DNA of 64,000 bases from assembly GCA_031763025.1 (NCBI GenBank), contig JASSKH010000016.1:4154001-4218000 (forward strand). The letters run 5' to 3'. Position numbers and translations under genes: made by a program. Each line of letters opens with the position of its first letter. Position 1 is the first letter of the stretch. Positions 1 through 64,000 of the stretch are shown here, piece after piece. Source of the stretch: Macrocystis pyrifera. Its lineage: Eukaryota > Sar > Phaeophyceae > Laminariales > Laminariaceae. The notes beneath the pieces were generated by a model. That model saw only the letters and a program-made list of their open reading frames with translations. It had not been told where the DNA came from and did not search any database.

Positions 1-151
1 AAGGGATATCCGGGTCTTAAATCTCTGGTTCTTCGTGGGGTTACTCGCGGGGCGGGCCCTTGCTTCCCTCGTCTGAGCCAGCGCCGTAGAGCAAGCGACT
101 GCAGTGGAACCGTGAAGCTTCAAGCTTGAGATCCATTGGGCTCTTTTGGTC

Positions 152-979
152 ATGCAGCCTCAGCCGGCCGCGGGGTTCCCTGCCCCCCAAGCTTATGCTT
201 ACCAGGGCTACCCTCAACAACAACCAACTCCCGTCGAAGCATCGCCCGCCGCCCCGCTCACCGCCGCGCAGCAGCTGCAGCAGCAGGCTCTTCTTCAGCA
301 GCAGCAACAGCAGTACGCCCAACAACCCTCTCCAGCCCCCGGCGTCGCCTACGCCGCCTACCACCAGAGCTGGCCTCCGGCACCGTCTCACCAACAACAG
401 CAACAACCTGCTTATGCTCCACAGCAACAACCTCAACACGCTGCACCCCCGCAGCACTATGGCTACGCCGACCATGCCACCGCCGCCGCTGCCCCGCCTG
501 CCGGCTACCCCTCCGCTTCTCCCGCGCCGTCAACGTATGGCCACTACGCACAACCCGCAGCCCTTCCGGGTGCCTACGCCCACCAGCAGCAGCAGCCTCC
601 GCCGCCGCAACAGCAGCAGCAGCAGCAGCAGCCGACGCCGCCGCAGCTACCCCAGCAGCAACAGCAGCAACAATCGCTGTCACTACCGCTGTTAGCGACG
701 GCTCATCAGCCAGTGCCCGCGGCTGCAGGTCAGAGCCTGGCGGCGTATGCATACCCTGGGGGAGGGGCTACGCCAGCTGCTGTGGATGCCGCTGTCGGGG
801 TGGGCGCGGTAGGTCAGCAGCAACAGCCGCAGCAGCAGCAGCAGGCTATCACGCCGCAACAGGTAGCACAGGAGGCGATCGCCAAAACGATGGCGGCGAT
901 GCAGCAGCAGCAGCAGCTGCCGCCCGGTCACGTGTTCGACAACCGGCGGGGCTACCTTCACGGCAACTTGATCGGGAAG
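152..979 (+). CDS. Gene 1 exon 1: Gln/Pro/Ala/Tyr-rich N-terminus
   Basis: Encodes residues 1-276, dominated by Gln runs with interspersed Pro, Ala and Tyr, resembling a prion-like disordered region. It ends in phase 0 at AAG before GTACGT. The ATG at 152 follows an in-frame stop at 113-115. The bases before it (ctcttttggtcatgcag) also look like a 3' splice site, so an upstream exon cannot be excluded. Confidence 0.75.
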
Positions 980-3900
980 GTACGTGTTGTGATGGACGGC
1001 CTTTTGCCTCTCCCGCAACACTTCTACTGTATTGTTGCACCACGCACCACCTTAACCGCCAACGCTGCTGCTGTTGTCTGCTGTCACAAGGTATTAATAG
1101 TCTTTTTTTACGTCTACGCTTGATTATTTAAAATATGTCAGCTGTGAGCGTGATTGATTGAGTGGTTAATACTCATTTTTCCGAGGGTTTTTGTTTCAGT
1201 TTACAACGTCGTTCGTGGTGCTGTCCTTTCTCAGGTTTGTTTACGTACCAGGTACCTGGTATGATATAAAACCTCGTAACACTCTCTCCGGAAATGTAAG
1301 AGGACGGGTTTATTAATAGTATTCTACGGAGGCGTTCCTTACATTTCCATGTCGGGAATGATGTGTACCAGGATAGTTCGTGTCGTACTTCTACCTCCTC
1401 CTTATCTGTAGGTCTCGTACTCGTATGATAGCGACAGGTACTGCTTGAGAGAGCGGCGGGGGGGGGGGGGAAGAGGACATCCATTCTCGTTCGCTCGCTG
1501 TACGTGAATGATAGAAGAGCACACCAGCAGTATCTTATTAATAGTATATGATATAGCAGTCGTAAACTGGAAATATTGCCAGTATACTGCTGTCACACTG
1601 TTTTTTTTTTTTTTTCTGCCCCCCGGGGGGGGTGAAGCGATGCATGTCTGTTGGTCACAGAACGAAGCACCCGCAGACTCAACTGTCTGTGGACACGAGC
1701 TAACACCAGGTAATCAGATACACGTACAGTTACGGGGGAACATGGTTTTCAGGTCCAAGTTCGTATATGCTTGGTAATCGGACTGGAATGCATGGCTTGT
1801 TATATTATGGGTCCTGATTATGATGGTCCCCCGTAATAAGTAGAACTATTAATAGTTGCAGTGTCTCCGTTTTTGCTGTGGCCTTTCTGGTGGAAACCTT
1901 GGACGGTTACGCCGCGCAGGATCGGGGTGTTTGGCAGGCCCTGCCCACGGCTGCAGTAGTGGTTCCTCTATAATGCCGGTTGAATAGTGCCGGTTGACCG
2001 CTATAATAGTGCCTGTGTAATCGCTTGGCGATATATACAGATGGGATTACTGTAACCAGTGTGGTAGTGTGGTAGTGTTGGAGGGAGTAGTTATTAATAG
2101 TGCCGGTTGCCGCCTTAATAGTGCCGGTATTGCTACTGCCTGCCGCATACATACATAACGGCACTATAGAGAGACAGACCGGCACTACTGCTGTATTTAT
2201 ATACAAGGTACCCAGGTTCATGGAGGGTTCAGGTCCGGGTGGGACCAGGTCGTCGTGGGAGGGCCAGGTGGAAACAGGGTCGGCAAAATTGTCGCCCTGT
2301 GAAATTATTTGGCAGGCACATGTGCATTTCTGCGAATGGTATCTGACCAGCAGAGCTTACCACTTAGGTATTCGAGTAAAATGGTTTGACACACACTGCG
2401 CACGAGACAAAGGAACTCACGCTAGACAACGGTTGTTGTTTTTGGGGTTTTTTTCCCATCTCATTTATCATCTTCGCCGTTCTTGCTCCTGCTCCTTCCT
2501 ATTACTGGGGACCATAGTAAATAGGACCTACTGTACACACAAAAAACTTGATATTTACCTATTTTCACTAGCAATACTTGGTCCTAGTTACTATGCCCCC
2601 CCGTAATCGTCGTAACTCAGATCCGGGGTCACCAAGTTTTGATTGATTTCTTCCCCCTCCCCGCTACGGAACGTGCCTTGCATTTTTATCGCGAGAATAT
2701 TCAGCTTTTTCTTCCCTCGTCGGCTCGCGTCGAATTGATTGGGTCTGATGGCTCAGGGTTAGGGTTAGTCCTATTCGTCTCGTACACAGCGTGCGTCAAA
2801 CCATCTTTTTCCATTACGTGGTAAGCTACCGCCCTCGGAGCTATTTCGGCTCGTTTCCGGGTGGGATCAGGTCGGTGTGGGATCAGGATGTCAAATGGGT
2901 GCAGGGTCGGTGAAAGCGTCGATCTGTGAAATTCTCTTGGAGGCTCGCGTCCACAAAGAATTCCTGTCAAGAGTTCCCGCACCCAAGCTCACCTCTCTCT
3001 CTCTCTCTCCCGCCTATGTATGTTGCGTGGGTGACGTCGCAGGACTCGTTATCACGGTGTTTGATATCGTGTGATATCATGTCATATGATATCGTACTTC
3101 GAAGTAAGATTATGGTATAATGTGATGATATCGCGTATATATACTTCGCGCAGCTGGGGCGTTTGCAGCAGCCCACCTTTGTCCGGAAATGTACGGGCCG
3201 TCTTGATACGTACCAGGTACATGATTTACCCAAATGCCCCTTACATTTCGAGACAGAGTGATAACCTGGCATATCGGAACGACGTATCTACCAGTAATCT
3301 GCATTATAGGTATTCATGTCGTATGATTTCCTATTGGACAGCACAATCGACAGCCACTTTTAAGAGGCACACAGCGTCAAGCAGCAGGGGTGTATATGCA
3401 TATGCACGTGATATAAAACGCGCAACATGCCGCACCCTCTGGAACGATTTTTTCAAGCCGATTTTATCGAGAATGGGCAGAGCGAAAACGCCGAGCCGTG
3501 CGTTTAAAAGCCACGATTTTTGTTGTGTGGTCCTCTGAAATTTATCTCGGGGGGGGGGGGGGGGGGGGGGGTTATCTTGATCGCTACACATAAGACGGCG
3601 ACACACGGACAAAGCAGATTTTAGGTTTGATTTACTGTAGATCTTCAAACGTTTCGTTCGTTGCTAGCACAATTTTCTTGCCTGCGTAACCACGTGGCTT
3701 ATGGAGGCTGGTGGGTAGATTGCTATGCAAACCGACGAAATGTATCTACTCCGTGCGTTGGGTAGTAGTTCTAGCTTTGTAGCGTTGATAGGTGCAATTT
3801 TTGTCTCTGGTGCTGTTTTGGCCTCGCCGAGCTTAATTTGTGTAACACCAAAACAAACATTTCGTGGGTTCGATAACGATTATCGCTAGCGTTGATAGAT

Positions 3901-6900
3901 GCAAGTTTTTGTCTCTTGTACCAGTATCATTTTGGCCTTCTGGGGCTTACAGTAGGTCGAGGAGAGCCGTCAAAGCTTTTTCAGAAAACCCCTTGACCTT
4001 TTTTTTTGTTCTCTTTTCACGTTTCTGTTTTCGCCCGCAGATGGAAAAGGCGCGGCTGGAGCGAGCGGCCGAAAAGAACGAGAACTACGTTCGAAGGTGC
4101 CTCCCCGGACCAATACCAACTAACCAACTAAGGGTCGTTTTTAGACGACGGCACAAAAAAAATAGCGAAAAAAAAAAAACTTGCTGCGTTGGCAACATAG
4201 AAAGGGCAAGTCATGCTAAAATTCCACGAATACCTTCTATCGACAACCCCAACAAAATAGCAAAAACCTTGCCATTTCAGCCATGTAACGCCCTCAGATA
4301 TTTATGAAACCCCGTTCGACAGAAACCCGACAGGTAGACGACACCCTCGTGGAGGAATGAGTTGCTTAGAGAGGGATCCAGGCACAAGTTGTAGACCCCA
4401 GAGGTTGATGGCCCTTCCAGTCCGACCATAGTCACCCGTAGGTTGTCTTGGGGAAGCTGTGGCGGCTGTTTGGTTCGGATTGACCTAAGCACCAGCCCAA
4501 AACGGCACCTGTGCCGCACCCACACGGGGGGGTCGTCACCCGCGCCACCAACCCCCTCCAGCAGTGCGGTCAGCACCGCCATCTGCTTTCAACACCTCCA
4601 TCTAACTCTCGATATCTCCCTGTATTGCTGGAGTGCGTGCGAGTCTAGCGCGCCGGCGTGCGGTTTGTATGACCTTGCGTTGGCGGGAATGGTTGCAAAT
4701 GGTAAATCAGATATTAATAGCAATTTTAGCTTCCATAAATTTGCCATCGAGGAGATAGGGAAATATCCCCAAAAAAAATTACAGTTTTTATGTGTTTTTT
4801 TGGCAACAAGTTTTATTTTATGGAAGTTTGCGCAGTTTTTTTTTGCCAAATACGCGTCGTTTAAAACGACCCGAACCAACCAACCAACAACCAGTCAATG
4901 AACCAGCCAATCAAAACAACCAACAATCCAACAAAATCAACCAATAACCCAATCCAATCAACAAGAATGAACCAAGCAACCAACCAAGCCAATCAAATCA
5001 GCCCGTCATCCAACAAAAACAACCAAATCGACCAAGCGACCAACTCATCAACCACCGCAATCAAATAAACCAACCATCCAACAAATTCAACCCATCAACC
5101 AACGAGCCAACTAACCAACCGATCACCCCACTGCCCAGTCAAGAATAACCCCTTTCGACGGCGTGGGCGGTCGGCGACATATTTGGGTCGTTTTATCGCC
5201 GCGTTGAGCCCCGCCTCCCCCTCTCGATCGAGTGATTGATTGATTCACCTTTTTATCTATGGTCTCGATAGACGGCCCCCACTGTCGCCCCCCCCCCCCC
5301 CCCCCCCCCATGGCATGCTCGCTTGCTGGCTTGCTTGCTTGTGCTAAATACCTGCCTGGTACACGACGGTGGTACTGGTGGCGGTACTGCCGCTCTGTCC
5401 GGAAATGTAAGGACGGTCTGGGTATCAAGATTTATTACGGAATGGACCTTACATTTCCGGACAGTGGTATTTATAGTTTTTTCGGCCCCTTGCCGTTCTG
5501 GCATTTAGTAGTTGCCGTGATTTCGTTCTTTCGAGATTTCGTTCTTTGGAGCCCTTCCCTCCCTTGCTCCCCAAGCTATGCAGTCTTTTGTTATTTTTTT
5601 GTTGTTTTTCCCGCACGCCTGTGTTTGTCCCAAGTCTGTGCTGGCGGAGGTCTACCATGGAGAGACAGGAGACTACAGTAGCAGTGCCATAATTGGCGCA
5701 CACCGGGCTGGTCACCGATCCTGGCTTGATGATCTAGATCATTCAGGACAGATAGATCATCTACGAGTATCGGCATGATCTGTATGATCTAGCTCGTGTT
5801 GCGGGTGGGAGCCGTATATTCTGCGTGAATTACGACTATGACGGGGGGGCCTAGTAAATAGGACCTACGATACACAAAAACCTATATATATCCCTATTTT
5901 TACAACAATATTTGGTCCTATTTGCTGTGGTCCCCCGTAATAGAACACGTTTTTCTTGTGTTGGATTCGTAGTAGATGCAGTCGTATACCGGACGTTTTT
6001 GTGTCGGCTCCCGGATATGTGGTATAACCCCGTTTGGGGTGCGCTCCCGGTTGGAAGGCAGATAACGTGGGATTAGTTAGGGTCAGAGATGTGTCCTGTA
6101 CAGCGCACCACCAAAAGGGACAGTAGTGTAGTGTAGACTCCGACGTGGAACAGTGTTTGCCGCCTGTGTCGATGCTACCCTATTAATAGTAATAGTTTAA
6201 GGCTTGTATTCCCCCCCCCCCCCCCCCCCCCCCCCCCGCCCCCAAAGCACTTGTCCGCCCGGTTGGCGCAAACCCGACGTGCTCCGTCCCGGCATTGTAG
6301 GGGATGCGAAGGTCTATGGTCATATGCGACTACGGCCATGCATGATAATGATAATGAGTGCACACACCCCGGTCCGTCCGTCCATCCGTCCGCGCAGAGC
6401 GTGGGTATAAACCCAAACGATCCTTATATTTTCGGACAGAGTGCTCCGCGATAAGAGTGCGCCGCGTTGAGGCACTGTCCCTCCCTCTCCCCCCCGCCAC
6501 CTTACCCTTGTCACCCCGCTGCTTGAGGAGCAAGTGTGCTGTTACGGGAGAGCACATGTTACTATTCAGAACCCAGTGAGATTAAGCTTTGTTCTTACCA
6601 GTCGGCCGGAGGATAAAAAAATACAAAAATCAGACCTAAAATGTGGTGTGTAGGCATATCGGGGGATACCGGCGTTTTTTTTGTTTTTTTTTGTTTTTCG
6701 TCAATCGTGGGTTCTGGTTACCCGTACTATTAATAGAATATGGCCCTCCGTACTACTGCAGGAGGACGCGGTTTGACGCCTTGACTGACCGCCCCTTACG
6801 CGCAGTCATAGCTGCCGCTCGGGAACTCGCGCAGCAGGATGTTTGCAACTGTCGTCAGCTTGTGTGGGTGCGTGTGTGGGATGTTGGTGGTGTTTGTGTT

Positions 6901-9900
6901 GTGTTGGTGGTGGTGGTGGTGGTGGTGGTGTTGGTGTCGCCTGTCCGCCGCGTGCCGGGGGGCGGCTCACAATGCCGATCGCAACGATTCACCACAGGCA
7001 GGCAGGGGGTTCAGGGGTGGGGCCGCGAGCGTTATACTTTATCGGCCAGGCGGAAGAATGGAAGGAATGATCGCTCGCTCGATGGCGCATGCTGCTTGCG
7101 GCGGCGTCATCATTCGGGCGACAAGGCTCATTGCCCGAGCGCGTGCGCACAGCACGTGCACGCGTGGGCGTAGGCGCAGGCGTCCAACACTCGAGAATCA
7201 CTTGGCCAAGGGGGACGGGATGGGCGGGGGGGGCGCGGGGGGGGGGGGTGGGGTCCCATGTTAGTTCTGCGGGGGGGGGGGGGGGGGGGGGGGGGGGGAG
7301 GGGGGTCCCATGTTAGTTCTGCGGAGGGGAGGGATCCCATGTGATTTCTGCGTGCGCGTTATCGGAGAAGCTACCTTCCCTCGGTGGTGGGTGCCATACC
7401 AACCATTTCACACGTCGGACAGATCAGATAGATCATCTAGATCCTACATCCTGCCGCTACGAGCTGTTTGCGCAGGGTCTGTACCGTACGTATCCAACCC
7501 AGGAAACTTATCCTAAGTCGTGTAGAATATGCGGCTCCCGCCCGGTAACATCAGCTACAGATCATACAGATCAGGAATGGATCTATCTGCCCTGAAAGGT
7601 CTAGATCATGATCTATCTATGATCTGTCCGATTTGTTGTATGCATTTTGCTATTTATACTGCAAGTAGCATCGGATTATAATCCCAACTGGTTCGCTCGT
7701 CTCCCAGACGGTGGGTGGAGGTCTAAAAAGGATATTTGCCGTTCTTGCCAATATCATGTGAATGATCCCATCCCCCTACCCCGCCATCCATATGCAAGAA
7801 AATACGCACAAGGTGCCGAAGTACACGCCCCACGAGCGGTTCTTCTTAGCGGGATGCAGCTCACCCTTACATGCGACTCGCCGAACAACTCCAAAGCTTC
7901 GAACCTGGTGCAAGCAAGCAATGTCTGTCTGGTCGGTGAAAACCCGACGTGCTCCGTACCGGCATTGTAGGGATGGGATGCGAGGGTCTATGGTCGTACG
8001 GCTACGGGCCTACATGACAAGGAGTCCCCCCCCCCAACCCCTGTTTTTGTTGATCGAGCGCTGTCCTAGGAGATCGATGGTGGCCACAGACGGCAGAGCA
8101 GGAAGAAGATGAGATAACAACAAAATGAAAATGTAACATACGGAAAAAAAAAAACGAAAAAAGCGCGCCCAAATGTTGAAGGTGCCTCTCTTAGGAGTAG
8201 GAACGGTAGTCCATCTCGAAAGGGATGCGTGGTCAATGGTCAAATGACTAAGGCAAGCAGCAAATGAGTATACCCCCCCCCCACCCCTTCCTTGACCCCC
8301 CTCCCATCTCTCCATCATCACAGGAAAGATGAGATCGCGCGGAGAAAACGACTGGGGTTGCCGTTGGATGGCCTGGTGGAGACGAAGAGGCCCGCGGTGA
8401 ACGGAGGCGGCGGCGGGGGGGGGATGGGCGGCTCGAAACCCCCACCGCGAACGCCGGCACCAGGGGGCGGGGGACAAAGCAGGTGCGTTTTTTTTTTTCA
8501 CTGTTGACTGTTCGCCCTATTTTGGCTGTAGGTGCTAGGCTACAGTATGTACGATATTGTGTCCTCAACATAACAATTAATTTCGTAGTTAATATAATCG
8601 TACTCCATAACTCATGTCATTTCATTTATTTTTTCCACCCATTTAATCCCCCCCCCCCATGATGTACATGCTGGTCCAAAAAAAATATGGTTTTATCGTT
8701 GACTATTTTGGTACCCAGATGGAGCGTCCTCAAAAATTTAGAAACCCGGAAATGCTTTTTTTTTCACCCGTCGAGGAAGAGCGTGCAGCAGCAGCAGCAG
8801 CAGTACACGTATCATCAAGAGGGCTGGGCACTGGATGCCTCAGTCCGTAGCGATTCTTCCTGTGGTCAAAATCAATCGGCATACTGGATTGCAGCAGTAG
8901 ACTGTCTCTCCTCTCTCCTGTCGAGACGCATTTAGTGGGTTACCGTCTTACTGTAAACTAAGGCGTGTTTCTCCGGCGTGCGTGAGATAAAAGTTGCTGG
9001 GAAATATACTGGCCAGATCTACTGGCCAGGTCAATCAGTAGATCACTATTAATATCGCCAGTTACTACTTCCAGTACATACTGGGCCGGTACTCAGCCCT
9101 AATCATCCGGGTTGTGAATAAGGCATGCCTTGGCTAGACTTGACGGCCGCTTTTTAAAATTGATTGTGAGTTAAGCGCACTAACTGACTCTATTAAATGT
9201 ATTTATCCCGAGCAACACACGTCAGGCCACGAACAAAACGAGACAGCTAGCATGAACACTGAAAAACGCAGAACTGCCGCCAAAAAAAAGCTCGCGAGCA
9301 AATCAACTATAGTGAATACCTACCAGGTACCACTCTGTCCTTATTTATAAGGAACTTTTGTATTACATATTAATGTACAAAATGTACTTATATTTAGGGA
9401 CATATTGGTAACTAGTATAGTAATCAGAAACAAATATGGCGTGTAAAGAGGGGGATACATTGTTTTTTAGGCCCATCGTAGGTTCTGCTTTCAACATTAG
9501 CCCCCCCGTAATAGTCGATTAGTCACTAGTCGGCGACCTGTAAGTCAGCCAACACACAACCCTAGTCACCATGCTGAGCTAGCGTGATGTACATGCCGCC
9601 CCCCTGCTTTCTTTTTCGGACCACATCGCCTACTTCGGCAGCCCGGCCCGCTATAATCGTCGCTCATCTTGAACGCATTTTCCCTCTGAAGTCCGCAAGG
9701 GATTAACAGCATGTTTCTTTTCCTCGCTTCTCTTTGTTGCTGGAAACGGTGGGAGTGATGGAAGGCTTTTTCGGATCGTGCTTCTTGTTTCGACATGCCT
9801 GGTAGAACGTTTTTGTAAGTTTTTAACCGCTTTTCCCTCGTGTTCTCCTACGTGCGGGTTTTCGTGGAGAGGGAGGAAGGCGTGCGCGATGACGCCTTTT

Positions 9901-12900
9901 TGTTTGTGTTCGTTCCTACTCTCCCCTTGTTTCGGCTGTCACATGGTAGTGCTGCATTCTTGGTATATGTAAAATTGTATTCATACTTTCGTAAGATATT
10001 CTTTATACACGTACATGCTTGTAGCAGACTTCTCTGTCTCTTTCCTTTCTCTGTCCCTTGCCCTTTCGCTGTCCCTCTCTTTTTTGTCTCTTTCCTTAAT
10101 TTTAATTTTAATTTTTTTATTTTTATCCTCCGTCGGATTGGTAAAAATAAAGCTTAAGCTCACCAAACTTCCACGTTCCAATTTCGTGTCGTGTGTCAAT
10201 TTAGCCCATACCTCCTTATTTTGTCTATCTTGGCCTTTCGCTGTCCCACTCTTTTTGTCTCCTCCCTTTCTTTGTCTCTCTTGCCCTTCGTTGCCCCTCT
10301 CTCTTTGTCCTTTCCCTGTCTTCATCACTTTTCGTTTCGTACGGTCTTTGTCCTCTCTCTCTTGCCCCTTGCTCTTACCGTGTCCTTTCTCGTTTGCTTG
10401 TCCCTTGGCCTTGCCGCGACGAAAGCAGGGCGGGGATAGGGACGGCTGGGGCGAAGGCGCAAAACACGAGCGTTTACATCACCGGACTGCCACCGGACGT
10501 GACCCAGTCTAAGATTGGTGAGCACCGCCGCGCTGTATCCAGGTACCCTGATACCTGCTACACGAGCAAGCACGACGTGAACATGTATCCGTCGCAATGG
10601 ACCTATTACGGGGGTCCATAGTTAACAGGACCAAATTTTGTTAGTAAAAATAGGTAAATATATAGGTTTTTATGTATACCATAGGTCCTGTTAACTATGG
10701 ACCCCCGTAATAGGAAATCTGATACCTGCTACACGAGCAAGCACGACGAGCACGTCGTGAACATGTACCTGGTGCAATGGACCCGAGGAGCTCTGATGCC
10801 CGCTACACGAGCACGCACCACGAGCACGGCATTATCGTCTCGCACCTGGTGCATGAGCGGAAGCAAGAACAAAAACGAGGCTCATAACCTCTTTTTCAGG
10901 CACCCCGTCCCCTGTGAAAAGGTGTTTTTCTTATGATGAGCTCCCGTTTCGATCAAGCTCGTTGAAAAACTCCGGCATGCCCCCTCCCTTTCTCTCCCCT
11001 TGCTTCCCCTCCCCCCTCCCTCCCTCCCCCCCCCCCCCCCCCCCCCCCCCCTAGACGTATCGACTACAATATCGAAATGGTGTCGAGTTCGTTAGTGTTT
11101 TGTCGGTATCGTGTCGAAATCGATTCCGATATCGATATCCTTCACTCTTCGTTGTTGCTCTGATTGTAACTCGTCGCCATAGTCTAGCTTGTGTTCACAA
11201 GACAGGCTCCAGTAAGTCTGGAGTGGAAGAGAAGAGCTTTAAAGCAGAAGAAAACAAGCAAATTACTCCCGTGTATTTTGTCCCAGAGCTGGTTTTCTCT
11301 TCAATAGAGCGGCAGCCGCCTCGCCGAAAATCTTGCCGTTTTTTTTTTTTACCCATCACCGGCGTCGACGTTTCGCGACTATGTGTTCCACACCTTTGAT
11401 CAGGTGTACCGGATGCGCGTATGTGTCGCGTGCTGTCGTTTGCCCCCAGAGCTGGTTTTCTCAGTACGAACTATCGGTGTATCATCGACTTGATTTTTGG
11501 TTGATCAGCATTTTATCGAAGTCACTATCGAAGCAATTTTTTTTTTTCTGTTTATCGGTATCGTATCGTGTCGAACTGACTACATACGTATCGCAATCGT
11601 ATCGGTTTGATATTTCGTGTATCGGTATTTTATCCCTATCGAACTCGATTGTCGTTCGATATCCATATGACGCACCGGATATGTGTGTGTGCTGTTGTTT
11701 GCCTCCAGAGCTTGTCTTCTCTCAGTTCGGCAACGTGAAGAGGACGAAGATCTACCGCCACGACTCCGGGAAGGTTAAGGGCGATGGCCTCGTAACCTAC
11801 GCGAAGCCGGCCTCCGTCGATCTCGCCGTGGCTAAGGTGCGGTGGGGGTGGAATTATAGGAGTTGGGAGGGGGGCAGGGGGGGGGGGGGGAGAGGGTGAT
11901 ACTGGCTTCAGTGTGCGCTGCATTTGTTTTGCCCGTGTAGCAAGTGTTCCGGGACGAACCGGGTGAGGGATGACAAGAAGAGAGGTAGACATAAGAGAGG
12001 GGGGGAGGGGGGGAGAGCGAGAGTGGGAGGGAGGGGGAAAGAGAGAGATAAAGAAAAAATGAGGGAGAGAGAGCTATGAAAGGTAGCGAGAGAAAGAGCT
12101 ACCCAGTGTACTGTGTGTCCCAAAACGCGAATGCAATTCACTACCGGGGTAAAACGATCGGTGTCCGAGTCCACCCCTTCAAATTATGCGACGCCTCATC
12201 AAATGATGGTGGCCTTCGGGACGCGTCCCGTCCCTCCCTCCCCCCCTCCTCTCCATCCCTTACGTTCCACGTTTTCCAATCGCTTCCGGCAGTTGAACGG
12301 CCACGAGATTTCGACGGGACGCCCGATCGTTGTGACGATGGCGGATTTCAACAGAACCAAGGTGGGCGAAGGCGGCAGCGGCGGTGGCGCGGCGGCGGCG
12401 CGGCAGGGAGTTTTTTAGGGGATTGGGTGGTTGTCATGTCAGAAATCTGCGTCCAGAGCATTGAGGGATATCGGATGTTGAACGAGAATCGATTCAGATA
12501 CGGTGCCGATATGGTAGACGATCTGCCGTCTGCGTCCGGAGCATTGATGGATATCGGACATCGAACGAGAATCGAGATCGATACTATGCCGATGGGATAG
12601 ACGATCAAATCCGTACGATTTCGATATTCGATACTGCACAATCTAATCGGTACGATTTCGATGTTCGATATTGTACAGTCAAATCGGTACGATTTCGATG
12701 TTCGATACTGTACAATCAAATCGGTACGATTTCGATATTCGATGCTGTACGTACAAAACTTGCGTATATTAGTAGGGGGCACTATGTTATCAATGATCAG
12801 GACCCCATCGTATTCACAAAACCTATACATTCCAGTATTTTTGCATAATTGATAATTGACCCTGATAGCGAACACAAGATACGGGGACCGCCCCCCCCCC

Positions 12901-13807
12901 CCCCCCCCCCTTTTCTCCACACCCCGCTTGAAAATTACCGTTGTTGTATACCTGGTACGTAGTAGGCATTGTGTTTCTGCTGACCCTTTTCTATCACCCC
13001 AACCCAACCCCAACTTTCCACACATCGGGGAAGATCACGATCTAGCTGATCTAAATAAATCCTACGTTTTTCCGTTGTGGCGTCTAGATCTTATCTGCTG
13101 TCGATCCTATATCTTGCCCTTATGATTTACAGTGGCTTGTATTGTGCAAGAGCCGTATCAGACGTGTGCGTAAGAGCTGTCACACAGATCCCACCCGGCA
13201 AACGTGACGTAGATGTTTAGCAGATCTATGTATATCAATCAGGATTTTCCACGCCCCGAAAGATCTACCTGGTAGATCACCAAAACAGACTAGATCGCGA
13301 ACTGTGGATCTGATTTGATCTGTCCGTTTTTTTTTTTTTTTTGCCGTGTCGCACGGATACCTTCCGGCAAGCATAATCTACGGTAGATATCGCGGTCCGT
13401 ATCAATAAAAATAATCGGTCTGTCCCCCGAAATTTCTACATTCGCCGAAAAATCTAGTTCACGAATTTCGGATCTGATTTTGATAACTGTCACATGTTCT
13501 TGCCGTGTCGTTGGGATCCCATCCGGCAAGCATGATCCATCCACAGTACTGTAGATATCGCAGATTATGGCAGTCGAGACTATGTCTGCCCCAAAAGATG
13601 TACATGTGGTTCACGAAGTGTGGGTATCTTATCTGATCTGACCTGATACGTCCGATATGTGTTAATGTTCGCCCCGCCTCTTCAGGCCGGAGAGGTGGAG
13701 GAAGCGCCCGAGGCTGGTGTCAACGAAGCTTTGCGAGACAAGGGGGAGGGGGGGCAGGGGACGGCGGGGGGGGGAGGAGAGGACCCGCCGCCACCTCCGC
13801 AACCTCC

Positions 13808-13868
<61 letters not shown>

Positions 13869-14254
13869 CGAGAGGAGGAGGAGGAGGGGGGGTGGGAGGG
13901 GCTTGGCAGCGGAGAGTTGCCCCCGTTGCCGAAGGCGTGCGGTGCAGATAAACACCCCGTTGTCGTGCTCAGAAATGTTTACACCAGGGAAGAGTCGGAG
14001 ACCGACCCCAACTTCTTCGACGACCTTGAGGTGCGTTTTTGTTCCCGGCGGCAGGGGATGGAGGAGAGGTTGGGGGGGGGGGGAGGGGGGGGAGGGGGGG
14101 GGGGGGGGGGGGGGGGGCTGGGGAGGGGCAAGGGTACGGAGGGTGGGGTGAGGGGTTGGGGTTTTTGGGGGTTTGAGAACCGGGAGAGGGGGTGGGAGGG
14201 ATTATTATGGAGAGTGAGCTTGGGGGGGATGAGATGGATGGGGTTGGTGGCAAG

Positions 14255-14290
<36 letters not shown>

Positions 14291-17200
14291 GCGGGGAAAG
14301 ACTTCTGATGGCGAGATATGAGACGGAGATGAGCCCGTTGTCGCAGCATGGGTGCTCGTTGATATGAGGACGGGTGCGCTTCTGTCCTTCTATATCCGCG
14401 TGCACGTATCACAGGCATGCGAACGCGGTTCAACGATTTTGGGTAGGGATGGGTGTGCTCCTATCCTTACGCGTCCGCTCGCATGATGGTGCATGTAGAC
14501 CTGGTATGTTGCGGGAGCGCTAACGTGTTTTTTTTGTTTGCGATGGAAATAAGTGTCTGCGTTGTGTTCCTCTTAGTTTCGTGCTTGCGCTGTGGCAAGA
14601 CAAGCAAGCCATTGCGCGCGGCTTGAGTGGGCTTTGCGTGATGTAGCGCACTGTGGGCTAATGATCAATGTCGCATACCGGACTGACAGGCTTTTTGTCA
14701 GACGTTTTCTCTGGTTGGAGTCTGATTTTTTTACTGTCTTTCTTCTCGTGGTGCTCTGGATAATTGATGCATGCCGCGATAGGAATGCACCTATTGCGGG
14801 GGGTCCATAGTTAATAGGACCTATGGTAGACATAAAAACCTGTATATTCACATATTTTTACAAACAAATTTGGTCCTATTTACTATGGTCCCCCGGAATA
14901 GTGCCAGGTAGATTATTAGCCCTGTTTGTACTGCAGTCCCGTTACGGGGACAAAAAAGTAATAGTTCGACTGGGTTGTCCCGAAACGCGACTGCAGTCCT
15001 AAAAGGCTCGCGGCTCCTTCGTCGCTTGAGAAACTCTATACTGTTAGGAAGTCATGAGTAGTAAGTCACCCAGAAAACGGGTTTCCAGAAGAGTGAACGC
15101 TTAACCCGGTGAGAAATCCCCCTGGCGTACGAGGTTTTTATCGAAGACTATTGTAGAAATCAAACGATAAGGCATGCCTTTGTTGGGTGATTTGGGCATG
15201 CCTTATTGGGTGATAAGGCACATGCATTATAAGGCATGCCTTTTTGGGTGATAAGGCATGCCTTGTTGGTGATAAAGCGTGCCTTATTGGTTGATAAGGC
15301 ATGCCTTATTGGTTGATAAAACATGCCTTTTTGGTGATAAGGCATGCCCTATTGGTTGGCACAGCGCCTATACCGGAGGCATTTTTTTGTCGGGATTTAT
15401 CTTGGAAATTCTGGAATTTTCTGCCAAGTAACCCCAGTAACAGACGAGTGTTGTAGGGAGTTTGTTGGGACAATCGTTGATGATTGGCACCACGATCGCG
15501 CCGCCCTTGTCAGACGAGACGAGAGGTGGTGCGCGCGACGAAGAGAGAGACCCCTGTTGCAGCTCGTAAGCTCAGACAATCGACGGAGCAGAGGGCGGCC
15601 CCAACACCATGTTGGTGTGGCGGTGTCTCCCCCCTATTGTGTGTACCTTGTGTGTTTTGGAGTCTACGCTGTGTCTCTGTGAGAGGGTAGAAAGTCGGGG
15701 CCTGCGCAGCCTGCTGTCCCTTCACGTACCCTCATCCGCCAAGAGGCCACAGGCGCAAGTTTTGAGTACGTGCGCGTAGCCAGACCACAGCAACACCTCC
15801 ACCAGACTACAATGCCAGCAGCGGCTTCGTCTCCGTCAATCCGAGCTCTGGCCCTTGCCTGCAGCAGCGGACAAACCCCGTGCTTGCAGTGGCTAGGGCA
15901 CGTTTCCCGTCAAATTTCAAACAGCAGCAGTACAGTAGAAATATTACCACCCTGTCCGGAAGTGTAAGAGAGTTTTAATACTTGTATTATTCCTCAAACA
16001 GTCGTTATATTTCCGGACATAGTGGTAGCACAACCATCACTCTGTCCGGAAATGTATGGAATTGTGCTGATATTAATATCCATAGATTCCTTACATTATC
16101 GGACATAATGGTATCGTTCACGCGAAAAACTCGAAACCAATTCTAAAAAAATGTTTTTTAAAACGAACTCTACCCGAGGAAAACATCCCGATAATCTAAT
16201 GCCTTACAAAATGTTCCCCAGGTATAGGATCGGGGCCTAATGGTTGATATACGGCATGCCTTATTGGTTGATAGGGCATGTCTTGTTAGCTGATAAGGCA
16301 TGCCTTATTGGGTGATGGGGCATAGTTCATTGGGTGGTCGCTCACTTTTGAAGCCCCGTCAGTCAGAAATGTTTTCACGTTTTACAGATCATTGAACAGA
16401 TCATCGATTCCCAAGTCATATTCCAGACGTTCTAGACCTTGCAGGGCAGATTTTTTCCCGATCTGGCGTGATCTACTGTAAGTCCATGTCGCCGATAGCG
16501 ACTTCATGATCTAGTCATAGCACAAGTTTCCTGGGTTGGACCTGTACTAATCAAATCCTTCACAACCTCTGGGCAGGTGAGGAACTAGATGATCTAGATC
16601 ATGACCTGTCCGACGTGTGATAACGTTTGGGCCGAAAAATGCTACTATACCCCTCTCATGGCACGCCTACTTACCCTCGCCTTACTCTCACCTCACCCTA
16701 ATCTTCCTTGACTCTTCTGTATATATGTATGTATGCCTCCTCACTTTTCAGGCGGACATGTTGATGGAGTGCGTCAAGTTTGGGACGGTGATCAGCGTGG
16801 CTACCCCCGAGACTCCCGGGTACTTCGGGAGTGTGTGCGTCACGTTCGCCGCTAGCAGCGGAGCGGACGAATGCGCGGACGCCATGCATGGCAGGTGAGA
16901 AATGAGGGGACGGAGGGTGGGCGGGGTTATCTTAATGGGGGGCGGGGGCGGGGCACTCTTAGTCATGTGACCATTTGACCACGCATCCCCTTCGAGACGG
17001 AGCACCGTTCCTACTCTCATTCCGTTGTATCCATACATTACATGTGTAGATTTTTTTTTGCCAGTATTTTCCCCGTCCTGTTTCGCCGCCTGTGGCCACC
17101 ATCTTTCAGGAGCGAGGGGAGGTACTCGATAGGAGAGATGTAGTCGATCTCATGCATGGCCGTAGTCGTATGACTAGAGACCCTCGCATCCCTACAATGC

Positions 17201-18192
17201 CGGGACAGAGCATGTCGGGGGGGGGGGGCGGTGCGGGGGGGGGGGGGGGGTGGTTTAGAGGGGGGGGGGGTGGCACGGGAGGACGAAAAAAACACAATTT
17301 GCAATTCCCCGCGGCGAGTTTCGAGACAAAGACAGGGGGGGGGGGGGGGACTCATGGTAAAGCCAAGTAAAACCAAAATCACATCGGACAGAAACCCAAC
17401 CCCATTGGTGTGCTTTTTGCTTTTTTACGACGTTTTTAGGAGTGTGGTGTCGTTTTCTCTTTTTTATCGTGCTCCCGTCAGGGGGGGCGTAATTTACCGC
17501 ATCCTAGGCATCGGGCATGCCAGGTACGTGGTACCTGGTATGTGATTGTTTTGGGGTTATGGTTGGATATCAGGTGGTTTGAGGGTGATAATGTACCAGG
17601 TTTTTATCTTCTTGTTCCGGGGGTGTCGCTGGGTGTCTTGGAGTGTGATGGGTTTCCATCGCGGTGTCATGGCCAAGAACAGAGGATGCAGGGGATGGAG
17701 CTATCCGAGCGTGCCGCAACCTCACCTCACCGTACAATACCGTACCACAACGCTCATGACTTTCGGCACAACCTGCCTGATATTGAAATGTCTCCAGCCC
17801 CCGCCCGCCGCCCGTCATCCCACCTTCTACGCACGTGATACGCATATTCCGAGAGACTATACCTGGTACGTATTTCTTCCCTGTTTTTATCTACCATGCA
17901 CAGTTTAATCGTTTTTACGTTTCTTGCGTCCTACGTTCACAGGTGGTTTGACCAGCGGCAAATCGAAGCCCTGGTGACGGGCAAGAAGGTCGTTGAGAAG
18001 GACGAGGAAGGTCCCCCTATGGGACCAAGAAATGAGGGCGGGGGGTTGAGAACAGCCGCAGCGACGGCAGCAGCGGCGGAGGCAGCAGCAGCGGCGGAGG
18101 AGGCAGCGGAGGCGGCGGTGGTGACGACTACCCTGAAGAGGGCTGACAGTCCCCCCCCCACCGACCTTAACAGCTTCTTGGAATCGGTCTGA
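152..18192 (+). CDS. Tat-SF1/Cus2-like U2 snRNP splicing factor, nine exons
   Basis: Joined exons 152-979, 4041-4096, 8324-8482, 10429-10517, 11709-11836, 12293-12361, 13686-14030, 16752-16894 and 17943-18192 give 2067 nt, 688 residues plus stop, with every splice phase matching. Residues 1-276 are Gln/Pro/Ala-rich. An RRM spans about 361-443, with RNP2 VYITGL at 363-368 and RNP1 KGDGLVTY at 401-408. A second RRM-like domain spans about 532-620 and carries the U2AF-homology signature RWF at 606-608 and an RNP1-like GSVCVTF at 584-590. The order RRM then UHM and the strings GLPPDVT and KGDGL match HTATSF1/Cus2, which bind SF3B1 ligand motifs and help U2 snRNP assembly in the nucleus. The long acidic C-terminus of the animal protein is absent; a short Ala/Glu-rich tail replaces it. 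An in-frame TGA at 113-115 lies upstream of the chosen ATG. The family call is firm; the exact 5' end is less so. Confidence 0.88.
1125..1170 (-). repeat. R12 fragment
   Basis: Holds GTCAGCTGTGAG followed by TTGATTGAGTGGTTAATACT, similar to the inverted-repeat arms at 20418/21432. Confidence 0.5.
1270..1356 (+). mobile_element. R2 small inverted-repeat element
   Basis: TCTCCGGAAATGTAAGAGG at the left and CCTTACATTTCC at the right, in intron 1 of gene 1. Confidence 0.65.
1800..1842 (+). mobile_element. R1 fragment
   Basis: GGTCCTGATTATGATGGTCC followed by CCCGTAATA; only the right end is recognisable. Confidence 0.45.
1965..2192 (+). mobile_element. R3 AGTGCCGG element
   Basis: Several AATAGTGCCGGT words at the left, TAATCGCTTGGCGATAT and GATGGGATTACTG in the middle, and CCGGCACTACTGCTGTA at the right. 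Related copies lie at 30438 and, inverted, 49500. Confidence 0.7.
2225..2345 (+). repeat. R13 repeat, copy 1
   Basis: Shares CCGGGTGGGA-CAGGTCG, GCAGGGTCGG-like and CCTGTGAAATT words in the same order with 2855-2975. Confidence 0.5.
2500..2607 (-). mobile_element. R1 element
   Basis: TATTACTGGGGACCATAGTA at the left, CTATGCCCCCCCGTAAT at the right; internal AATACTTGGTCCTA in reverse orientation to the copy at 43833. Confidence 0.75.
2855..2975 (+). repeat. R13 repeat, copy 2
   Basis: Direct, diverged copy of 2225-2345, ending in GATCTGTGAAATTCTCTTGG. Confidence 0.5.
3176..3259 (+). mobile_element. R2 element
   Basis: TTGTCCGGAAATGTACGG at the left and CCTTACATTTCGAGACAG at the right, with a TACCAGGTA word inside. 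Confidence 0.65.
3549..3571 (+). repeat. Poly(G) tract
   Basis: An uninterrupted G run of about 22 in intron 1 of gene 1. Confidence 0.95.
4041..4096 (+). CDS. Gene 1 exon 2: short charged linker
   Basis: Follows the acceptor tcgcccgcag and encodes a Lys/Arg/Glu-rich stretch starting MEKARLERAAEKNENYV. It ends in phase 2 (AG before GTGCCT), a weak donor. The split Arg codon completes correctly with exon 3. Confidence 0.75.
4131..4873 (+). mobile_element. Inverted-repeat insertion in intron 2
   Basis: GGTCGTTTTTAGACGACG near 4131 is matched in inverted orientation by CGTCGTTTAAAACGACC at 4857-4873. Further in, poly(A)/poly(T) blocks and a TTGGCAACA motif are also mirrored. Both flanks are CCAAC/ACCAA repeat sequence. 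This looks like a small non-autonomous DNA element that landed in a simple repeat. No transposase reading frame is visible. Confidence 0.45.
4874..5130. repeat. Degenerate (ACCAA)n-rich tract
   Basis: About 250 bp of loosely repeated CCAAC, CCAATC and CAACCA words without a strict period. It lies in intron 2 immediately after the inverted-repeat insertion. Confidence 0.7.
5288..5309 (+). repeat. Poly(C) tract
   Basis: C run of about 20 in intron 2 of gene 1. Confidence 0.95.
5392..5468 (+). mobile_element. R2 element, best-preserved copy
   Basis: CTGTCCGGAAATGTAAGG at the left and CCTTACATTTCCGGACAG at the right: perfect 18-bp inverted ends enclosing about 40 bp. Confidence 0.85.
5705..5825 (+). 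mobile_element. R4 partial element
   Basis: GATGATCTAGATCATTCAGG, GATCTGTATGATCTAGCTCG and GGGTGGGAGCCGTA, the conserved R4 core, without clear ends. Confidence 0.6.
5837..5942 (-). mobile_element. R1 element
   Basis: GGGGGGGCCTAGTAAATAGG at the left, ATTTGGTCCTATTTGCTGTG and GTCCCCCGTAATA at the right. Confidence 0.75.
6210..6238 (+). repeat. Poly(C) tract
   Basis: C run of about 27, just upstream of an R6 element in intron 2 of gene 1. Confidence 0.95.
6262..6375 (+). mobile_element. R6 element
   Basis: GTGCTCCGTCCCGGCATTGT, then GGTCTATGGTCATATG, CTACGGCCATGCATGATAAT and the end GAGTGCACACACCCC. The poly(C) tail is short in this copy. Confidence 0.7.
7418..7640 (+). mobile_element. R4 element
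   Basis: ACACGTCGGACAGATCAGAT at the left and GATCATGATC plus GATCTGTCCGATTTG at the right; core words GGCTCCCGCCCGGTAACAT and AACCCAGGAAAC are present in reverse orientation. Confidence 0.7.
7905..8040 (+). mobile_element. R6 element with poly(C) tail
   Basis: CAATGTCTGTCTGGTCGGTG, CCGACGTGCTCCGTACCGGC and GAGGGTCTATGGTCGTACGG, ending in GAGTCCCCCCCCC. Confidence 0.75.
8160..8290 (+). mobile_element. R7 element with poly(C) tail
   Basis: CGCCCAAATGTTGAAGGTGC-like start, TAGGAGTAGGAACGG, CTCGAAAGGGATGCGTGGTC, and the end AAATGAGTATACCCCCCCCC. Confidence 0.75.
8324..8482 (+). CDS. Gene 1 exon 3: basic then Gly/Pro-rich linker
   Basis: Acceptor catcatcacag. The exon completes the Arg codon from exon 2, then reads KDEIARRKRLGLPLDG followed by a Gly/Pro-rich stretch. 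It ends in phase 2 (AG before GTGCGT). Reading is open throughout, with flanking phases consistent. Confidence 0.8.
9410..9520 (+). mobile_element. R1b element
   Basis: TAATCAGAAACAAATATGGC and CAACATTAGCCCCCCCGTAA: same plan as R1 but with a different core; near relatives at 40803 and 50215. Confidence 0.55.
10429..10517 (+). CDS. Gene 1 exon 4: RRM beta-1 with RNP2
   Basis: Acceptor gacgaaagcag. Contains NTSVYITGLPPDVTQSKI, the first strand (RNP2) and helix start of the RRM, closely resembling Tat-SF1 family members. It ends in phase 1 before GTGAGC, a strong donor. Confidence 0.9.
10604..10712 (+). mobile_element. R1 element
   Basis: TATTACGGGGGTCCATAGTT at the left and AACTATGGACCCCCGTAATA at the right are perfectly inverted; core CCAAATTTTGTTAGTAAAAA. 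Lies in intron 4 of gene 1. Confidence 0.85.
11028..11052 (+). repeat. Poly(C) tract
   Basis: C run of about 24 after a CCCTCCC-rich lead-in, intron 4 of gene 1. Confidence 0.95.
11270..11305 (+). repeat. Decayed copy of exon 5 acceptor border, copy a
   Basis: TTTTGTCCCAGAGCTGGTTT followed by TCTCTTC, a copy of the real border CCTCCAGAGCTTGTCTTCTC at 11702. Confidence 0.65.
11405..11475 (+). repeat. Decayed copy of exon 5 acceptor border, copy b
   Basis: Intron tail and first 20 or so exon bases are copied: ACCGGATGCGCGTATGTGTC, then TTGCCCCCAGAGCTGGTTTT and CTCAGTACG; the real border has ACCGGATATGTGTGTGTG, TTGCCTCCAGAGCTTGTCTT and CTCTCAGTTCG. Confidence 0.75.
11709..11836 (+). CDS. Gene 1 exon 5: RRM centre with RNP1
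   Basis: Acceptor tttgcctccag. Encodes FSQFGNVKRTKIYR and the RNP1 strand KGDGLVTY, then the second helix. It ends in phase 0 at AAG before GTGCGG. Two decayed copies of its 5' border lie upstream in intron 4 near 11281 and 11448. Confidence 0.92.
12293..12361 (+). CDS. Gene 1 exon 6: end of RRM
   Basis: Acceptor cgcttccggcag. Encodes LNGHEISTGRPIVVTMADF, the last helix/strand of the RRM. Phase 0 at both ends; donor GTGGGC. Confidence 0.88.
12601..12755 (+). repeat. Minisatellite, about 41-bp unit
   Basis: Four copies of a unit containing AATCGGTACGATTTCGAT and TTCGATACTGTACAATCA, in intron 6 of gene 1. Confidence 0.85.
13686..14030 (+). CDS. Gene 1 exon 7: acidic/poly-Gln linker and start of UHM
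   Basis: Acceptor ccgcctcttcag. Encodes an acidic and Gly-rich linker, a pure poly-Gln run, a Glu run, then VVVLRNVYTREESETDPNFF, the first strand and helix start of the U2AF-homology domain. Phase 0 at both ends; donor GTGCGT. Confidence 0.88.
13809..13865 (+). repeat. Coding (CAG)n microsatellite
   Basis: An almost uninterrupted run of about 18 CAG codons in exon 7 of gene 1, encoding poly-Gln between the RRM and the UHM. It is bounded by CCTCCGCAA upstream and GAGCGAGAGGAGG downstream. Confidence 0.95.
14070..14290 (+). repeat. Poly(G) tracts and G-rich DNA after exon 7
   Basis: Two long G runs (about 14080-14117 and 14258-14289) and G-rich sequence between them, on the sense strand of intron 7 of gene 1. 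Multiple GGG runs could fold as G-quadruplexes in the pre-mRNA. Confidence 0.85.
14792..14900 (-). mobile_element. R1 element
   Basis: TATTGCGGGGGGTCCATAGT at the left, TTACTATGGTCCCCCGGAAT at the right. Confidence 0.75.
14918..15012 (+). mobile_element. R10 element
   Basis: TACTGCAGTCCCGTTACGGG, GACAAAAAAGTAATAGTTCG and TTGTCCCGAAACGCGACTGC, then AGTCCTAAAAGG: mirrored ends around a short core. Confidence 0.55.
15012..15125 (+). repeat. Short copy of the AAGTCAT minisatellite element
   Basis: GTCGCTTGAGAAACTCTATA, then only two AAGTCAT-type units, then GAGTAGTAAGTCACCCAGAA. The copy at 32604 has the same edges with more than 20 units. Confidence 0.6.
15165..15360 (-). repeat. R9 GGCATGCC array
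   Basis: Eight or so units of GATAAGGCATGCCTTATTGG, each about 22-27 bp with GGCATGCC palindromes, in intron 7 of gene 1. Confidence 0.8.
15952..16112 (+). mobile_element. Two tandem R2 elements
   Basis: CCCTGTCCGGAAGTGTAAGA to TATATTTCCGGACATAGTGG, directly followed by ACTCTGTCCGGAAATGTATG to CCTTACATTATCGGACATAA. The ends of both copies are flanked by ACCA/TGGT. Confidence 0.8.
16232..16335 (+). repeat. R9 GGCATGCC array
   Basis: Three to four units of GGCATGCCTTATTGGTTGAT. Confidence 0.75.
16385..16620 (+). mobile_element. R4 element
   Basis: Core words GTTTCCTGGGTTGGACCTGT and AGGTGAGGAACTAGATGATC; right end CCTGTCCGACGTGTG. Confidence 0.7.
16752..16894 (+). CDS. Gene 1 exon 8: UHM core
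   Basis: Acceptor cctcacttttcag. Encodes LMECVKFGTVISV and the RNP1-like strand GSVCVTF of the U2AF-homology domain. It ends in phase 2; the split codon makes the Arg of the RWF signature with exon 9. Confidence 0.9.
16930..17020 (-). mobile_element. R7 element, reverse
   Basis: Read on the minus strand: CTCGAAGGGGATGCGTGGTC, AAATGGTCACATGACTAAGA, then a C-rich tail. Confidence 0.65.
17128..17260 (-). mobile_element. R6 element, reverse
   Basis: CATGCATGGCCGTAGTCGTA, GAGACCCTCGCATCCCTACA and ATGCCGGGACAGAGCATGTC, followed by poly(G) at the non-tail side; the usual tail side here reads CGATCTC. Confidence 0.65.
17943..18192 (+). CDS. Gene 1 exon 9: UHM RWF signature and C-terminus
   Basis: Acceptor tacgttcacag. 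Begins with the W and F of the RWF signature, continues GGR-free as DQRQIEALVTGK, then an Ala/Glu-rich low-complexity tail, and stops at TGA 18190-18192. Confidence 0.9.
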
Positions 18193-18549
18193 GGCGACCG
18201 AAAGGTGTTTTTTTTGGAGGCTAACAGTGTGTTTGTAGTGCTCCAAAGTGACTTTCGGTACTCAAAAGTGGCTTCTTGGCGCTCGGAAATGTTTTTTTTT
18301 CGGTGGCTACCTCGAGTTTTTTTTTTGTGACTAAAAGTCGCTTTTTGGTGGCACATGTTTTTCCACGCATTGCCGTGCCATCCCACGCCACCTCCCGCGC
18401 CCCGCTTTTGGTAATCGTGGAAGTGCTGTTGTCTTGTTTTTATGGACGGCTCGGGAGTGCATCTAATTGATAGCTCAGTCTGACGGTTTCGCTGTGCTTG
18501 CCTTGTTCTGATCGGTGGGGTTGGGTAGGGTGGGGTGCTGGGGGGTGTA

Positions 18550-18640
18550 CTAAACTCATGGGGGCATGGGGGGGGGGTACTGCTTCGTTGCCTGCCTTAC
18601 TCATTGACCACGCATCCCTTTCGAGACGGGGTGATGAGGG
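18550..18640 (-). mobile_element. R7 element, reverse, poly(C) tail
   Basis: On the minus strand: GTCTCGAAAGGGATGCGTGG, TCAATGAGTAAGGCAGGCAA, then GCAGTACCCCCCCCC. Confidence 0.7.
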
Positions 18641-20417
18641 GGAGGGTTGTCTGTTATGGTGATCGATGAGCCGGTGGCGAGCGTTTTTTTTTTTCGTTTT
18701 TCAGGCGGTGATCGGTCTCGATTGTGGTGTGCACGCAGGACTCTTGCCCTGTGCTATTCGGAGGCTGCAAGATGCTGTGGGCTGGAAGTGGAATACGTAC
18801 TGATGTAGTGATAATTTGCGATAATTGTCCGCTACGCAAATCGTGCGAAAAAGTGGGCTCGCTCGGTGTGTGAGACCCGGCCGGCTGCTGTGCGCTCTGG
18901 GGTTTAACCGTTTTGGGACCTACCGCAGGTTTAGTGACCTAAAAGCGACGAATGCGGTCTTGTCAACGTTCTGGGAAGCGCGTGCAACAGCAGTATATGC
19001 TGTAGTACAAGTATCATTATGCTGCCTGCGCTCGTGTCGTGCATCTTTCTCTCCTTTCGTTGCACGTTGGACATATCATCCCCCACCCCATCACCAGCAT
19101 GAACTGTTGGTTTCGTGTGGCCGACGCTGTAAATCTGTGGTCGTCAGGGGACATCCGGGGTACATCCCCGGGTTTTCTATTAACATATGGATATGGATCT
19201 TGGGGTGTAACGGATGCTCGCTGGCTCTGAGTTGACCGTGGTCATCCGGCCCGTGCTAATATATCGTAACTTTTATTTCGACATGTTTTCCTCCCCTCTA
19301 AAGTCGTAGCGTGGTTTATTTGATTTTACAAACGGAAGAAACAGAGTACTGGTACGAGTATAGCACGCAAACGTGTACTTGGTTGAGGGGCGAGGGAGTA
19401 GAGTTTTTTGTACTATTTCATTTTCCTTTTCGTTTCCGGGGACTGTTTTTATTACCAGCGCCGCGTGAGGCCCAGCGGACTACGCGACTCTGTCTTTCGC
19501 GCACGGTTTTCCCTGCCTGTCGTGTGTTGTCTGTTTCCCCCTGTTGTTACTATTAATACAACTTGTCGGCCACCTTTTTTTGTGACTCTTTGTCACCAAG
19601 GCGGGACCCCTGTGTACCACTCCCAAAGTTACAGATCCTTTGTATGTGCTCTTCGCTCTTCACATTGACCCGTTATTTCTGCCCGTCGACATCCAGCACA
19701 CCCCACCCAATGTCTGTACCGATTTTACCCAGGACAGCTACGACAAGCTCTTCTAATAATATGATGCGTTGTAACATGTTGAAATGCAATAACTCTGTAC
19801 TCGTACGTACGTACTGGTATTTATTATGCATACATACACACGTACGGTGATTTCACTTTTTGTTCTGTGGGGTGTACGGTGTACCAGGTGCTCCAGTTGT
19901 GTTATGATGTGTACCCTTTTGTTTTTTTTGTGGCCTGTAACCTAAATTGAACAAAACAACTCAGATTTTGGAGGTAACACAGGCTTCTTGGTGTTCAGGT
20001 GCAGTTTTTTAAAATGGATTTTCGTGCATAAAACACAACTCGTGGAGGACGTTTTTTACTTGGTTTTATTATGTACCTGATTTTGATCCACAAGGATCAG
20101 GTATTCCTGATTTTGGCCACAGCCATTTCTTCACCTTGTTCGCGCTCGTCTTCTTGCTTGCTCAATCGTTGGGATCGTTATAATCTGCTCCGCACTACAG
20201 TACTCCATTCCTCGGTCTACACTGTCTTCCTAATTTCAACGGCACACACCTCGTACAACAATGCACATCCTAGGAATCCTGATACCTGCTGCGCGAGCAA
20301 GCGCGACGTAAACCATGTACCCTGCGCATGAGCGGAAGCAAGAACAAAAACGAGGCTTTTATAACTTATACTTGTAAAATTAGGTAAAAATGGAATATAG
20401 ACGAGGCGTATTACGCA

Positions 20418-20483
20418 GCTTGCAAAGTTGAGTATCAACTATTTAATCAGTCGAACTCACAGCTGACGTATTTCAAAATTTAT
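20418..20483 (+). repeat. R12 inverted-repeat arm, left
   Basis: About 62 bp including CAGTCGAACTCACAGCTGAC. It is a near-perfect reverse complement of 21432-21499. The enclosed 0.95 kb has no convincing transposase frame. Shorter related pieces occur at 1125-1170, 21357-21405 and 51078-51100. Confidence 0.7.
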
Positions 20484-21431
20484 AAAAACTTACGTCGTAT
20501 ACTCTTTGTCAGGTACCACGCCCCCCCCCCGCTGTGAAGAAATTGTGAATTTCTTGCGGAACTCCCGTTTCGATTAGACTCGCGTTGAAAATCTCCGGCA
20601 CTGCGGTGCCTTCTCATGATCGTGTGGCCACCGCAAGAGCAGCAGGTGTGGGAACTTTGCGTCGTTGGAGAGCACGACGTGTGTTCACTGCATTTGAGTG
20701 CTACTCTTTCTGATAATGATTGTGAATAGAGCGAGTACGAGCAGAGTCTCACGTCCCTCGTTTTGGTAGTTCTTGTCCTGTTTCTTCCGGCTTGTTATGC
20801 TGGCTACTGGCTTCTGTTGCTGCTACGTTCGTTCTAGACCACCCCTAATGTACAGAGAGAATTGCATACAGGGTGCTGCTACAGCTGTCCAATGACATAC
20901 GGGTGCCCGCCTTTATCGTGCCCATTGACTTTCCTTTGCGGTGTCCTCCTGGTCGCTAGGTAGAAAATATAAAACAATAGATGTGCTTCATGTTTCGCGG
21001 TTTGTGCTTTGCTTTTATTTTCAGTCATTCAATCACTTGCTGGCTCTGTGCTGCTTGGCTTCGTAGGTTCTATTTGTTGTGTGTGCTCGAGCCTCCTTGT
21101 ACAGCATGAGCTCTCTCGCCCCTCTCCCGCCCGGCATCCAGTGGGCACGTTTGGCAATGCAAAGCAGAGGCAAATAGGAACCACCGCAGATATGCCTCAA
21201 AAAGCATGCCAAGCGAGAGGGTTTTACGTTTTACAGCATTTCTTCTTCCAGACAGCGACACGTGCGCGCCCGTACGCAACGATTGCTCTCATTGGTCGGA
21301 TATTCCGCCGCGCAGCGCAGGGCGAGAAGAACTTGCGTATTGTGTGTTATGAATGATGAACTATTAACCACTCAATCGATCGAACTCACAGCTCATGTAC
21401 TCGTAACGTTTTTTTTTTCTTTTTTCTTTTT

Positions 21432-21499
21432 TAATAAATTTTGAAATACGTCAGCTGTGAGTTCGACTGATTAAATAGTTGATACTGAACTTTGCAATT
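21432..21499 (-). repeat. R12 inverted-repeat arm, right
   Basis: Reverse complement of 20418-20483. It ends just before the acceptor gtaaaattgcag of the exon at 21513, so it forms part of that intron's branch-point region if the exon is real. Confidence 0.7.
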
Positions 21500-21512
21500 T
21501 GTAAAATTGCAG

Positions 21513-21747
21513 AAATTGAAAGCGATGAGCGAAAAGCACGGCTCTAGGACGCGGGGTGCTGCGTACCCCCGGGGTCGACAACGCCCGGGCTTCGGAAAGG
21601 CTGCGGCTTTGGGTTTTGCGTGTTTGGCGGCGTCTCTGTCGAAAGCAAATGGACAGCTAGACCCGGCAGAGATGCAGAGACAGATTCAGCAGCAGATGGG
21701 CGGTGGCTCGTGCGGAGGGGGTGGTGGGGCGTCGCCAAATCGAATAG
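21513..21747 (+). CDS. Candidate exon: basic/Gly-rich N-terminal segment
   Basis: Follows the T-rich acceptor gtaaaattgcag and reads open for 78 codons with an internal ATG at 21525 that could be the start. The protein is basic, then has a short hydrophobic stretch (ALGFACLAASL), then QRQIQQQMGGG. Donor AATAG|GTATGA, phase 1. Unrecognised. Confidence 0.45.
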
Positions 21748-24700
21748 GTATGATATGATATGGTATGAAGATGATACTATTAATACTTTAAGACCTATGC
21801 CAATGGGAAAGCGAAGTATCGATAAAAAGTTTGAATTCCAAAGATACCCGCCAAAAAAATTTAGAACACGCTTCCTATGGGCACGTTTAGAAAAAAAAAA
21901 AAGTTCCCAACTTTTGGAAAAGCCCGAAAAAAAGAACAATCTGGGGCCGATGTTGGGCCAAGATCGGCTTGAGAAAAACTCAGGCCGATCTTTGTTTCGA
22001 AGCGGCGAGATTCCGAGTCCTCGACAGACATCGATCGACAAAACCAACGATTGCGTCATGAACTCTGAACGGAGTACGCTCGTTAGGGGCTCCGACCCAC
22101 GCTTGGGTCACCGTCTTCACACAATGGCCAGTGACGTGTGGCGGGCGCTGGCCATGCGTACGATAAAAAAAAAAGTAGCCGCTGGTGTGTACAAAACAGA
22201 AGACGTCTCGAATGGCAAAAAACACGCTACCAAGAGCGTTATTCCGTGCTTCGTACACCGTGGCAGATGGTAGAGAAGGCTAGCTTGAAGCGGTAAACTA
22301 CGTGACTGGGGTTTGGGAACGATTACCACGTTTTGTGTTCCCCGCGCCAGCTATACGTAGATGTTTATTACGTAGCAGGTGTCGTGAGAAACTAAATGAA
22401 CGTTCCTTGATGCTTAGTGTAGGAACCCTCGTTATGTTCTACCTGGTATATAGCTTTATCGCCCTTGTAATCCCGAAGCATTCCTAGCGAAATCTTGTTC
22501 GTAGGCGCGTGGTACTATATCATAACAGCAGTGTTGAAATGATTCAAGGAACCAAAGTATTGACCAACTTTTATCCACCCACATTTCAACGAAACCTCGA
22601 TTAACGCTACGACTACAAAGCAAACCGCAGATCAATCGCAAAATGCTGACTGTATAATTCCTAGAGCATGTATTCACTTTCTATCTTCGATGCCGTCATC
22701 TATACTCGTTGGCCTTGCCCGACACCAAGCGGGTTGGCCGTGGGCTGAATCTATATCGAGATCGAGCATCTATCGTCGCACGAGCTGATTTTTATCAGCG
22801 TGTTGACAATTTGCAAGGAGAGAAAACAAATTGCGCCGCCTGCAGCCGTTAGAAAAAAAAAACCGAAAAATCAAACACTTTTTCCTTTTTTTCCCTCAGC
22901 GGCGGTACGAGGATATTTTTGGCTGTTTTTGTCAAGCAATATTTTGGAAAGAAAACTTTTGGACTTCGCGTTTCCTTTGGCATAGGTCTAAGTAAGTTTG
23001 AGCATTTTTTGTTTTTTTTAGTATTAATATTACGGGGTACCTTAGTAAATATAGGACCAAATATTGTTATTAATAGTAAAAAAGGTAAATATAAACCTGG
23101 TATGTTTTTGTCTTAAGGCCGTTTCCTGTGCGATTCGATTTTTGAGCTTCAGATTTTGACCCGATGGCATTTTCAGATATGAACTTGGCAAATCGAAAGA
23201 GTCTTCCTATGCGGAAAGATCAGATTTATTGTGCGTGTAGGGATTCGAGCAAACGCCGAGACCAACTGCTGTTATTGTGGTTTGGCGCCGCGAAGAGACG
23301 CGCTGGGTGCGCTGCCCTGCGCGTAGGACCCAAGCGTCCGAGCCCACGCTGACTGCCTCTGGTCTGGCAGCGAAGAGACGTGGCGAGTGCGCTAGAGTCA
23401 ACCTGTCTTGGTATTTTGTGTTTCATTTTGTGACTGACTGCTACTGCTGCTGTACAGCAGTGTAGTCTACGAGTACGTATCCACGGAGAGGCGCGTGCCG
23501 AGTGCGCTTCTCTTGGTCTCTAGGCCCGAGCCCGCGCCAGCCGACTCTAGTCTGGCCACGGAGGGACGCGCCGTCCGCGCGTCGGGCGCGAAGCAACGTC
23601 GCTATACAGCTTTATTACCATCCAACTCATCGATCGTTCTGCTTCTGTTTGCTGTCGTGGATAACATCTTGAGTTTAAAGAGCATGTCATTTTTCGATTT
23701 GAAAATCTGATGACCCAGGTCGTCGGATTTTGGGCCAAAATCCGACGATTGGGTCATCGGATTCTCAAATCGAAAAATTTCCGTTCGGATTTTGCATATT
23801 TGGACTGCCTGCGTAAGCAGGGTCATTCATTTTTTAGATCGAAAAATACAAATCTGAAGCTCGAAATCGAACCGCATAGGAAACAGCCTTACCGTAGATC
23901 CTATTTACTATTTTTTTTTTTTTTCAATCATCACTTATACTTTCCAGCCTAACTCGTAGGAGGTTTTACCGTCAGCGGTCTTCTTCTGGACAAGCCGTGG
24001 TCACAGGTGTCGTCCCTTCTCCCCCCCGGTACGTGTCTTTATTTTTTTTATCGCGCATAGGGTTCAACATTCCCAGTGCTCGTCGATTTTCATCGAATGA
24101 ATGTACAGCTAACTCACGCTCTCGCGCTTTCCGCTAATCAATTTTATGCAAGAAAAAGTCCCTACGAGCATGCACTCGGTGAGACTCGAACCCACGAAAT
24201 TGATTTGATAGGCTCGCGGACCACCTACCAAGCCACCGGGATCCCCCGTAAAAGTAAAGTTTAGGCATTCAAAGGTCAGAGGGGAAGGCCGGAAGGACAG
24301 GGGAATTCGTACAGCGCGTTTATTTTCACGTGGTTCGTGGTTGTGTGGTTGTATACTATTAATAGTGTTGGGAATCAACAACAAAAAAAACATGATTATT
24401 CTTGAACTAATCAATTATTACGGGGAACCATAGTAAATAGGACCAAATATTGTTAGTAAAAATAGGTATATATAGGTTTTTGTGTGTACGGTAGGTCCTA
24501 TTTACAATGGTCCCCCGTCATAATCACGATTTTTAGTCATGATTATTCATAATGAGATCAACAGGGTCTTCATTTTACGATTATTTTAGCTGTATAGCTT
24601 TCAGTGCAATATTCTAAACGCTAGACAAGTAAAGTGTAGGAATTTTTAGAATGCCCAGTATGTAGTTTACACCAACGAAAAGTGTATGCATTTTAGTGCA

Positions 24701-27700
24701 CAAATATATCCTATGGCTTTCAGTATCATTATACTAAAAAATGCCACGAAAAATATGCATATATATTTAGTACCAGGTATGCCATACAACACCCCTTACA
24801 CGCAACTAATCAAATAGTCATGATAATCAACCCAAAAAGGCCCGAAATACTCAACAATCAAATCATGCCCTCTTTGGTTTAGCACGGACACTATTACTCT
24901 TACTATTAATAGTACATACGTGTAATTTTCCTGATATTCCTGGCGTTTTTTGGAGTTCGGATCATGTACTCGCTGACCGCACGAGTTGCTTTATACCAGT
25001 ATATGAGTTGAGGGAGCAATACCGAAGTGGTGCACAGAGTACGTATTTTTTTTCTGGGGGCCTTCTGAAAGTATTTTTGCGGCATGATTTTGAGCCAATA
25101 CAACTGATCGCAAATTCTTCTCTTCGTGACCAATTGGGACAAATTAGTCCTAATCTCCAGTTCCTATCCGAGGACGGAGGATACTCGAGTTACCGACCGG
25201 GAGTTACCGACCGAGAGCGGAGGGAAAAAAAAATACCCGAACCACTGACATGACGATTCAGGTTGATCTTGGCAGTTGAGAGCTGCCTGTAACGTGTGGA
25301 GCGAAAAAAAAAAACAAGTTCCTTGAAATGAGTCAACCTCCCACTCAGAGTTAAGCCACCTGTCCTCAGCTCTGATCGAGCCGATCCTACCTTTTCTGAG
25401 CCAAGCCCTCGGACTCGGGCTGGGGTTAATCATCCGGTGCCCATCGTCTTGGACCCGAAGCAGTAGGCTGGGGCCTCAAGGAAATTGCGGAGTCTGTTGT
25501 GTGTCGAGCTGTCTTCCCCATCGACGTTTTGGGTCTGCTTGAAGTTGTCCCAGAGTTTTCCTACAAAAAATGGCGAGCTACGTTCGAGGCCATCCGATAT
25601 ACGGAACCCACGCATACCGACCAGGACCCGCAGCCTAGGTGTGTAGAGTTGGGTTAGAGTCAGTGCCCGAAGCGAAGCCCGCGACCAGAATCGTGAGCGG
25701 TAGCCGAAGATCGGCCTTGCTTGGTCGCCGATGCTGCTCTGTGGCAAGTTGTCTTATTCGGGTATTGTACCTACAGGATGCCTGGTACGATACTCCGCTT
25801 AGATTAGACTCCATCGGAGGCCAAAAACGGCCATTAATCGCCCAACTCCCCGCAGAAGAAAACTAGCCAACGAGTGTTTGGGTGGTGGTGCTTATGCTGA
25901 AGGGAGTACGAGCACACTGCTTGAGCGTCAGTCTCGATGCCTCACGCCGCGGCTCCACTTTTGACTATTAGTAGTTTCGATTTCTTCCAGGGCTGCACAG
26001 CAACAAGCAGGTATATACAAGCCATAAAACACGAGTTCGTACATACTCGTATTCATATATACGTGCGATTTCATTTTTTCGTAGTGTGTGTACAGCAGTA
26101 CGGACACGGAAAACACTTGGTTCAAAAGTTAAAGTTGTGTCGTACACCAGTGTCCAAACTCGCACAACAGTCTCGTGCACTGGTAGGTACGGGTGGAAGA
26201 TGCGAGAGTACCTTATCCCTCCCTGTAGTCTCCCTACCGTGCCTCGTTTGGGTGTGAGGGTGTGACGGTGCTGGCGTGGCTGCAGTTGCCCCGTTATAGC
26301 TACACACGGGCACAGCATATGTGTGTGCTCACGACACGCATACCTCCTGTATACCTTGTGCCTGGCAACATTCAAACACTCGAAGCTGTGGGGACCGATT
26401 TTTGCTTTCCCGAAGACATGTCAAGCCTTTTCTTAAAGATGTCAGCGGAGTTACCGCGTGAATATGACGAACAGAAATATACAAAAAGGGGCAAAACAAA
26501 TGGGCCCTTTTCGTTCGTGGCGGGATTGCTCGATATCGCATCGAAAAATTCGATGTTTCGAAGTGTGAAATATCGAACTTGCGACGTGCTGTACCTGGTG
26601 TCATACATCTCGAAGGCGTTGTGCCCTCAATCCCCTGGCATCCCCGTATTTGTTACTACTACTGCTGCACCTGAAAACTTGAGCTTTGTTTCGACGCCAA
26701 GACTCCAAACGACTATGTCCCTCGTAGGCACTATTGCTAAATCGTACGAGTAGACCTGTTATTAATACCATGGTAGCTTTTATTTTCCCTTCATCGGTAT
26801 CACAGCGAACTCGACAATCATGCTCGTTCGATATTCGATATACATTTGTTCGGTTGCTGTTGTCGGACAGCTACTTGTACTCTTATGGCAGTACTGCTGT
26901 ACCCGAGCTTCACATCATAGCGTATTATTACGGGAGAGACCATAGTACGTAGGACCACATGTTGTTGGTAAAAATAGCGAAATATATAGGTTTTGGTTTG
27001 TGCCGTATGTCCTATTTACCGTGGTCCCCCGTACAAGTGTCCTTCGCGTTTCCGGTGTGTATCAGGTAGCTGCGAAATCACTCCACGCAAACTTGCCTTC
27101 GCTACGCCGTGCCTATATGGAGCCACCATGTGGGAGCGGAAATCTTGTCAAAATGCGCTTGTCTATTCGGGGTTGGTACCGTCGCGGCCCCTGCCATGGC
27201 ATTTGTTTTTTGCAAAAATGTATCGGTGGGGATACTTCCTACCCTATCACACTGGGTGATCATATAACACACCCCCTGGGACGAATTTCAGACCCGGTTT
27301 CCTCCAAAACGTGCCTTGAGGGGGGGCACACACAACGAAAATGGTGGCTTTGGAAATATTTCGTCGAGAAGGTTGCGTATTGACGCAATCGCTCGTCGGA
27401 CTCAGTACGCCCTCCCTCCCCGTTATCGAGAAACCCAGCTTTGAAAGTCGTTCGAGGAGGTTTGTTGTCTTGAGTGCGACACGGAATGCGGTTCAGATTT
27501 TGGGCTTCAGATTTTGACCCGATCGCATTTTTCAGCTGTGAAGTTCGCAAATCGAAACGTTGTTTCTATGCGAAAATATCGGATTTTGTTGTACGTGCAG
27601 AGATTCGAGCAAACGCCGAGACCGACTGCTGCTGTTGTGGTCTGGCGCCGCGGAGAGACGCGCCGAGTGCGCTGCATTGTGCGTAGGGCCCCAATCGTGC

Positions 27701-30700
27701 GAGCCCACGCTGTCTGCCTCTCGCCTGGTGGCGAGGAGACGTACCGAGTGCGCTTGAGTCAACCTGTCTTGGTATTTGGTATTTTGACAATGTGACTGAC
27801 TGCTGCTGCTGCTGCTGTAGTCTACGATTGCGTATACATGGAGGGGTGCGCGCCGAGTGCGCTTCTCTTGGTCTCTAGGTTCTCTAGGGACGAGCCCGCG
27901 CCCGCCGACTGTAGGATGGCCACGTAGAGACGCGCCGCCCGCTGACTGCGCGTCGGGCGCGAAGCAACGTCGCTACAGATACAGCGGTGTCACTATCCAA
28001 CTCATCGAACGTTCTGCTGCTGCCTGCTGTCGTGGATATAATCTTAAGTGAGACCATGCCGTTTTTCGATTTGAAAACCTGATGACCCAAGTCGTCGGAT
28101 TTTGGGCTAAACCTGACGGCTTGGGCCATCGGATTCTCAAATCGAAAAAAACCCGGTCGGATTTTGCGTATTCGGACTGCATAAGCAGATACGTTCACTT
28201 TTGGGATCGAAAAATGGAAGTCTGAACGTCGAAATCGAACAGCGTAGGCAATAGCCTGATCCCGCGATTTTCTAAAGGTAGGTAGCATACCCCTTTCGAG
28301 ATCGCCATAGCCTAAAATCCACGACTGACTGCGGCGCTAGAATCTCCGAAAAGAGAGAAAGTAGGACTAGCGACTTTTTTTTTCGAAACAAAAAAACTCC
28401 CAACGTTGCAAGTATCCTGCTTCGCGAGTTCGTATTTTTTAAGTATGTGTGTAGCGACAGCTATGCTGTCTTAGCGTACCAGCCTGGTTCATTACCCCCC
28501 CCCCCTCTTACGCGCTTGGTGCAAGCAATGTCTGCCTGGTCAGTGAAAGCCCGACGTGCTCCGTCCCGGCATTGTAGGCATGCGAGGGCCAATATTCATA
28601 TGACTACGGCCATGCACGATAATTAATACACCCCCCCATACGACTACGGCCATGCATGATATCGAGCATACACACCCCGCCCCCCGCCCTAACCCCACGC
28701 CCACCCTCTCCATCCATCTGCGCGGCATTTACTACACAGGCCAGCTCGTGTCTGCTGCGGGCGCGGGCGGTGCCGCCATCGCTCGCTCCGCCCGACAACA
28801 CCCGCGGGCGGCGATAGCATCGACGGCGGCTACGGCAACAGCTGTCTGGGTTGGTGTTGAGTCGCAGAGGTCGGGAGTGCTGCTGTCACGCAGCCCTCGG
28901 ACGAGCTTGTTTCGGGTGAGCATTACTGTTGAGGGCGAACACGGCGGCAAGTGTGACTGGAGTGAAGATGATAGTTATTAGCACCCACCCACCACGGGGT
29001 GGAGATTTTAGGTAAAGGTTACGGTTTCGCGGAGAAGCTCGAGTCAGCCCTGGCGATGGTCGGGGTTGAGAACACACGCCTTTAGTGGGTGGTAGCGGGA
29101 TAGAGGCTGACAACGAGCTAGCGAACAGCTAGCGGAAAGCCAGCTAATAGCTAGCGGAAAGCCAGCGAACAGCTAGCGGAAAGCAAGCGAACTGCTAGCG
29201 GAAAGCTAGCGAACAGCTAGCGGAAAGCTAGCCAACAGCTATAACTAGCAACCCGGCAAGTAACACCGATCTCAGTTTACACTCATTGTCATGTTGCATT
29301 GTGTGCGGCCCCGCCCCAGGCCCGTTTTGGGATACAGCTCGCCAACAACGAGACCTCTGATTCGGTCGCATCTCGCGTCCGACCTTACCCTATCCAGCCT
29401 CGCCTTATCCCCATCCTGCCGCATTTATCAGGCATATTTTGATAAATATCTGTACATTACCAGCTACCAGATACCATAGCATTACTTTGTTTTTCTGACG
29501 GCCTTATCTTGTCCGGCCTTTTGCCTTTTGCTCGTCCGTCGCCTTTTCTATCTCCTAACAACGCACGCTTGGCGTTGTAACGTCTGCATGAACCGAAAAA
29601 AAAAATCCTACTCGAACCGAAACAACCGCCTGCACGACCCGACCGAAACAACCGTCCGCGCGAACCGAAACAAACCGTCTGCGCGAATTGAACCGGAACA
29701 ACCGTTTCGTTCACGAAACAAAAAAAAAACACACACATTAAAACTAAATGAAAAGCCTTCCGACAAGTACTTGTCATGGGTTCTCGAAACGGCGGCGGAA
29801 GCTTCCATAGCGTCGCCCCTCCGCGGGGTCATTCTGTCCCCTATCCCCGGCCCCGAAGCCGAAGAGGAAGTCGAGGAAGGGGAACTCCCTATCAATCAAG
29901 AAGTCGCGGGATCAAGGAAGGGAATGTCGAAAAACCTTGTTCGACGAGGGGGTGCTAAGACCCGCAGGACCGTTGGTAGCGGAGAAAAGAGGCGTTCTTC
30001 GGCGAGCGCAACAGAGGGAGCGGGGGGGGAGGAGTAGGAGCGGCGGAGATCCAGAAGGTTCTCGACAAGACGCGGGATGTGGAAGAGGCGGGAGGTTATA
30101 TGGACAAGGCGCGACATGGGAAAGGGAAGGTGACGTCGGTGTGCGCCGGAGTCAGGGTAGGCTCCGGCCTGGGGCTGTACCACAAGTTCGCGCAAGGTGA
30201 AGGAGTTGATGAAGAGATGTGTTTCTTTTGTTGTTGCAGGCCTCTCTCCCTTTCTAGCACTGCGTGAAGTGAAAAGGGTTCTGTATGTAGATTCGTCAGT
30301 AATCACTCCACTCGAGTGCCGAGACAACCAAGTAAGTCCAAAACTCCATGAGTCCCGTACTGATGGTTTTTCCGAAAAGTAGATTTCCGATGGTGACGTA
30401 AACTGAGGGTTACTGCTGGTTATACGGTAGTGGTCAATATATAGTGCCGATTGAGTACAATAGTGCCGGCTGCCCTATATAGTGCCGGTGTAATCGCTTG
30501 GCACAGATGGGATTATTCAACCAGTGTGCTATTACGGGGGACCATAGTAAACAGGACCAAATATTGTTAGTAACAATAGGTAAATATATAGGTTTTTATG
30601 TATACCATAGGTCCTATTAACTATGAACCCCCGTAATAGTGTGCTATTAAAAGTGCCGGTCGCCGCTTTAGTGCCGGTATTGTTGGCTAGCGCATACACG

Positions 30701-33700
30701 GAGGGACCGGCACTACTGTATAGCGCTACCTGCCTAAAAACAGGGCGTCCTGTTTTCAACTGGCGGTAGAGTATTGGACGTTCTTCGCACGCACCTGCTC
30801 GAGCTAGCGACACCCACCCCCAGTCAAGCGACGGTAGAGGGATGACTCGCGGTGATGCTTTCCTCTTTGGCCGGTAGTACATACACTTCATACAGTTCAT
30901 ACAGTTCCTCGTCTTGTACTTCGTATCCTTGGTGACACGTCCTTTTGCTTGTGGCCAAGCCCGTTGCTCTCCTCGGTAATATTTTTTTGAAAGAAAATCG
31001 TATTACTAGAGTTTTTTTTTTTGCTCTCGCGTATGCTGGCCTGGATGAAGTCGGCGATGATTTCACAGGGAGAGGGTGTGTTATTGTTGGTATGTAGCTG
31101 GGCATCGTTTATGTAGCTCGCCAAAAAACAAAATGCTCTACATACGCACGTGTTTTTTTTTTTTTGCTTGACACGAGTGCTCTTTGCTTGACAAGAGTGC
31201 TTTTTGCTCTGCACACACAAGTGTTTTTGCTTGGGCATGATTGGTTTTGCTGGACAAGCGTGCCTTTTGCTCTACACAAGCATGTTTTTTGCTATGTGAC
31301 ACATGGTTTCTTTTCCTTGACGCAATTTGTTTTTGCTTGACGAAAGTGTTTTTATCTCTACAAAATGCTTTTTTGCTTTGGCGCAAGCGTTTTTTTTTTT
31401 CGCTTCACAAAGACGTGATTTTCTCTCACACATGCGCGCGCGTGCGTTGTCTCTTGCAAGGGCTGAAAAATCTGGACGTGTTCGACGGTCGAAGCGATTG
31501 CGAGTTGATGGCAGCCGAGACGTCTCCTGAGGATGTGGTGAGCAAACGTCATATCCAACCAGGGGTGTTCGAAAGGTCACTTTGTTTCTGAGTCCCAGAC
31601 AGAGGGGGGAGGCATCCTAAAGCAAAGTAGACGTACACTAGTTCGTTACACCTCGGACAGATCATGTACAGATCATATACAGATCATTGAATCCCACTTG
31701 ATGAGCTAGATCTTTCAGGGCAGATAGATCCCTGATCTGTATGATCTATATGACCTAGCTCACGTTGCTGGGTGAGATCCGTAGAATCTGCAGGATCTGG
31801 CACATGTTTCCTGGTTGGAGCTGTGCTGTACAGACTATGAAAAACATATCACAAGGGCAGGCTAGGATCTAGATGTTCTATCTGTAGATGATCTGTCCGA
31901 GGTGTATTTATTTCTAAAAGTAGATGCCTTTTTTAACTTCGTCCAGAAATATCACCTTTCTGTTTTTTTTTCATTCTGGCCTTGGGAGGGAGTGTCCTGA
32001 TGGCTCGTTTTCTCTTTTTTTTCGTGTATTCTCCTCTCCGTCCAGCACTCCATCAAGAGCGAAGGCAAGTCTCTGAATTACGCCTCGCCCAAAAAACAAA
32101 CTGTACCCCTTTAGAGCTGGCTGAAGCCAGATTCTACCACGTTTGTTGACCCGCGAGTCATACATACAAATTTTAAAAAAATCTCCTGTTCAACCAGTTA
32201 CCAGCATCCTGGTGCGCGAGTCCCTCACCACCCTCACCACAGCTAACTATCTTTTATGTGTATGGTTGTCGCCATACGTTTTTCAGAGGCTGAAGTATCG
32301 CGTTTTTTTCTGACTGGCTTCTGCTTCGCTACGAGACACTGCTGTGTAGGGCACGTACGTGTTGCTTTGCAAAGAGGTCCAGCACGGAAAGGCGCTGGGA
32401 AGAGCTTCCGCTCATGCGTAGTATGGAATGGTTCGAGTCGAAAGTGAGCTTGATGCGCACGCACAAGGTCACAGGCGTCGACGACCCGACCCAGCGTCCT
32501 ACGGCGGGCTTAACACCTATCACTCTGTCCCGAAATATAAACACCGTTTGGTTGAATCGTTCGTGTAAAACCGGTTCTTATATAATGGGACAGAATGGTA
32601 AATTTCCATAGACGCCTCGCTTGAGGAGCTCTATGCTATTAAGTCATTATTGCTATTAGTAAGTAATTAGTACTATTGGTATCATGAGTCATTGTTAATA
32701 GTATAATTTTTAATAGTAAGGCATTCGTAGTGTTAGTGAGTCATGAGTACTATTGGTGTGTATTTAGTACTATTAGTGACTCATGAATACTATTAATAAG
32801 TCATTAGTACTATTGGTAAGTCATTGGTACGATTTGTAAGTCTTTAATAATATTAATATCATTAAGTCATTCGTAGTGTTGGTGAGTCATAGTACTAATT
32901 AGTGAGTCATTAGTACTATTATTAAGTCATCAATACTATTACTAAGTCATTGGTACTTTTACTAAAATAAGTCATCAGTACTATTACTAAGTCATTTGTA
33001 CTGTTAGTACTATTAGTGAGTCACCCAAGAAACTGATTTTGAGAAAAGCACAAAAAGTGCAAGCCCGATAAACAATCCCCAACTAATAGTACTAATATTA
33101 TTAAAAGTAGGTATATCATCACAAATATTATTAAGACACTAATGGTATTCTAAGGATATTGGGTTAAGGAGACCGGTCAGTCCCAGTGACCTATTTTGGC
33201 CGAAAAGTGCTTGCTACCCGCCTATCGTAGAACGCCTCACCACACCGCTTGAACTCCTTCCACTACAGTAGAGCTTACGAGTTGGCCCTAGCTTTTTAAA
33301 AAAATGCCTGCCACTACAGCAGTACTGCTTACGAGTTGGCCCTAGGTTTAAAAAAAATGCTTGATCGTATCCCTGCACTACTTGTAGCTCTGGCTCTTCA
33401 ATACGTCTTCATTCCGAGAATTTCCCCGGGTGGTTAGGATTAGTGCTGAAAGTTCAAGTACAGGTGTATTCCAACCCATTTTGTGAAGCACCCACCATTA
33501 TACGTACAGTCCTCTGCTACGACTTGGTTTGCTCTCCGTTTCACGCGCGAGCGATATTATCCCGTTTCGTCTGCCCGAATTCGGAAAATAAATAATTAAC
33601 TCTATTTCCAGTACGAAATGCAGAAGTTGGGAAAATTTATATTTTAGCGGGCAAGTAATGTGCGTGGAAAAAAAGCGAGCGTACCTTGTAAAATGTCGGA

Positions 33701-36700
33701 TGTCTTGTTGAGTAGAGCTGTGTGTTGGCTGACTACGTACGTATCGGCGCATACTGGTTGGCTACGATAAGTTTGTACAGTTGGTTGCGCGCGGTAAGTT
33801 GCAGAGTTCGGTGTCTTTGTATCGGACTGCTACGGGGGGCCATAGTAAATAGGACCCACGGTACAGACAAAAACCTATAATTTTCCCTATTTTTACTCGC
33901 GATGTTAGTATTTGGTCCCTTTTACTATGGTCCCCCGTAATACCGCGTTCGTGCCTTCGACCCGTGCCTTTTTATCTACAGATGAAAAGTCAGCTTGTTG
34001 GTTAACTCCGCCATCCAACGAATAAGCAGCCGTCAAGTGCAGCCAAGGCATGCCTTAGTCGCCACCCAACTAGTGCCAACTAGTAAGTAGCCGTCACGTC
34101 CAGCCACGGCATGTCTTATTTCGCCACCCAACAAATGACTATTTCGGGGGACCATAGTAAATAGGACCAAATATTGTTAGTAAAAATAGGTAATATACAG
34201 GTTTTTGTGTGTACCGTAAGTCCTATTAACTATGGCCCCCCGTGATAGCCGTCAAGTCCAGCTAAGGCATGCCTTGCTCACAGCCCTATTGCTGGGGCAT
34301 ATCGAGTTCGACCATCACCTTCGTCGTCACGGTTACGAGAATGCTTGTGCTCCTCACACTGCAGGGATCAAATCTCCTCCTGCTAAGCCGGTCTGCCATG
34401 GGCACGTGGTCTCTTTCTCCGCTGAGGATTGTGCTTCACCGCGAGAGTAGCTCGCCCGTACCTCGCGTGGAGTCGGACGATGACAGCAGGCGTCGTCGAG
34501 GAAGCCACAGGAAGAACAGAAGGACGCGAAGCAGCAGCAGCAGCAGCAGCAGGAGCAGAAGAAGCAGGGCCAAGGAGGTCGAGGAAGAAGAAGAGGAGGA
34601 GGAAAAGCAGGAGCGGTTTCATCTGCAAGTGAGTTGAATGACACCTCGGGCGGATAATGAATTCCTAGTAAATTATCTACCTTGTAGACGTTTCAGGGCA
34701 GATAGAGATAGAGAGTTCCCTTATCTGTATGATCGAGCTCATGTTGCCGGGTGGGGGCCGTCTATAATTTGAATGATCTGGAACATGTTTCCTGGGTTGG
34801 ACCCTGTACTTGAGAGATCCTGCACAGCACCTCAGAAAGGTAGGTTAGGATCTTGATCGTCTAGATGATCTAGATGGTCTATCTGTAGGTGATCTGCATG
34901 GTCTATCTGTAGATGATCTATCTGTAGATGGTCTATCTGTAGATGATCTATCTGTCGATGGTCTAGATGGTCTATCTGTAGATGATCTAGATGGTCTGTG
35001 TAGATGATCTATGTGCAGATGATGTAGATAATCTAGATGATGTGTCGGCCGTGTGGAATCTTCCCAGTGAGCTTGGTCACTCGAGTGCTTTTTGTCATCT
35101 CAATGGTTTGGTGACGTCAGGTGAAGCTCTTCCTGACTCCTGAGGATACTCGTTCCAACGGACTAGGGGAAAAACCCTGCTCGTCCAGGGTGTTTCGTAG
35201 GAATTGCGCTGCCGCCCTTCCCGGGGTTCACCCCCTGCGCACGCATGTCTGGCGAGGGACCTCTAGGGAGTTTGTTGCGTACCAGGTACTAGATTATGGG
35301 TGCATATGGGCGTGAGGTTACGCGGTCAAATACGTGGGTACGTCTTTTACTCTTTTTCCTGCGAAAGTAACCCTGCCCCAACTCAATGTTATGCGCAGTT
35401 CTCAAAGGAGTAACCCCGCCGCCCCTCCCGACTTCCCACCCGGCCGTCTCTCACCCACATGCGCCCCAAATAAACCCACGCTCCTTCGTGGCATCTGCAG
35501 TACACGCTCGCTCTGAGCGCGGTGGAGGGGGGCGGGCTGGTCAGGGACGTGGGTGTTCCGGGTGACGTTTGACGCGGAGACAGAAGACGTGTGGTTTCAG
35601 ACTTCGCTGGCACAACGGAAGGGCACGTTTGGAACAACCACCGGTGGTGATCAGGTGTGCGGCGGAGTGATCGAGGCCGCCTTGTTGGTTTGCCTCCTCC
35701 GTTCGGTCGTTTGTTCACCCCGATACGAGCCACGGAACACCCGCATTACTTTCCCGGAGGCAGCCCAAAATTACACCCGGCGCTTTGCATGCAGCCGCCG
35801 GGTAGAGCTGTCCCCGTGTTGTCGATGAGTTTCGTGCGGTGGAGAAGACGCATTGTGTATTGCGGGATAAGGCGCGTCGGTTGCGGAGCTCGCAGCGTAG
35901 CGGCTCAGAGCGTGTTTCCCGCTGCCTGCGTTCACGTTCCGCAGTTATCGAGGCCCTTCCAGTCATGTCTTGGCTTCAGGGATGGCGTCGAGCCTGACGT
36001 GTGAATGCGTAAGGTACATAGCCGATGTGTCGTGTTGATGAATTTTCGGTGTTCACGTTACTTCTCGTTGGTGGGGATCTCCCGTGTTTACTGTATTTAG
36101 GCACGATTTCTTCTTAGACTGGGCCATGGAGGACTGTTTCCAACGTATTGTTGTGACTTTCGAGCTCACGGGCTCTATTATTAATAATGTTCACACTTTC
36201 TACCCTCGCCTTGTCTTTTGGCTAACGGCGCGGCGGGCTTGCCTTAGGTGGCCAGGGTGAAGAGAGTGAACGAGGACATGCTAAAGAGAGGCAACAAGCA
36301 CGCTGCGGTCCTCAGAACGCGAGCAGAGCAGTTCACAAGGTGCGGTGTCGGTCTTTCTACCCTGCGCCTAGCACATCTTATCGATATCACATCCTAGCGT
36401 ATCATATCGATATCGTATTCTGTCGTATCATATGGATATATCGTATCCTGTCGCATGATATCGATATGGTATATTATCGTATATTATCGTATCCTAGCGA
36501 TATCGTCTCCTGTCTTATCGTAACGATATCGTACCCTGCCGTTTCATATCGTGTAGTATCAAACGCCGGTACTCTCCGTGCCGTTAACAACTTGGAATTA
36601 TAGTTTAAAGAATGCTTCCGAGTAGTAGAAGGCTTACGTGTCGCCCAAGCCACGTGGTAGCGCAGCAGCTACACCTACATGTGCGGCGACAAGGGAAGCT

Positions 36701-39700
36701 ACTCGGTACACCTGGTATAGCATGCATCTTCAGCTAGATTTTGGTCAATTTGAGCAGATTCGGGGAGGTGCCGGTTTTTATGTGCCGCCCGGGCGTGTGT
36801 ATGCACAGCAGCTGTATCTACGAGAAATATAAACTAATAGCTGGTGCAATATACGGGACTGCAGTCCTGAAAGGGTTAACTCTCTATGGTTGATCAACCA
36901 TTGTTTGTTGGCTAGTCCTCCTCGTCTCGTACACTGCTTGTGCGCGCCAATCATACGTGGTAGTGTCGAATACCCATGATACCAAGGTATGTCGTACCTG
37001 GTAAGCTCTATTGGGCCGATCGGGCGGTTGCTGATGCGGTGAGTCGATTCGGCTCTTCGATCGACCGATCGAGAGGGATAGAATTATCATCTTAATTTTT
37101 TATCCACGCGTTTATTTGTTGATTTGTGTACGTATCGTAAAGCTGTTTTTTTTTTTCTGGATGGATTGGTTGAATTACCTGTACCAAAACTACGTGTTTT
37201 TTTTTTTGCTAGTAGTGGGGGGGGAGTGATGCGGAAAACTTGTTTTTTCGTTTGAAGCAAGTTTTTTTTCGCCCGCTTAAAACCCAGGGTGCGCGCTACA
37301 GTATTTAATTTATGGTAGGAGGTATAGCTCCGAAAAGAAATCTACTTTCTACCTTACCCCGAAACTGACGAAACATAAATCGAGACGGACATTCACATGG
37401 TCTACGTAAGAATACCGTACAACAAAAGCAAAGTGTAAACACCAACGATGTTGGGTAGGTTTCATACCATAAAAACTAAATTTAGACGCAGCTACAGGTA
37501 GTTCCTCAGGTAAGGAGGCCATCCAACACGATCAAATATTTGGCCGAATGCCACCCATGTCGAAGCGCGGGTCCCTCAGAAACGATACAGGCGGTGTTGC
37601 AAGCACCCGTCTAGGAGGAGGAGGAGGAGGAGGAGCAGGAGAAGGAGGAACGTTGCAGCAGTACATGCTGTAGTAGGAGAGTCATGGCGGTGGCGTGCAT
37701 GCCCCTACGTAACGGCAGCAGGAAAATCATCATGCTCTATGCACGCGTGCCGTGCATGTATGTCCCTACGTAGCGTTGGTTGGGCTTCGGACAACACCCC
37801 TTACCCCGCAGCCTTTCAAGCTGTTTCCTTCGTGTGTGTGCAAAATAGAGACGCCGTAATCATCGCGTAATCTCTTGAGTTTTTTTTTTTTGCCTTCTCA
37901 GATCCCTGAACATTAACTTTTCAGGGCAAAACTCGCGGGGTGGGTCTGGTCGGGTCACCAAATATGACCTGACCCCGACCCAACCCATGATGCCCCGGCC
38001 CGACCCGATCCCGCCCGACCCAACCCGTGAGATTTTGAGGACCTCCTGACCCGACCCACGGATCGAGTCAGTCATGTCCAGTGAAGAGCCCTGAAAAATT
38101 CAACAAATGTATCCTTCTGACTTGCAGGGTGTCGGCGCTTGCGCGGAGTCGTGCGAGGGACGCAAAAGAGCTCCAACGGGACAGGGTCCTGAACCCCGAC
38201 AAGTACAAGCGCGTGCACCGCTACATGCGAGGTGGGTTGCTACTCGCAAAACGGTTCTTGTGCATGTTTTGCGCACGGCAGCTGGGGGGTTTCCGATGAG
38301 ATTTTCGATATTTACAGCTGGGGTTTGTCTTGTCAACTTTTGTCTTAACGTTTTGAAGAACCGGTTCTTGCCCCGCGTTCGCTACGTATGCGGTTTTGAG
38401 CTCGTGACGATTGGGATCGTCGCGGAGTTTGTTCCTTGTATGGTGTGGCATGCGCGGTGGAGAGTGCGCACGCTTTTACGACACGCTTTTTTTTCGGTCA
38501 GAGACTATCGAGGTCCATGTTATTTACTGGAGATGAAGAACGGTGCCAACCGAAAGACGTCCACCGAAACAAAAAACAAAAAAACTATGAATACCCAAGA
38601 GTAGTGCTGTGGCAGGGGTTGATTTTTTTACTTGATTGCCTTTTTTTATTGATTTTGATCAGTTTTTGATTGAAATTGAAACGCACGTGTTTTTACTTGA
38701 TTGAGGATCCCGGTACTGAAACGCTTGGTGGAAAGTCTTTGAAATGGGAGAGAGCGGGGTGCAGTGTACTCATGGCAGGCATGGCCGTAGTCGTATGATG
38801 GGAGGTGGGGGCCACGTGAGCGTGTGGCACCGCGGAGGTTTCTAACCAAGGGCAAGCAGTGTGGTACACGAGATAGATATGACATGCGCCCAAGCTACAA
38901 CCCACAACCCCATGCCGTGAGCGAGGTGGCTTTTCAGCGATGTGCGAAAATATGTACCTGGTAGAACCGTTTAGTTGTTCAGATGAAGGCACAAGCGGTC
39001 CTTTACTTTTCCTCACCAGGTACCTGGTACTTGCTGTATGTACAACTATGGGGTCGCCCAAAGCTTGGCTTTTACGCCGACAGTACTGGGCTCTCCTATG
39101 CCATGCGGCGCATCCGACTTGTGCTCTACGGCCAGTACTCGTACGAACACCGAGGGTTGCGCCGCTGGTAAAATTACTCTCAGCCTTGCCAGTAGCTTGA
39201 TCGTGAAAACGTCCGGCGGAGGCGTTCCGTAGGAATCGCGCGTGGCACGATCATACCTGGGGTATACGAACCAAGTATAGCCCATGCCTTTTTGGTGAGG
39301 TGGGTCCAGGGTGCTCGACGAAAAAGAGAAAACGACCTACCACTCCCTTCCCAGTGTCAAAATGAAGAACAAACCGAACTAGTGCGGCGGGAATTCGGGA
39401 CGAAATCACGAAAAGTGAGTTTTTTTCTCATATTTGTATTTTAGTTGGTTTTAGTGTCCACCCCACCTGTCTGGGTCTCGAAAATGGGTAGTGGGGTGAT
39501 GTGGGGATGTGGGGATTTTTTTTTTTGGTGGGAGTCCTGGGTGAGTCCCTATTTTCCTGCCCGTAAAAATTCGTGCGCCACGGTAGAGAGAGGCCATGCT
39601 GTTTTCCCACGGCTCGATGCTTGCTCCGTTGTTGTCACGACGAATCGATGATTGATCCAACTTGACCCGATGTGATTTTTGTCGAACACGCTGTGCACCG

Positions 39701-39792
39701 CTGCAGAGGATTCTCACACGACGGGAGGGGCCGGCGCGAGGCCGGCGAGATGGGGAGAAGATCGTCGCCGCAACGATATCCGGCTCAAGTAG
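21513..39792 (+). CDS. Unrecognised multi-exon gene, tentative chain
   Basis: A phase-consistent plus-strand chain can be drawn through 21513-21747, 23960-24028, 28740-28915, then 29756-30196, 31461-31537, 34365-34628, 35121-35285, 35501-35654, 36248-36339, 38128-38231 and 39707-39792. The link between 28915 and 29756 is not established, so this may be two genes. Two exons (29756 and 35501) need a one-base correction or a tiny intron. The product would be charged, with an SR/Glu-run segment and a basic coiled-looking segment (residues from 36.2 and 38.1 kb). I do not recognise the family and assign no function. The 34.4-38.2 kb part is best supported because five successive phases agree. Confidence 0.4.
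23033..23112 (+). mobile_element. R1 element, left half
   Basis: ATTACGGGGTACCTTAGTAA and AGGACCAAATATTGTTATTA are present; the right end is missing where R8 begins at 23116. Confidence 0.6.
23116..23889 (+). mobile_element. R8 element, complete copy
   Basis: Left end GGCCGTTTCCTGTGCGATTC and right end GCATAGGAAACAGCC are inverted, continuing for about 40 bp with GAGCTTCAGATTTT / AAATCTGAAGCTC. The flanks give TTA on both sides, as expected for PIF/Harbinger-like insertion. An internal palindrome around 23720-23760 reads CGTCGGATTTTGGGCCAAAA. No transposase frame seen. Confidence 0.75.
23960..24028 (+). CDS. Candidate exon: GGFTVSGLLLDKPWSQ segment
   Basis: Acceptor cctaactcgtag, phase 1, matching the previous candidate exon. 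It reads GGFTVSGLLLDKPWSQVSS and ends either at 24006 (CAG before GTGTCG) or at 24028 before the stronger GTACGT. The LLLDKP string recalls the start of TruB pseudouridine synthases, but no GTLDP catalytic motif was found downstream, so I do not assign that function. Confidence 0.35.
24172..24246 (-). ncRNA. tRNA-like relic or SINE head
   Basis: On the minus strand TGGCTTGGTAGG resembles an A box and GGTTCGAGTCT a B box. The T arm GTGGG/CTCAC pairs with a 7-base loop, and GGCT/AGCC could form a D arm. No anticodon stem or acceptor stem can be paired, so it is not a functional tRNA. It may be the pol III promoter part of a SINE. Confidence 0.35.
24416..24522 (+). mobile_element. R1 element
   Basis: TATTACGGGGAACCATAGTA at the left, TTTACAATGGTCCCCCGTCA at the right, core GGACCAAATATTGTTAGTAA. 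Confidence 0.8.
26926..27034 (+). mobile_element. R1 element
   Basis: TATTACGGGAGAGACCATAG at the left and TTTACCGTGGTCCCCCGTAC at the right. Confidence 0.75.
27265..27385 (+). repeat. Dispersed repeat shared with 47920
   Basis: CCCCCTGGGACGAATTT, then GGCACACACAACGAAAATGG, with GTCGTCGA/CGTCGAGAAGG endings at matching spacing in both copies. Confidence 0.55.
27474..28256 (+). mobile_element. R8 element, diverged copy
   Basis: Shares with 23116 the words GCTTCAGATTTTGACCCGAT, AGATTCGAGCAAACGCCGAG, CGCGCCGAGTGCGCT and CTTCTCTTGGTCTCTAGG, and the right end GAAATCGAACAGCGTAGGCA. The left end is decayed. Confidence 0.75.
28515..28695 (+). mobile_element. R6 element with C-rich tail, plus a second partial unit
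   Basis: CAATGTCTGCCTGGTCAGTG, ACGTGCTCCGTCCCGGCATT and GACTACGGCCATGCACGATA, tail AATACACCCCCCC, then a second ACTACGGCCATGCATGATAT ending CATACACACCCCGCCCCCC. Confidence 0.7.
28740..28915 (+). CDS. Candidate exon: Ala-rich
   Basis: Acceptor tttactacacag; donor CGG before GTGAGC (strong). In the frame that follows from a phase-1 upstream exon it encodes an Ala-rich segment (SAAGAGGAAIARSARQ) without stops. Ala-rich composition and an R6 element directly upstream make a chance frame possible. Confidence 0.3.
29108..29245 (+). repeat. Minisatellite, about 20-22-bp unit
   Basis: Six or more copies of AGCTAGCGGAAAGCCAGCGA with minor changes. Confidence 0.9.
29756..30196 (+). CDS. Candidate exon with a frame break: acidic then basic segment
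   Basis: From about 29756 one frame reads PSDKYLSWVLETAAEAS and a Glu-rich stretch, stopping at 30037. A second frame continues as EIQKVLDKTRDVEEAGGYMD and GSGLGLYHKFAQ to the donor at 30196 (phase 1, GTGAAG). One extra G in the G8 run at 30022-30029, or a 62-nt intron 29976-30037 (GT...TAG), would join them. The 5' limit is uncertain: the acceptor aaatgaaaag is poor. Unrecognised. Confidence 0.45.
30438..30720 (+). mobile_element. R3 element split by an R1 element
   Basis: R3 words (AATAGTGCCGGC, GTGTAATCGCTTGGCACAG, GTGCCGGTATTGTTGGC, GACCGGCACTACTGTA) are interrupted at 30530-30638 by a full R1. Confidence 0.8.
30530..30638 (+). mobile_element. R1 element nested in R3
   Basis: TATTACGGGGGACCATAGTA at the left and CTATGAACCCCCGTAATA at the right, flanked on both sides by GTGTGC. 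Confidence 0.85.
31461..31537 (+). CDS. Candidate exon: GLKNLDVFDGRSDC segment
   Basis: Acceptor tgtctcttgcaag; phase 1 in, completing a Gly codon, then 25 open codons (LKNLDVFDGRSDCELMAAE), phase 0 out at GTG before GTGAGC. Phases fit the exon ending at 30196 and both possible next exons (32046 or 34365). Confidence 0.45.
31656..31904 (+). mobile_element. R4 element, well preserved
   Basis: ACACCTCGGACAGATCATGT at the left, GATGATCTGTCCGAGGTGTA at the right; core CTAGCTCACGTTGCTGGGTG and ACATGTTTCCTGGTTGGAGC. Confidence 0.8.
32046..32114 (+). CDS. Alternative terminal exon, low confidence
   Basis: Acceptor ctcctctccgtccag with a good pyrimidine tract, phase 0, 22 codons beginning HSIKSEGKSLNYASP and a TAG at 32112-32114. 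If used after 31537 it would end the gene here; otherwise the chain jumps to 34365. Only transcript data could decide. Confidence 0.25.
   Translation, partial: HSIKSEGKSLNYASPKKQTVPL
32520..32603 (+). mobile_element. R2 element, diverged
   Basis: CACTCTGTCCCGAAATATAA at the left and TTATATAATGGGACAGAATG at the right. Confidence 0.6.
32604..33090 (+). repeat. AAGTCATTAGTACTATT minisatellite, long array
   Basis: More than 20 loosely spaced units of AGTCATTAGTACTATTAGTA between GCTTGAGGAGCTCTATGC and GAGTCACCCAAGAAACTG. The same edges surround only two units at 15012. Confidence 0.85.
33831..33942 (-). mobile_element. R1 element
   Basis: TACGGGGGGCCATAGTAAAT at the left and TTACTATGGTCCCCCGTAAT at the right. 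Confidence 0.75.
34036..34285 (+). repeat. R9-like AAGGCATGCC repeats split by R1
   Basis: Two full units of GCCGTCAAGTGCAGCCAAGG plus CATGCCTTAGTCGCCACCCA; the third is interrupted by the R1 at 34139-34249. Confidence 0.7.
34139..34249 (+). mobile_element. R1 element nested in R9-like repeat
   Basis: TATTTCGGGGGACCATAGTA at the left, CTATGGCCCCCCGTGATA at the right. Confidence 0.8.
34365..34628 (+). CDS. Candidate exon: SR-like and Glu-run segment
   Basis: Acceptor tcctcacactgcag; 88 codons, phase 0 at both ends; donor CAA before GTGAGT (consensus). It encodes a Ser/Arg-rich segment (RTRSSSSSSSRSRRSRA) followed by a run of Glu and ERFHLQ. Low complexity weakens the case, but both splice sites are good. 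Confidence 0.45.
34655..35045 (+). mobile_element. R4 element with expanded internal array
   Basis: Core GCTCATGTTGCCGGGTGGGG and CATGTTTCCTGGGTTGGACC, then about twelve units of GATGATCTATCTGTA/GATGGTCTATCTGTA. Confidence 0.8.
35121..35285 (+). CDS. Candidate exon: VKLFLTPEDTRSNG segment
   Basis: Acceptor ttggtgacgtcag; 55 open codons, phase 0 in and out; donor CAG before GTACTA. Starts VKLFLTPEDTRSNGLGE and ends REFVAYQ. No known domain recognised. The phase matches the exons on both sides. Confidence 0.45.
35501..35654 (+). CDS. Candidate exon with a +1 frame break
   Basis: Acceptor gtggcatctgcag. The first frame reads YTLALSAVEGGGLVRDV and hits TGA at 35570. A second frame from the GTGGGTG at 35549-35555 reads VFRVTFDAETEDVWFQTSLA to the donor at 35654 (CAG before GTGTGC). 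The exon is 154 nt where 153 would keep frame, so one surplus base is implied: a sequencing error or a real lesion. Confidence 0.45.
36248..36339 (+). CDS. Candidate exon: basic helical segment
   Basis: Acceptor cggcgggcttgccttag; reads VARVKRVNEDMLKRGNKHAA and LRTRAEQFT, phase 0 in, phase 2 out before GTGCGG. The composition looks like an amphipathic or coiled helix. The split Arg codon completes with the exon at 38128. Confidence 0.6.
37917..38095 (+). mobile_element. R5 element
   Basis: TCAGGGCAAAACTCGCGGGG at the left, CAGTGAAGAGCCCTGAAAAA at the right; core of GACCCGACCC words in both orientations. Confidence 0.65.
38128..38231 (+). CDS. Candidate exon: basic helical segment, continued
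   Basis: Acceptor tccttctgacttgcag; completes Arg, then reads VSALARSRARDAKELQRDR and NPDKYKRVHRYMR, phase 1 out before GTGGGT. Together with the exon at 36248 it is the most protein-like part of this tentative gene. Unrecognised. Confidence 0.6.
38755..38810 (-). mobile_element. R6 fragment, reverse
   Basis: GTGTACTCATGGCAGGCATG and GCCGTAGTCGTATGATGGGA; only the tail-proximal part remains. Confidence 0.5.
39707..39792 (+). CDS. Possible terminal exon
   Basis: Acceptor tgtgcaccgctgcag; phase 1 matches the exon ending at 38231. It reads EDSHTTGGAGARPARWGEDR and ends at TAG 39790-39792. Plausible only as a continuation of the chain. Confidence 0.3.
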
Positions 39793-40802
39793 CATCAAGT
39801 TAATTTCGTGTTGCTCGTCGTTCGTAGCCCAGGTGAACGGCGCTCGAAAGTACGCGGTGATGATGGTGGGTACTGTCGCCAGTAGAACGTGTCCGCAAGG
39901 CCAGCGCGAGAGTACCCAGTTTTCTGCTGGCATTTTTCGATGCGAGCGGCGCTACGTAGCCCAAGTGAATAGCGCTCGAAAGTAGCATCGTCACGGCCAC
40001 TGAGCTGGTGCGCGCTTTCCAGAGCTCGTTGCCCTGCATGCTATTTGGGAATTGCTAAAAGTTGCCCGCGAAGTCAGCATCCGTGTGTGTCTCGTTTTTG
40101 CTCGACTGTTGGCTGAAGGTGTTTTTTTTTCTCGAAAAGATGCGCCCGAATATGTTTGCTAGACCGGTCCGAATTGGGGGCGCCGCTTTGCCAGATGATG
40201 CTACGTACATAGCTGTACGGAATGGTTTGGCGGAGTGTTTTAGAAGGCGCACTGATATCGATTGGTGGGCGAACACGCTGGCATACCATAGTGGACTTGA
40301 GTCGTGCGCAGTTTGTCCGCGAATCACAAGTAGCGTGCAGTTTGAGTGTGACTCGTAGCGTGCGATTCATAGCGCGCGTGCGAGCGACTGAGATTTGTTT
40401 TGGTACATCCAACGATGACTGGAAATACATTCAAGCGACTGACAACATGAAAAAAAATGATGAGCGGCCGACCACGCAGTCACCGCGCGGAACTGCAGGG
40501 GAAGCATTGTAAACGGTGCTTGACTCCCCCCCCCCCTCTTTCGGACGCAGGCGACGATAGCGATACGTGGCATTTTTCTTGCCAAAAATCGTGACGACGG
40601 CCGTGTGAAAACCCCAGCCCCGCCGGTCAGTGGTTGATTTTCTGGGCCACCAAAATAAAGCCAGAAAGCCAGCGCCACCGGGGGACGATAGGGTCCCCCC
40701 CCGGATCGGAAATCCTTCCATACATCTACAACTTCAACAACCCGCGGGGGTTCCTCAGCTGAGGAAAACCCTGAAGATTGCATGCCTTGTCGTTGGAATC
40801 CT

Positions 40803-40935
40803 ATTTCGGGGGAACACAGTATTACATAGTATTACTAATCAGAACCAAATATGGTGTGTAAAAATACGGGGATATACCTGGTATGGTTTTTGGGTTCTGA
40901 TTCTTACAACATTAGCCCCCCTCCGTACTATATGA
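40803..40935 (+). mobile_element. R1b element
   Basis: ATTTCGGGGGAACACAGTAT, ACTAATCAGAACCAAATATG and TTAGCCCCCCTCCGTACTAT. Confidence 0.6.
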
Positions 40936-41819
40936 GTTTTACGATAGTATCCGTTTTTTTTATACTTGTTCGTCGGGTGACAGCGACCACTTTTGTTCGC
41001 GGCCCAGTGTTATGGGTGAGAAGAAGAGAGCCCCTCGATATCAGGAGCCTCATGAGGTGTGTTTAGAGCGTGTTGCCGCTACCGGATATAGCGTGCGGTC
41101 GTGGTCGGCTGCGCGACACAAGCGAAAAGGTTACCGCGGCTGCGACGCCATCATGGCGCCGAACCGCAGGGGCACCATAGGGGCAGCACGTGTAGCGGTG
41201 TTGCTTTCCGGCAGCCCCCATTCGCGTTCGTTCGAGTGCCCAGCTATTGATAGCATCCGTAGACGGCAACCTCAACCCCGTTTAAAAGCTGCCACGATTT
41301 TTTGGGGAGACACGCCGCTAGGGCATATCGTGCGATATTGTTTTGAAGCGAGCTAAAGATTCAAAGCAAACCCTTTTCCGGATTCTGTCCGTGGATCCTC
41401 TCGCGGTTATGGGTACGCAAAAACGCAACTCGATTTGGTATGTACCTCCACCGTGTGACGGCAACGACAATACCTCTAGTGATTCGCTTTTCGACGGTGC
41501 AGTTTGAGCGTGATCGCAACCACAACTCTACTCGAGCCTTTTCGCTGTTGACGAAGCATTTCGCGTATTCACGCGACGCCCCCCTCTCCCCGCTCCGACC
41601 GCACCCCTGTCGAAATACCACCAGCCCCACCGCAAGAGAATGTGATCCTCGCGGACATTTGTGGTGCACAAGGATTAAAAGTTAGGAATGAACCAGCTCG
41701 TGATGACCGCTTCCCCCCCGAAGAGAAGTGACAAAAGGAGGTCCTTCGAGCGGGAGCCATATCGCGCGGTGCACACGTAAAAACATCTACTTGTACACCA
41801 ATATGCCAATAGTGCACAC

Positions 41820-42090
41820 GGCGGACAGATCATGATCTACAGTGCATAGATCATCTACTGCAGTCCCTCACCTGCCGCAGGCATAGGTTTATGCGGGATC
41901 TGTATAGTACAGATCCAACCCCCAGGAAACATGCCCTACTGTGGATAGTATCATGCAGATCGTACGGCTCCCACCCGCCAACATGAGCTATAGATCATAC
42001 ATATCATGCAGATCAGGAATCGATCTGATCAATATTTACAACAGTAGATCATGAACTGTGGGAATCGATGTTCTGTCGGAGGTGCGAGGT
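41820..42090 (-). mobile_element. R4 element
   Basis: GCGGACAGATCATGATCTAC at the left, CAACCCCCAGGAAACATG and CGGCTCCCACCCGCCAACAT in the core, GATGTTCTGTCGGAGGTG at the right. Confidence 0.75.
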
Positions 42091-42451
42091 AGTGCGAAGC
42101 GCCTGCTACTTGTTTCGGCGCCTTGCCCTGTCCCGACCACATTGCCGTCTATCCGGTACTAAAAGTTGCCAGGTACGGAGTATAAGACCAGGTGTGGATA
42201 CCAGGTTCCCTTCCCCTAAATAGTACCGCCTCATTATTCACAACTTCAACGACCCGCCAAAGGTCTGTTGCTCCGTTCCGTGTTCGTAGACCCGAGGTAC
42301 CCACCCATCTAAAATAGGTGTGTGCGGGTCACACCACCACAGTCACGCTAAAGAGAAACCTGCCCGTGGCGTTCGCCCCTAGCATACGAAACATATTATA
42401 TGCAGTAGTACCAGGTATGTATAGAGTATCGAATGATACGTGTGACCACCC

Positions 42452-42569
42452 TCAATAGCGGTCGCTGTCGTCATCGTCTGATGAGAGGGATCGTTGCCCG
42501 CGCCGAGCTCGCCCTCCGCCTCCGCCGACGTTGCTGCCTCTGCTTCTTCTCCGAGGGGCTTGTATTTTC
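42452..42569 (-). CDS. Gene 3 terminal exon: RS/Gly-rich tail
   Basis: Acceptor cgaaacatttgcag, phase 2. Reads KIQAPRRRSRGSNVGGGGG and ends SSDDDDSDRY, TGA at 42454-42452. Confidence 0.75.
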
Positions 42570-45500
42570 CTGCAAATGTTTCGGTATTCGGCGCAAGGTT
42601 GTCACGATGAAAGAAGCTTTCCCAGTCGCGCGATCAACCACGAACAATTGCCACGTTGCTGCTATCACAGTGAAACTCTTGAGTCAAAGAATACCAACCA
42701 AACGCCTGATTATATCTACAACCACAACCAACCGATTGCTCCTCGAAACGGTTCCCGATCTCTAGTAGGTAGTCTCCATAGCATCGGCCGCCGACGCATG
42801 TGTGTTTCTTCACATTTAACTGTTCGTTCCGCCCATTGACCTCCGGCAAACCCCAGTGTCTGTGCCGGTCCGTCATATACCCTGGACGGATGCCTAACTC
42901 TGTGATCACAAGCTACGATAGAGCAGTCATACTTCGAAATACATCGGATACTATTTATAGACCATGTAATGACAACGTACTCGATACGAAATGCAAAGTT
43001 CAACTATTACGGCGGGGCGGGGGGGGGGGGAGGGGGTGTACTCATTATCATGCATGGCCGTAGTCATATGACCATAGACCCTCGCATCCCTACAATGCCG
43101 GGACGGAGCACGTCGGGTTTTCACCGACCAGGCAGACATTGCTTGCACCAAGCGCGAAGCGCCGTGGGGTATTGGGCGAGTCGCATGAAGGGTGAGCTGC
43201 ATCCTACTAGAACCGCTTTAGAGGCGGATTTTCTTGCTTATGGATGACAGCATCAATGAATTGATTTAATTTCCGGCGTGGCCACTTCCAGAGACAGCAA
43301 TGGGTATACTATATAGCTGCCTCTTGGGTGCCTCACCATGTACATACTACGTGATACGATCATCCCCCTTGTGCGGAGGGAAGGTTCTCCCCGCACAAAT
43401 ATGATCTAACTTGACCGCCAGTCGTGGTAACCGCAAAAAAAAAAAAAAAAAAAAAAAAAAGTACCTCACGCAGTGAGAGGCGTGTTTTACAGCGTCGTCG
43501 CCATCCGACGTCAACCCAACCTATAGATGCCGGGTATGGTTTGGAGGAGGGGGGGGGGCATAGTACTCAGAACGCACGATGGACCCCAAAAACATACATT
43601 AAAAAAACGACTACTGGTTCCGATTACTAATCGTGTTCCCCGCGTATTAACGCAAGGTTTTGCAGCCGATCGGCCTACAATAAAAAACACCATATATCGA
43701 CATAGCAAAAACAACCCCCACGAGAATTAATTGACCCAGGGTCGACAGCAGCAATGTAAAGGAGAAGAATCGAATTGACATTTACCTTGCACCATTGTAT
43801 GCGACGCCTTCTATGACAGGGGGTACGTCTCTTATTACGGGGGACCATAGTAAATAGGACCAAATATTGTTAGTAAAAATAGGTAAATATATAGGCTTTT
43901 GTGTACACCTTAGGTCCTATTTACCAGGTCCCCCGTAATATATGTTATCCACGACAGCAAACGGCAGCAGAACGATCGTGACCCTATCACGGAGGCACCG
44001 AGAAGTAGGTTTCTCGTTCCCATTTTTCCCCAAATCTGACAGTCGAGGAACAAATGGGATGAGGGGGCGAGGACCAAGCGAAACGTAGAAAACATGCCGA
44101 CTGTGGCAGACGTTATGCGTGCTTCGTTAGACGAAAGCGTATGGTAACTACGGTGGGGGGCGGGCTGCTGGTATCTGAGAAAATATAGTGTGGGAGACCA
44201 GCTACATAAACGCTCCGCCTTTGTCGCCCCTCAAGCACGACATAAGCGTATGTTAGTTCCGGAAGAACCGCACGGAGACACGCTACAACACTGCGTGCCG
44301 ACAACCAGGTAAACGCGTTCCGGGTGCATCACACCGCGATCGCATACCTCAGCGCGTATCACCGTCAGAGGGGTCTGGGAAATCGTACACGACGTTCCCA
44401 CGGGACAACCAACGGTAGCAGAACCCCTAATCAACTAGGCTACAAGTTTGGGGACAATAAGGAATAGAAGGCACCCGCAAACAGGATACGCATCAAAAGA
44501 GCGACGACATTGAGATAAGAGAAGGGTCAACAAGTATGAGTGTGATCTCATGCCGCAGCAGAGAGAGGCCTCATTGATCCCAAACTATATACGAATTAAC
44601 GTACGACGCGATGTTACAACAGTAATCTGGACCAGAAAAGAGGGGACGCCAGCAGGGTGGATCCCTTTTCGGGAAAGCCTCCTTGTTGTATGGGGAGACA
44701 GTGATTGAGTATCACTCCGTGAGCGATGTCGCAGCTCTACAACAGCACGACAAAGTAGAAAGAGGCTAGGAAAAAAAACAGACTATCCCGCCCGCCCGTC
44801 GTTGGTAGCGAGGTGTACCGTCGACAACGACATCAGTTTTGTTAGTGTTTATTTTACCGGGGTACCTACTCTCTGCGACGAGGTGCCGCGTTGATAGCTA
44901 GACAACCATCGCGGGAGTAGTAACCCTGGGTGAGAGTCTCCGGCTGGTCGCAGCAGGAGGCCTCATTACTCCCAAACTATATACGAATTAACGTACGACG
45001 CGATGTCACAACAGTAATATATGTTATCCACGACAGCAAACGGCAGCAGAACGATCGATGAGTCGGATGGTGACCCAGCTGTTTAGCGACGTTGCTTCGC
45101 GCCCGACGCGCGGTCGGCGGGCGGGGCGTCCCTCCGTGACCAGACGACAGGCAGTCGGCTGGCGCGGGCTCGGGCCTAGAGACCAAGAGAAGCGCACTCG
45201 GCGCTCACCTCTCCATGGATACGTACTCGTAGACTACACTGCTATACAGCAGCAGCAGTCAGTCACATTATGAAACACAAAATACCATGACAGGTTGACT
45301 CTAGCGTACTCGGCACGTCTCTTCGCCGCCAGACCAGAGGCAAATTGCCTTGGCTCGGACGCTTGGGTCCTACGCGCAGGGCAGCGCACTCAGCGTATGT
45401 CTTCGCGGCACTAAACCACAACAACAGCAGTTGGTCTCGGCGTGTGGTTGCTCGAATCTCTGGAGGCACAAAATCTGATTTTTCCGCATAGGAAGAGTGT

Positions 45501-48500
45501 TTTGATTTGCCATGTTCACATCTGAAAATGCGATCGGGTGAAAATCTGAAGCTCAAAAATCGAATCGCATAGGAAACGGCCTATAAGAGTAAATGGCAGG
45601 AAAATACGAAGTTTGATAGCGGTTATACTGAAGTCAGTATATAACGTACCTTTCACGAAGAAGAAATTCGGACTGGACCAGCATTCGTGTTTCTTATTTT
45701 TCCCCACTATTACTAAGTGTTTTCAATTGTAGCTCGCCCGAGAAAAACGCCTTGATATTTTTTCTATATATATTTCTTGACCCCTACCCATGGTCCCTGA
45801 GCCTTTTCGTACGTGGTCATACGAATAGCCAAGCGCAGCTTATATTTCTGAAAAAAGACCTCACGAATTAGAAAAATACCAAAAAAGGACGAAACCGAGG
45901 AAAAACGTTAAGAATTGACCAAAAACGAGAACGAAAAAAAATGCAACATCTTCAAACAAGTAAAATCTACCTAGCAAATATCTATGTCGCGAGTCGCGAG
46001 AGAATTTCCATACCTCCGTCCAACCTTTTATTAAATGGTAACGCCTAGGGAACAGCAGGGCAACCCTTGCCCTGCTCTACAATTTATGGTCCCCCGTAAT
46101 AGTCTTTTTTTCTTGTTTTTCACCCAACTGAGGAGACATCGTTTTTTTATTTTTGCTCACGGGTTATTGTCTACTCGGGACATGGTTGGAAATAAGCGGC
46201 GGGCGAATTGTTTCTCTTGGTCCTTCCATTGTGACAATCGGCGGTACCTACAAAAAATAACCGGGTATTTCTCAAATGCGGACCTCTGTACGAGTATTTG
46301 TTAGTCGGTGACATGTCATGTACTTGTACCAGCTAGTCCGCCAGCTCATGTGTATAGATAGCGAGCCATCCCGCAGTAGGGATGCACCTCACGTTCCTGA
46401 GTCCCTCACATTAGGAACTCAATATCTCACCCGATACAATACTTGGAAGAAATTCGTTCGGGCCATCCGACCGGCACTTGTATGCGCTAGTCCTAAAACG
46501 AATGTACGAGTATTTTTTTCATCATAACTGGTAGTTCCTCACTCAAGGAACTCAATTAGCCAGGCACCTTTCGCCTATAAAGCCCTAGTGACTACCGGGT
46601 ACTATGCCATTCTACTTATTTTATTTTATCCTCAGGAGGATTGAAAGAAAGGCGACCTACCTGTTTCGTCGGGATGCCCGTCGGCTTGGCGCCTCTTCGT
46701 CGCTCTGACCTCCTGTGTCCCAGCCCGGTGTCCGCTTCGAATGCCGCGGGCTTTGCTGGTTCTGTGGTGTCGCGGATGTCCGACAACCGACAACCGTACA
46801 TCGAGTCCGGGGGGTGAATGCAGTATCGCGATCGGGTAGTGCTAAGCAGGTGGAATTTCACCACATGATATCAGAAACTGTGGTACATGGTGGCGTGATG
46901 TTTGACTACTGTATATGCTCGGGTGATTTTGCTCGGGCGAAACGTATAGTTCATACCAGTAGTTCGAGATGCAAGCCGCGAATGGGGGCGTGATGTGTTC
47001 ATGTACGTATAGTACAACACAAGCTCAGCGGTTTTTCTTCTCTATATATATCCTGCTGTAACATTCCGTCGTCGCTTTTGCTCGTATACACTAGCCCTAA
47101 TGTGAAGACAACACACGCATACATTAGTTGCGGATTAATGAGGCCTCTCTGCTGCGATCAGCCGGAGACTCTCACCCAGGTGTTGACTCGATGTCAATCA
47201 ACGCGGCAACTCGTCGCAAAGAGTACTTGCTCCAGTAAGATAACCTACCCCTGGTACACAATTCAATTCCAGGAGCACATGCCGTACAATGGAGGCGTTA
47301 TGCACACAAGCCCGGGGACCCTGAGCTGGTTTATCTTCTCCTCGCTCTCACCCTGGCGCTGCGCCTCGCGCGGCCGTAGGGCAGAGGTTCGCCACACATC
47401 TGGCACTCCACCGATAGTTCCGGGTTCGCAAAAGTGCAGTTGGTGCACTGTTGTAGCACCTGAGAATCCTTGTGGGCTGTTTTTCGGCGGGGGGGGTAAA
47501 GCGCAAAAAACAGCGAAAGAAAAAAGGTTACTGCTGCTGTGACTCGTGTTTCGTCGAAACCTCCGCGTGTGGCTGGGTATATATATATATATATATTATA
47601 TATATTACATCATATATATATAATATATACCTGGTATATAATATATATCATATATATGATATATATGCCAACTTTTTTTCGTCACCCTTGGTTGACCCTT
47701 GTCTAACCGTAGGTTTCTTCCCAACCCCAACTATGTTAGATATCCATCAGAACCGCTGGGCTAGCATAGCAGTCAGCTCACCATATAGACTTTGAGCTAC
47801 GTTTGTGGCAGTCAGCAACCCTGTCCCAACTTCGGTTTGTTTCCAACTCTTCGTGATCTTATGCATCTATACCGCCATGGCCAGCGCGTCAAAACCGAAC
47901 CACCGTATATAACACGGGTGATAAGATAACAACCCCCCTGGGACGAATTTTCCGCGAGGAGTTCATCCGAAACATGTCTTAAGGGCCTATAGGGCACACA
48001 CAACGAAAATGGCGGCGCTGGGAGTACGTCGTCGATACTTTTCCAAAAACGCATCGCCCGGTGCTTGCATGTTCCTCCGAAGCGGTGTGTATCATGCGTG
48101 CCGCACGGCAAACGGTTGGCGCTGATGTATTTCTAGTAGCTCAGTGGATATTGTTATATCTCTAAAAAAGTTCCAACTAGTTTGTCTCCCCAAAAAAACT
48201 GATTGCATTTCTTAATGAGTATGCATCGACGAAAACTCCCGTTGGCACACTATAACTGAGTTCCCTAGACTGAGTGGCGTATACTATAGTTAGATATGAA
48301 TACGTGCGATGCTTCATTCAGCCACTCGTCGGCAAATGAAAATCCCGTCTGCGACAGTTGAGCGTATCCGCTCGTGGTTCGGCTTTCCGGAAAGGTTGGG
48401 GGATGCAACCATGACGCGATATCGTTTTTTTTGTTCTTGAGAAGCACACCACGACCTCTTGTTGAAATTTCGCCAAAAATATCCCGCTCATATCCCTTTT

Positions 48501-51500
48501 CCTAACTGCAAGAAAAACGCCCACTCTGCGAAAATTTCGCCTATTTTTTGCCCCCTCAAAAATATATCAGGGAGCAGCTACAGTAGCTCTACACGTATTA
48601 TTTAGTACATACCTGGTACCGACTTTTCTTTCAACACTAAATTTGAGTAGTTTATCCCAAAAAAGATTTGCAGGGCTGTTCACGGGTCGGGTAGTCAAAC
48701 CTACCGGGTCGGGTCGGGTCGGGTGACGGTAACCGGACCCCCGATCCGTGATCATTTGGAGTTCTCTCGGTCCGACCCGACCCGACAGATTGCAGTGTGT
48801 ACTCTGCTTACGACGTAACACTGTAGAATCTCTGGCGTACAGTAGTTTTGTGGCCAACAGAGCTTGTATCGCTCTACGACTGAAGAATCGGCACGGACAC
48901 TGGCTGTGTGCTGGATGTCGACAGGTCGAAACAACGGTTTAATGTCAAGAGCACACATACACACACCCAGCCCGACCCGTGAGGTTTCGAAACCTTCCTG
49001 ACCCCACCTGCGGGTTGGGGGTCAAGAAGAACCCTGAAGAATTGGATGCAGTCCTGTTAATAGACGGATTTAAGCGTTATTAAGACTGCAGTACCGTTTA
49101 GGGGACAAATCACTTGGAAATAGAGTGAGATGTTTGTTTCTGTACAGTGCAGTAGTAATATGATTCACACTTCTGACAGATCACCTACAGATCATGGACA
49201 TATAATGATCTAGATATTTCAGGCCAGAGAGATAGATAGATCCCTGATCTGTATGATCTGTATGATCTGTATGGTCTGCAGCTCCATGCTACCGGATGGG
49301 AGCCGTATAATTTGCATGATCTAGGGCATGCTTCCGTGGTTGGATATACTTCAAGTATCTGTACTCGTATGCAGATCCTGCGCAAGCTCTCACAACGGCA
49401 GGTGAGGAACTAGATGATCTGCAGCAGATAGATAGATAGATCATGACCTGTCTATCCGAGGACTTTGTTTCGAGAAGAGGTGTGTACAGCAGCAGTGGTC
49501 CCCCAAAAGTGCCGGTATATATGTATGCGACAGGCAACAATACCGGCACTATTATAGCGGCAACCTGCACTATTAATAACTACTCACTCTAACACTACCA
49601 CACTACCACACTGGTCCATCCTACAGTAGTAATCCCATCTGTATTGCCAAGCGATTCCACAGGCACTGCTATATATAGCCGATAGCCGGCACAATCGAGG
49701 GACCACTACTGCTGCTGCTGTACCTGGATTTGGCGCCGTGCAGATCTCGCACAGCTTGTTGGAGGATGAGTTCCCGACGAAGAAACACACCGGGCACATC
49801 CAGCAGCCGTGCCCGCTGCACGATATGGCACACAACAACACAGAAAAAATGGCGCAAAGTTATCGGACTCACCGAGCAACCGCGCACTCTGCACGCACGA
49901 CACCAACAACAACAACGTTAAAGAGAAAGCGATGTACGGTACAGATTACGCCCAGCAACCATGGCCGCTGCACTACAACAAGCAGGGCAAATAAAAACAA
50001 CAGAAAAAGGCGACGTATGTACCAGGTATACTATTGTTGTATGTATGGTATTGATATCCCCTTTTCCCTTTTTCGCGGCGTTACGGTTCATGGCGCAAGT
50101 GTCCCCCCCATGATACCTGACAGGCTTTTATCATCTCCTGCTTGACTACACGAGGAATGATTCACCCATCTGCGGCGGGAAGGCATAGCCTTAAAAGTAC
50201 AGCAGTACAGTGCACCTATTTACGGGGGGCCTAAGGTTGTAAGAATCAGAACTCACGATGGACCCAAAACCCAGGTATCTCCCATATGTCTACGCGCCAT
50301 ATTTGGTTATGATTACTACTGGTATGTATTGCTGTGTTCCCTCGTAATAGCAAGAAACAGGAAAGCTACTGCTGTACGTAGTTCATGCTGAATTTCTTAT
50401 TTGGGAATGGGTGCGTTCTGCACTAACTCCAGTGTAACGACTCCGGAATTTCATGTGTTTCATTATTGTTATTGTTACTGTTATTGTCATTATTATGGTC
50501 GCCATCCGACAATGTGTAGCATGAGCTTCAACGTTGATCACTCGAAACATTCCTGAAAGAAAAAAACGACGGAAATAAAGGAAATCTCGTAAAATCTCAG
50601 CCAGGTCCTTCTTATTTGCTCGACTTCTTGATGGTGGGTGTCCTCTACTCCCTGGGCAGAAATATAAGGACCGTTCGTATATTGACATGAATACCCAACG
50701 GCTCTTACATTTCGGTCCTGTACTACTGTACAGTTCGTAGTGTGCTGCCTCTACCCCTCTAGAATTGCAACCAACGTTTTTCGGGACGAACTAGTTGGAA
50801 TTAGTGTAGAATATATCGTGACGATAGGTTAATACCGGTACGTAGTCATGTGTCCGACAGGAGCAGAGGGAACAGAATCACGCCGAGCTGCATCGGCAGA
50901 TAGGGTGTTGTTGGGCCAAACGTTTATGTAGCAAAAACGTACGTTTCAGACTTTCAAGTACTGACTTAGACGACAGGTACGGAATTTTTTGTCGTTCATA
51001 GTTTGCCTGACATGCGTTGAGTTGTTGTGTTGTCGTTTACAGTTTACCTGGTACGATGTATTTATACTTACACGATAAATAAAACACATCAGCTGTGAGA
51101 TCGAGGGTCGTCTCACCTCATTCCGCGAGAAATAGACAGCGATCCCTTCCTGGCGATCGGCGTGTGGCAGCCCCAAACGCGCGGGCCTATTCTCGACGGG
51201 GAGTCCGGGGCACATCTCTTCGCGATTCGGCTGGGGCTGGGAGGGGGGGAGGCGTATCGTATCCGCGGCGAGGGTATCGTCGCCTCTGGTGGGAGGGAAG
51301 GAACCTAGTGCAGACGGAAAAATAGATACGTGGGAGGGAGGAAGGAAGATGCGCAATGCGCGTGGAAAGAGAGATAAGTGGGAAGGAAGAAGCTGGCTGG
51401 GAGGGAGGACGAGGAAACCTTCATGAGGATGGAAAGAGAGATGCGTGGGACGGAAGAACCTTGCGGGGATGAGGGAGGGAGGAAGCCTAATATTGCACAT

Positions 51501-54500
51501 GGAGAGAGAAATAAGCCTGGCGTTCAACTTTTTTGTCGGTCGCTGTGAGGTTTTTTTAGTGATAAAAGGTGGCACCAGGCACCAAACATGAAACATCACA
51601 TCCCGTGTTTTGTGATAATGTTAAAAACCAGCCACAAAAAAAAACAACACGAAACAGCACATCCCCTGTTTTGTGGTAAAATAAAATAAAAAACAGATAC
51701 GAAACACGAAGCAGCACATCCCGTATTTTTGTGGCAGTAAACTTGAAAAACCAGGCACAAAGCACGAAACAACACTGCTGCTGTAGAGTTTATTATATAG
51801 TTTTTTTTTTCTTTGTTTTTTTAGCCATATGATATGAAGCCGGTCGATTGTGTCAATATTGCTACCCCGCCGGTTTTGCCCAAATTCTCGCCACGTCGGG
51901 CGGATCAGATCTGACAGATCATGATCTAGGTCTTTAGGGGCAGACAGATAGATAGATCCCTATGATCTGCAAAAACTTGATTACATTTTGCCGGGTGAGA
52001 GATCTGCATGACGCGGCTCTTGCGCACACTTGTTATGCCGGGTGGGATCTGTCTGGTGAGGTTCTCGCGCAACGTCTGATAACTGAAATTATTATTGGAT
52101 CTACTGTAGAATATCTAAATGATCTATCTGTAGATGGTCCCCATCAGTAGGTTATCTATCTGTAGATGATCCATCTGTAGATAATATATCTGTAGATCTA
52201 TCTGTAGATGATCTATCTGTAGATGATCTGTCTGTAGATGATCTATCTGTAGATGATCTATCTGTAGATGATCTATGTGTAGAGAATCCATCTGTAGATG
52301 ATATATATGTAGATTATCTATCTGAAGATGATCAATCCGATGTGTGAAAAAACGTACTGATACCAAAAAAAAACTCGAGTCGTGGGCACAACACCCAACC
52401 ACTTTGAACGGGTGCTGGGGTTGCGCAGGCCAAACTACTCACTGATACAAGAAAGCGTAGGTCTGCTTACTCGCAGATAACCGACCGAGGAGGGGTAAAT
52501 TTAAAGTTTGTGAACACTATATACAAGGCGGTGGTCGCTGGTGATGCCGCGTGATCGGAGCCTGTGTGCCGCTGAGACATGTGTCGTTGCTATTAAGGCT
52601 GGCTGGGGGTTCGTTGCGTGATTGATGTGTAGTACTCGTATGTGATACCGCTGGGAGTTGGATTCAAGTCGCCGACTAGTTACTGAGTTCGCTAGGTATT
52701 CGAGCGGTCCCAATTTTCGGGATAAACCACTCGAATTCTGCTGTAAGTAGTCTGTCGCCAGAACGGGACCGTACTCCTACCTATGAATAGAAGGCTTAAT
52801 GGCAAGAATTGCTGTGTCTTTTCGTACTATCTGACGGGCATGTTTCGTGGCTCGTTTTGTTTGTGTTGTCATGAAAGACTGAATACAGGATCAGTCGGCT
52901 GGCCTATGTCGCCGCCCAACTGCGTAAAGACCAGTCGACTTATAGCCCTGGTGTGCAGGGTTTTGGTCGATGGTAGGCCAATAAAAAAACAAACGAGTCG
53001 ATCCGCAGCCGAATCGCACCTGTGCATCCATCTTGTCCCTTGCCGAAGGGTTCGGAGGAGTGGCTCTCTTCAATCCCACGTCTTGCTGGTGCTTGAAACT
53101 GCAGCGAGATTTCCGCACCGGGTAAAGTCTTCCTCAAAAAGTGAGCGCGACTATTATCGCACAGGATATCTGGTAACCTTGAAAGGATTCCTGCTTACAA
53201 CGTGATGTGCCTACTTATGTTGGCCTTCCCAACCACGAGGAGGAACCATTTTGTATTCGGCAAAATAAGGCCTGCCTTTTTCTGAAAGCGCTCCTACCAC
53301 GCCACTACAACAAAAAAAATGCCAGAGTATCAACTTCAGGATCACGAGGCTGCCTCAGTTTGTACATGTTGCCCAGGGGAAGATTAAAACATACAGCTTC
53401 GATAGCAACACAAATTCCTTATAAGTATATAAAAAAGCTTGGAGAAAACACACACAACACCTCCCCGCTGTGAGAGGGAAGGTTTCGTCGAAATTAGCGT
53501 TTTGGCGAGCTGCGTGCGATAGTTCGATCGCGCGCACTACAGGTAATATACGATCTCATGCAGGACACGTCCACCTTGTTACCACTGTTGTTGCGTTGGC
53601 CATCCGACAATTGCAGCATGAGCTTTAACGTTGACCACTCGTAAACATCTCCCTTATTGACGGGAACTAAATCTGACGGCTGTGCTTACATACACCATTC
53701 TGCGCGGAAATATAAGAATCATTCATGCATAAATATGAATATCCAACGTTCCTTATGTTTCCGCCCAAATTGGTATAGTTTTGAGGAAAAATTCGACGTC
53801 ACAAAGTTCAGTTTTATTATTTTTCAGTTTTTTTTCAAATGCTCGCGTCATGTGTGTACATTTTATATTAATATATATACACGTGAGATGCTTGCCTCCG
53901 CAGGCGTCCATAAATCTGGTCGAACAGCCGCTGCTCCTCCCCCGACGCTACTCCGCTGTACCACCTGAAACCCTCGCGAAGGTGCACGAGGCAGACGATC
54001 GAGGTAAGTAAGACGGACATTTTACTGCAATAGGGGGTAGCAGCAACAACAAAACTAATTTTTCTGGGGCTCCTGCCTCTCGCTTCGGAAGATTTTTTAA
54101 GCACCTCAACCAACGAACGACCTTAACTCCTTTAGGACTGCGGTCTCTTTAGATCGGTTTTGGGGACAAATTACTTGGAATTTGACTGGTTTGTCCCCAA
54201 AATGGGACTGCGGTGCTAAAAAGGGCGAAGGGGAAAAAATTGTAAGAAAATTCCGATATACGTACACAAATCCCGAGGACTGCTGTATAGAGGTACCTAC
54301 GATCTAAATTTGAATACGTAACAGCAGTAATTGGAAAATATTATTAGGGATCGGGAACCGATGTGATAATAATCTGCAAGTTTTTTTGTTGCAAAGAGAA
54401 TCAGGCATTATGGTTCAAATATGAATACGTGTAGTAGTAATACTGTAAAGTAGACGTCGGGTCCGTATTGTACTGGGGTGGGTCCTTCTCGGCCGAGGAG

Positions 54501-57500
54501 CCCTTTGAACGCTTTTAGGACTGACTGCAGTGGTGTCGTTCTGAGGACAAACTTCTTAGACTTAGGCTTTGAGTGATTTCTTCCCTCAAAACGGGACTGA
54601 AGTTTGTCCTAGAAGGGTTGAAATAGCCAAAAACGTTTCGGAGCCCCAAGCCCGATACACATTAGAATGGTCTGGCTAATATCGTAGTAACATGGAATAG
54701 GTACACATCGGATGCGAATGCACAATAGTTGAGTAGTTTGAGAGTCGACGAGCCCATCGGTGATAAATGGTTGGCGTATATTATGATCAAGTGGAACCCC
54801 TGCCAAAACGGGACTGCGGTTTGCCCTGAAAGGGTTGAAACAGCAAGAATAGTTTCGGAGCCCAGGCCCGACACACATTATAATGGGGTTGCTAATATCG
54901 TAGTAACATGGAATACGTACACATCGGATGCGAATGTACAATGGTTGAGTAGTTTGAGAGTCCAGGAGCCCACCGGTGAGAAATGGTTGGGGTATGCTAT
55001 GATCAAGTGGAATCCCTGCCGTACGAGTGGATGAAATTAAGCAATTTATTACTTGGGCTACTCTATTTTGCAAGTAGTGTGAGTTAATATAGTAGGTGTT
55101 GGCAAAATAGAGGCAAAATATAGTCATGTGCGTTCGAAGAAACACGGACCGACCGACTCGCACACCGATGACGGTTCTGATGAAGAAAAAAAAGCGGTAC
55201 CTGGTTGGTATCAGGTACAAAAATGCCAACCTCCATCCTTTTAACACAGCCAGCTGCTGTAGCAACCGTATCAATCAATCACTCATGCACTGAGCAGATC
55301 GACGTGTAGCGAATACTTGCGTTCGGAGCAGCGCTGCAACAAGTTCATCAGTCCAGCCTTTTGTTTTTGGTCCGAGTACGTTGGACGGAACACGACCGAT
55401 TCCGCACGACCGGTGCCGCTTCTGATAAAGAAAAAAGGCGGTAGTGCTCAATATCAACCTGCATCCCCTGACACAGCTAGCAAAAACCGGCCAATCAACC
55501 CCTCTCGCTTGTGCACTGAGCAGGTCAACACCTAGCAATGTCATCTTCCGACCAACACCAACCCATCATACCTACGTTAGTCCATCGACTCCAAACGGAT
55601 CAGCACGTTTTTAAATACTAACCTCTACAATCGGACACAACAGTTTCTATACGTAGCGACCGATCAATCGACCACCCGTCCACTGACACCGAGCAGGTCA
55701 AATTCTAGCAATGACATCTTGTGGCCATCACCAACCCAAGCTCAGCCGATCCGTCAAAAATGAATCAGCCCGACTACTCATAGCGGTCGAATCAGTCACT
55801 TCAGGCACATGTTTCCTTCTCTGGAGTTTCTCTTGATTTTCTTCTTCTTCTTCCTTCGGGGGATATTAGCGTGTGATCGAGGTTGACGTTCGCGCTTGCA
55901 CATCATTGAGGGATTGCGAAAAACACAACAATACAGACAGATCAGACAGCTCATGATCTAGATCTTTGAGCACCTCGCCAGCCTTTGTGAGAGGTTGTGC
56001 AGGATCTGTATAGTACAGATCCAACCCCCGGGAAATATGTGCTAGATCATGCAGATTATATGGATCCCAGCCGGCAACATGAGCTAGATCAAACAGACCA
56101 TACAGGTCATACAGATAATATAAGATCGAAAACAGATTTTCTATCTGCCTTAAAAGATCTAGATCATCATAAAGTGGGAATGATCTGTAGATGATCTGTC
56201 TGGGGTGTGAAATTATGCCTATAGATGAGCCAGCACGACGAGCAGCTTTCGCTCTATGCCGATCTGTCAAGATAACGCCCCCTTACCTTTGCACGTTGTC
56301 CCTTGCCAGAACCGGTCCGCTGCCCGCTCCTCGGATGCCGTCGTACCCGCTGCCGTCTACCGCGGCCCGCCCGCCCCTACCAACCCCACAAAGAATCGCC
56401 CAGAGATCCGCGCGTCAGAAAATTCCACAGTTTAGATGGCAATCAAATCGCTAAGCTCTAGGATGTCATTTTCCACAATATCAGCAGTTCAAAATTGAAG
56501 TGCAAGCGTGAACTAATGCAAGGCGCAAATTATGGTGACGGGTTGTTGTTTTTCAGGGTCCCATCTTATTTTAGTTTCCCAACGCGTTGTCGAGCTCACT
56601 CCCTATTCTTAACTCTGATCTGGGGTCAAAACAGCAGTGCGCTCTCTCCGCCCCTCCCCAAAACGGTTTGTGTTATAAAAGTTGATTTGCCCGGCGATGA
56701 ACAAGAGTGGTATGATACGCCGAAATCGCGTTTACGTTGTCGGGAGAAGCTCTGACATGCCATGGACAAAAGTTCCTTTCCCACACGAACAGTTTCACAA
56801 CCGAAGCGCAATATTGTTAATAATAAGCGAACGAATGATTCGCAAGGGTACGACAATTCCCTCAAAACTATGGTCACAGCATGTTGTATTGGTCGGTGTA
56901 GCCTGGTGATGAGAAGAGTAGAGTACACACCTAGGGCGGATCACGATCTACACGTAGATCATCTACAGGTATAACATCTACAGATGGATTATCATCTACG
57001 GATGGGTTATCTACAGATCATCTTCAGTAGATCCCAACCTGCCGCTTTGACATGCCGTGCAGGATCTGTACAGTACAGTTCCAACACGAAGAACATGTGC
57101 GAGTTCATGCAGGTAGATTGTACGGCTCCCACCCGGCAACGTGAGCTAGATCATACAGCAGGAAATTGCCTGCCCTGAAAGATCTAGATCATCAAGCAGG
57201 GATAGATGATCTGAGGAAGATCTGTCCGAGGTGTGAGTACAATATACGCCGTGATTGCGTTCACCTCGTCGTGGAGAGCTCTGGCATGGCTGACTGCGCG
57301 AAGAAAAACAGATCTTCGTAGCTGACGCTGTCGGGGTCTCCAAGCTGTCCGAACCGCGAGCAGAGGGACTGTAGCTGGTGCTCCGTTACCGGAACCTTTT
57401 TTTCCATACGGCACCGGGGTCAGGGACGGTGGTGGCGGCAAAGAAGGGAACGAAAAGGGTACTGGTGGGTTTTTTACTCTTTACCCCCTAAAGCGCAGTT

Positions 57501-60500
57501 GCGGCCGCCGCTAACACGGAGTAGGCGGAACGAAAGACGCGGTTTATTGATGATGGGGGGTCTCACTTGAGACGAATGTTCTAGTGCAAACCCTATGTCC
57601 TACAGCAGGTATATTACGAACATTACTGTAAAACACTGCCTAAAATTCCAACGACAAGGCATGCCTTATTGGATGATGAGCCACATGCCTTGGAAGGCAT
57701 GCCTTATTGGATGATGAGCCACATGCCTTGGAAGGCATGTCTCATTGGGTGATATCAGACATATCTCATTGGTTGATGAGACACATGCCCTGGAATAAGG
57801 CATGCTTTATTGGGTGATATCAAGAGATACTTTATTGGGGGATACGGCATAGCTTATTGGTTGATACGGCATGACTTATTGCGTGATAAGGCACATGCCT
57901 TATAAGGCAAGGCATGCCTTATTGGGGGAATTTCTCAGGGCCCTTAAGGAGCCTTTGTCAGTCACAAATATTTAGTCACAAACGTGATAATACATACCGG
58001 TATACCCCTACTGCAGGCAAGTCCGTGTCAAAAATCTGGGTCAGAATGGAAGGATGCATATAAACGAGGGCGACCAAGTCTTCGTGGGTAAGGTGTGCCA
58101 CGTGGTGACAGCGAGAATAGCGCACGTTTCCTGGGTTGGATCATCTGTGCCACACAGATCCTGCCTCCAAGATGTCACACTAGCAGGTCAGCAGGTCAGC
58201 AGGTCAGCAGGTCAGCAGGTCAGTGTGTGAGGAGGTATTTGTGTGGATGGTTCTCGACAAATATTCGGTGCTGGGCTGGGCAAGAACTACCGCTCATGCC
58301 TCACGCCTAAAATGCTGGTGTTTTCTGGGGCTGCTATATAAGGCGGATGGAAATCACGGCTAGTTATTGGCAGGCCTGTTCACGGATCATGACACGACCC
58401 GCGAGTCGGGTAAGGAGGTCTTCAGCATCTAACGGGTCGGGTCGGGTCGGGTCGGGTCAGGTAGGGTCGGGTCAAGAGGTCTTCAAAATCTCACGCGTCG
58501 GGTCGGGGTCGGGTTGGGTGATCCGACCCGACCCGACCCGCGAGGTTTGACCCGACCCGTGAACAGCCCTGGTCTGACTTGCGAAAAAAGTAGGTCAACT
58601 AGCTGACTTGTACATAGTCTTCAAAAACAAAAAAGATACCTGGTAAACACGATTCGAGTCACAAACGCGCCTGTCAGACGCCAAAGACTCGTCATTACTC
58701 CACGAATTACCGCACGCAACTATTACGGGTGGGGGGGCATAGTGATCGACAGTCATCAGAACCCTCGATACAACCATATTTGGTTGTGATTTTCTGACGT
58801 GAATATGAGGACCGGCCGGTCTTCATATTAATGTAAAAACGGTCCTTATATTTCCGCCCAGCCTGGTACTTCGTCAACAAATCACCCACCATGTTCGGTT
58901 GTGATTAGTATTACGGGGGACCATAGTAAAGAGGACCAAATATTGTTGGTAAAAATAGGTGAACATATAGGTTTTGGTGTGTACCGTAGGTCCTATTAAC
59001 TATGAACCCCCGTAATATCACTATGTAACACCGACCACTCTGGACGTGAATATAAGAACCGGCTAGTATTCATATTAATGTACAAACGGTCCTTAGATTT
59101 CCGTCCATACCAGAGTGGTACTTCGTACACAAACAACGTGCAACACGGGAGGGGGGGGGGCTTATCATCTTATCATAGGTGACAAGAACCTACCAGAAGC
59201 CCAAAAAACACATACCGCCCCCCTGTGCTTACATCTAACCACGTTTCGTCCTTATTAACTATAATACGCTCCCTCGAAATAACTGCTGTACCACCAACTT
59301 AGCCAACGAGTAGCTTCGTAGCGGGCTGCTTTTTTTAGGATCACCCCAACTCAAGGCCCTACTATTTTCACGGTTTCTCCTCGTACGTACCGTATTTTTC
59401 CCCAGGATTCATCGCCGTTCATGGCCCCAACCCGCGGGTCGGGTCAGGAAGTTTTCGACATCTCACGGGTCGGGTTGCGTCGGGTCGGGCCGAGTCGGAT
59501 CAGGAGGCTTGCAAGTTCTCGCAGATCGGGTCCGGCCACCGATACTCGGCCCGACCGAAATGACCCGCGAGGTTTGACTCGACCCATAAACAGCCCTGGT
59601 TGTTTTTGTAATTCACACCTGTAGCTTCCTCATGGCCTCTCGGAAGTCTCTCCGGCTAACGAAGCCGGTCTTGCTCAGGTCGTACATGTCGAACGCCGAT
59701 CGAATATCAACTCCCCTGCGCCTGTATATAACGTATGTTTTTTTTGGGGGGGAGGTCATTCTGATACCATTACTGTACGAGGAGAAGTGATTACATATAA
59801 GAGTAGGCGCCTTCTGACTGTATGTTGTACCTGCTTGTAGCACTCCGGTAGTTGTGACAATATGTTGCGTATCTGCCGATACGGTACGAGGGAGCGCAAT
59901 CGTATTGGCAACAGCTTGCAGGACTCGTATCGGCGACCGATAGCAGACGCTGTCTTGAAACCATGGAGGACCACGTTATGGTATAGGGTATGCTGTAGAG
60001 TAGGGGGGGGGGGGGGGGGGGGGGTCAGGGTTCTTCACGGGTCATGACCCCAAAAGCGCGGGTCGGGTCAAGAAGTTTTCGAAATCTCACTGGTTGGGTT
60101 GTGTCGGGTCGGGTCGGAAGTTTTTCCGACTCTCGCGGATCGGGTCCGGTCACTCTTTTACCTGAACCGACCCGACCCGACCTGACCTGACCGCGAGGTT
60201 TGGCCCGACCCGTGGACAGCCCTTGGAGTTCTTAATCACGGTCTTTTCAGACCGAAAGGGATCCTGAACTGCGAGGAAGTGCCCACTATTTTTGGAATAC
60301 AATTTGGTTGAGGCTGTGAGTCAGGCATGCCTTGGCTGGGCTTCACGGCCAGTTGGCATTGGTTGGGTTGGCGAAATAGCCCAACTTGGAAAAAAAAAAA
60401 ACAAAACAAACTGTTTTTTTTGTTTTTGTTGTTAGCATTAACTATTAAGAACAGCTCTCCATTGATAACAAAAAAAATTACCTGGTACCACAACAATCCC

Positions 60501-63500
60501 GGCCACGAAGAAACAAACGCTCTAGGAAGATCAACAAACGACGTGGAATTGCCGCAAAACATCGCACGCAACGAGTAACAGCAATGCCAACGTATGTAGC
60601 CACCTAAATTAACTAGTCGGCGACGTATACATGTATGGCTATACACAGATACCAAGTATAGCCAGCCAACTACAGCACAGCCCTACACTTTGTGCTATAG
60701 CATGGTGTTTGTGATACGCCTAACCGATGATCTCGCTATTCAGGCCCCGCGTACAGTTTTTCTTTAAATCGTTTTTGGTTCGAGGTGTCGGGCCCATCGA
60801 TAAGGTGGGGTGAGATGGACGAGCAATAGTAGAAGGCGAGCACAGACGGTAGAGGAATGATGCGCCAGTTCAGAGAGCATTAAAACAGGGTCGACTATAA
60901 TCATTTGCGAGATATTTTTGTTCGTTTTAATGCGACGAAACAAATGCTCACCTGAGTTCTACGAAACGCGAGTTGATTTTCACCGCCAGGGCTTCCATCC
61001 CCTGTCGATCGAACATGATTCTCTGGCAGAAGTCGGTGTAGTCGATCGCTCCGTCGCCGTACCTGATTGGCCAGCCGATTGATCGTTAGTCTTCGCCATC
61101 AGCCGGTTGGTCGTTAGTCTACGTCAGCAGATTGGTCGTTAGTCTACGCCACCCGATTCGGTCGTTTACCTTCGTCAACCAATCGGTCGTTAGACTCCAT
61201 CAGCCGATTGGTTGATAGTGCACGTCAGCCAATTGGTCATTAGTCTACGCCAGCCGATTGGTCAGCAGTCTACGTCAGCCGATCGGTCGCTAGTCTAAAG
61301 CACCGCACAAAAAATGTTCGTGCAGCTTGCAAGGTGCTGAAGTTGCCTTGAGTAGAAACCTTGATAATTCCACTCTACAACCCGCACCTCGGAAACGAAA
61401 AATCAGGGAGGTCTTTTCGCACCTCAGACAGATCATCTATAGATCATCGATTCCCACAGTTCATGATCTAACATATTTCAAAGCAGATAGATATATTCCC
61501 GATCTACAGCACGGCAGTAGTATGATCTAGCTCACGTTGCCGGGTGGGACCCGTACAATCTGCATGATCTACACGTTTCCTGGTTTAGATTCGTACTACA
61601 CAACCGCAGGTGAAGAATTAGATGATATATCTGTACATTGATCAGATAGATCATGATCTGTCTGATCTGTCCGAGGTGTGTAAGCTTTTGAACGAACGCG
61701 AATCGCCGAGAAAAAGCGGTCGAAAAAAAGGTTCGCATACAGGAACACGACAACAAGAGAAGAAAAAAAAAAAAAAACGAACCTACTGTACACTCGTAAA
61801 AAGCAGGGTTTCACGGTGCAGTTTTTTGTTGGTTGTGGTGCGGCGCTGTGCTGTGCGGTGTGGTGCTGTGCGGTTTGACCGAACCGCACCCGTACCGTAT
61901 GGTTTTACTTTTGACAAAACCGCACCGAACCGTACCTTGAGATTATCCAAAAATGTAATCTGCACCGCACCGCACCGCCCGAACCGTACGATTCTCCGGA
62001 ACTATAATCCGCACCGCAGGAGTCTGCAAACAGAAAAACCGCACCGCGGTTCGGTGCTGCACCGTGAAACGCCTTGCTGAAGATTTTAAAATAATAACAA
62101 AACGGGCCCTCCGGGCGGAAATTCTGTACGGGTGTATGTAAAAAACGTTTTTAGTACATACTTGGTTTTAGTATGTATCCCCACCCCGTTATCGTAGGGA
62201 CACGAAGGTCTATTATGGTCGTACGACGATCGGCATGCATGAGATGAGTACGTCAGTACACCCCCCCCCCAATGGGACTTGTTTATGTATTACGGGGGAC
62301 CATAGTAAACAGGACCTACTGTACACACAAAAAACTATATGTTTCCCTATTTTTATTAGCAATATTTGGTCCTATTTACTGTGGTCCCCCGTAATAATAT
62401 ATGGGAAAAAAGTAGCGAGCGCCCAAATGTTGGAGGTGTCACTGTTAGGAGTAGGAATGGTGCCTCCGTCTCGAATGTGATGAGTGCTCAATGATCGTCA
62501 AATGGCTAAGGCCTAGGGCAAGTAACGAATGAGTACCCCCCCCCCCCCCCTTCCAATTAATGAGTTCACCCCCCCCCACCCCTCCCCAACACACACATCA
62601 GTACCCCCCCCCCCCCCGGTCATACGACTACGGCCATGCATGATATCGAGTGCACCCCCCCCCCCCCCCCCTCCAATGGTCGCGGGGTATCGGATTTTTA
62701 TTTTTGCATGTTCCTCTGACCCACCTATCGAAGAGACGTCTGATGTGCTCTGTCTCCTGCCCGGAGAGGTACACGCCCAGCTGCTCCATGACCGACGAAA
62801 AATCTTCGACCGTCACCATCCCCCTTTCGCAGACGATGATAATGATGATCGTGATCATCATCATGGTATCGAAGCAACCATAAACCGTCGAATCAAGACA
62901 ACAGGGTCGGGATGGGGTCGTGGGTAGGCACTACTGGTTGATTGAAGTTTGAGCCCGCCAAAACGAAACGCCTCAATATGAGCAATCCTTGAAACCTTGT
63001 TCTGACACCACCGAGCGTCCTTGAGCAGCATTGAGCATAGGCCAGTTATGTAGGGCTCGGTATAGTGCTTGCAGCTGCGCACGATTTTTTAATGTGAGCT
63101 TCACGGTCTTATTTATTTTGGGGATATTTCTTACTTCGTGGTCCCGGAGTCTAGTCTACTATTAACAGTAGCAGCTTCAGCACCCATCATTGTAAGGTGA
63201 TCTGGTATCGTCTGAGCTTTTGGGTGCGGCAGTGCTGAGCTCGTGTTAAAAGTTGGCGTGAGGCGTATGCATCTGTTCCAGGGGTCGTGGAGTTCTCCAT
63301 CAAGAGGCGAATGATTTCCGGGGTACGAAATGTTACTTGTTTCCTTCAGATATGTCCGCCGGAAGAGACAAGCATTTGGACCTTTGTCTTCGGATTTTTA
63401 AAGGAAACCTACCTCTCTTTCCGCTAGAATTTCACTTTGGTACGCTGGAAAAATACGAGCAGTAAGTTCCTTTTTCCCAGGGCTGTTCACGGGTCTGGTG

Positions 63501-64000
63501 AAACCTCGTGGGCCGGGTCGGGTCGAGCCGGGTCAGGGTGTAACCTGGTTCGACCCGTGATACTTTGAAACCTTCTGACCCGACCCAACCCGTGATAGTG
63601 TAAAGACCTCCTGAGCCCGACCCGCGGGTCGGATAGTTACCTTTGAAGATCCCCGGAAAAAGTGTACGTGGACGCCGGAATGGGCCCACCACCCAAAATG
63701 TTTTAATCCGAATCTTGAGAGAAACATTGACCATAGACTACAAGACTCAGGAATCAGTGTGGCGCTTGCCGCTGAGCATGGCCGCTGAACAGGCTTTCTT
63801 AACCCAAAATTTCTTACGAGCGGCCCCTGCCCCCCCTTCCCCCCCCTCCCCCCTCCAAGAAAAAAAGTGAGCCTTCTTACGTTCTTGTTTAGCTGTCTTC
63901 CTATTCGTGGGGCCAGAGTGTATTTACATATATACATATATACTCGAGGCAGTACCTGTTCCGAGGGTCGTGGAACTCGAACTGGCGGGAGAGGCTGAAG
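42452..64000 (-). CDS. EF-hand and RanBP2-type zinc-finger protein, 3' ten exons (partial)
   Basis: Minus-strand exons, in transcript order: 64000-63956 (partial), 62823-62725, 61062-60952, 59721-59619, 57395-57265, 53964-53896, 49815-49724, 47476-47352, 46761-46661 and 42569-42452. They give 330 residues plus stop, with all phases agreeing. Residues 1-162 carry EF-hand-like units: FHDPRNRGMVTVEDF, FDRYGDGAIDYTDF, FDMYDLSKTGFVSRRDF and a decayed fourth. Position 12 is Asp rather than the usual Glu, so calcium binding may be weak or lost in some. Two RanBP2-type fingers follow: W191, C193, C196, N201, C208, C211; then C227, C230, N234, C241, C244 with Gln in place of Trp. Such fingers bind RNA or ubiquitin. 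The tail is Arg/Ser/Gly-rich, ending DDDDSDRY. The N-terminus lies outside the window. Function unknown. Confidence 0.82.
43013..43190 (-). mobile_element. R6 element, reverse, poly(C) tail
   Basis: On the minus strand: CAATGTCTGCCTGGTCGGTG, ACGTGCTCCGTCCCGGCATT, GACTACGGCCATGCATGATA, ATGAGTACACCCCC then a long C-rich run. Confidence 0.8.
43545..43650 (+). mobile_element. R1b element
   Basis: GGGGGGCATAGTACTCAGAA, CGCACGATGGACCCCAAAAA and CGATTACTAATCGTGTTCCC; matched by the copy at 50215. Confidence 0.55.
43833..43940 (+). mobile_element. R1 element, well preserved
   Basis: TATTACGGGGGACCATAGTA, GGACCAAATATTGTTAGTAA and GGTCCCCCGTAATA. Confidence 0.85.
43935..43978 (+). repeat. 44-bp direct repeat, left copy
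   Basis: GTAATATATGTTATCCACGA and on to GCAGCAGAACGATCG, identical to 45014-45057. Confidence 0.9.
43979..45013 (-). mobile_element. LINE-like remnant(s), R11
   Basis: One frame near 44247-44310 reads PEEPHGDTLQHCVPTTR, like the Cys/His knuckle after the reverse transcriptase of some LINEs. Blocks CAAACTATATACGAATTAAC and CGTACGACGCGATGT occur twice (44582-44632 and 44966-45016), each ending ACAACAGTAAT. CCTGGGTGAGAGTCTCCGGC at 44926 recurs in reverse at 47160. All frames are broken. Confidence 0.45.
45014..45581 (-). mobile_element. R8 element, reverse, truncated
   Basis: On the minus strand it starts GGCCGTTTCCTATGCGATTC and shares the R8 body up to CGTTCTGCTGCCGTTTGCTG; the other terminus is missing. 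Confidence 0.75.
46082..46102 (+). mobile_element. R1 right-end fragment
   Basis: TTTATGGTCCCCCGTAATAG only. Confidence 0.5.
46661..46761 (-). CDS. Gene 3 exon: basic disordered linker
   Basis: Acceptor cgcgacaccacag, phase 0; encodes NQQSPRHSKRTPGWDTGG and an acidic/basic stretch; donor AG before GTAGGT, phase 2. Confidence 0.7.
47078..47265 (+). mobile_element. LINE-like remnant
   Basis: Reads GLMRPLCCDQPETLTQVLTR, then CQSTRQLVA, resembling the C-x-C...ETL-H-L-C tail of LINE proteins. Its DNA matches 44848-44975 in reverse complement. Lies in an intron of gene 3. Confidence 0.5.
47352..47476 (-). CDS. Gene 3 exon: second RanBP2-type zinc finger
   Basis: Acceptor gccgaaaaacag, phase 1; encodes QQCTNCTFANPELSVECQMC, a C-x2-C-x3-N-x6-C-x2-C finger with the usual Trp replaced by Gln; donor AGG before GTGAGA, phase 0. 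Confidence 0.85.
47576..47672. repeat. AT-dinucleotide-rich palindromic tract
   Basis: About 95 bp of TATATA and TATATCATATATATGATAT words; could form cruciforms. Confidence 0.9.
47920..48040 (+). repeat. Dispersed repeat shared with 27265
   Basis: CCCCCCTGGGACGAATTTT, then AGGGCACACACAACGAAAAT and GGAGTACGTCGTCGA. Confidence 0.55.
48671..49040. mobile_element. R5 element, apparently interrupted
   Basis: GCAGGGCTGTTCACGGGTCG at the left and GACCCGACCCGACA before 48790; R5 sequence resumes at 48968 with CAGCCCGACCCGTGAGG and ends near GAAGAACCCTG. The 48795-48965 stretch is unrelated to R5. Confidence 0.6.
49030..49125 (+). mobile_element. R10 element
   Basis: ATGCAGTCCTGTTAATAGAC, GACTGCAGTACCGTTTAGGG and GACAAATCACTTGGAAATAG. 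Confidence 0.5.
49165..49465 (+). mobile_element. R4 element
   Basis: ACTTCTGACAGATCACCTAC at the left; GGATGGGAGCCGTATAATTT, AGGTGAGGAACTAGATGATC and GACCTGTCTATCCGAGGA at the right. Confidence 0.75.
49500..49712 (-). mobile_element. R3 element, reverse
   Basis: AATACCGGCACTATTATAGC, TAATCCCATCTGTATTGCCA and AAGCGATTCCACAGGCACT; uninterrupted by R1, unlike 30438. Confidence 0.75.
49724..49815 (-). CDS. Gene 3 exon: first RanBP2-type zinc finger
   Basis: Acceptor ccatatcgtgcag, phase 2; encodes GCWMCPVCFFVGN then KLCEICTAPNP: W-x-C-x2-C-x4-N-x6-C-x2-C. Donor CCAG before GTACAG, phase 1. An R3 element starts immediately downstream in the intron. Confidence 0.88.
50215..50350 (+). mobile_element. 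R1b element
   Basis: TATTTACGGGGGGCCTAAGG, CACGATGGACCCAAAACC and GTGTTCCCTCGTAATAG. Confidence 0.6.
50645..50727 (+). mobile_element. R2 element
   Basis: CCTGGGCAGAAATATAAGGA at the left and GGCTCTTACATTTCGGTCCT at the right. Confidence 0.6.
51901..52348 (+). mobile_element. R4 element with expanded internal array
   Basis: GGATCAGATCTGACAGATCA at the left, about 15 units of GATGATCTATCTGTA between 52120 and 52330, and ATGATCAATCCGATGTGTGA at the right. Confidence 0.8.
53698..53775 (+). mobile_element. R2 element
   Basis: CATTCTGCGCGGAAATATAA at the left and CCTTATGTTTCCGCCCAAAT at the right. Confidence 0.6.
53896..53964 (-). CDS. Gene 3 exon: helical segment, GC donor
   Basis: Acceptor gagggtttcag; reads WYSGVASGEEQRLFDQIYGR. 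The donor is AG|GCAAGC, a GC-AG intron. Phase 2 on both sides agrees with the neighbours. Confidence 0.75.
54120..54230 (+). mobile_element. R10 element
   Basis: TTTAGGACTGCGGTCTCTTT at the left, TTTGGGGACAAATTACTTGG, GTTTGTCCCCAAAATGGGAC and TGCGGTGCTAAAAAGGG at the right. Confidence 0.65.
54500..54625 (+). mobile_element. R10 element
   Basis: CTTTTAGGACTGACTGCAGT at the left, AAAACGGGACTGAAGTTTGT and CCTAGAAGGG at the right. Confidence 0.6.
54617..55020 (+). repeat. Tandem duplication, about 212-bp unit
   Basis: 54617-54806 and 54831-55020 share GTAGTAACATGGAATA, TACACATCGGATGCGAATG, GTTGAGTAGTTTGAGAGTC and ATGATCAAGTGGAA in the same order, roughly 85-90 percent alike by eye. Confidence 0.85.
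55230..55750 (+). repeat. Decayed tandem repeat
   Basis: Words GCACTGAGCAG-TC, CAACCTGCATCC / CAACCTCCATCC and TAGCAATGTCATCTT / TAGCAATGACATCTT recur about every 200 bp. Confidence 0.55.
55930..56212 (-). mobile_element. R4 element
   Basis: ACAGATCAGACAGCTCATGA at the left, CAACCCCCGGGAAATATG and GGATCCCAGCCGGCAACATG in the core, GATGATCTGTCTGGGGTGTG at the right. Confidence 0.75.
56935..57235 (-). mobile_element. R4 element
   Basis: AGGGCGGATCACGATCTACA at the left, CGGCTCCCACCCGGCAACGT in the core, GAAGATCTGTCCGAGGTGTG at the right; it ends about 30 bp from the donor of the exon at 57265. Confidence 0.75.
57265..57395 (-). CDS. Gene 3 exon: fourth, degenerate EF-hand unit
   Basis: Acceptor tatggaaaaaaag, phase 0; reads VTEHQLQSLCSRFGQL, then SVSYEDLFFFAQSAMPEL. 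The loop lacks the first Asp. Donor AG before GTGAAC, phase 2. Confidence 0.82.
57655..57930 (+). repeat. R9 GGCATGCC array
   Basis: Ten or so units of AAGGCATGCCTTATTGGATG / GATGAGCCACATGCCTTGG, about 27-45 bp apart. Confidence 0.8.
58182..58228 (+). repeat. 10-bp tandem repeat
   Basis: Five copies of AGCAGGTCAG. Confidence 0.9.
58372..58574 (+). mobile_element. R5 element, well preserved
   Basis: CAGGCCTGTTCACGGATC at the left and GACCCGTGAACAGCCCTG at the right; core of GGGTCGGGTC repeats and their reverse complement. Confidence 0.8.
58722..59285 (+). mobile_element. Cluster R1b-R2-R1-R2-R1b
   Basis: R1b-like TATTACGGGTGGGGGGGCAT at 58722; R2 at 58796-58868 (GAATATGAGGACCGG to CGGTCCTTATATTTCCGCCC); R1 at 58909-59017; R2 at 59036-59118 (ACTCTGGACGTGAATATAAG to CGGTCCTTAGATTTCCGTCC); R1b-like at 59150-59285. 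Confidence 0.7.
58909..59017 (+). mobile_element. R1 element
   Basis: TATTACGGGGGACCATAGTA at the left and AACTATGAACCCCCGTAATA at the right. Confidence 0.85.
59415..59600 (+). mobile_element. R5 element
   Basis: GCCGTTCATGGCCCCAACCC at the left, GACCCATAAACAGCCCTGG at the right, ending about 20 bp from the donor of the exon at 59619. Confidence 0.7.
59619..59721 (-). CDS. Gene 3 exon: third EF-hand
   Basis: Acceptor cgttatatacag; reads VDIRSAFDMYDLSKTGFVS and RRDFREAMRKLQ, a near-canonical helix-loop-helix with loop D-L-S-K-T-G-F-V-S-R-R-D. Donor CAG before GTGTGA, phase 0. Confidence 0.9.
60003..60024 (+). repeat. Poly(G) tract
   Basis: G run of about 22 immediately left of an R5 element. 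Confidence 0.95.
60027..60224 (+). mobile_element. R5 element
   Basis: CAGGGTTCTTCACGGGTCAT at the left and GACCCGTGGACAGCCCTTGG at the right. Confidence 0.75.
60952..61062 (-). CDS. Gene 3 exon: second EF-hand loop
   Basis: Acceptor tggccaatcag; reads YGDGAIDYTDFCQRIMFDRQ and then a helix ending SRFVELR; donor AG before GTGAGC. A 25-28-bp minisatellite directly abuts the acceptor side. Confidence 0.9.
61069..61300 (-). repeat. Minisatellite, 25-28-bp unit
   Basis: Eight to nine units of CAGCCGATTGGTCGTTAGTC plus TACGT, starting within 10 bp of the acceptor of the EF-hand exon at 61062. Confidence 0.9.
61425..61682 (+). mobile_element. R4 element
   Basis: CACCTCAGACAGATCATCTA at the left, GCTCACGTTGCCGGGTGGGA in the core, GTCTGATCTGTCCGAGGTGT at the right. 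Confidence 0.8.
61815..62070. repeat. Inverted GCACCGCACCG-rich repeat
   Basis: TTTCACGGTGCAGTTTTTTG at 61810 is mirrored by GGTGCTGCACCGTGAAACG at 62051; between them CCGCACCG words alternate with TGCGGTGTGG words. Possibly another palindromic element like R5, with a different core. Confidence 0.55.
62160..62275 (+). mobile_element. R6 element with poly(C) tail
   Basis: GTAGGGACACGAAGGTCTAT, GGTCGTACGACGATCGGCAT, ending GTCAGTACACCCCCCCCCC. Confidence 0.65.
62288..62396 (-). mobile_element. R1 element
   Basis: TATTACGGGGGACCATAGTA at the left, TTACTGTGGTCCCCCGTAAT at the right. Confidence 0.85.
62414..62552 (+). mobile_element. R7 element with poly(C) tail
   Basis: CGCCCAAATGTTGGAGGTGT, TTAGGAGTAGGAATGGTGCC, and the end AACGAATGAGTACCCCCCCC (about 14 C). 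Confidence 0.8.
62605..62672 (+). mobile_element. R6 3' part with poly(C) tail
   Basis: GGTCATACGACTACGGCCAT, GCATGATATCGAGTGCACCC, then about 17 C. Confidence 0.75.
62725..62823 (-). CDS. Gene 3 exon: first EF-hand exit helix
   Basis: Acceptor tctgcgaaag; reads GMVTVEDFSSVMEQLGVYLS and ends HIRRLFDR; donor AG before GTGGGT. An R6 poly(C) element lies just downstream in the intron at 62605-62670. Confidence 0.88.
   Translation of the reverse strand, partial: GDGDGRRFFVGHGAAGRVPLRAGDRAHQTSLR
63478..63655 (+). mobile_element. R5 element
   Basis: CCAGGGCTGTTCACGGGTCT at the left; (GGGTC) and (GACCC) words; the right end is decayed near GATCCCCGG. Confidence 0.65.
63956..64000 (-). CDS. Gene 3 exon at window edge (partial)
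   Basis: Reads FSLSRQFEFHDPRN to the donor AACAG|GTACTG, phase 2. The exon continues beyond the window. Confidence 0.75.

Follow-up and report, generated by a model that had tools for sequence, protein, structure and literature searches.

A LINE and a SINE-like element of Macrocystis pyrifera that end in poly(C) and probably insert mostly into C runs

The window, a stretch of 64,000 nucleotides of contig JASSKH010000016.1 of the kelp Macrocystis pyrifera, holds copies of two short repeat families, R6 and R7, which are listed here as fragments of a predicted SINE-like element and a predicted LINE. The SINE-like queries used to locate copies in the window and in the other loci were two reference sequences and two short tails; copy boundaries were taken from BLAST and may be wrong by a few bases.

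6252..6351, plus strand: R6 fragment of the SINE-like element, its end without a C run of at least 5
7826..8025, plus strand: R6 fragment of the SINE-like element, then C10
8055..8270, plus strand: R7, the predicted LINE 3' end (LINE_L030 positions 3232-3440), then C10 at 8273
16958..17219, minus strand: R6 fragment (17139-17219) with an R7 LINE fragment downstream (16958-17016); C12 and C16 runs upstream
18574..18629, minus strand: R7 LINE 3' fragment, then C10 (G run at 18568)
23987..24096, plus strand: empty-site paralogue, a repeat with an uninterrupted C7 where locus L026 holds a SINE-like copy
28511..28629, plus strand: R6 fragment flanked by C11 (28495) and C7 (28631)
28637..28666, plus strand: SINE-like element fragment, 30 nt, immediately behind the C7 run (28631)
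38765..38798, minus strand: R6 fragment with a C4 tail only
43011..43034, minus strand: interrupted C tail of R6 copy '43013'; the plus strand is G-rich
43035..43528, minus strand: SINE-like element of nearly full length, R6 copy '43013', 494 nt long and aligned to query positions 3-503 of 520
43549..43558, minus strand: C10 run 5' of R6 copy '43013', inside a TACTATG(C)n repeat
62181..62254, plus strand: diverged R6 fragment, then C10 at 62261
62395..62539, plus strand: R7 LINE 3' end, merging into C15 (62536)
62618..62654, plus strand: SINE-like element fragment, 37 nt, flanked by C14 (62604) and C17 (62655)

All twelve R6 and R7 copies named in the earlier note were recovered on the strands given there, at the same place or within about 30 nt of it, and the strand-consistent orientation of their C or G runs is real. 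The statement that these copies end in a C run applies to nine of the twelve, which have a pure run of at least five C within about 30 nt; those at 6262, 17128 and 38755 do not exceed C4. Runs of at least eight C or G are far more numerous in the window (43) than in mononucleotide shuffles (1.55), and the suggestion that many other runs might be tails of decayed copies holds in part, since 14 of the 43 have a recognised copy no more than 40 nt away and 29 do not.

The two families had been described as having unrelated bodies, which proved incorrect: the last ~54 nt of R6 and R7 align at 80% identity (E = 1e-7), and judged from sequence the two form a SINE-like/LINE pair of related elements. 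The LINE whose existence had been predicted was found; it shares this 3' ending and ends in GAGTACG(C)n. R7 is the 3' end of this ~4.4 kb element, which has a predicted reverse transcriptase domain (RVT_1, E = 2.9e-29), with R2 and L1 ORF2p as its best solved chains by sequence, and, upstream of it, a predicted AP-type endonuclease (Exo_endo_phos_2, E = 9.9e-7, 29.1 bits against a Pfam cut-off of 27.4). A search of solved structures for the endonuclease part led nowhere, and a Pfam search of the LINE C-terminus gave no useful match. Two ~4.4-kb copies, L031 and L034, start at the identical base, and a first look across the genome gave 5,554 LINE candidates, of which 150 were scored, at 90-100% identity. 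The stop codon stands just before the C tail, the frames of L029, L032, L035 and L036 ending at a TGA 5 nt ahead of it; in the set of 11 LINE tails, the search pattern required TGAGTA plus a C run, so that a spacing of 3-5 nt is partly built in. The 3' UTR of the R7 LINE is thus very short, and having almost no 3' UTR is a trait of RTE elements.

R6 forms the 3' end of a predicted SINE-like element of about 0.5 kb that carries the tail of the LINE. This element measures ~520 nt, its body is conserved across ~500 nt, and in two reference copies its longest stop-to-stop frames measure 78 and 81 aa. In a comparison of one copy with Rfam, the best E-value was 2 and no match came close to the gathering score, and ARAGORN detected no tRNA genes across seven loci. 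An internal T run would stop RNA polymerase III. Because of this outcome for an RNA polymerase III head derived from tRNA, 5S or 7SL, together with the internal T run, we call the element SINE-like and not a SINE. Through the common 3' tail, it probably uses the enzymes of the LINE. In viral contigs, tblastn found no related loci.

The proposal of C-tailed retroposition was borne out by a common 3' end, a C tail of variable length, scattered 5' truncation, unrelated 3' flanks, and the LINE with the same ending. Copies anchored at the 3' end span 26-954 nt for the SINE-like element, where lengths above ~530 represent merged neighbours, and 24-3449 nt for the LINE, with variable 5' truncation. 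A run of at least five C lies within 25 nt of the end in 94 of 113 copies, the other 19 lacking one, and near the copy end in 43 of 54 copies of a less biased subset. Loci L020-L028 were mostly picked for a listed C8 tail, which biases tail length, while upstream runs were not selected. The first pure C run in the tail measures 5-46 nt (median 12, 81 copies), and among young SINE-like tails at least eight C directly follow GAGTACA in 36 of 43, over the range common to both lists. Homopolymer lengths are error-prone in long-read assemblies, and the exact lengths of the C runs are uncertain.

C runs are found not only behind the copies but also in front of them. Of 94 tailed copies, 75 have a run of at least five C just upstream (17 of 18 full-length, 58 of 76 truncated), compared with 3-5% of random sites (5.3% and 3.1% in 20,000 random positions); in the less biased subset, the counts are 6 of 6 and 27 of 37. 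An enlarged set gives 83 of 108; among its tailed copies, 24 of the 89 that are truncated and 1 of the 19 that are full-length lack the upstream run, and the full-length LINE L031 has no C run just upstream. Upstream runs of at least six G, A or T occur in at most one copy. The C run is an insertion target too, and the preference is strong, not absolute. That the tail is a simple copy of the target run was ruled out because upstream-run length and tail length are uncorrelated (rho about 0).

The C run could instead be a mere retroposition tail, added by non-templated synthesis or slippage, and the upstream runs mostly the tails of earlier neighbours, with no preferred target involved. The variation in tail length, from 5 to 46, would fit this explanation, as would the 27 of 81 upstream runs that lie behind another R6/R7 copy according to BLAST; a text rule gave 24 and either method 30, and we prefer the BLAST recount since the text rule miscalled a window copy and missed several. 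However, no recognised element precedes at least 51 of the 81 upstream runs. Moreover, the empty site of the SINE-like copy in L026 is represented by four paralogues (window 23987-24096, L024, L016 and L018) that have an uninterrupted C7-C8 and no element; such a long paralogous empty site is available for one insertion only, and the window paralogue rests on ~22 nt. Some duplications also comprise the C run plus unique bases, and we consider this explanation unlikely.

Target-site duplications, which the earlier note had proposed to look for, exceed the number in permutations and include clear cases, although only a minority extend past the C run. At least three identical bases beyond the C run occur at 12 of 87 junctions, compared with 5.23 in permutations, of which 15 in 5000 reach 12; the tandem duplicate L012-4936, counted in the first junction set, was dropped from this one. 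The clear duplications are those of L020+6121 (11 nt) and of L029 and L033 (both 8 nt and in part microhomology), and several reach 4-11 nt beyond the C run. At the other 75 junctions, fewer than three bases are identical beyond the C run, so their duplication is at most the C run itself. These junctions would agree with an endonuclease-independent insertion, in which breaks at fragile G/C runs are patched with RNAs that end in C, and poly(G) tracts are indeed break-prone. The AP-type endonuclease that the LINE appears to encode and the duplications of 4-11 nt argue against such patching, which we regard as very unlikely.

A DNA transposon or MITE containing a C tract would be compatible with the short and very numerous R6 copies. 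The earlier note had pointed to two outcomes of this kind: a C run that sits inside a longer conserved unit, which was examined and not seen, and inverted-repeat ends, of which the reference copy has none (497 of 500 shuffles score equally well). Since truncation is also 3'-anchored and the flanks past the tail are unrelated (5 of 1540 pairs alike, with flanks holding a further copy set aside), we rejected this explanation, to which the homologous tail on a reverse-transcriptase gene is likewise opposed and which retains hardly any probability. The error-prone homopolymers of long-read assemblies notwithstanding, an origin in pyrimidine-rich sequence arisen by chance, in an assembly artefact or in noise from microsatellites is just as implausible and chance was rejected, given the conserved bodies, the excess of window runs over shuffles, and the 4517 + 4507 matches (9,024) to GAGTACACCCCCCCC across the 537-Mb genome against 8 + 2 (10) for the pattern read backwards, or 4,383 against 0 for the 18-nt tail pattern without the C run. 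An extrapolation to ~167,000 copies rests on 174 kb, of which 10 kb come from outside a single scaffold.

Our reading, to which we assign a probability of about 0.86, is that R7 represents the 3' terminus of a LINE and R6 that of a SINE-like element probably mobilised by it, and that both end in C and insert mostly into C runs. Insertion would proceed by target-primed reverse transcription, with a nicked G run as the primer on an RNA that ends in C. The LINE endonuclease would nick the strand rich in G at a run of that base, the 3' G residues so released would pair with the C end of the RNA and prime reverse transcription, and a staggered second cut would leave the C run duplicated. Our best guess is that the C end of the RNA derives from the C run of the mother copy, with slippage. 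Every insertion would leave a new C run that can be reused; the roughly one third of upstream-C-run insertions that lie behind another copy (27/81) support such reuse. Tentatively, and at somewhat less than even odds, we propose a LINE lineage in which the A/T logic of L1 has been swapped to C/G, with endonuclease, RNA end and priming all adapted to G/C homopolymers and with self-made targets. If this is true, poly(C)/poly(G) tracts would be self-feeding and would spread through the kelp genome.

A runs form the ends of the copy-and-paste parasites best known from animals. Most LINEs have a tail of poly(A) or of short repeats, and this tail is assumed to contribute to the choice of the site where the RNA can prime. 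A poly(C) LINE and partner with C-run targets would show that the rule of tail-target pairing can be rewritten in another base. The pair would explain some of the poly(C)/poly(G) tracts in the kelp genome and offers for study a reverse transcriptase with a possible preference for G-run primers. Among the titles and abstracts of the open-access literature, where the bracketed spelling is unsearchable, we found no description of a poly-C-tailed retroposon; a ciliate DNA transposon with a poly-C run within its inverted repeats is mentioned in PMC9942856.

In stringent-recognition LINE/SINE pairs, as outlined in PMC3747384, LINE and SINE have a 3' tail in common, as do the kelp LINE and SINE-like element. 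The kelp tail differs in that it consists of coding sequence of the LINE with poly(C) behind it, and a conserved RNA fold or stem-loop was sought in it and not found. Insertion into simple repeats, as in the kelp LINE, is described for Togen, at (TG)n, and some HERO families in PMC4640811, which groups them with lineages carrying a restriction-like endonuclease. The kelp LINE, in contrast, has a predicted AP-type endonuclease and a homopolymer C target.

LINEs of the RTE clade (BovB and the like) encode an AP-type endonuclease and a reverse transcriptase and have SINEs that carry the 3' end of the LINE. The kelp LINE resembles them in its predicted enzymes, in its almost absent 3' UTR, and in its SINE-like partner. 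RTE LINEs are reported for Saccharina japonica in PMC4421812, and the tails of flowering-plant RTEs are given as (TTG)n or (TTGATG)n in PMC3747384. The C tail of the kelp LINE differs from these, and the likeness to RTE is one of features.

L1 combines an AP-type endonuclease and a reverse transcriptase with a target that pairs with the tail, a duplication that starts with the tail base, and 5' truncation. The kelp pair appears similar to L1/Alu in all these respects and in its homopolymer tail. L1 and Alu depend on poly(A), which, in the account of PMC3747384, is all that mammalian L1 and SINEs have in common. In the kelp, on the other hand, the tail is C and not A, the stop codon of the LINE stands just before it, and LINE and SINE-like element have a 54-nt tail in common.

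All twelve copies of the repeat families R6 and R7 named in the earlier note are present in the window (C196:4154001-4218000 of a 537,376,219-base assembly in 223 contigs), and nine of them end in the described run of C5 or more, while those at 6262, 17128, and 38755 carry at most C4. The two bodies, which had been called unrelated, are related at their ends: the last 54 nt align at 80% (E 1e-7). Genome-wide, GAGTACACCCCCCCC gives 4517 + 4507 matches versus 8 + 2 for the reversed pattern, and the 18-nt tail TCTCTCCTATCGAGTACA gives 2196 + 2187 versus 0 in the control; among the matches listed, in the range common to both lists, C8 or more follows GAGTACA in 36 of 43 TCTCTCCTATCGAGTACA places. 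A less biased 174-kb sample, all but 10 kb of it from one scaffold, holds 54 copies (17 LINE-type and 37 SINE-type), which scales up to a rough figure of about 167,000.

The LINE with a matching 3' end that the earlier note had sought was found: coding sequence lies upstream of R7, which is the 3' end of this LINE. A protein piece from L020, one of the loci sampled from this genome, has 5,554 first-look candidates, of which 150 were scored (identity 90-100%). The 856-aa open frame at locus L029 contains an RVT_1 domain (reverse transcriptase, E = 2.9e-29) and stops 5 nt short of the C tail. L032, L035, and L036 share its stop codon; L033 has a changed codon there, and its frame continues into the tail. 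Because the open frames end just before the C tail, the motif noted earlier, GAGTAC, overlaps the stop codon of the LINE, and the stop-to-C-run spacing is 3 or 5 nt in 11 tails, a set whose search pattern required TGAGTA plus a C run and in which L008 and L025 are the same place. L034 and L031 extend further 5' to a common start base, giving a length of about 4.4 kb, and the endonuclease part of L034, a broken frame searched in separate pieces, matches Exo_endo_phos_2 (E = 9.9e-7). Among solved chains, R2 and L1 ORF2p are the best sequence matches.

An alignment of seventeen full-length R6 copies spans about 500 nt; it opens TA-rich, with GGGTTGGGTTGG, and closes with GAGTAC and the C run. In a young subfamily the last bases are doubled, with TCTCTCCTATCGAGTACAC following the first GAGTACA. 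The longest stop-to-stop frames are 78 and 81 aa in two reference copies. An Rfam scan of one copy (best E-value 2) and a tRNA scan of seven loci recognised no RNA head, hence our label "SINE-like". Inside the body, after GGTACCG, lies a run of T whose length varies; the window copy has 26 (read as A26 on the plus strand, near 43435), and a run like this should stop polymerase III. On the minus strand of L012 (sense ~4377-5218), a tandem array of SINE-like copies, which includes near-identical repeats, is linked by C17-C20 runs.

Copies of both elements are 3'-anchored and truncated at many 5' points, with lengths of 26-954 nt for the SINE-like element (those above about 530 nt being merged neighbours) and 24-3449 nt for the LINE. 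Neither sign that the earlier note had set against retroposition was found: the one reference copy tested has no terminal inverted repeats, and beyond the tail the flanks are unrelated, with 40 of 3160 pairs alike, or 5 of 1540, taken as local duplications, once the 24 of 80 flanks with a further copy were set aside. Longer C runs weakly track higher identity (rho 0.22, P 0.04, n=88), as expected if tails decay.

Counting as a tail C5 or more within 25 nt of the copy end, 94 of the 113 copies kept from a 277 kb sample are tailed and 19 are not. The tailed copies lie preferentially at C runs: C5 or more stands just upstream of 17/18 full-length and 58/76 truncated ones, random positions over equal spans give 5.3% and 3.1%, and upstream runs of G, A, or T show no enrichment among the 94. 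The subset not chosen for tails (43/54 tailed) has the upstream run in 6/6 full-length and 27/37 truncated copies, and a set enlarged by six loci and a new annotation has it in 18/19 and 65/89. It is quite unlikely that these runs are mostly tails of earlier neighbouring copies and not a preferred target. BLAST places another R6 or R7 copy before 27 of 81 of them, a cruder text rule before 24, and either method before 30, leaving 51 or more with no recognised element in front; because the BLAST recount found more, this explanation gains slightly and the main reading given below loses slightly. In the window, where many C/G runs had been proposed as possible tails of decayed copies, 14 of 43 long runs have a copy at most 40 nt away; the remaining 29 may represent targets, tails that have decayed, or neither of these. 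Very long runs of G (G33, G24) cluster at window 14072-14289, at least 2.6 kb from any recognised element, and in L025 (minus, just before sense 4456) a C run of 69 precedes a 43-nt copy in a stretch rich in nested fragments.

One insertion, and less firmly a second, occupies a C run that is unbroken in paralogues. At L026, a 59-nt copy sits in the C run of another, unnamed repeat, GGACAAGCCGTGGTC...CCTTCT(C)7GGTACGTG, which occurs several times in 277 kb. Its paralogues at L024, L016, L018, and window 23987-24096 have an uninterrupted TTCT(C)7 or (C)8, and the joined flanks match them at 79-81% identity. The near full-length copy at window 43035-43528 is flanked by TACTATG(C)10 on one side and GTAATAG on the other; paralogues of the site have TACTATG(C)7GTAATAG or nearly this, with support over only about 22 nt. 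The C run of a short palindromic, MITE-like repeat, present in many sampled loci with ends like CTATTACGGGGG.CCATAG / CTATGG.CCCCCGTAATAG, also appears to be used as an insertion site.

Places of the two repeats
Window 23987-24096: L026-site repeat
L016 7044: L026-site repeat
L018 6142: L026-site repeat
L024 4245: L026-site repeat
L026 8250-8476: L026-site repeat
Window about 62289-62396: MITE-like repeat
Window 2589-2610: MITE-like repeat
Window 5835-5887: MITE-like repeat
L012 8153-8174: MITE-like repeat

Target-site duplications are clear at several loci, namely L020 (C7 TCTCCCTCGCC), L029 (C9 TCGTAACT, of which the last four bases match the LINE too), and L033 (C14 GAGGTGAT, its final bases likewise shared with the LINE), with TCCAATG seen by eye at L035, but 75 of 87 junctions share fewer than 3 bases beyond the C run. 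At least 3 shared bases occur in 12 of the 87 junction pairs versus 5.23 when permuted (reached in 15/5000), at least 4 in 7 versus 2.60 (44/5000), at least 5 in 3 versus 1.08 (471/5000), and at least 6 in 3 versus 0.35 (28/5000).

LINE/SINE pairs with shared tails and poly(A)-tailed pairs are both known (PMC3747384), as are microsatellite-targeting LINEs (PMC4640811). In Saccharina japonica, Jockey, RTE, L1, and CRE type LINEs are described, several of them young, and the main text of that paper has no match for SINE (PMC4421812). The open-access literature searched, where the bracketed spelling is unsearchable, yielded no description of a poly(C)-tailed LINE or SINE.

We give a probability of roughly 0.86 to a C-tailed LINE and SINE-like pair that inserts mostly at C runs. 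The mechanism is inferred: the LINE endonuclease would nick the G strand at the target run, G residues would prime reverse transcription on a C-ending RNA, and a staggered second cut would follow. Upstream run and tail lengths are unrelated and, because they do not agree, a simple duplicated-target model is disfavoured; slippage could account for the mismatch. L1 elements pair tail and target through A/T, with a nick, priming, and a second cut, and the scheme proposed for the kelp would be the same, but with C/G where L1 has A/T.
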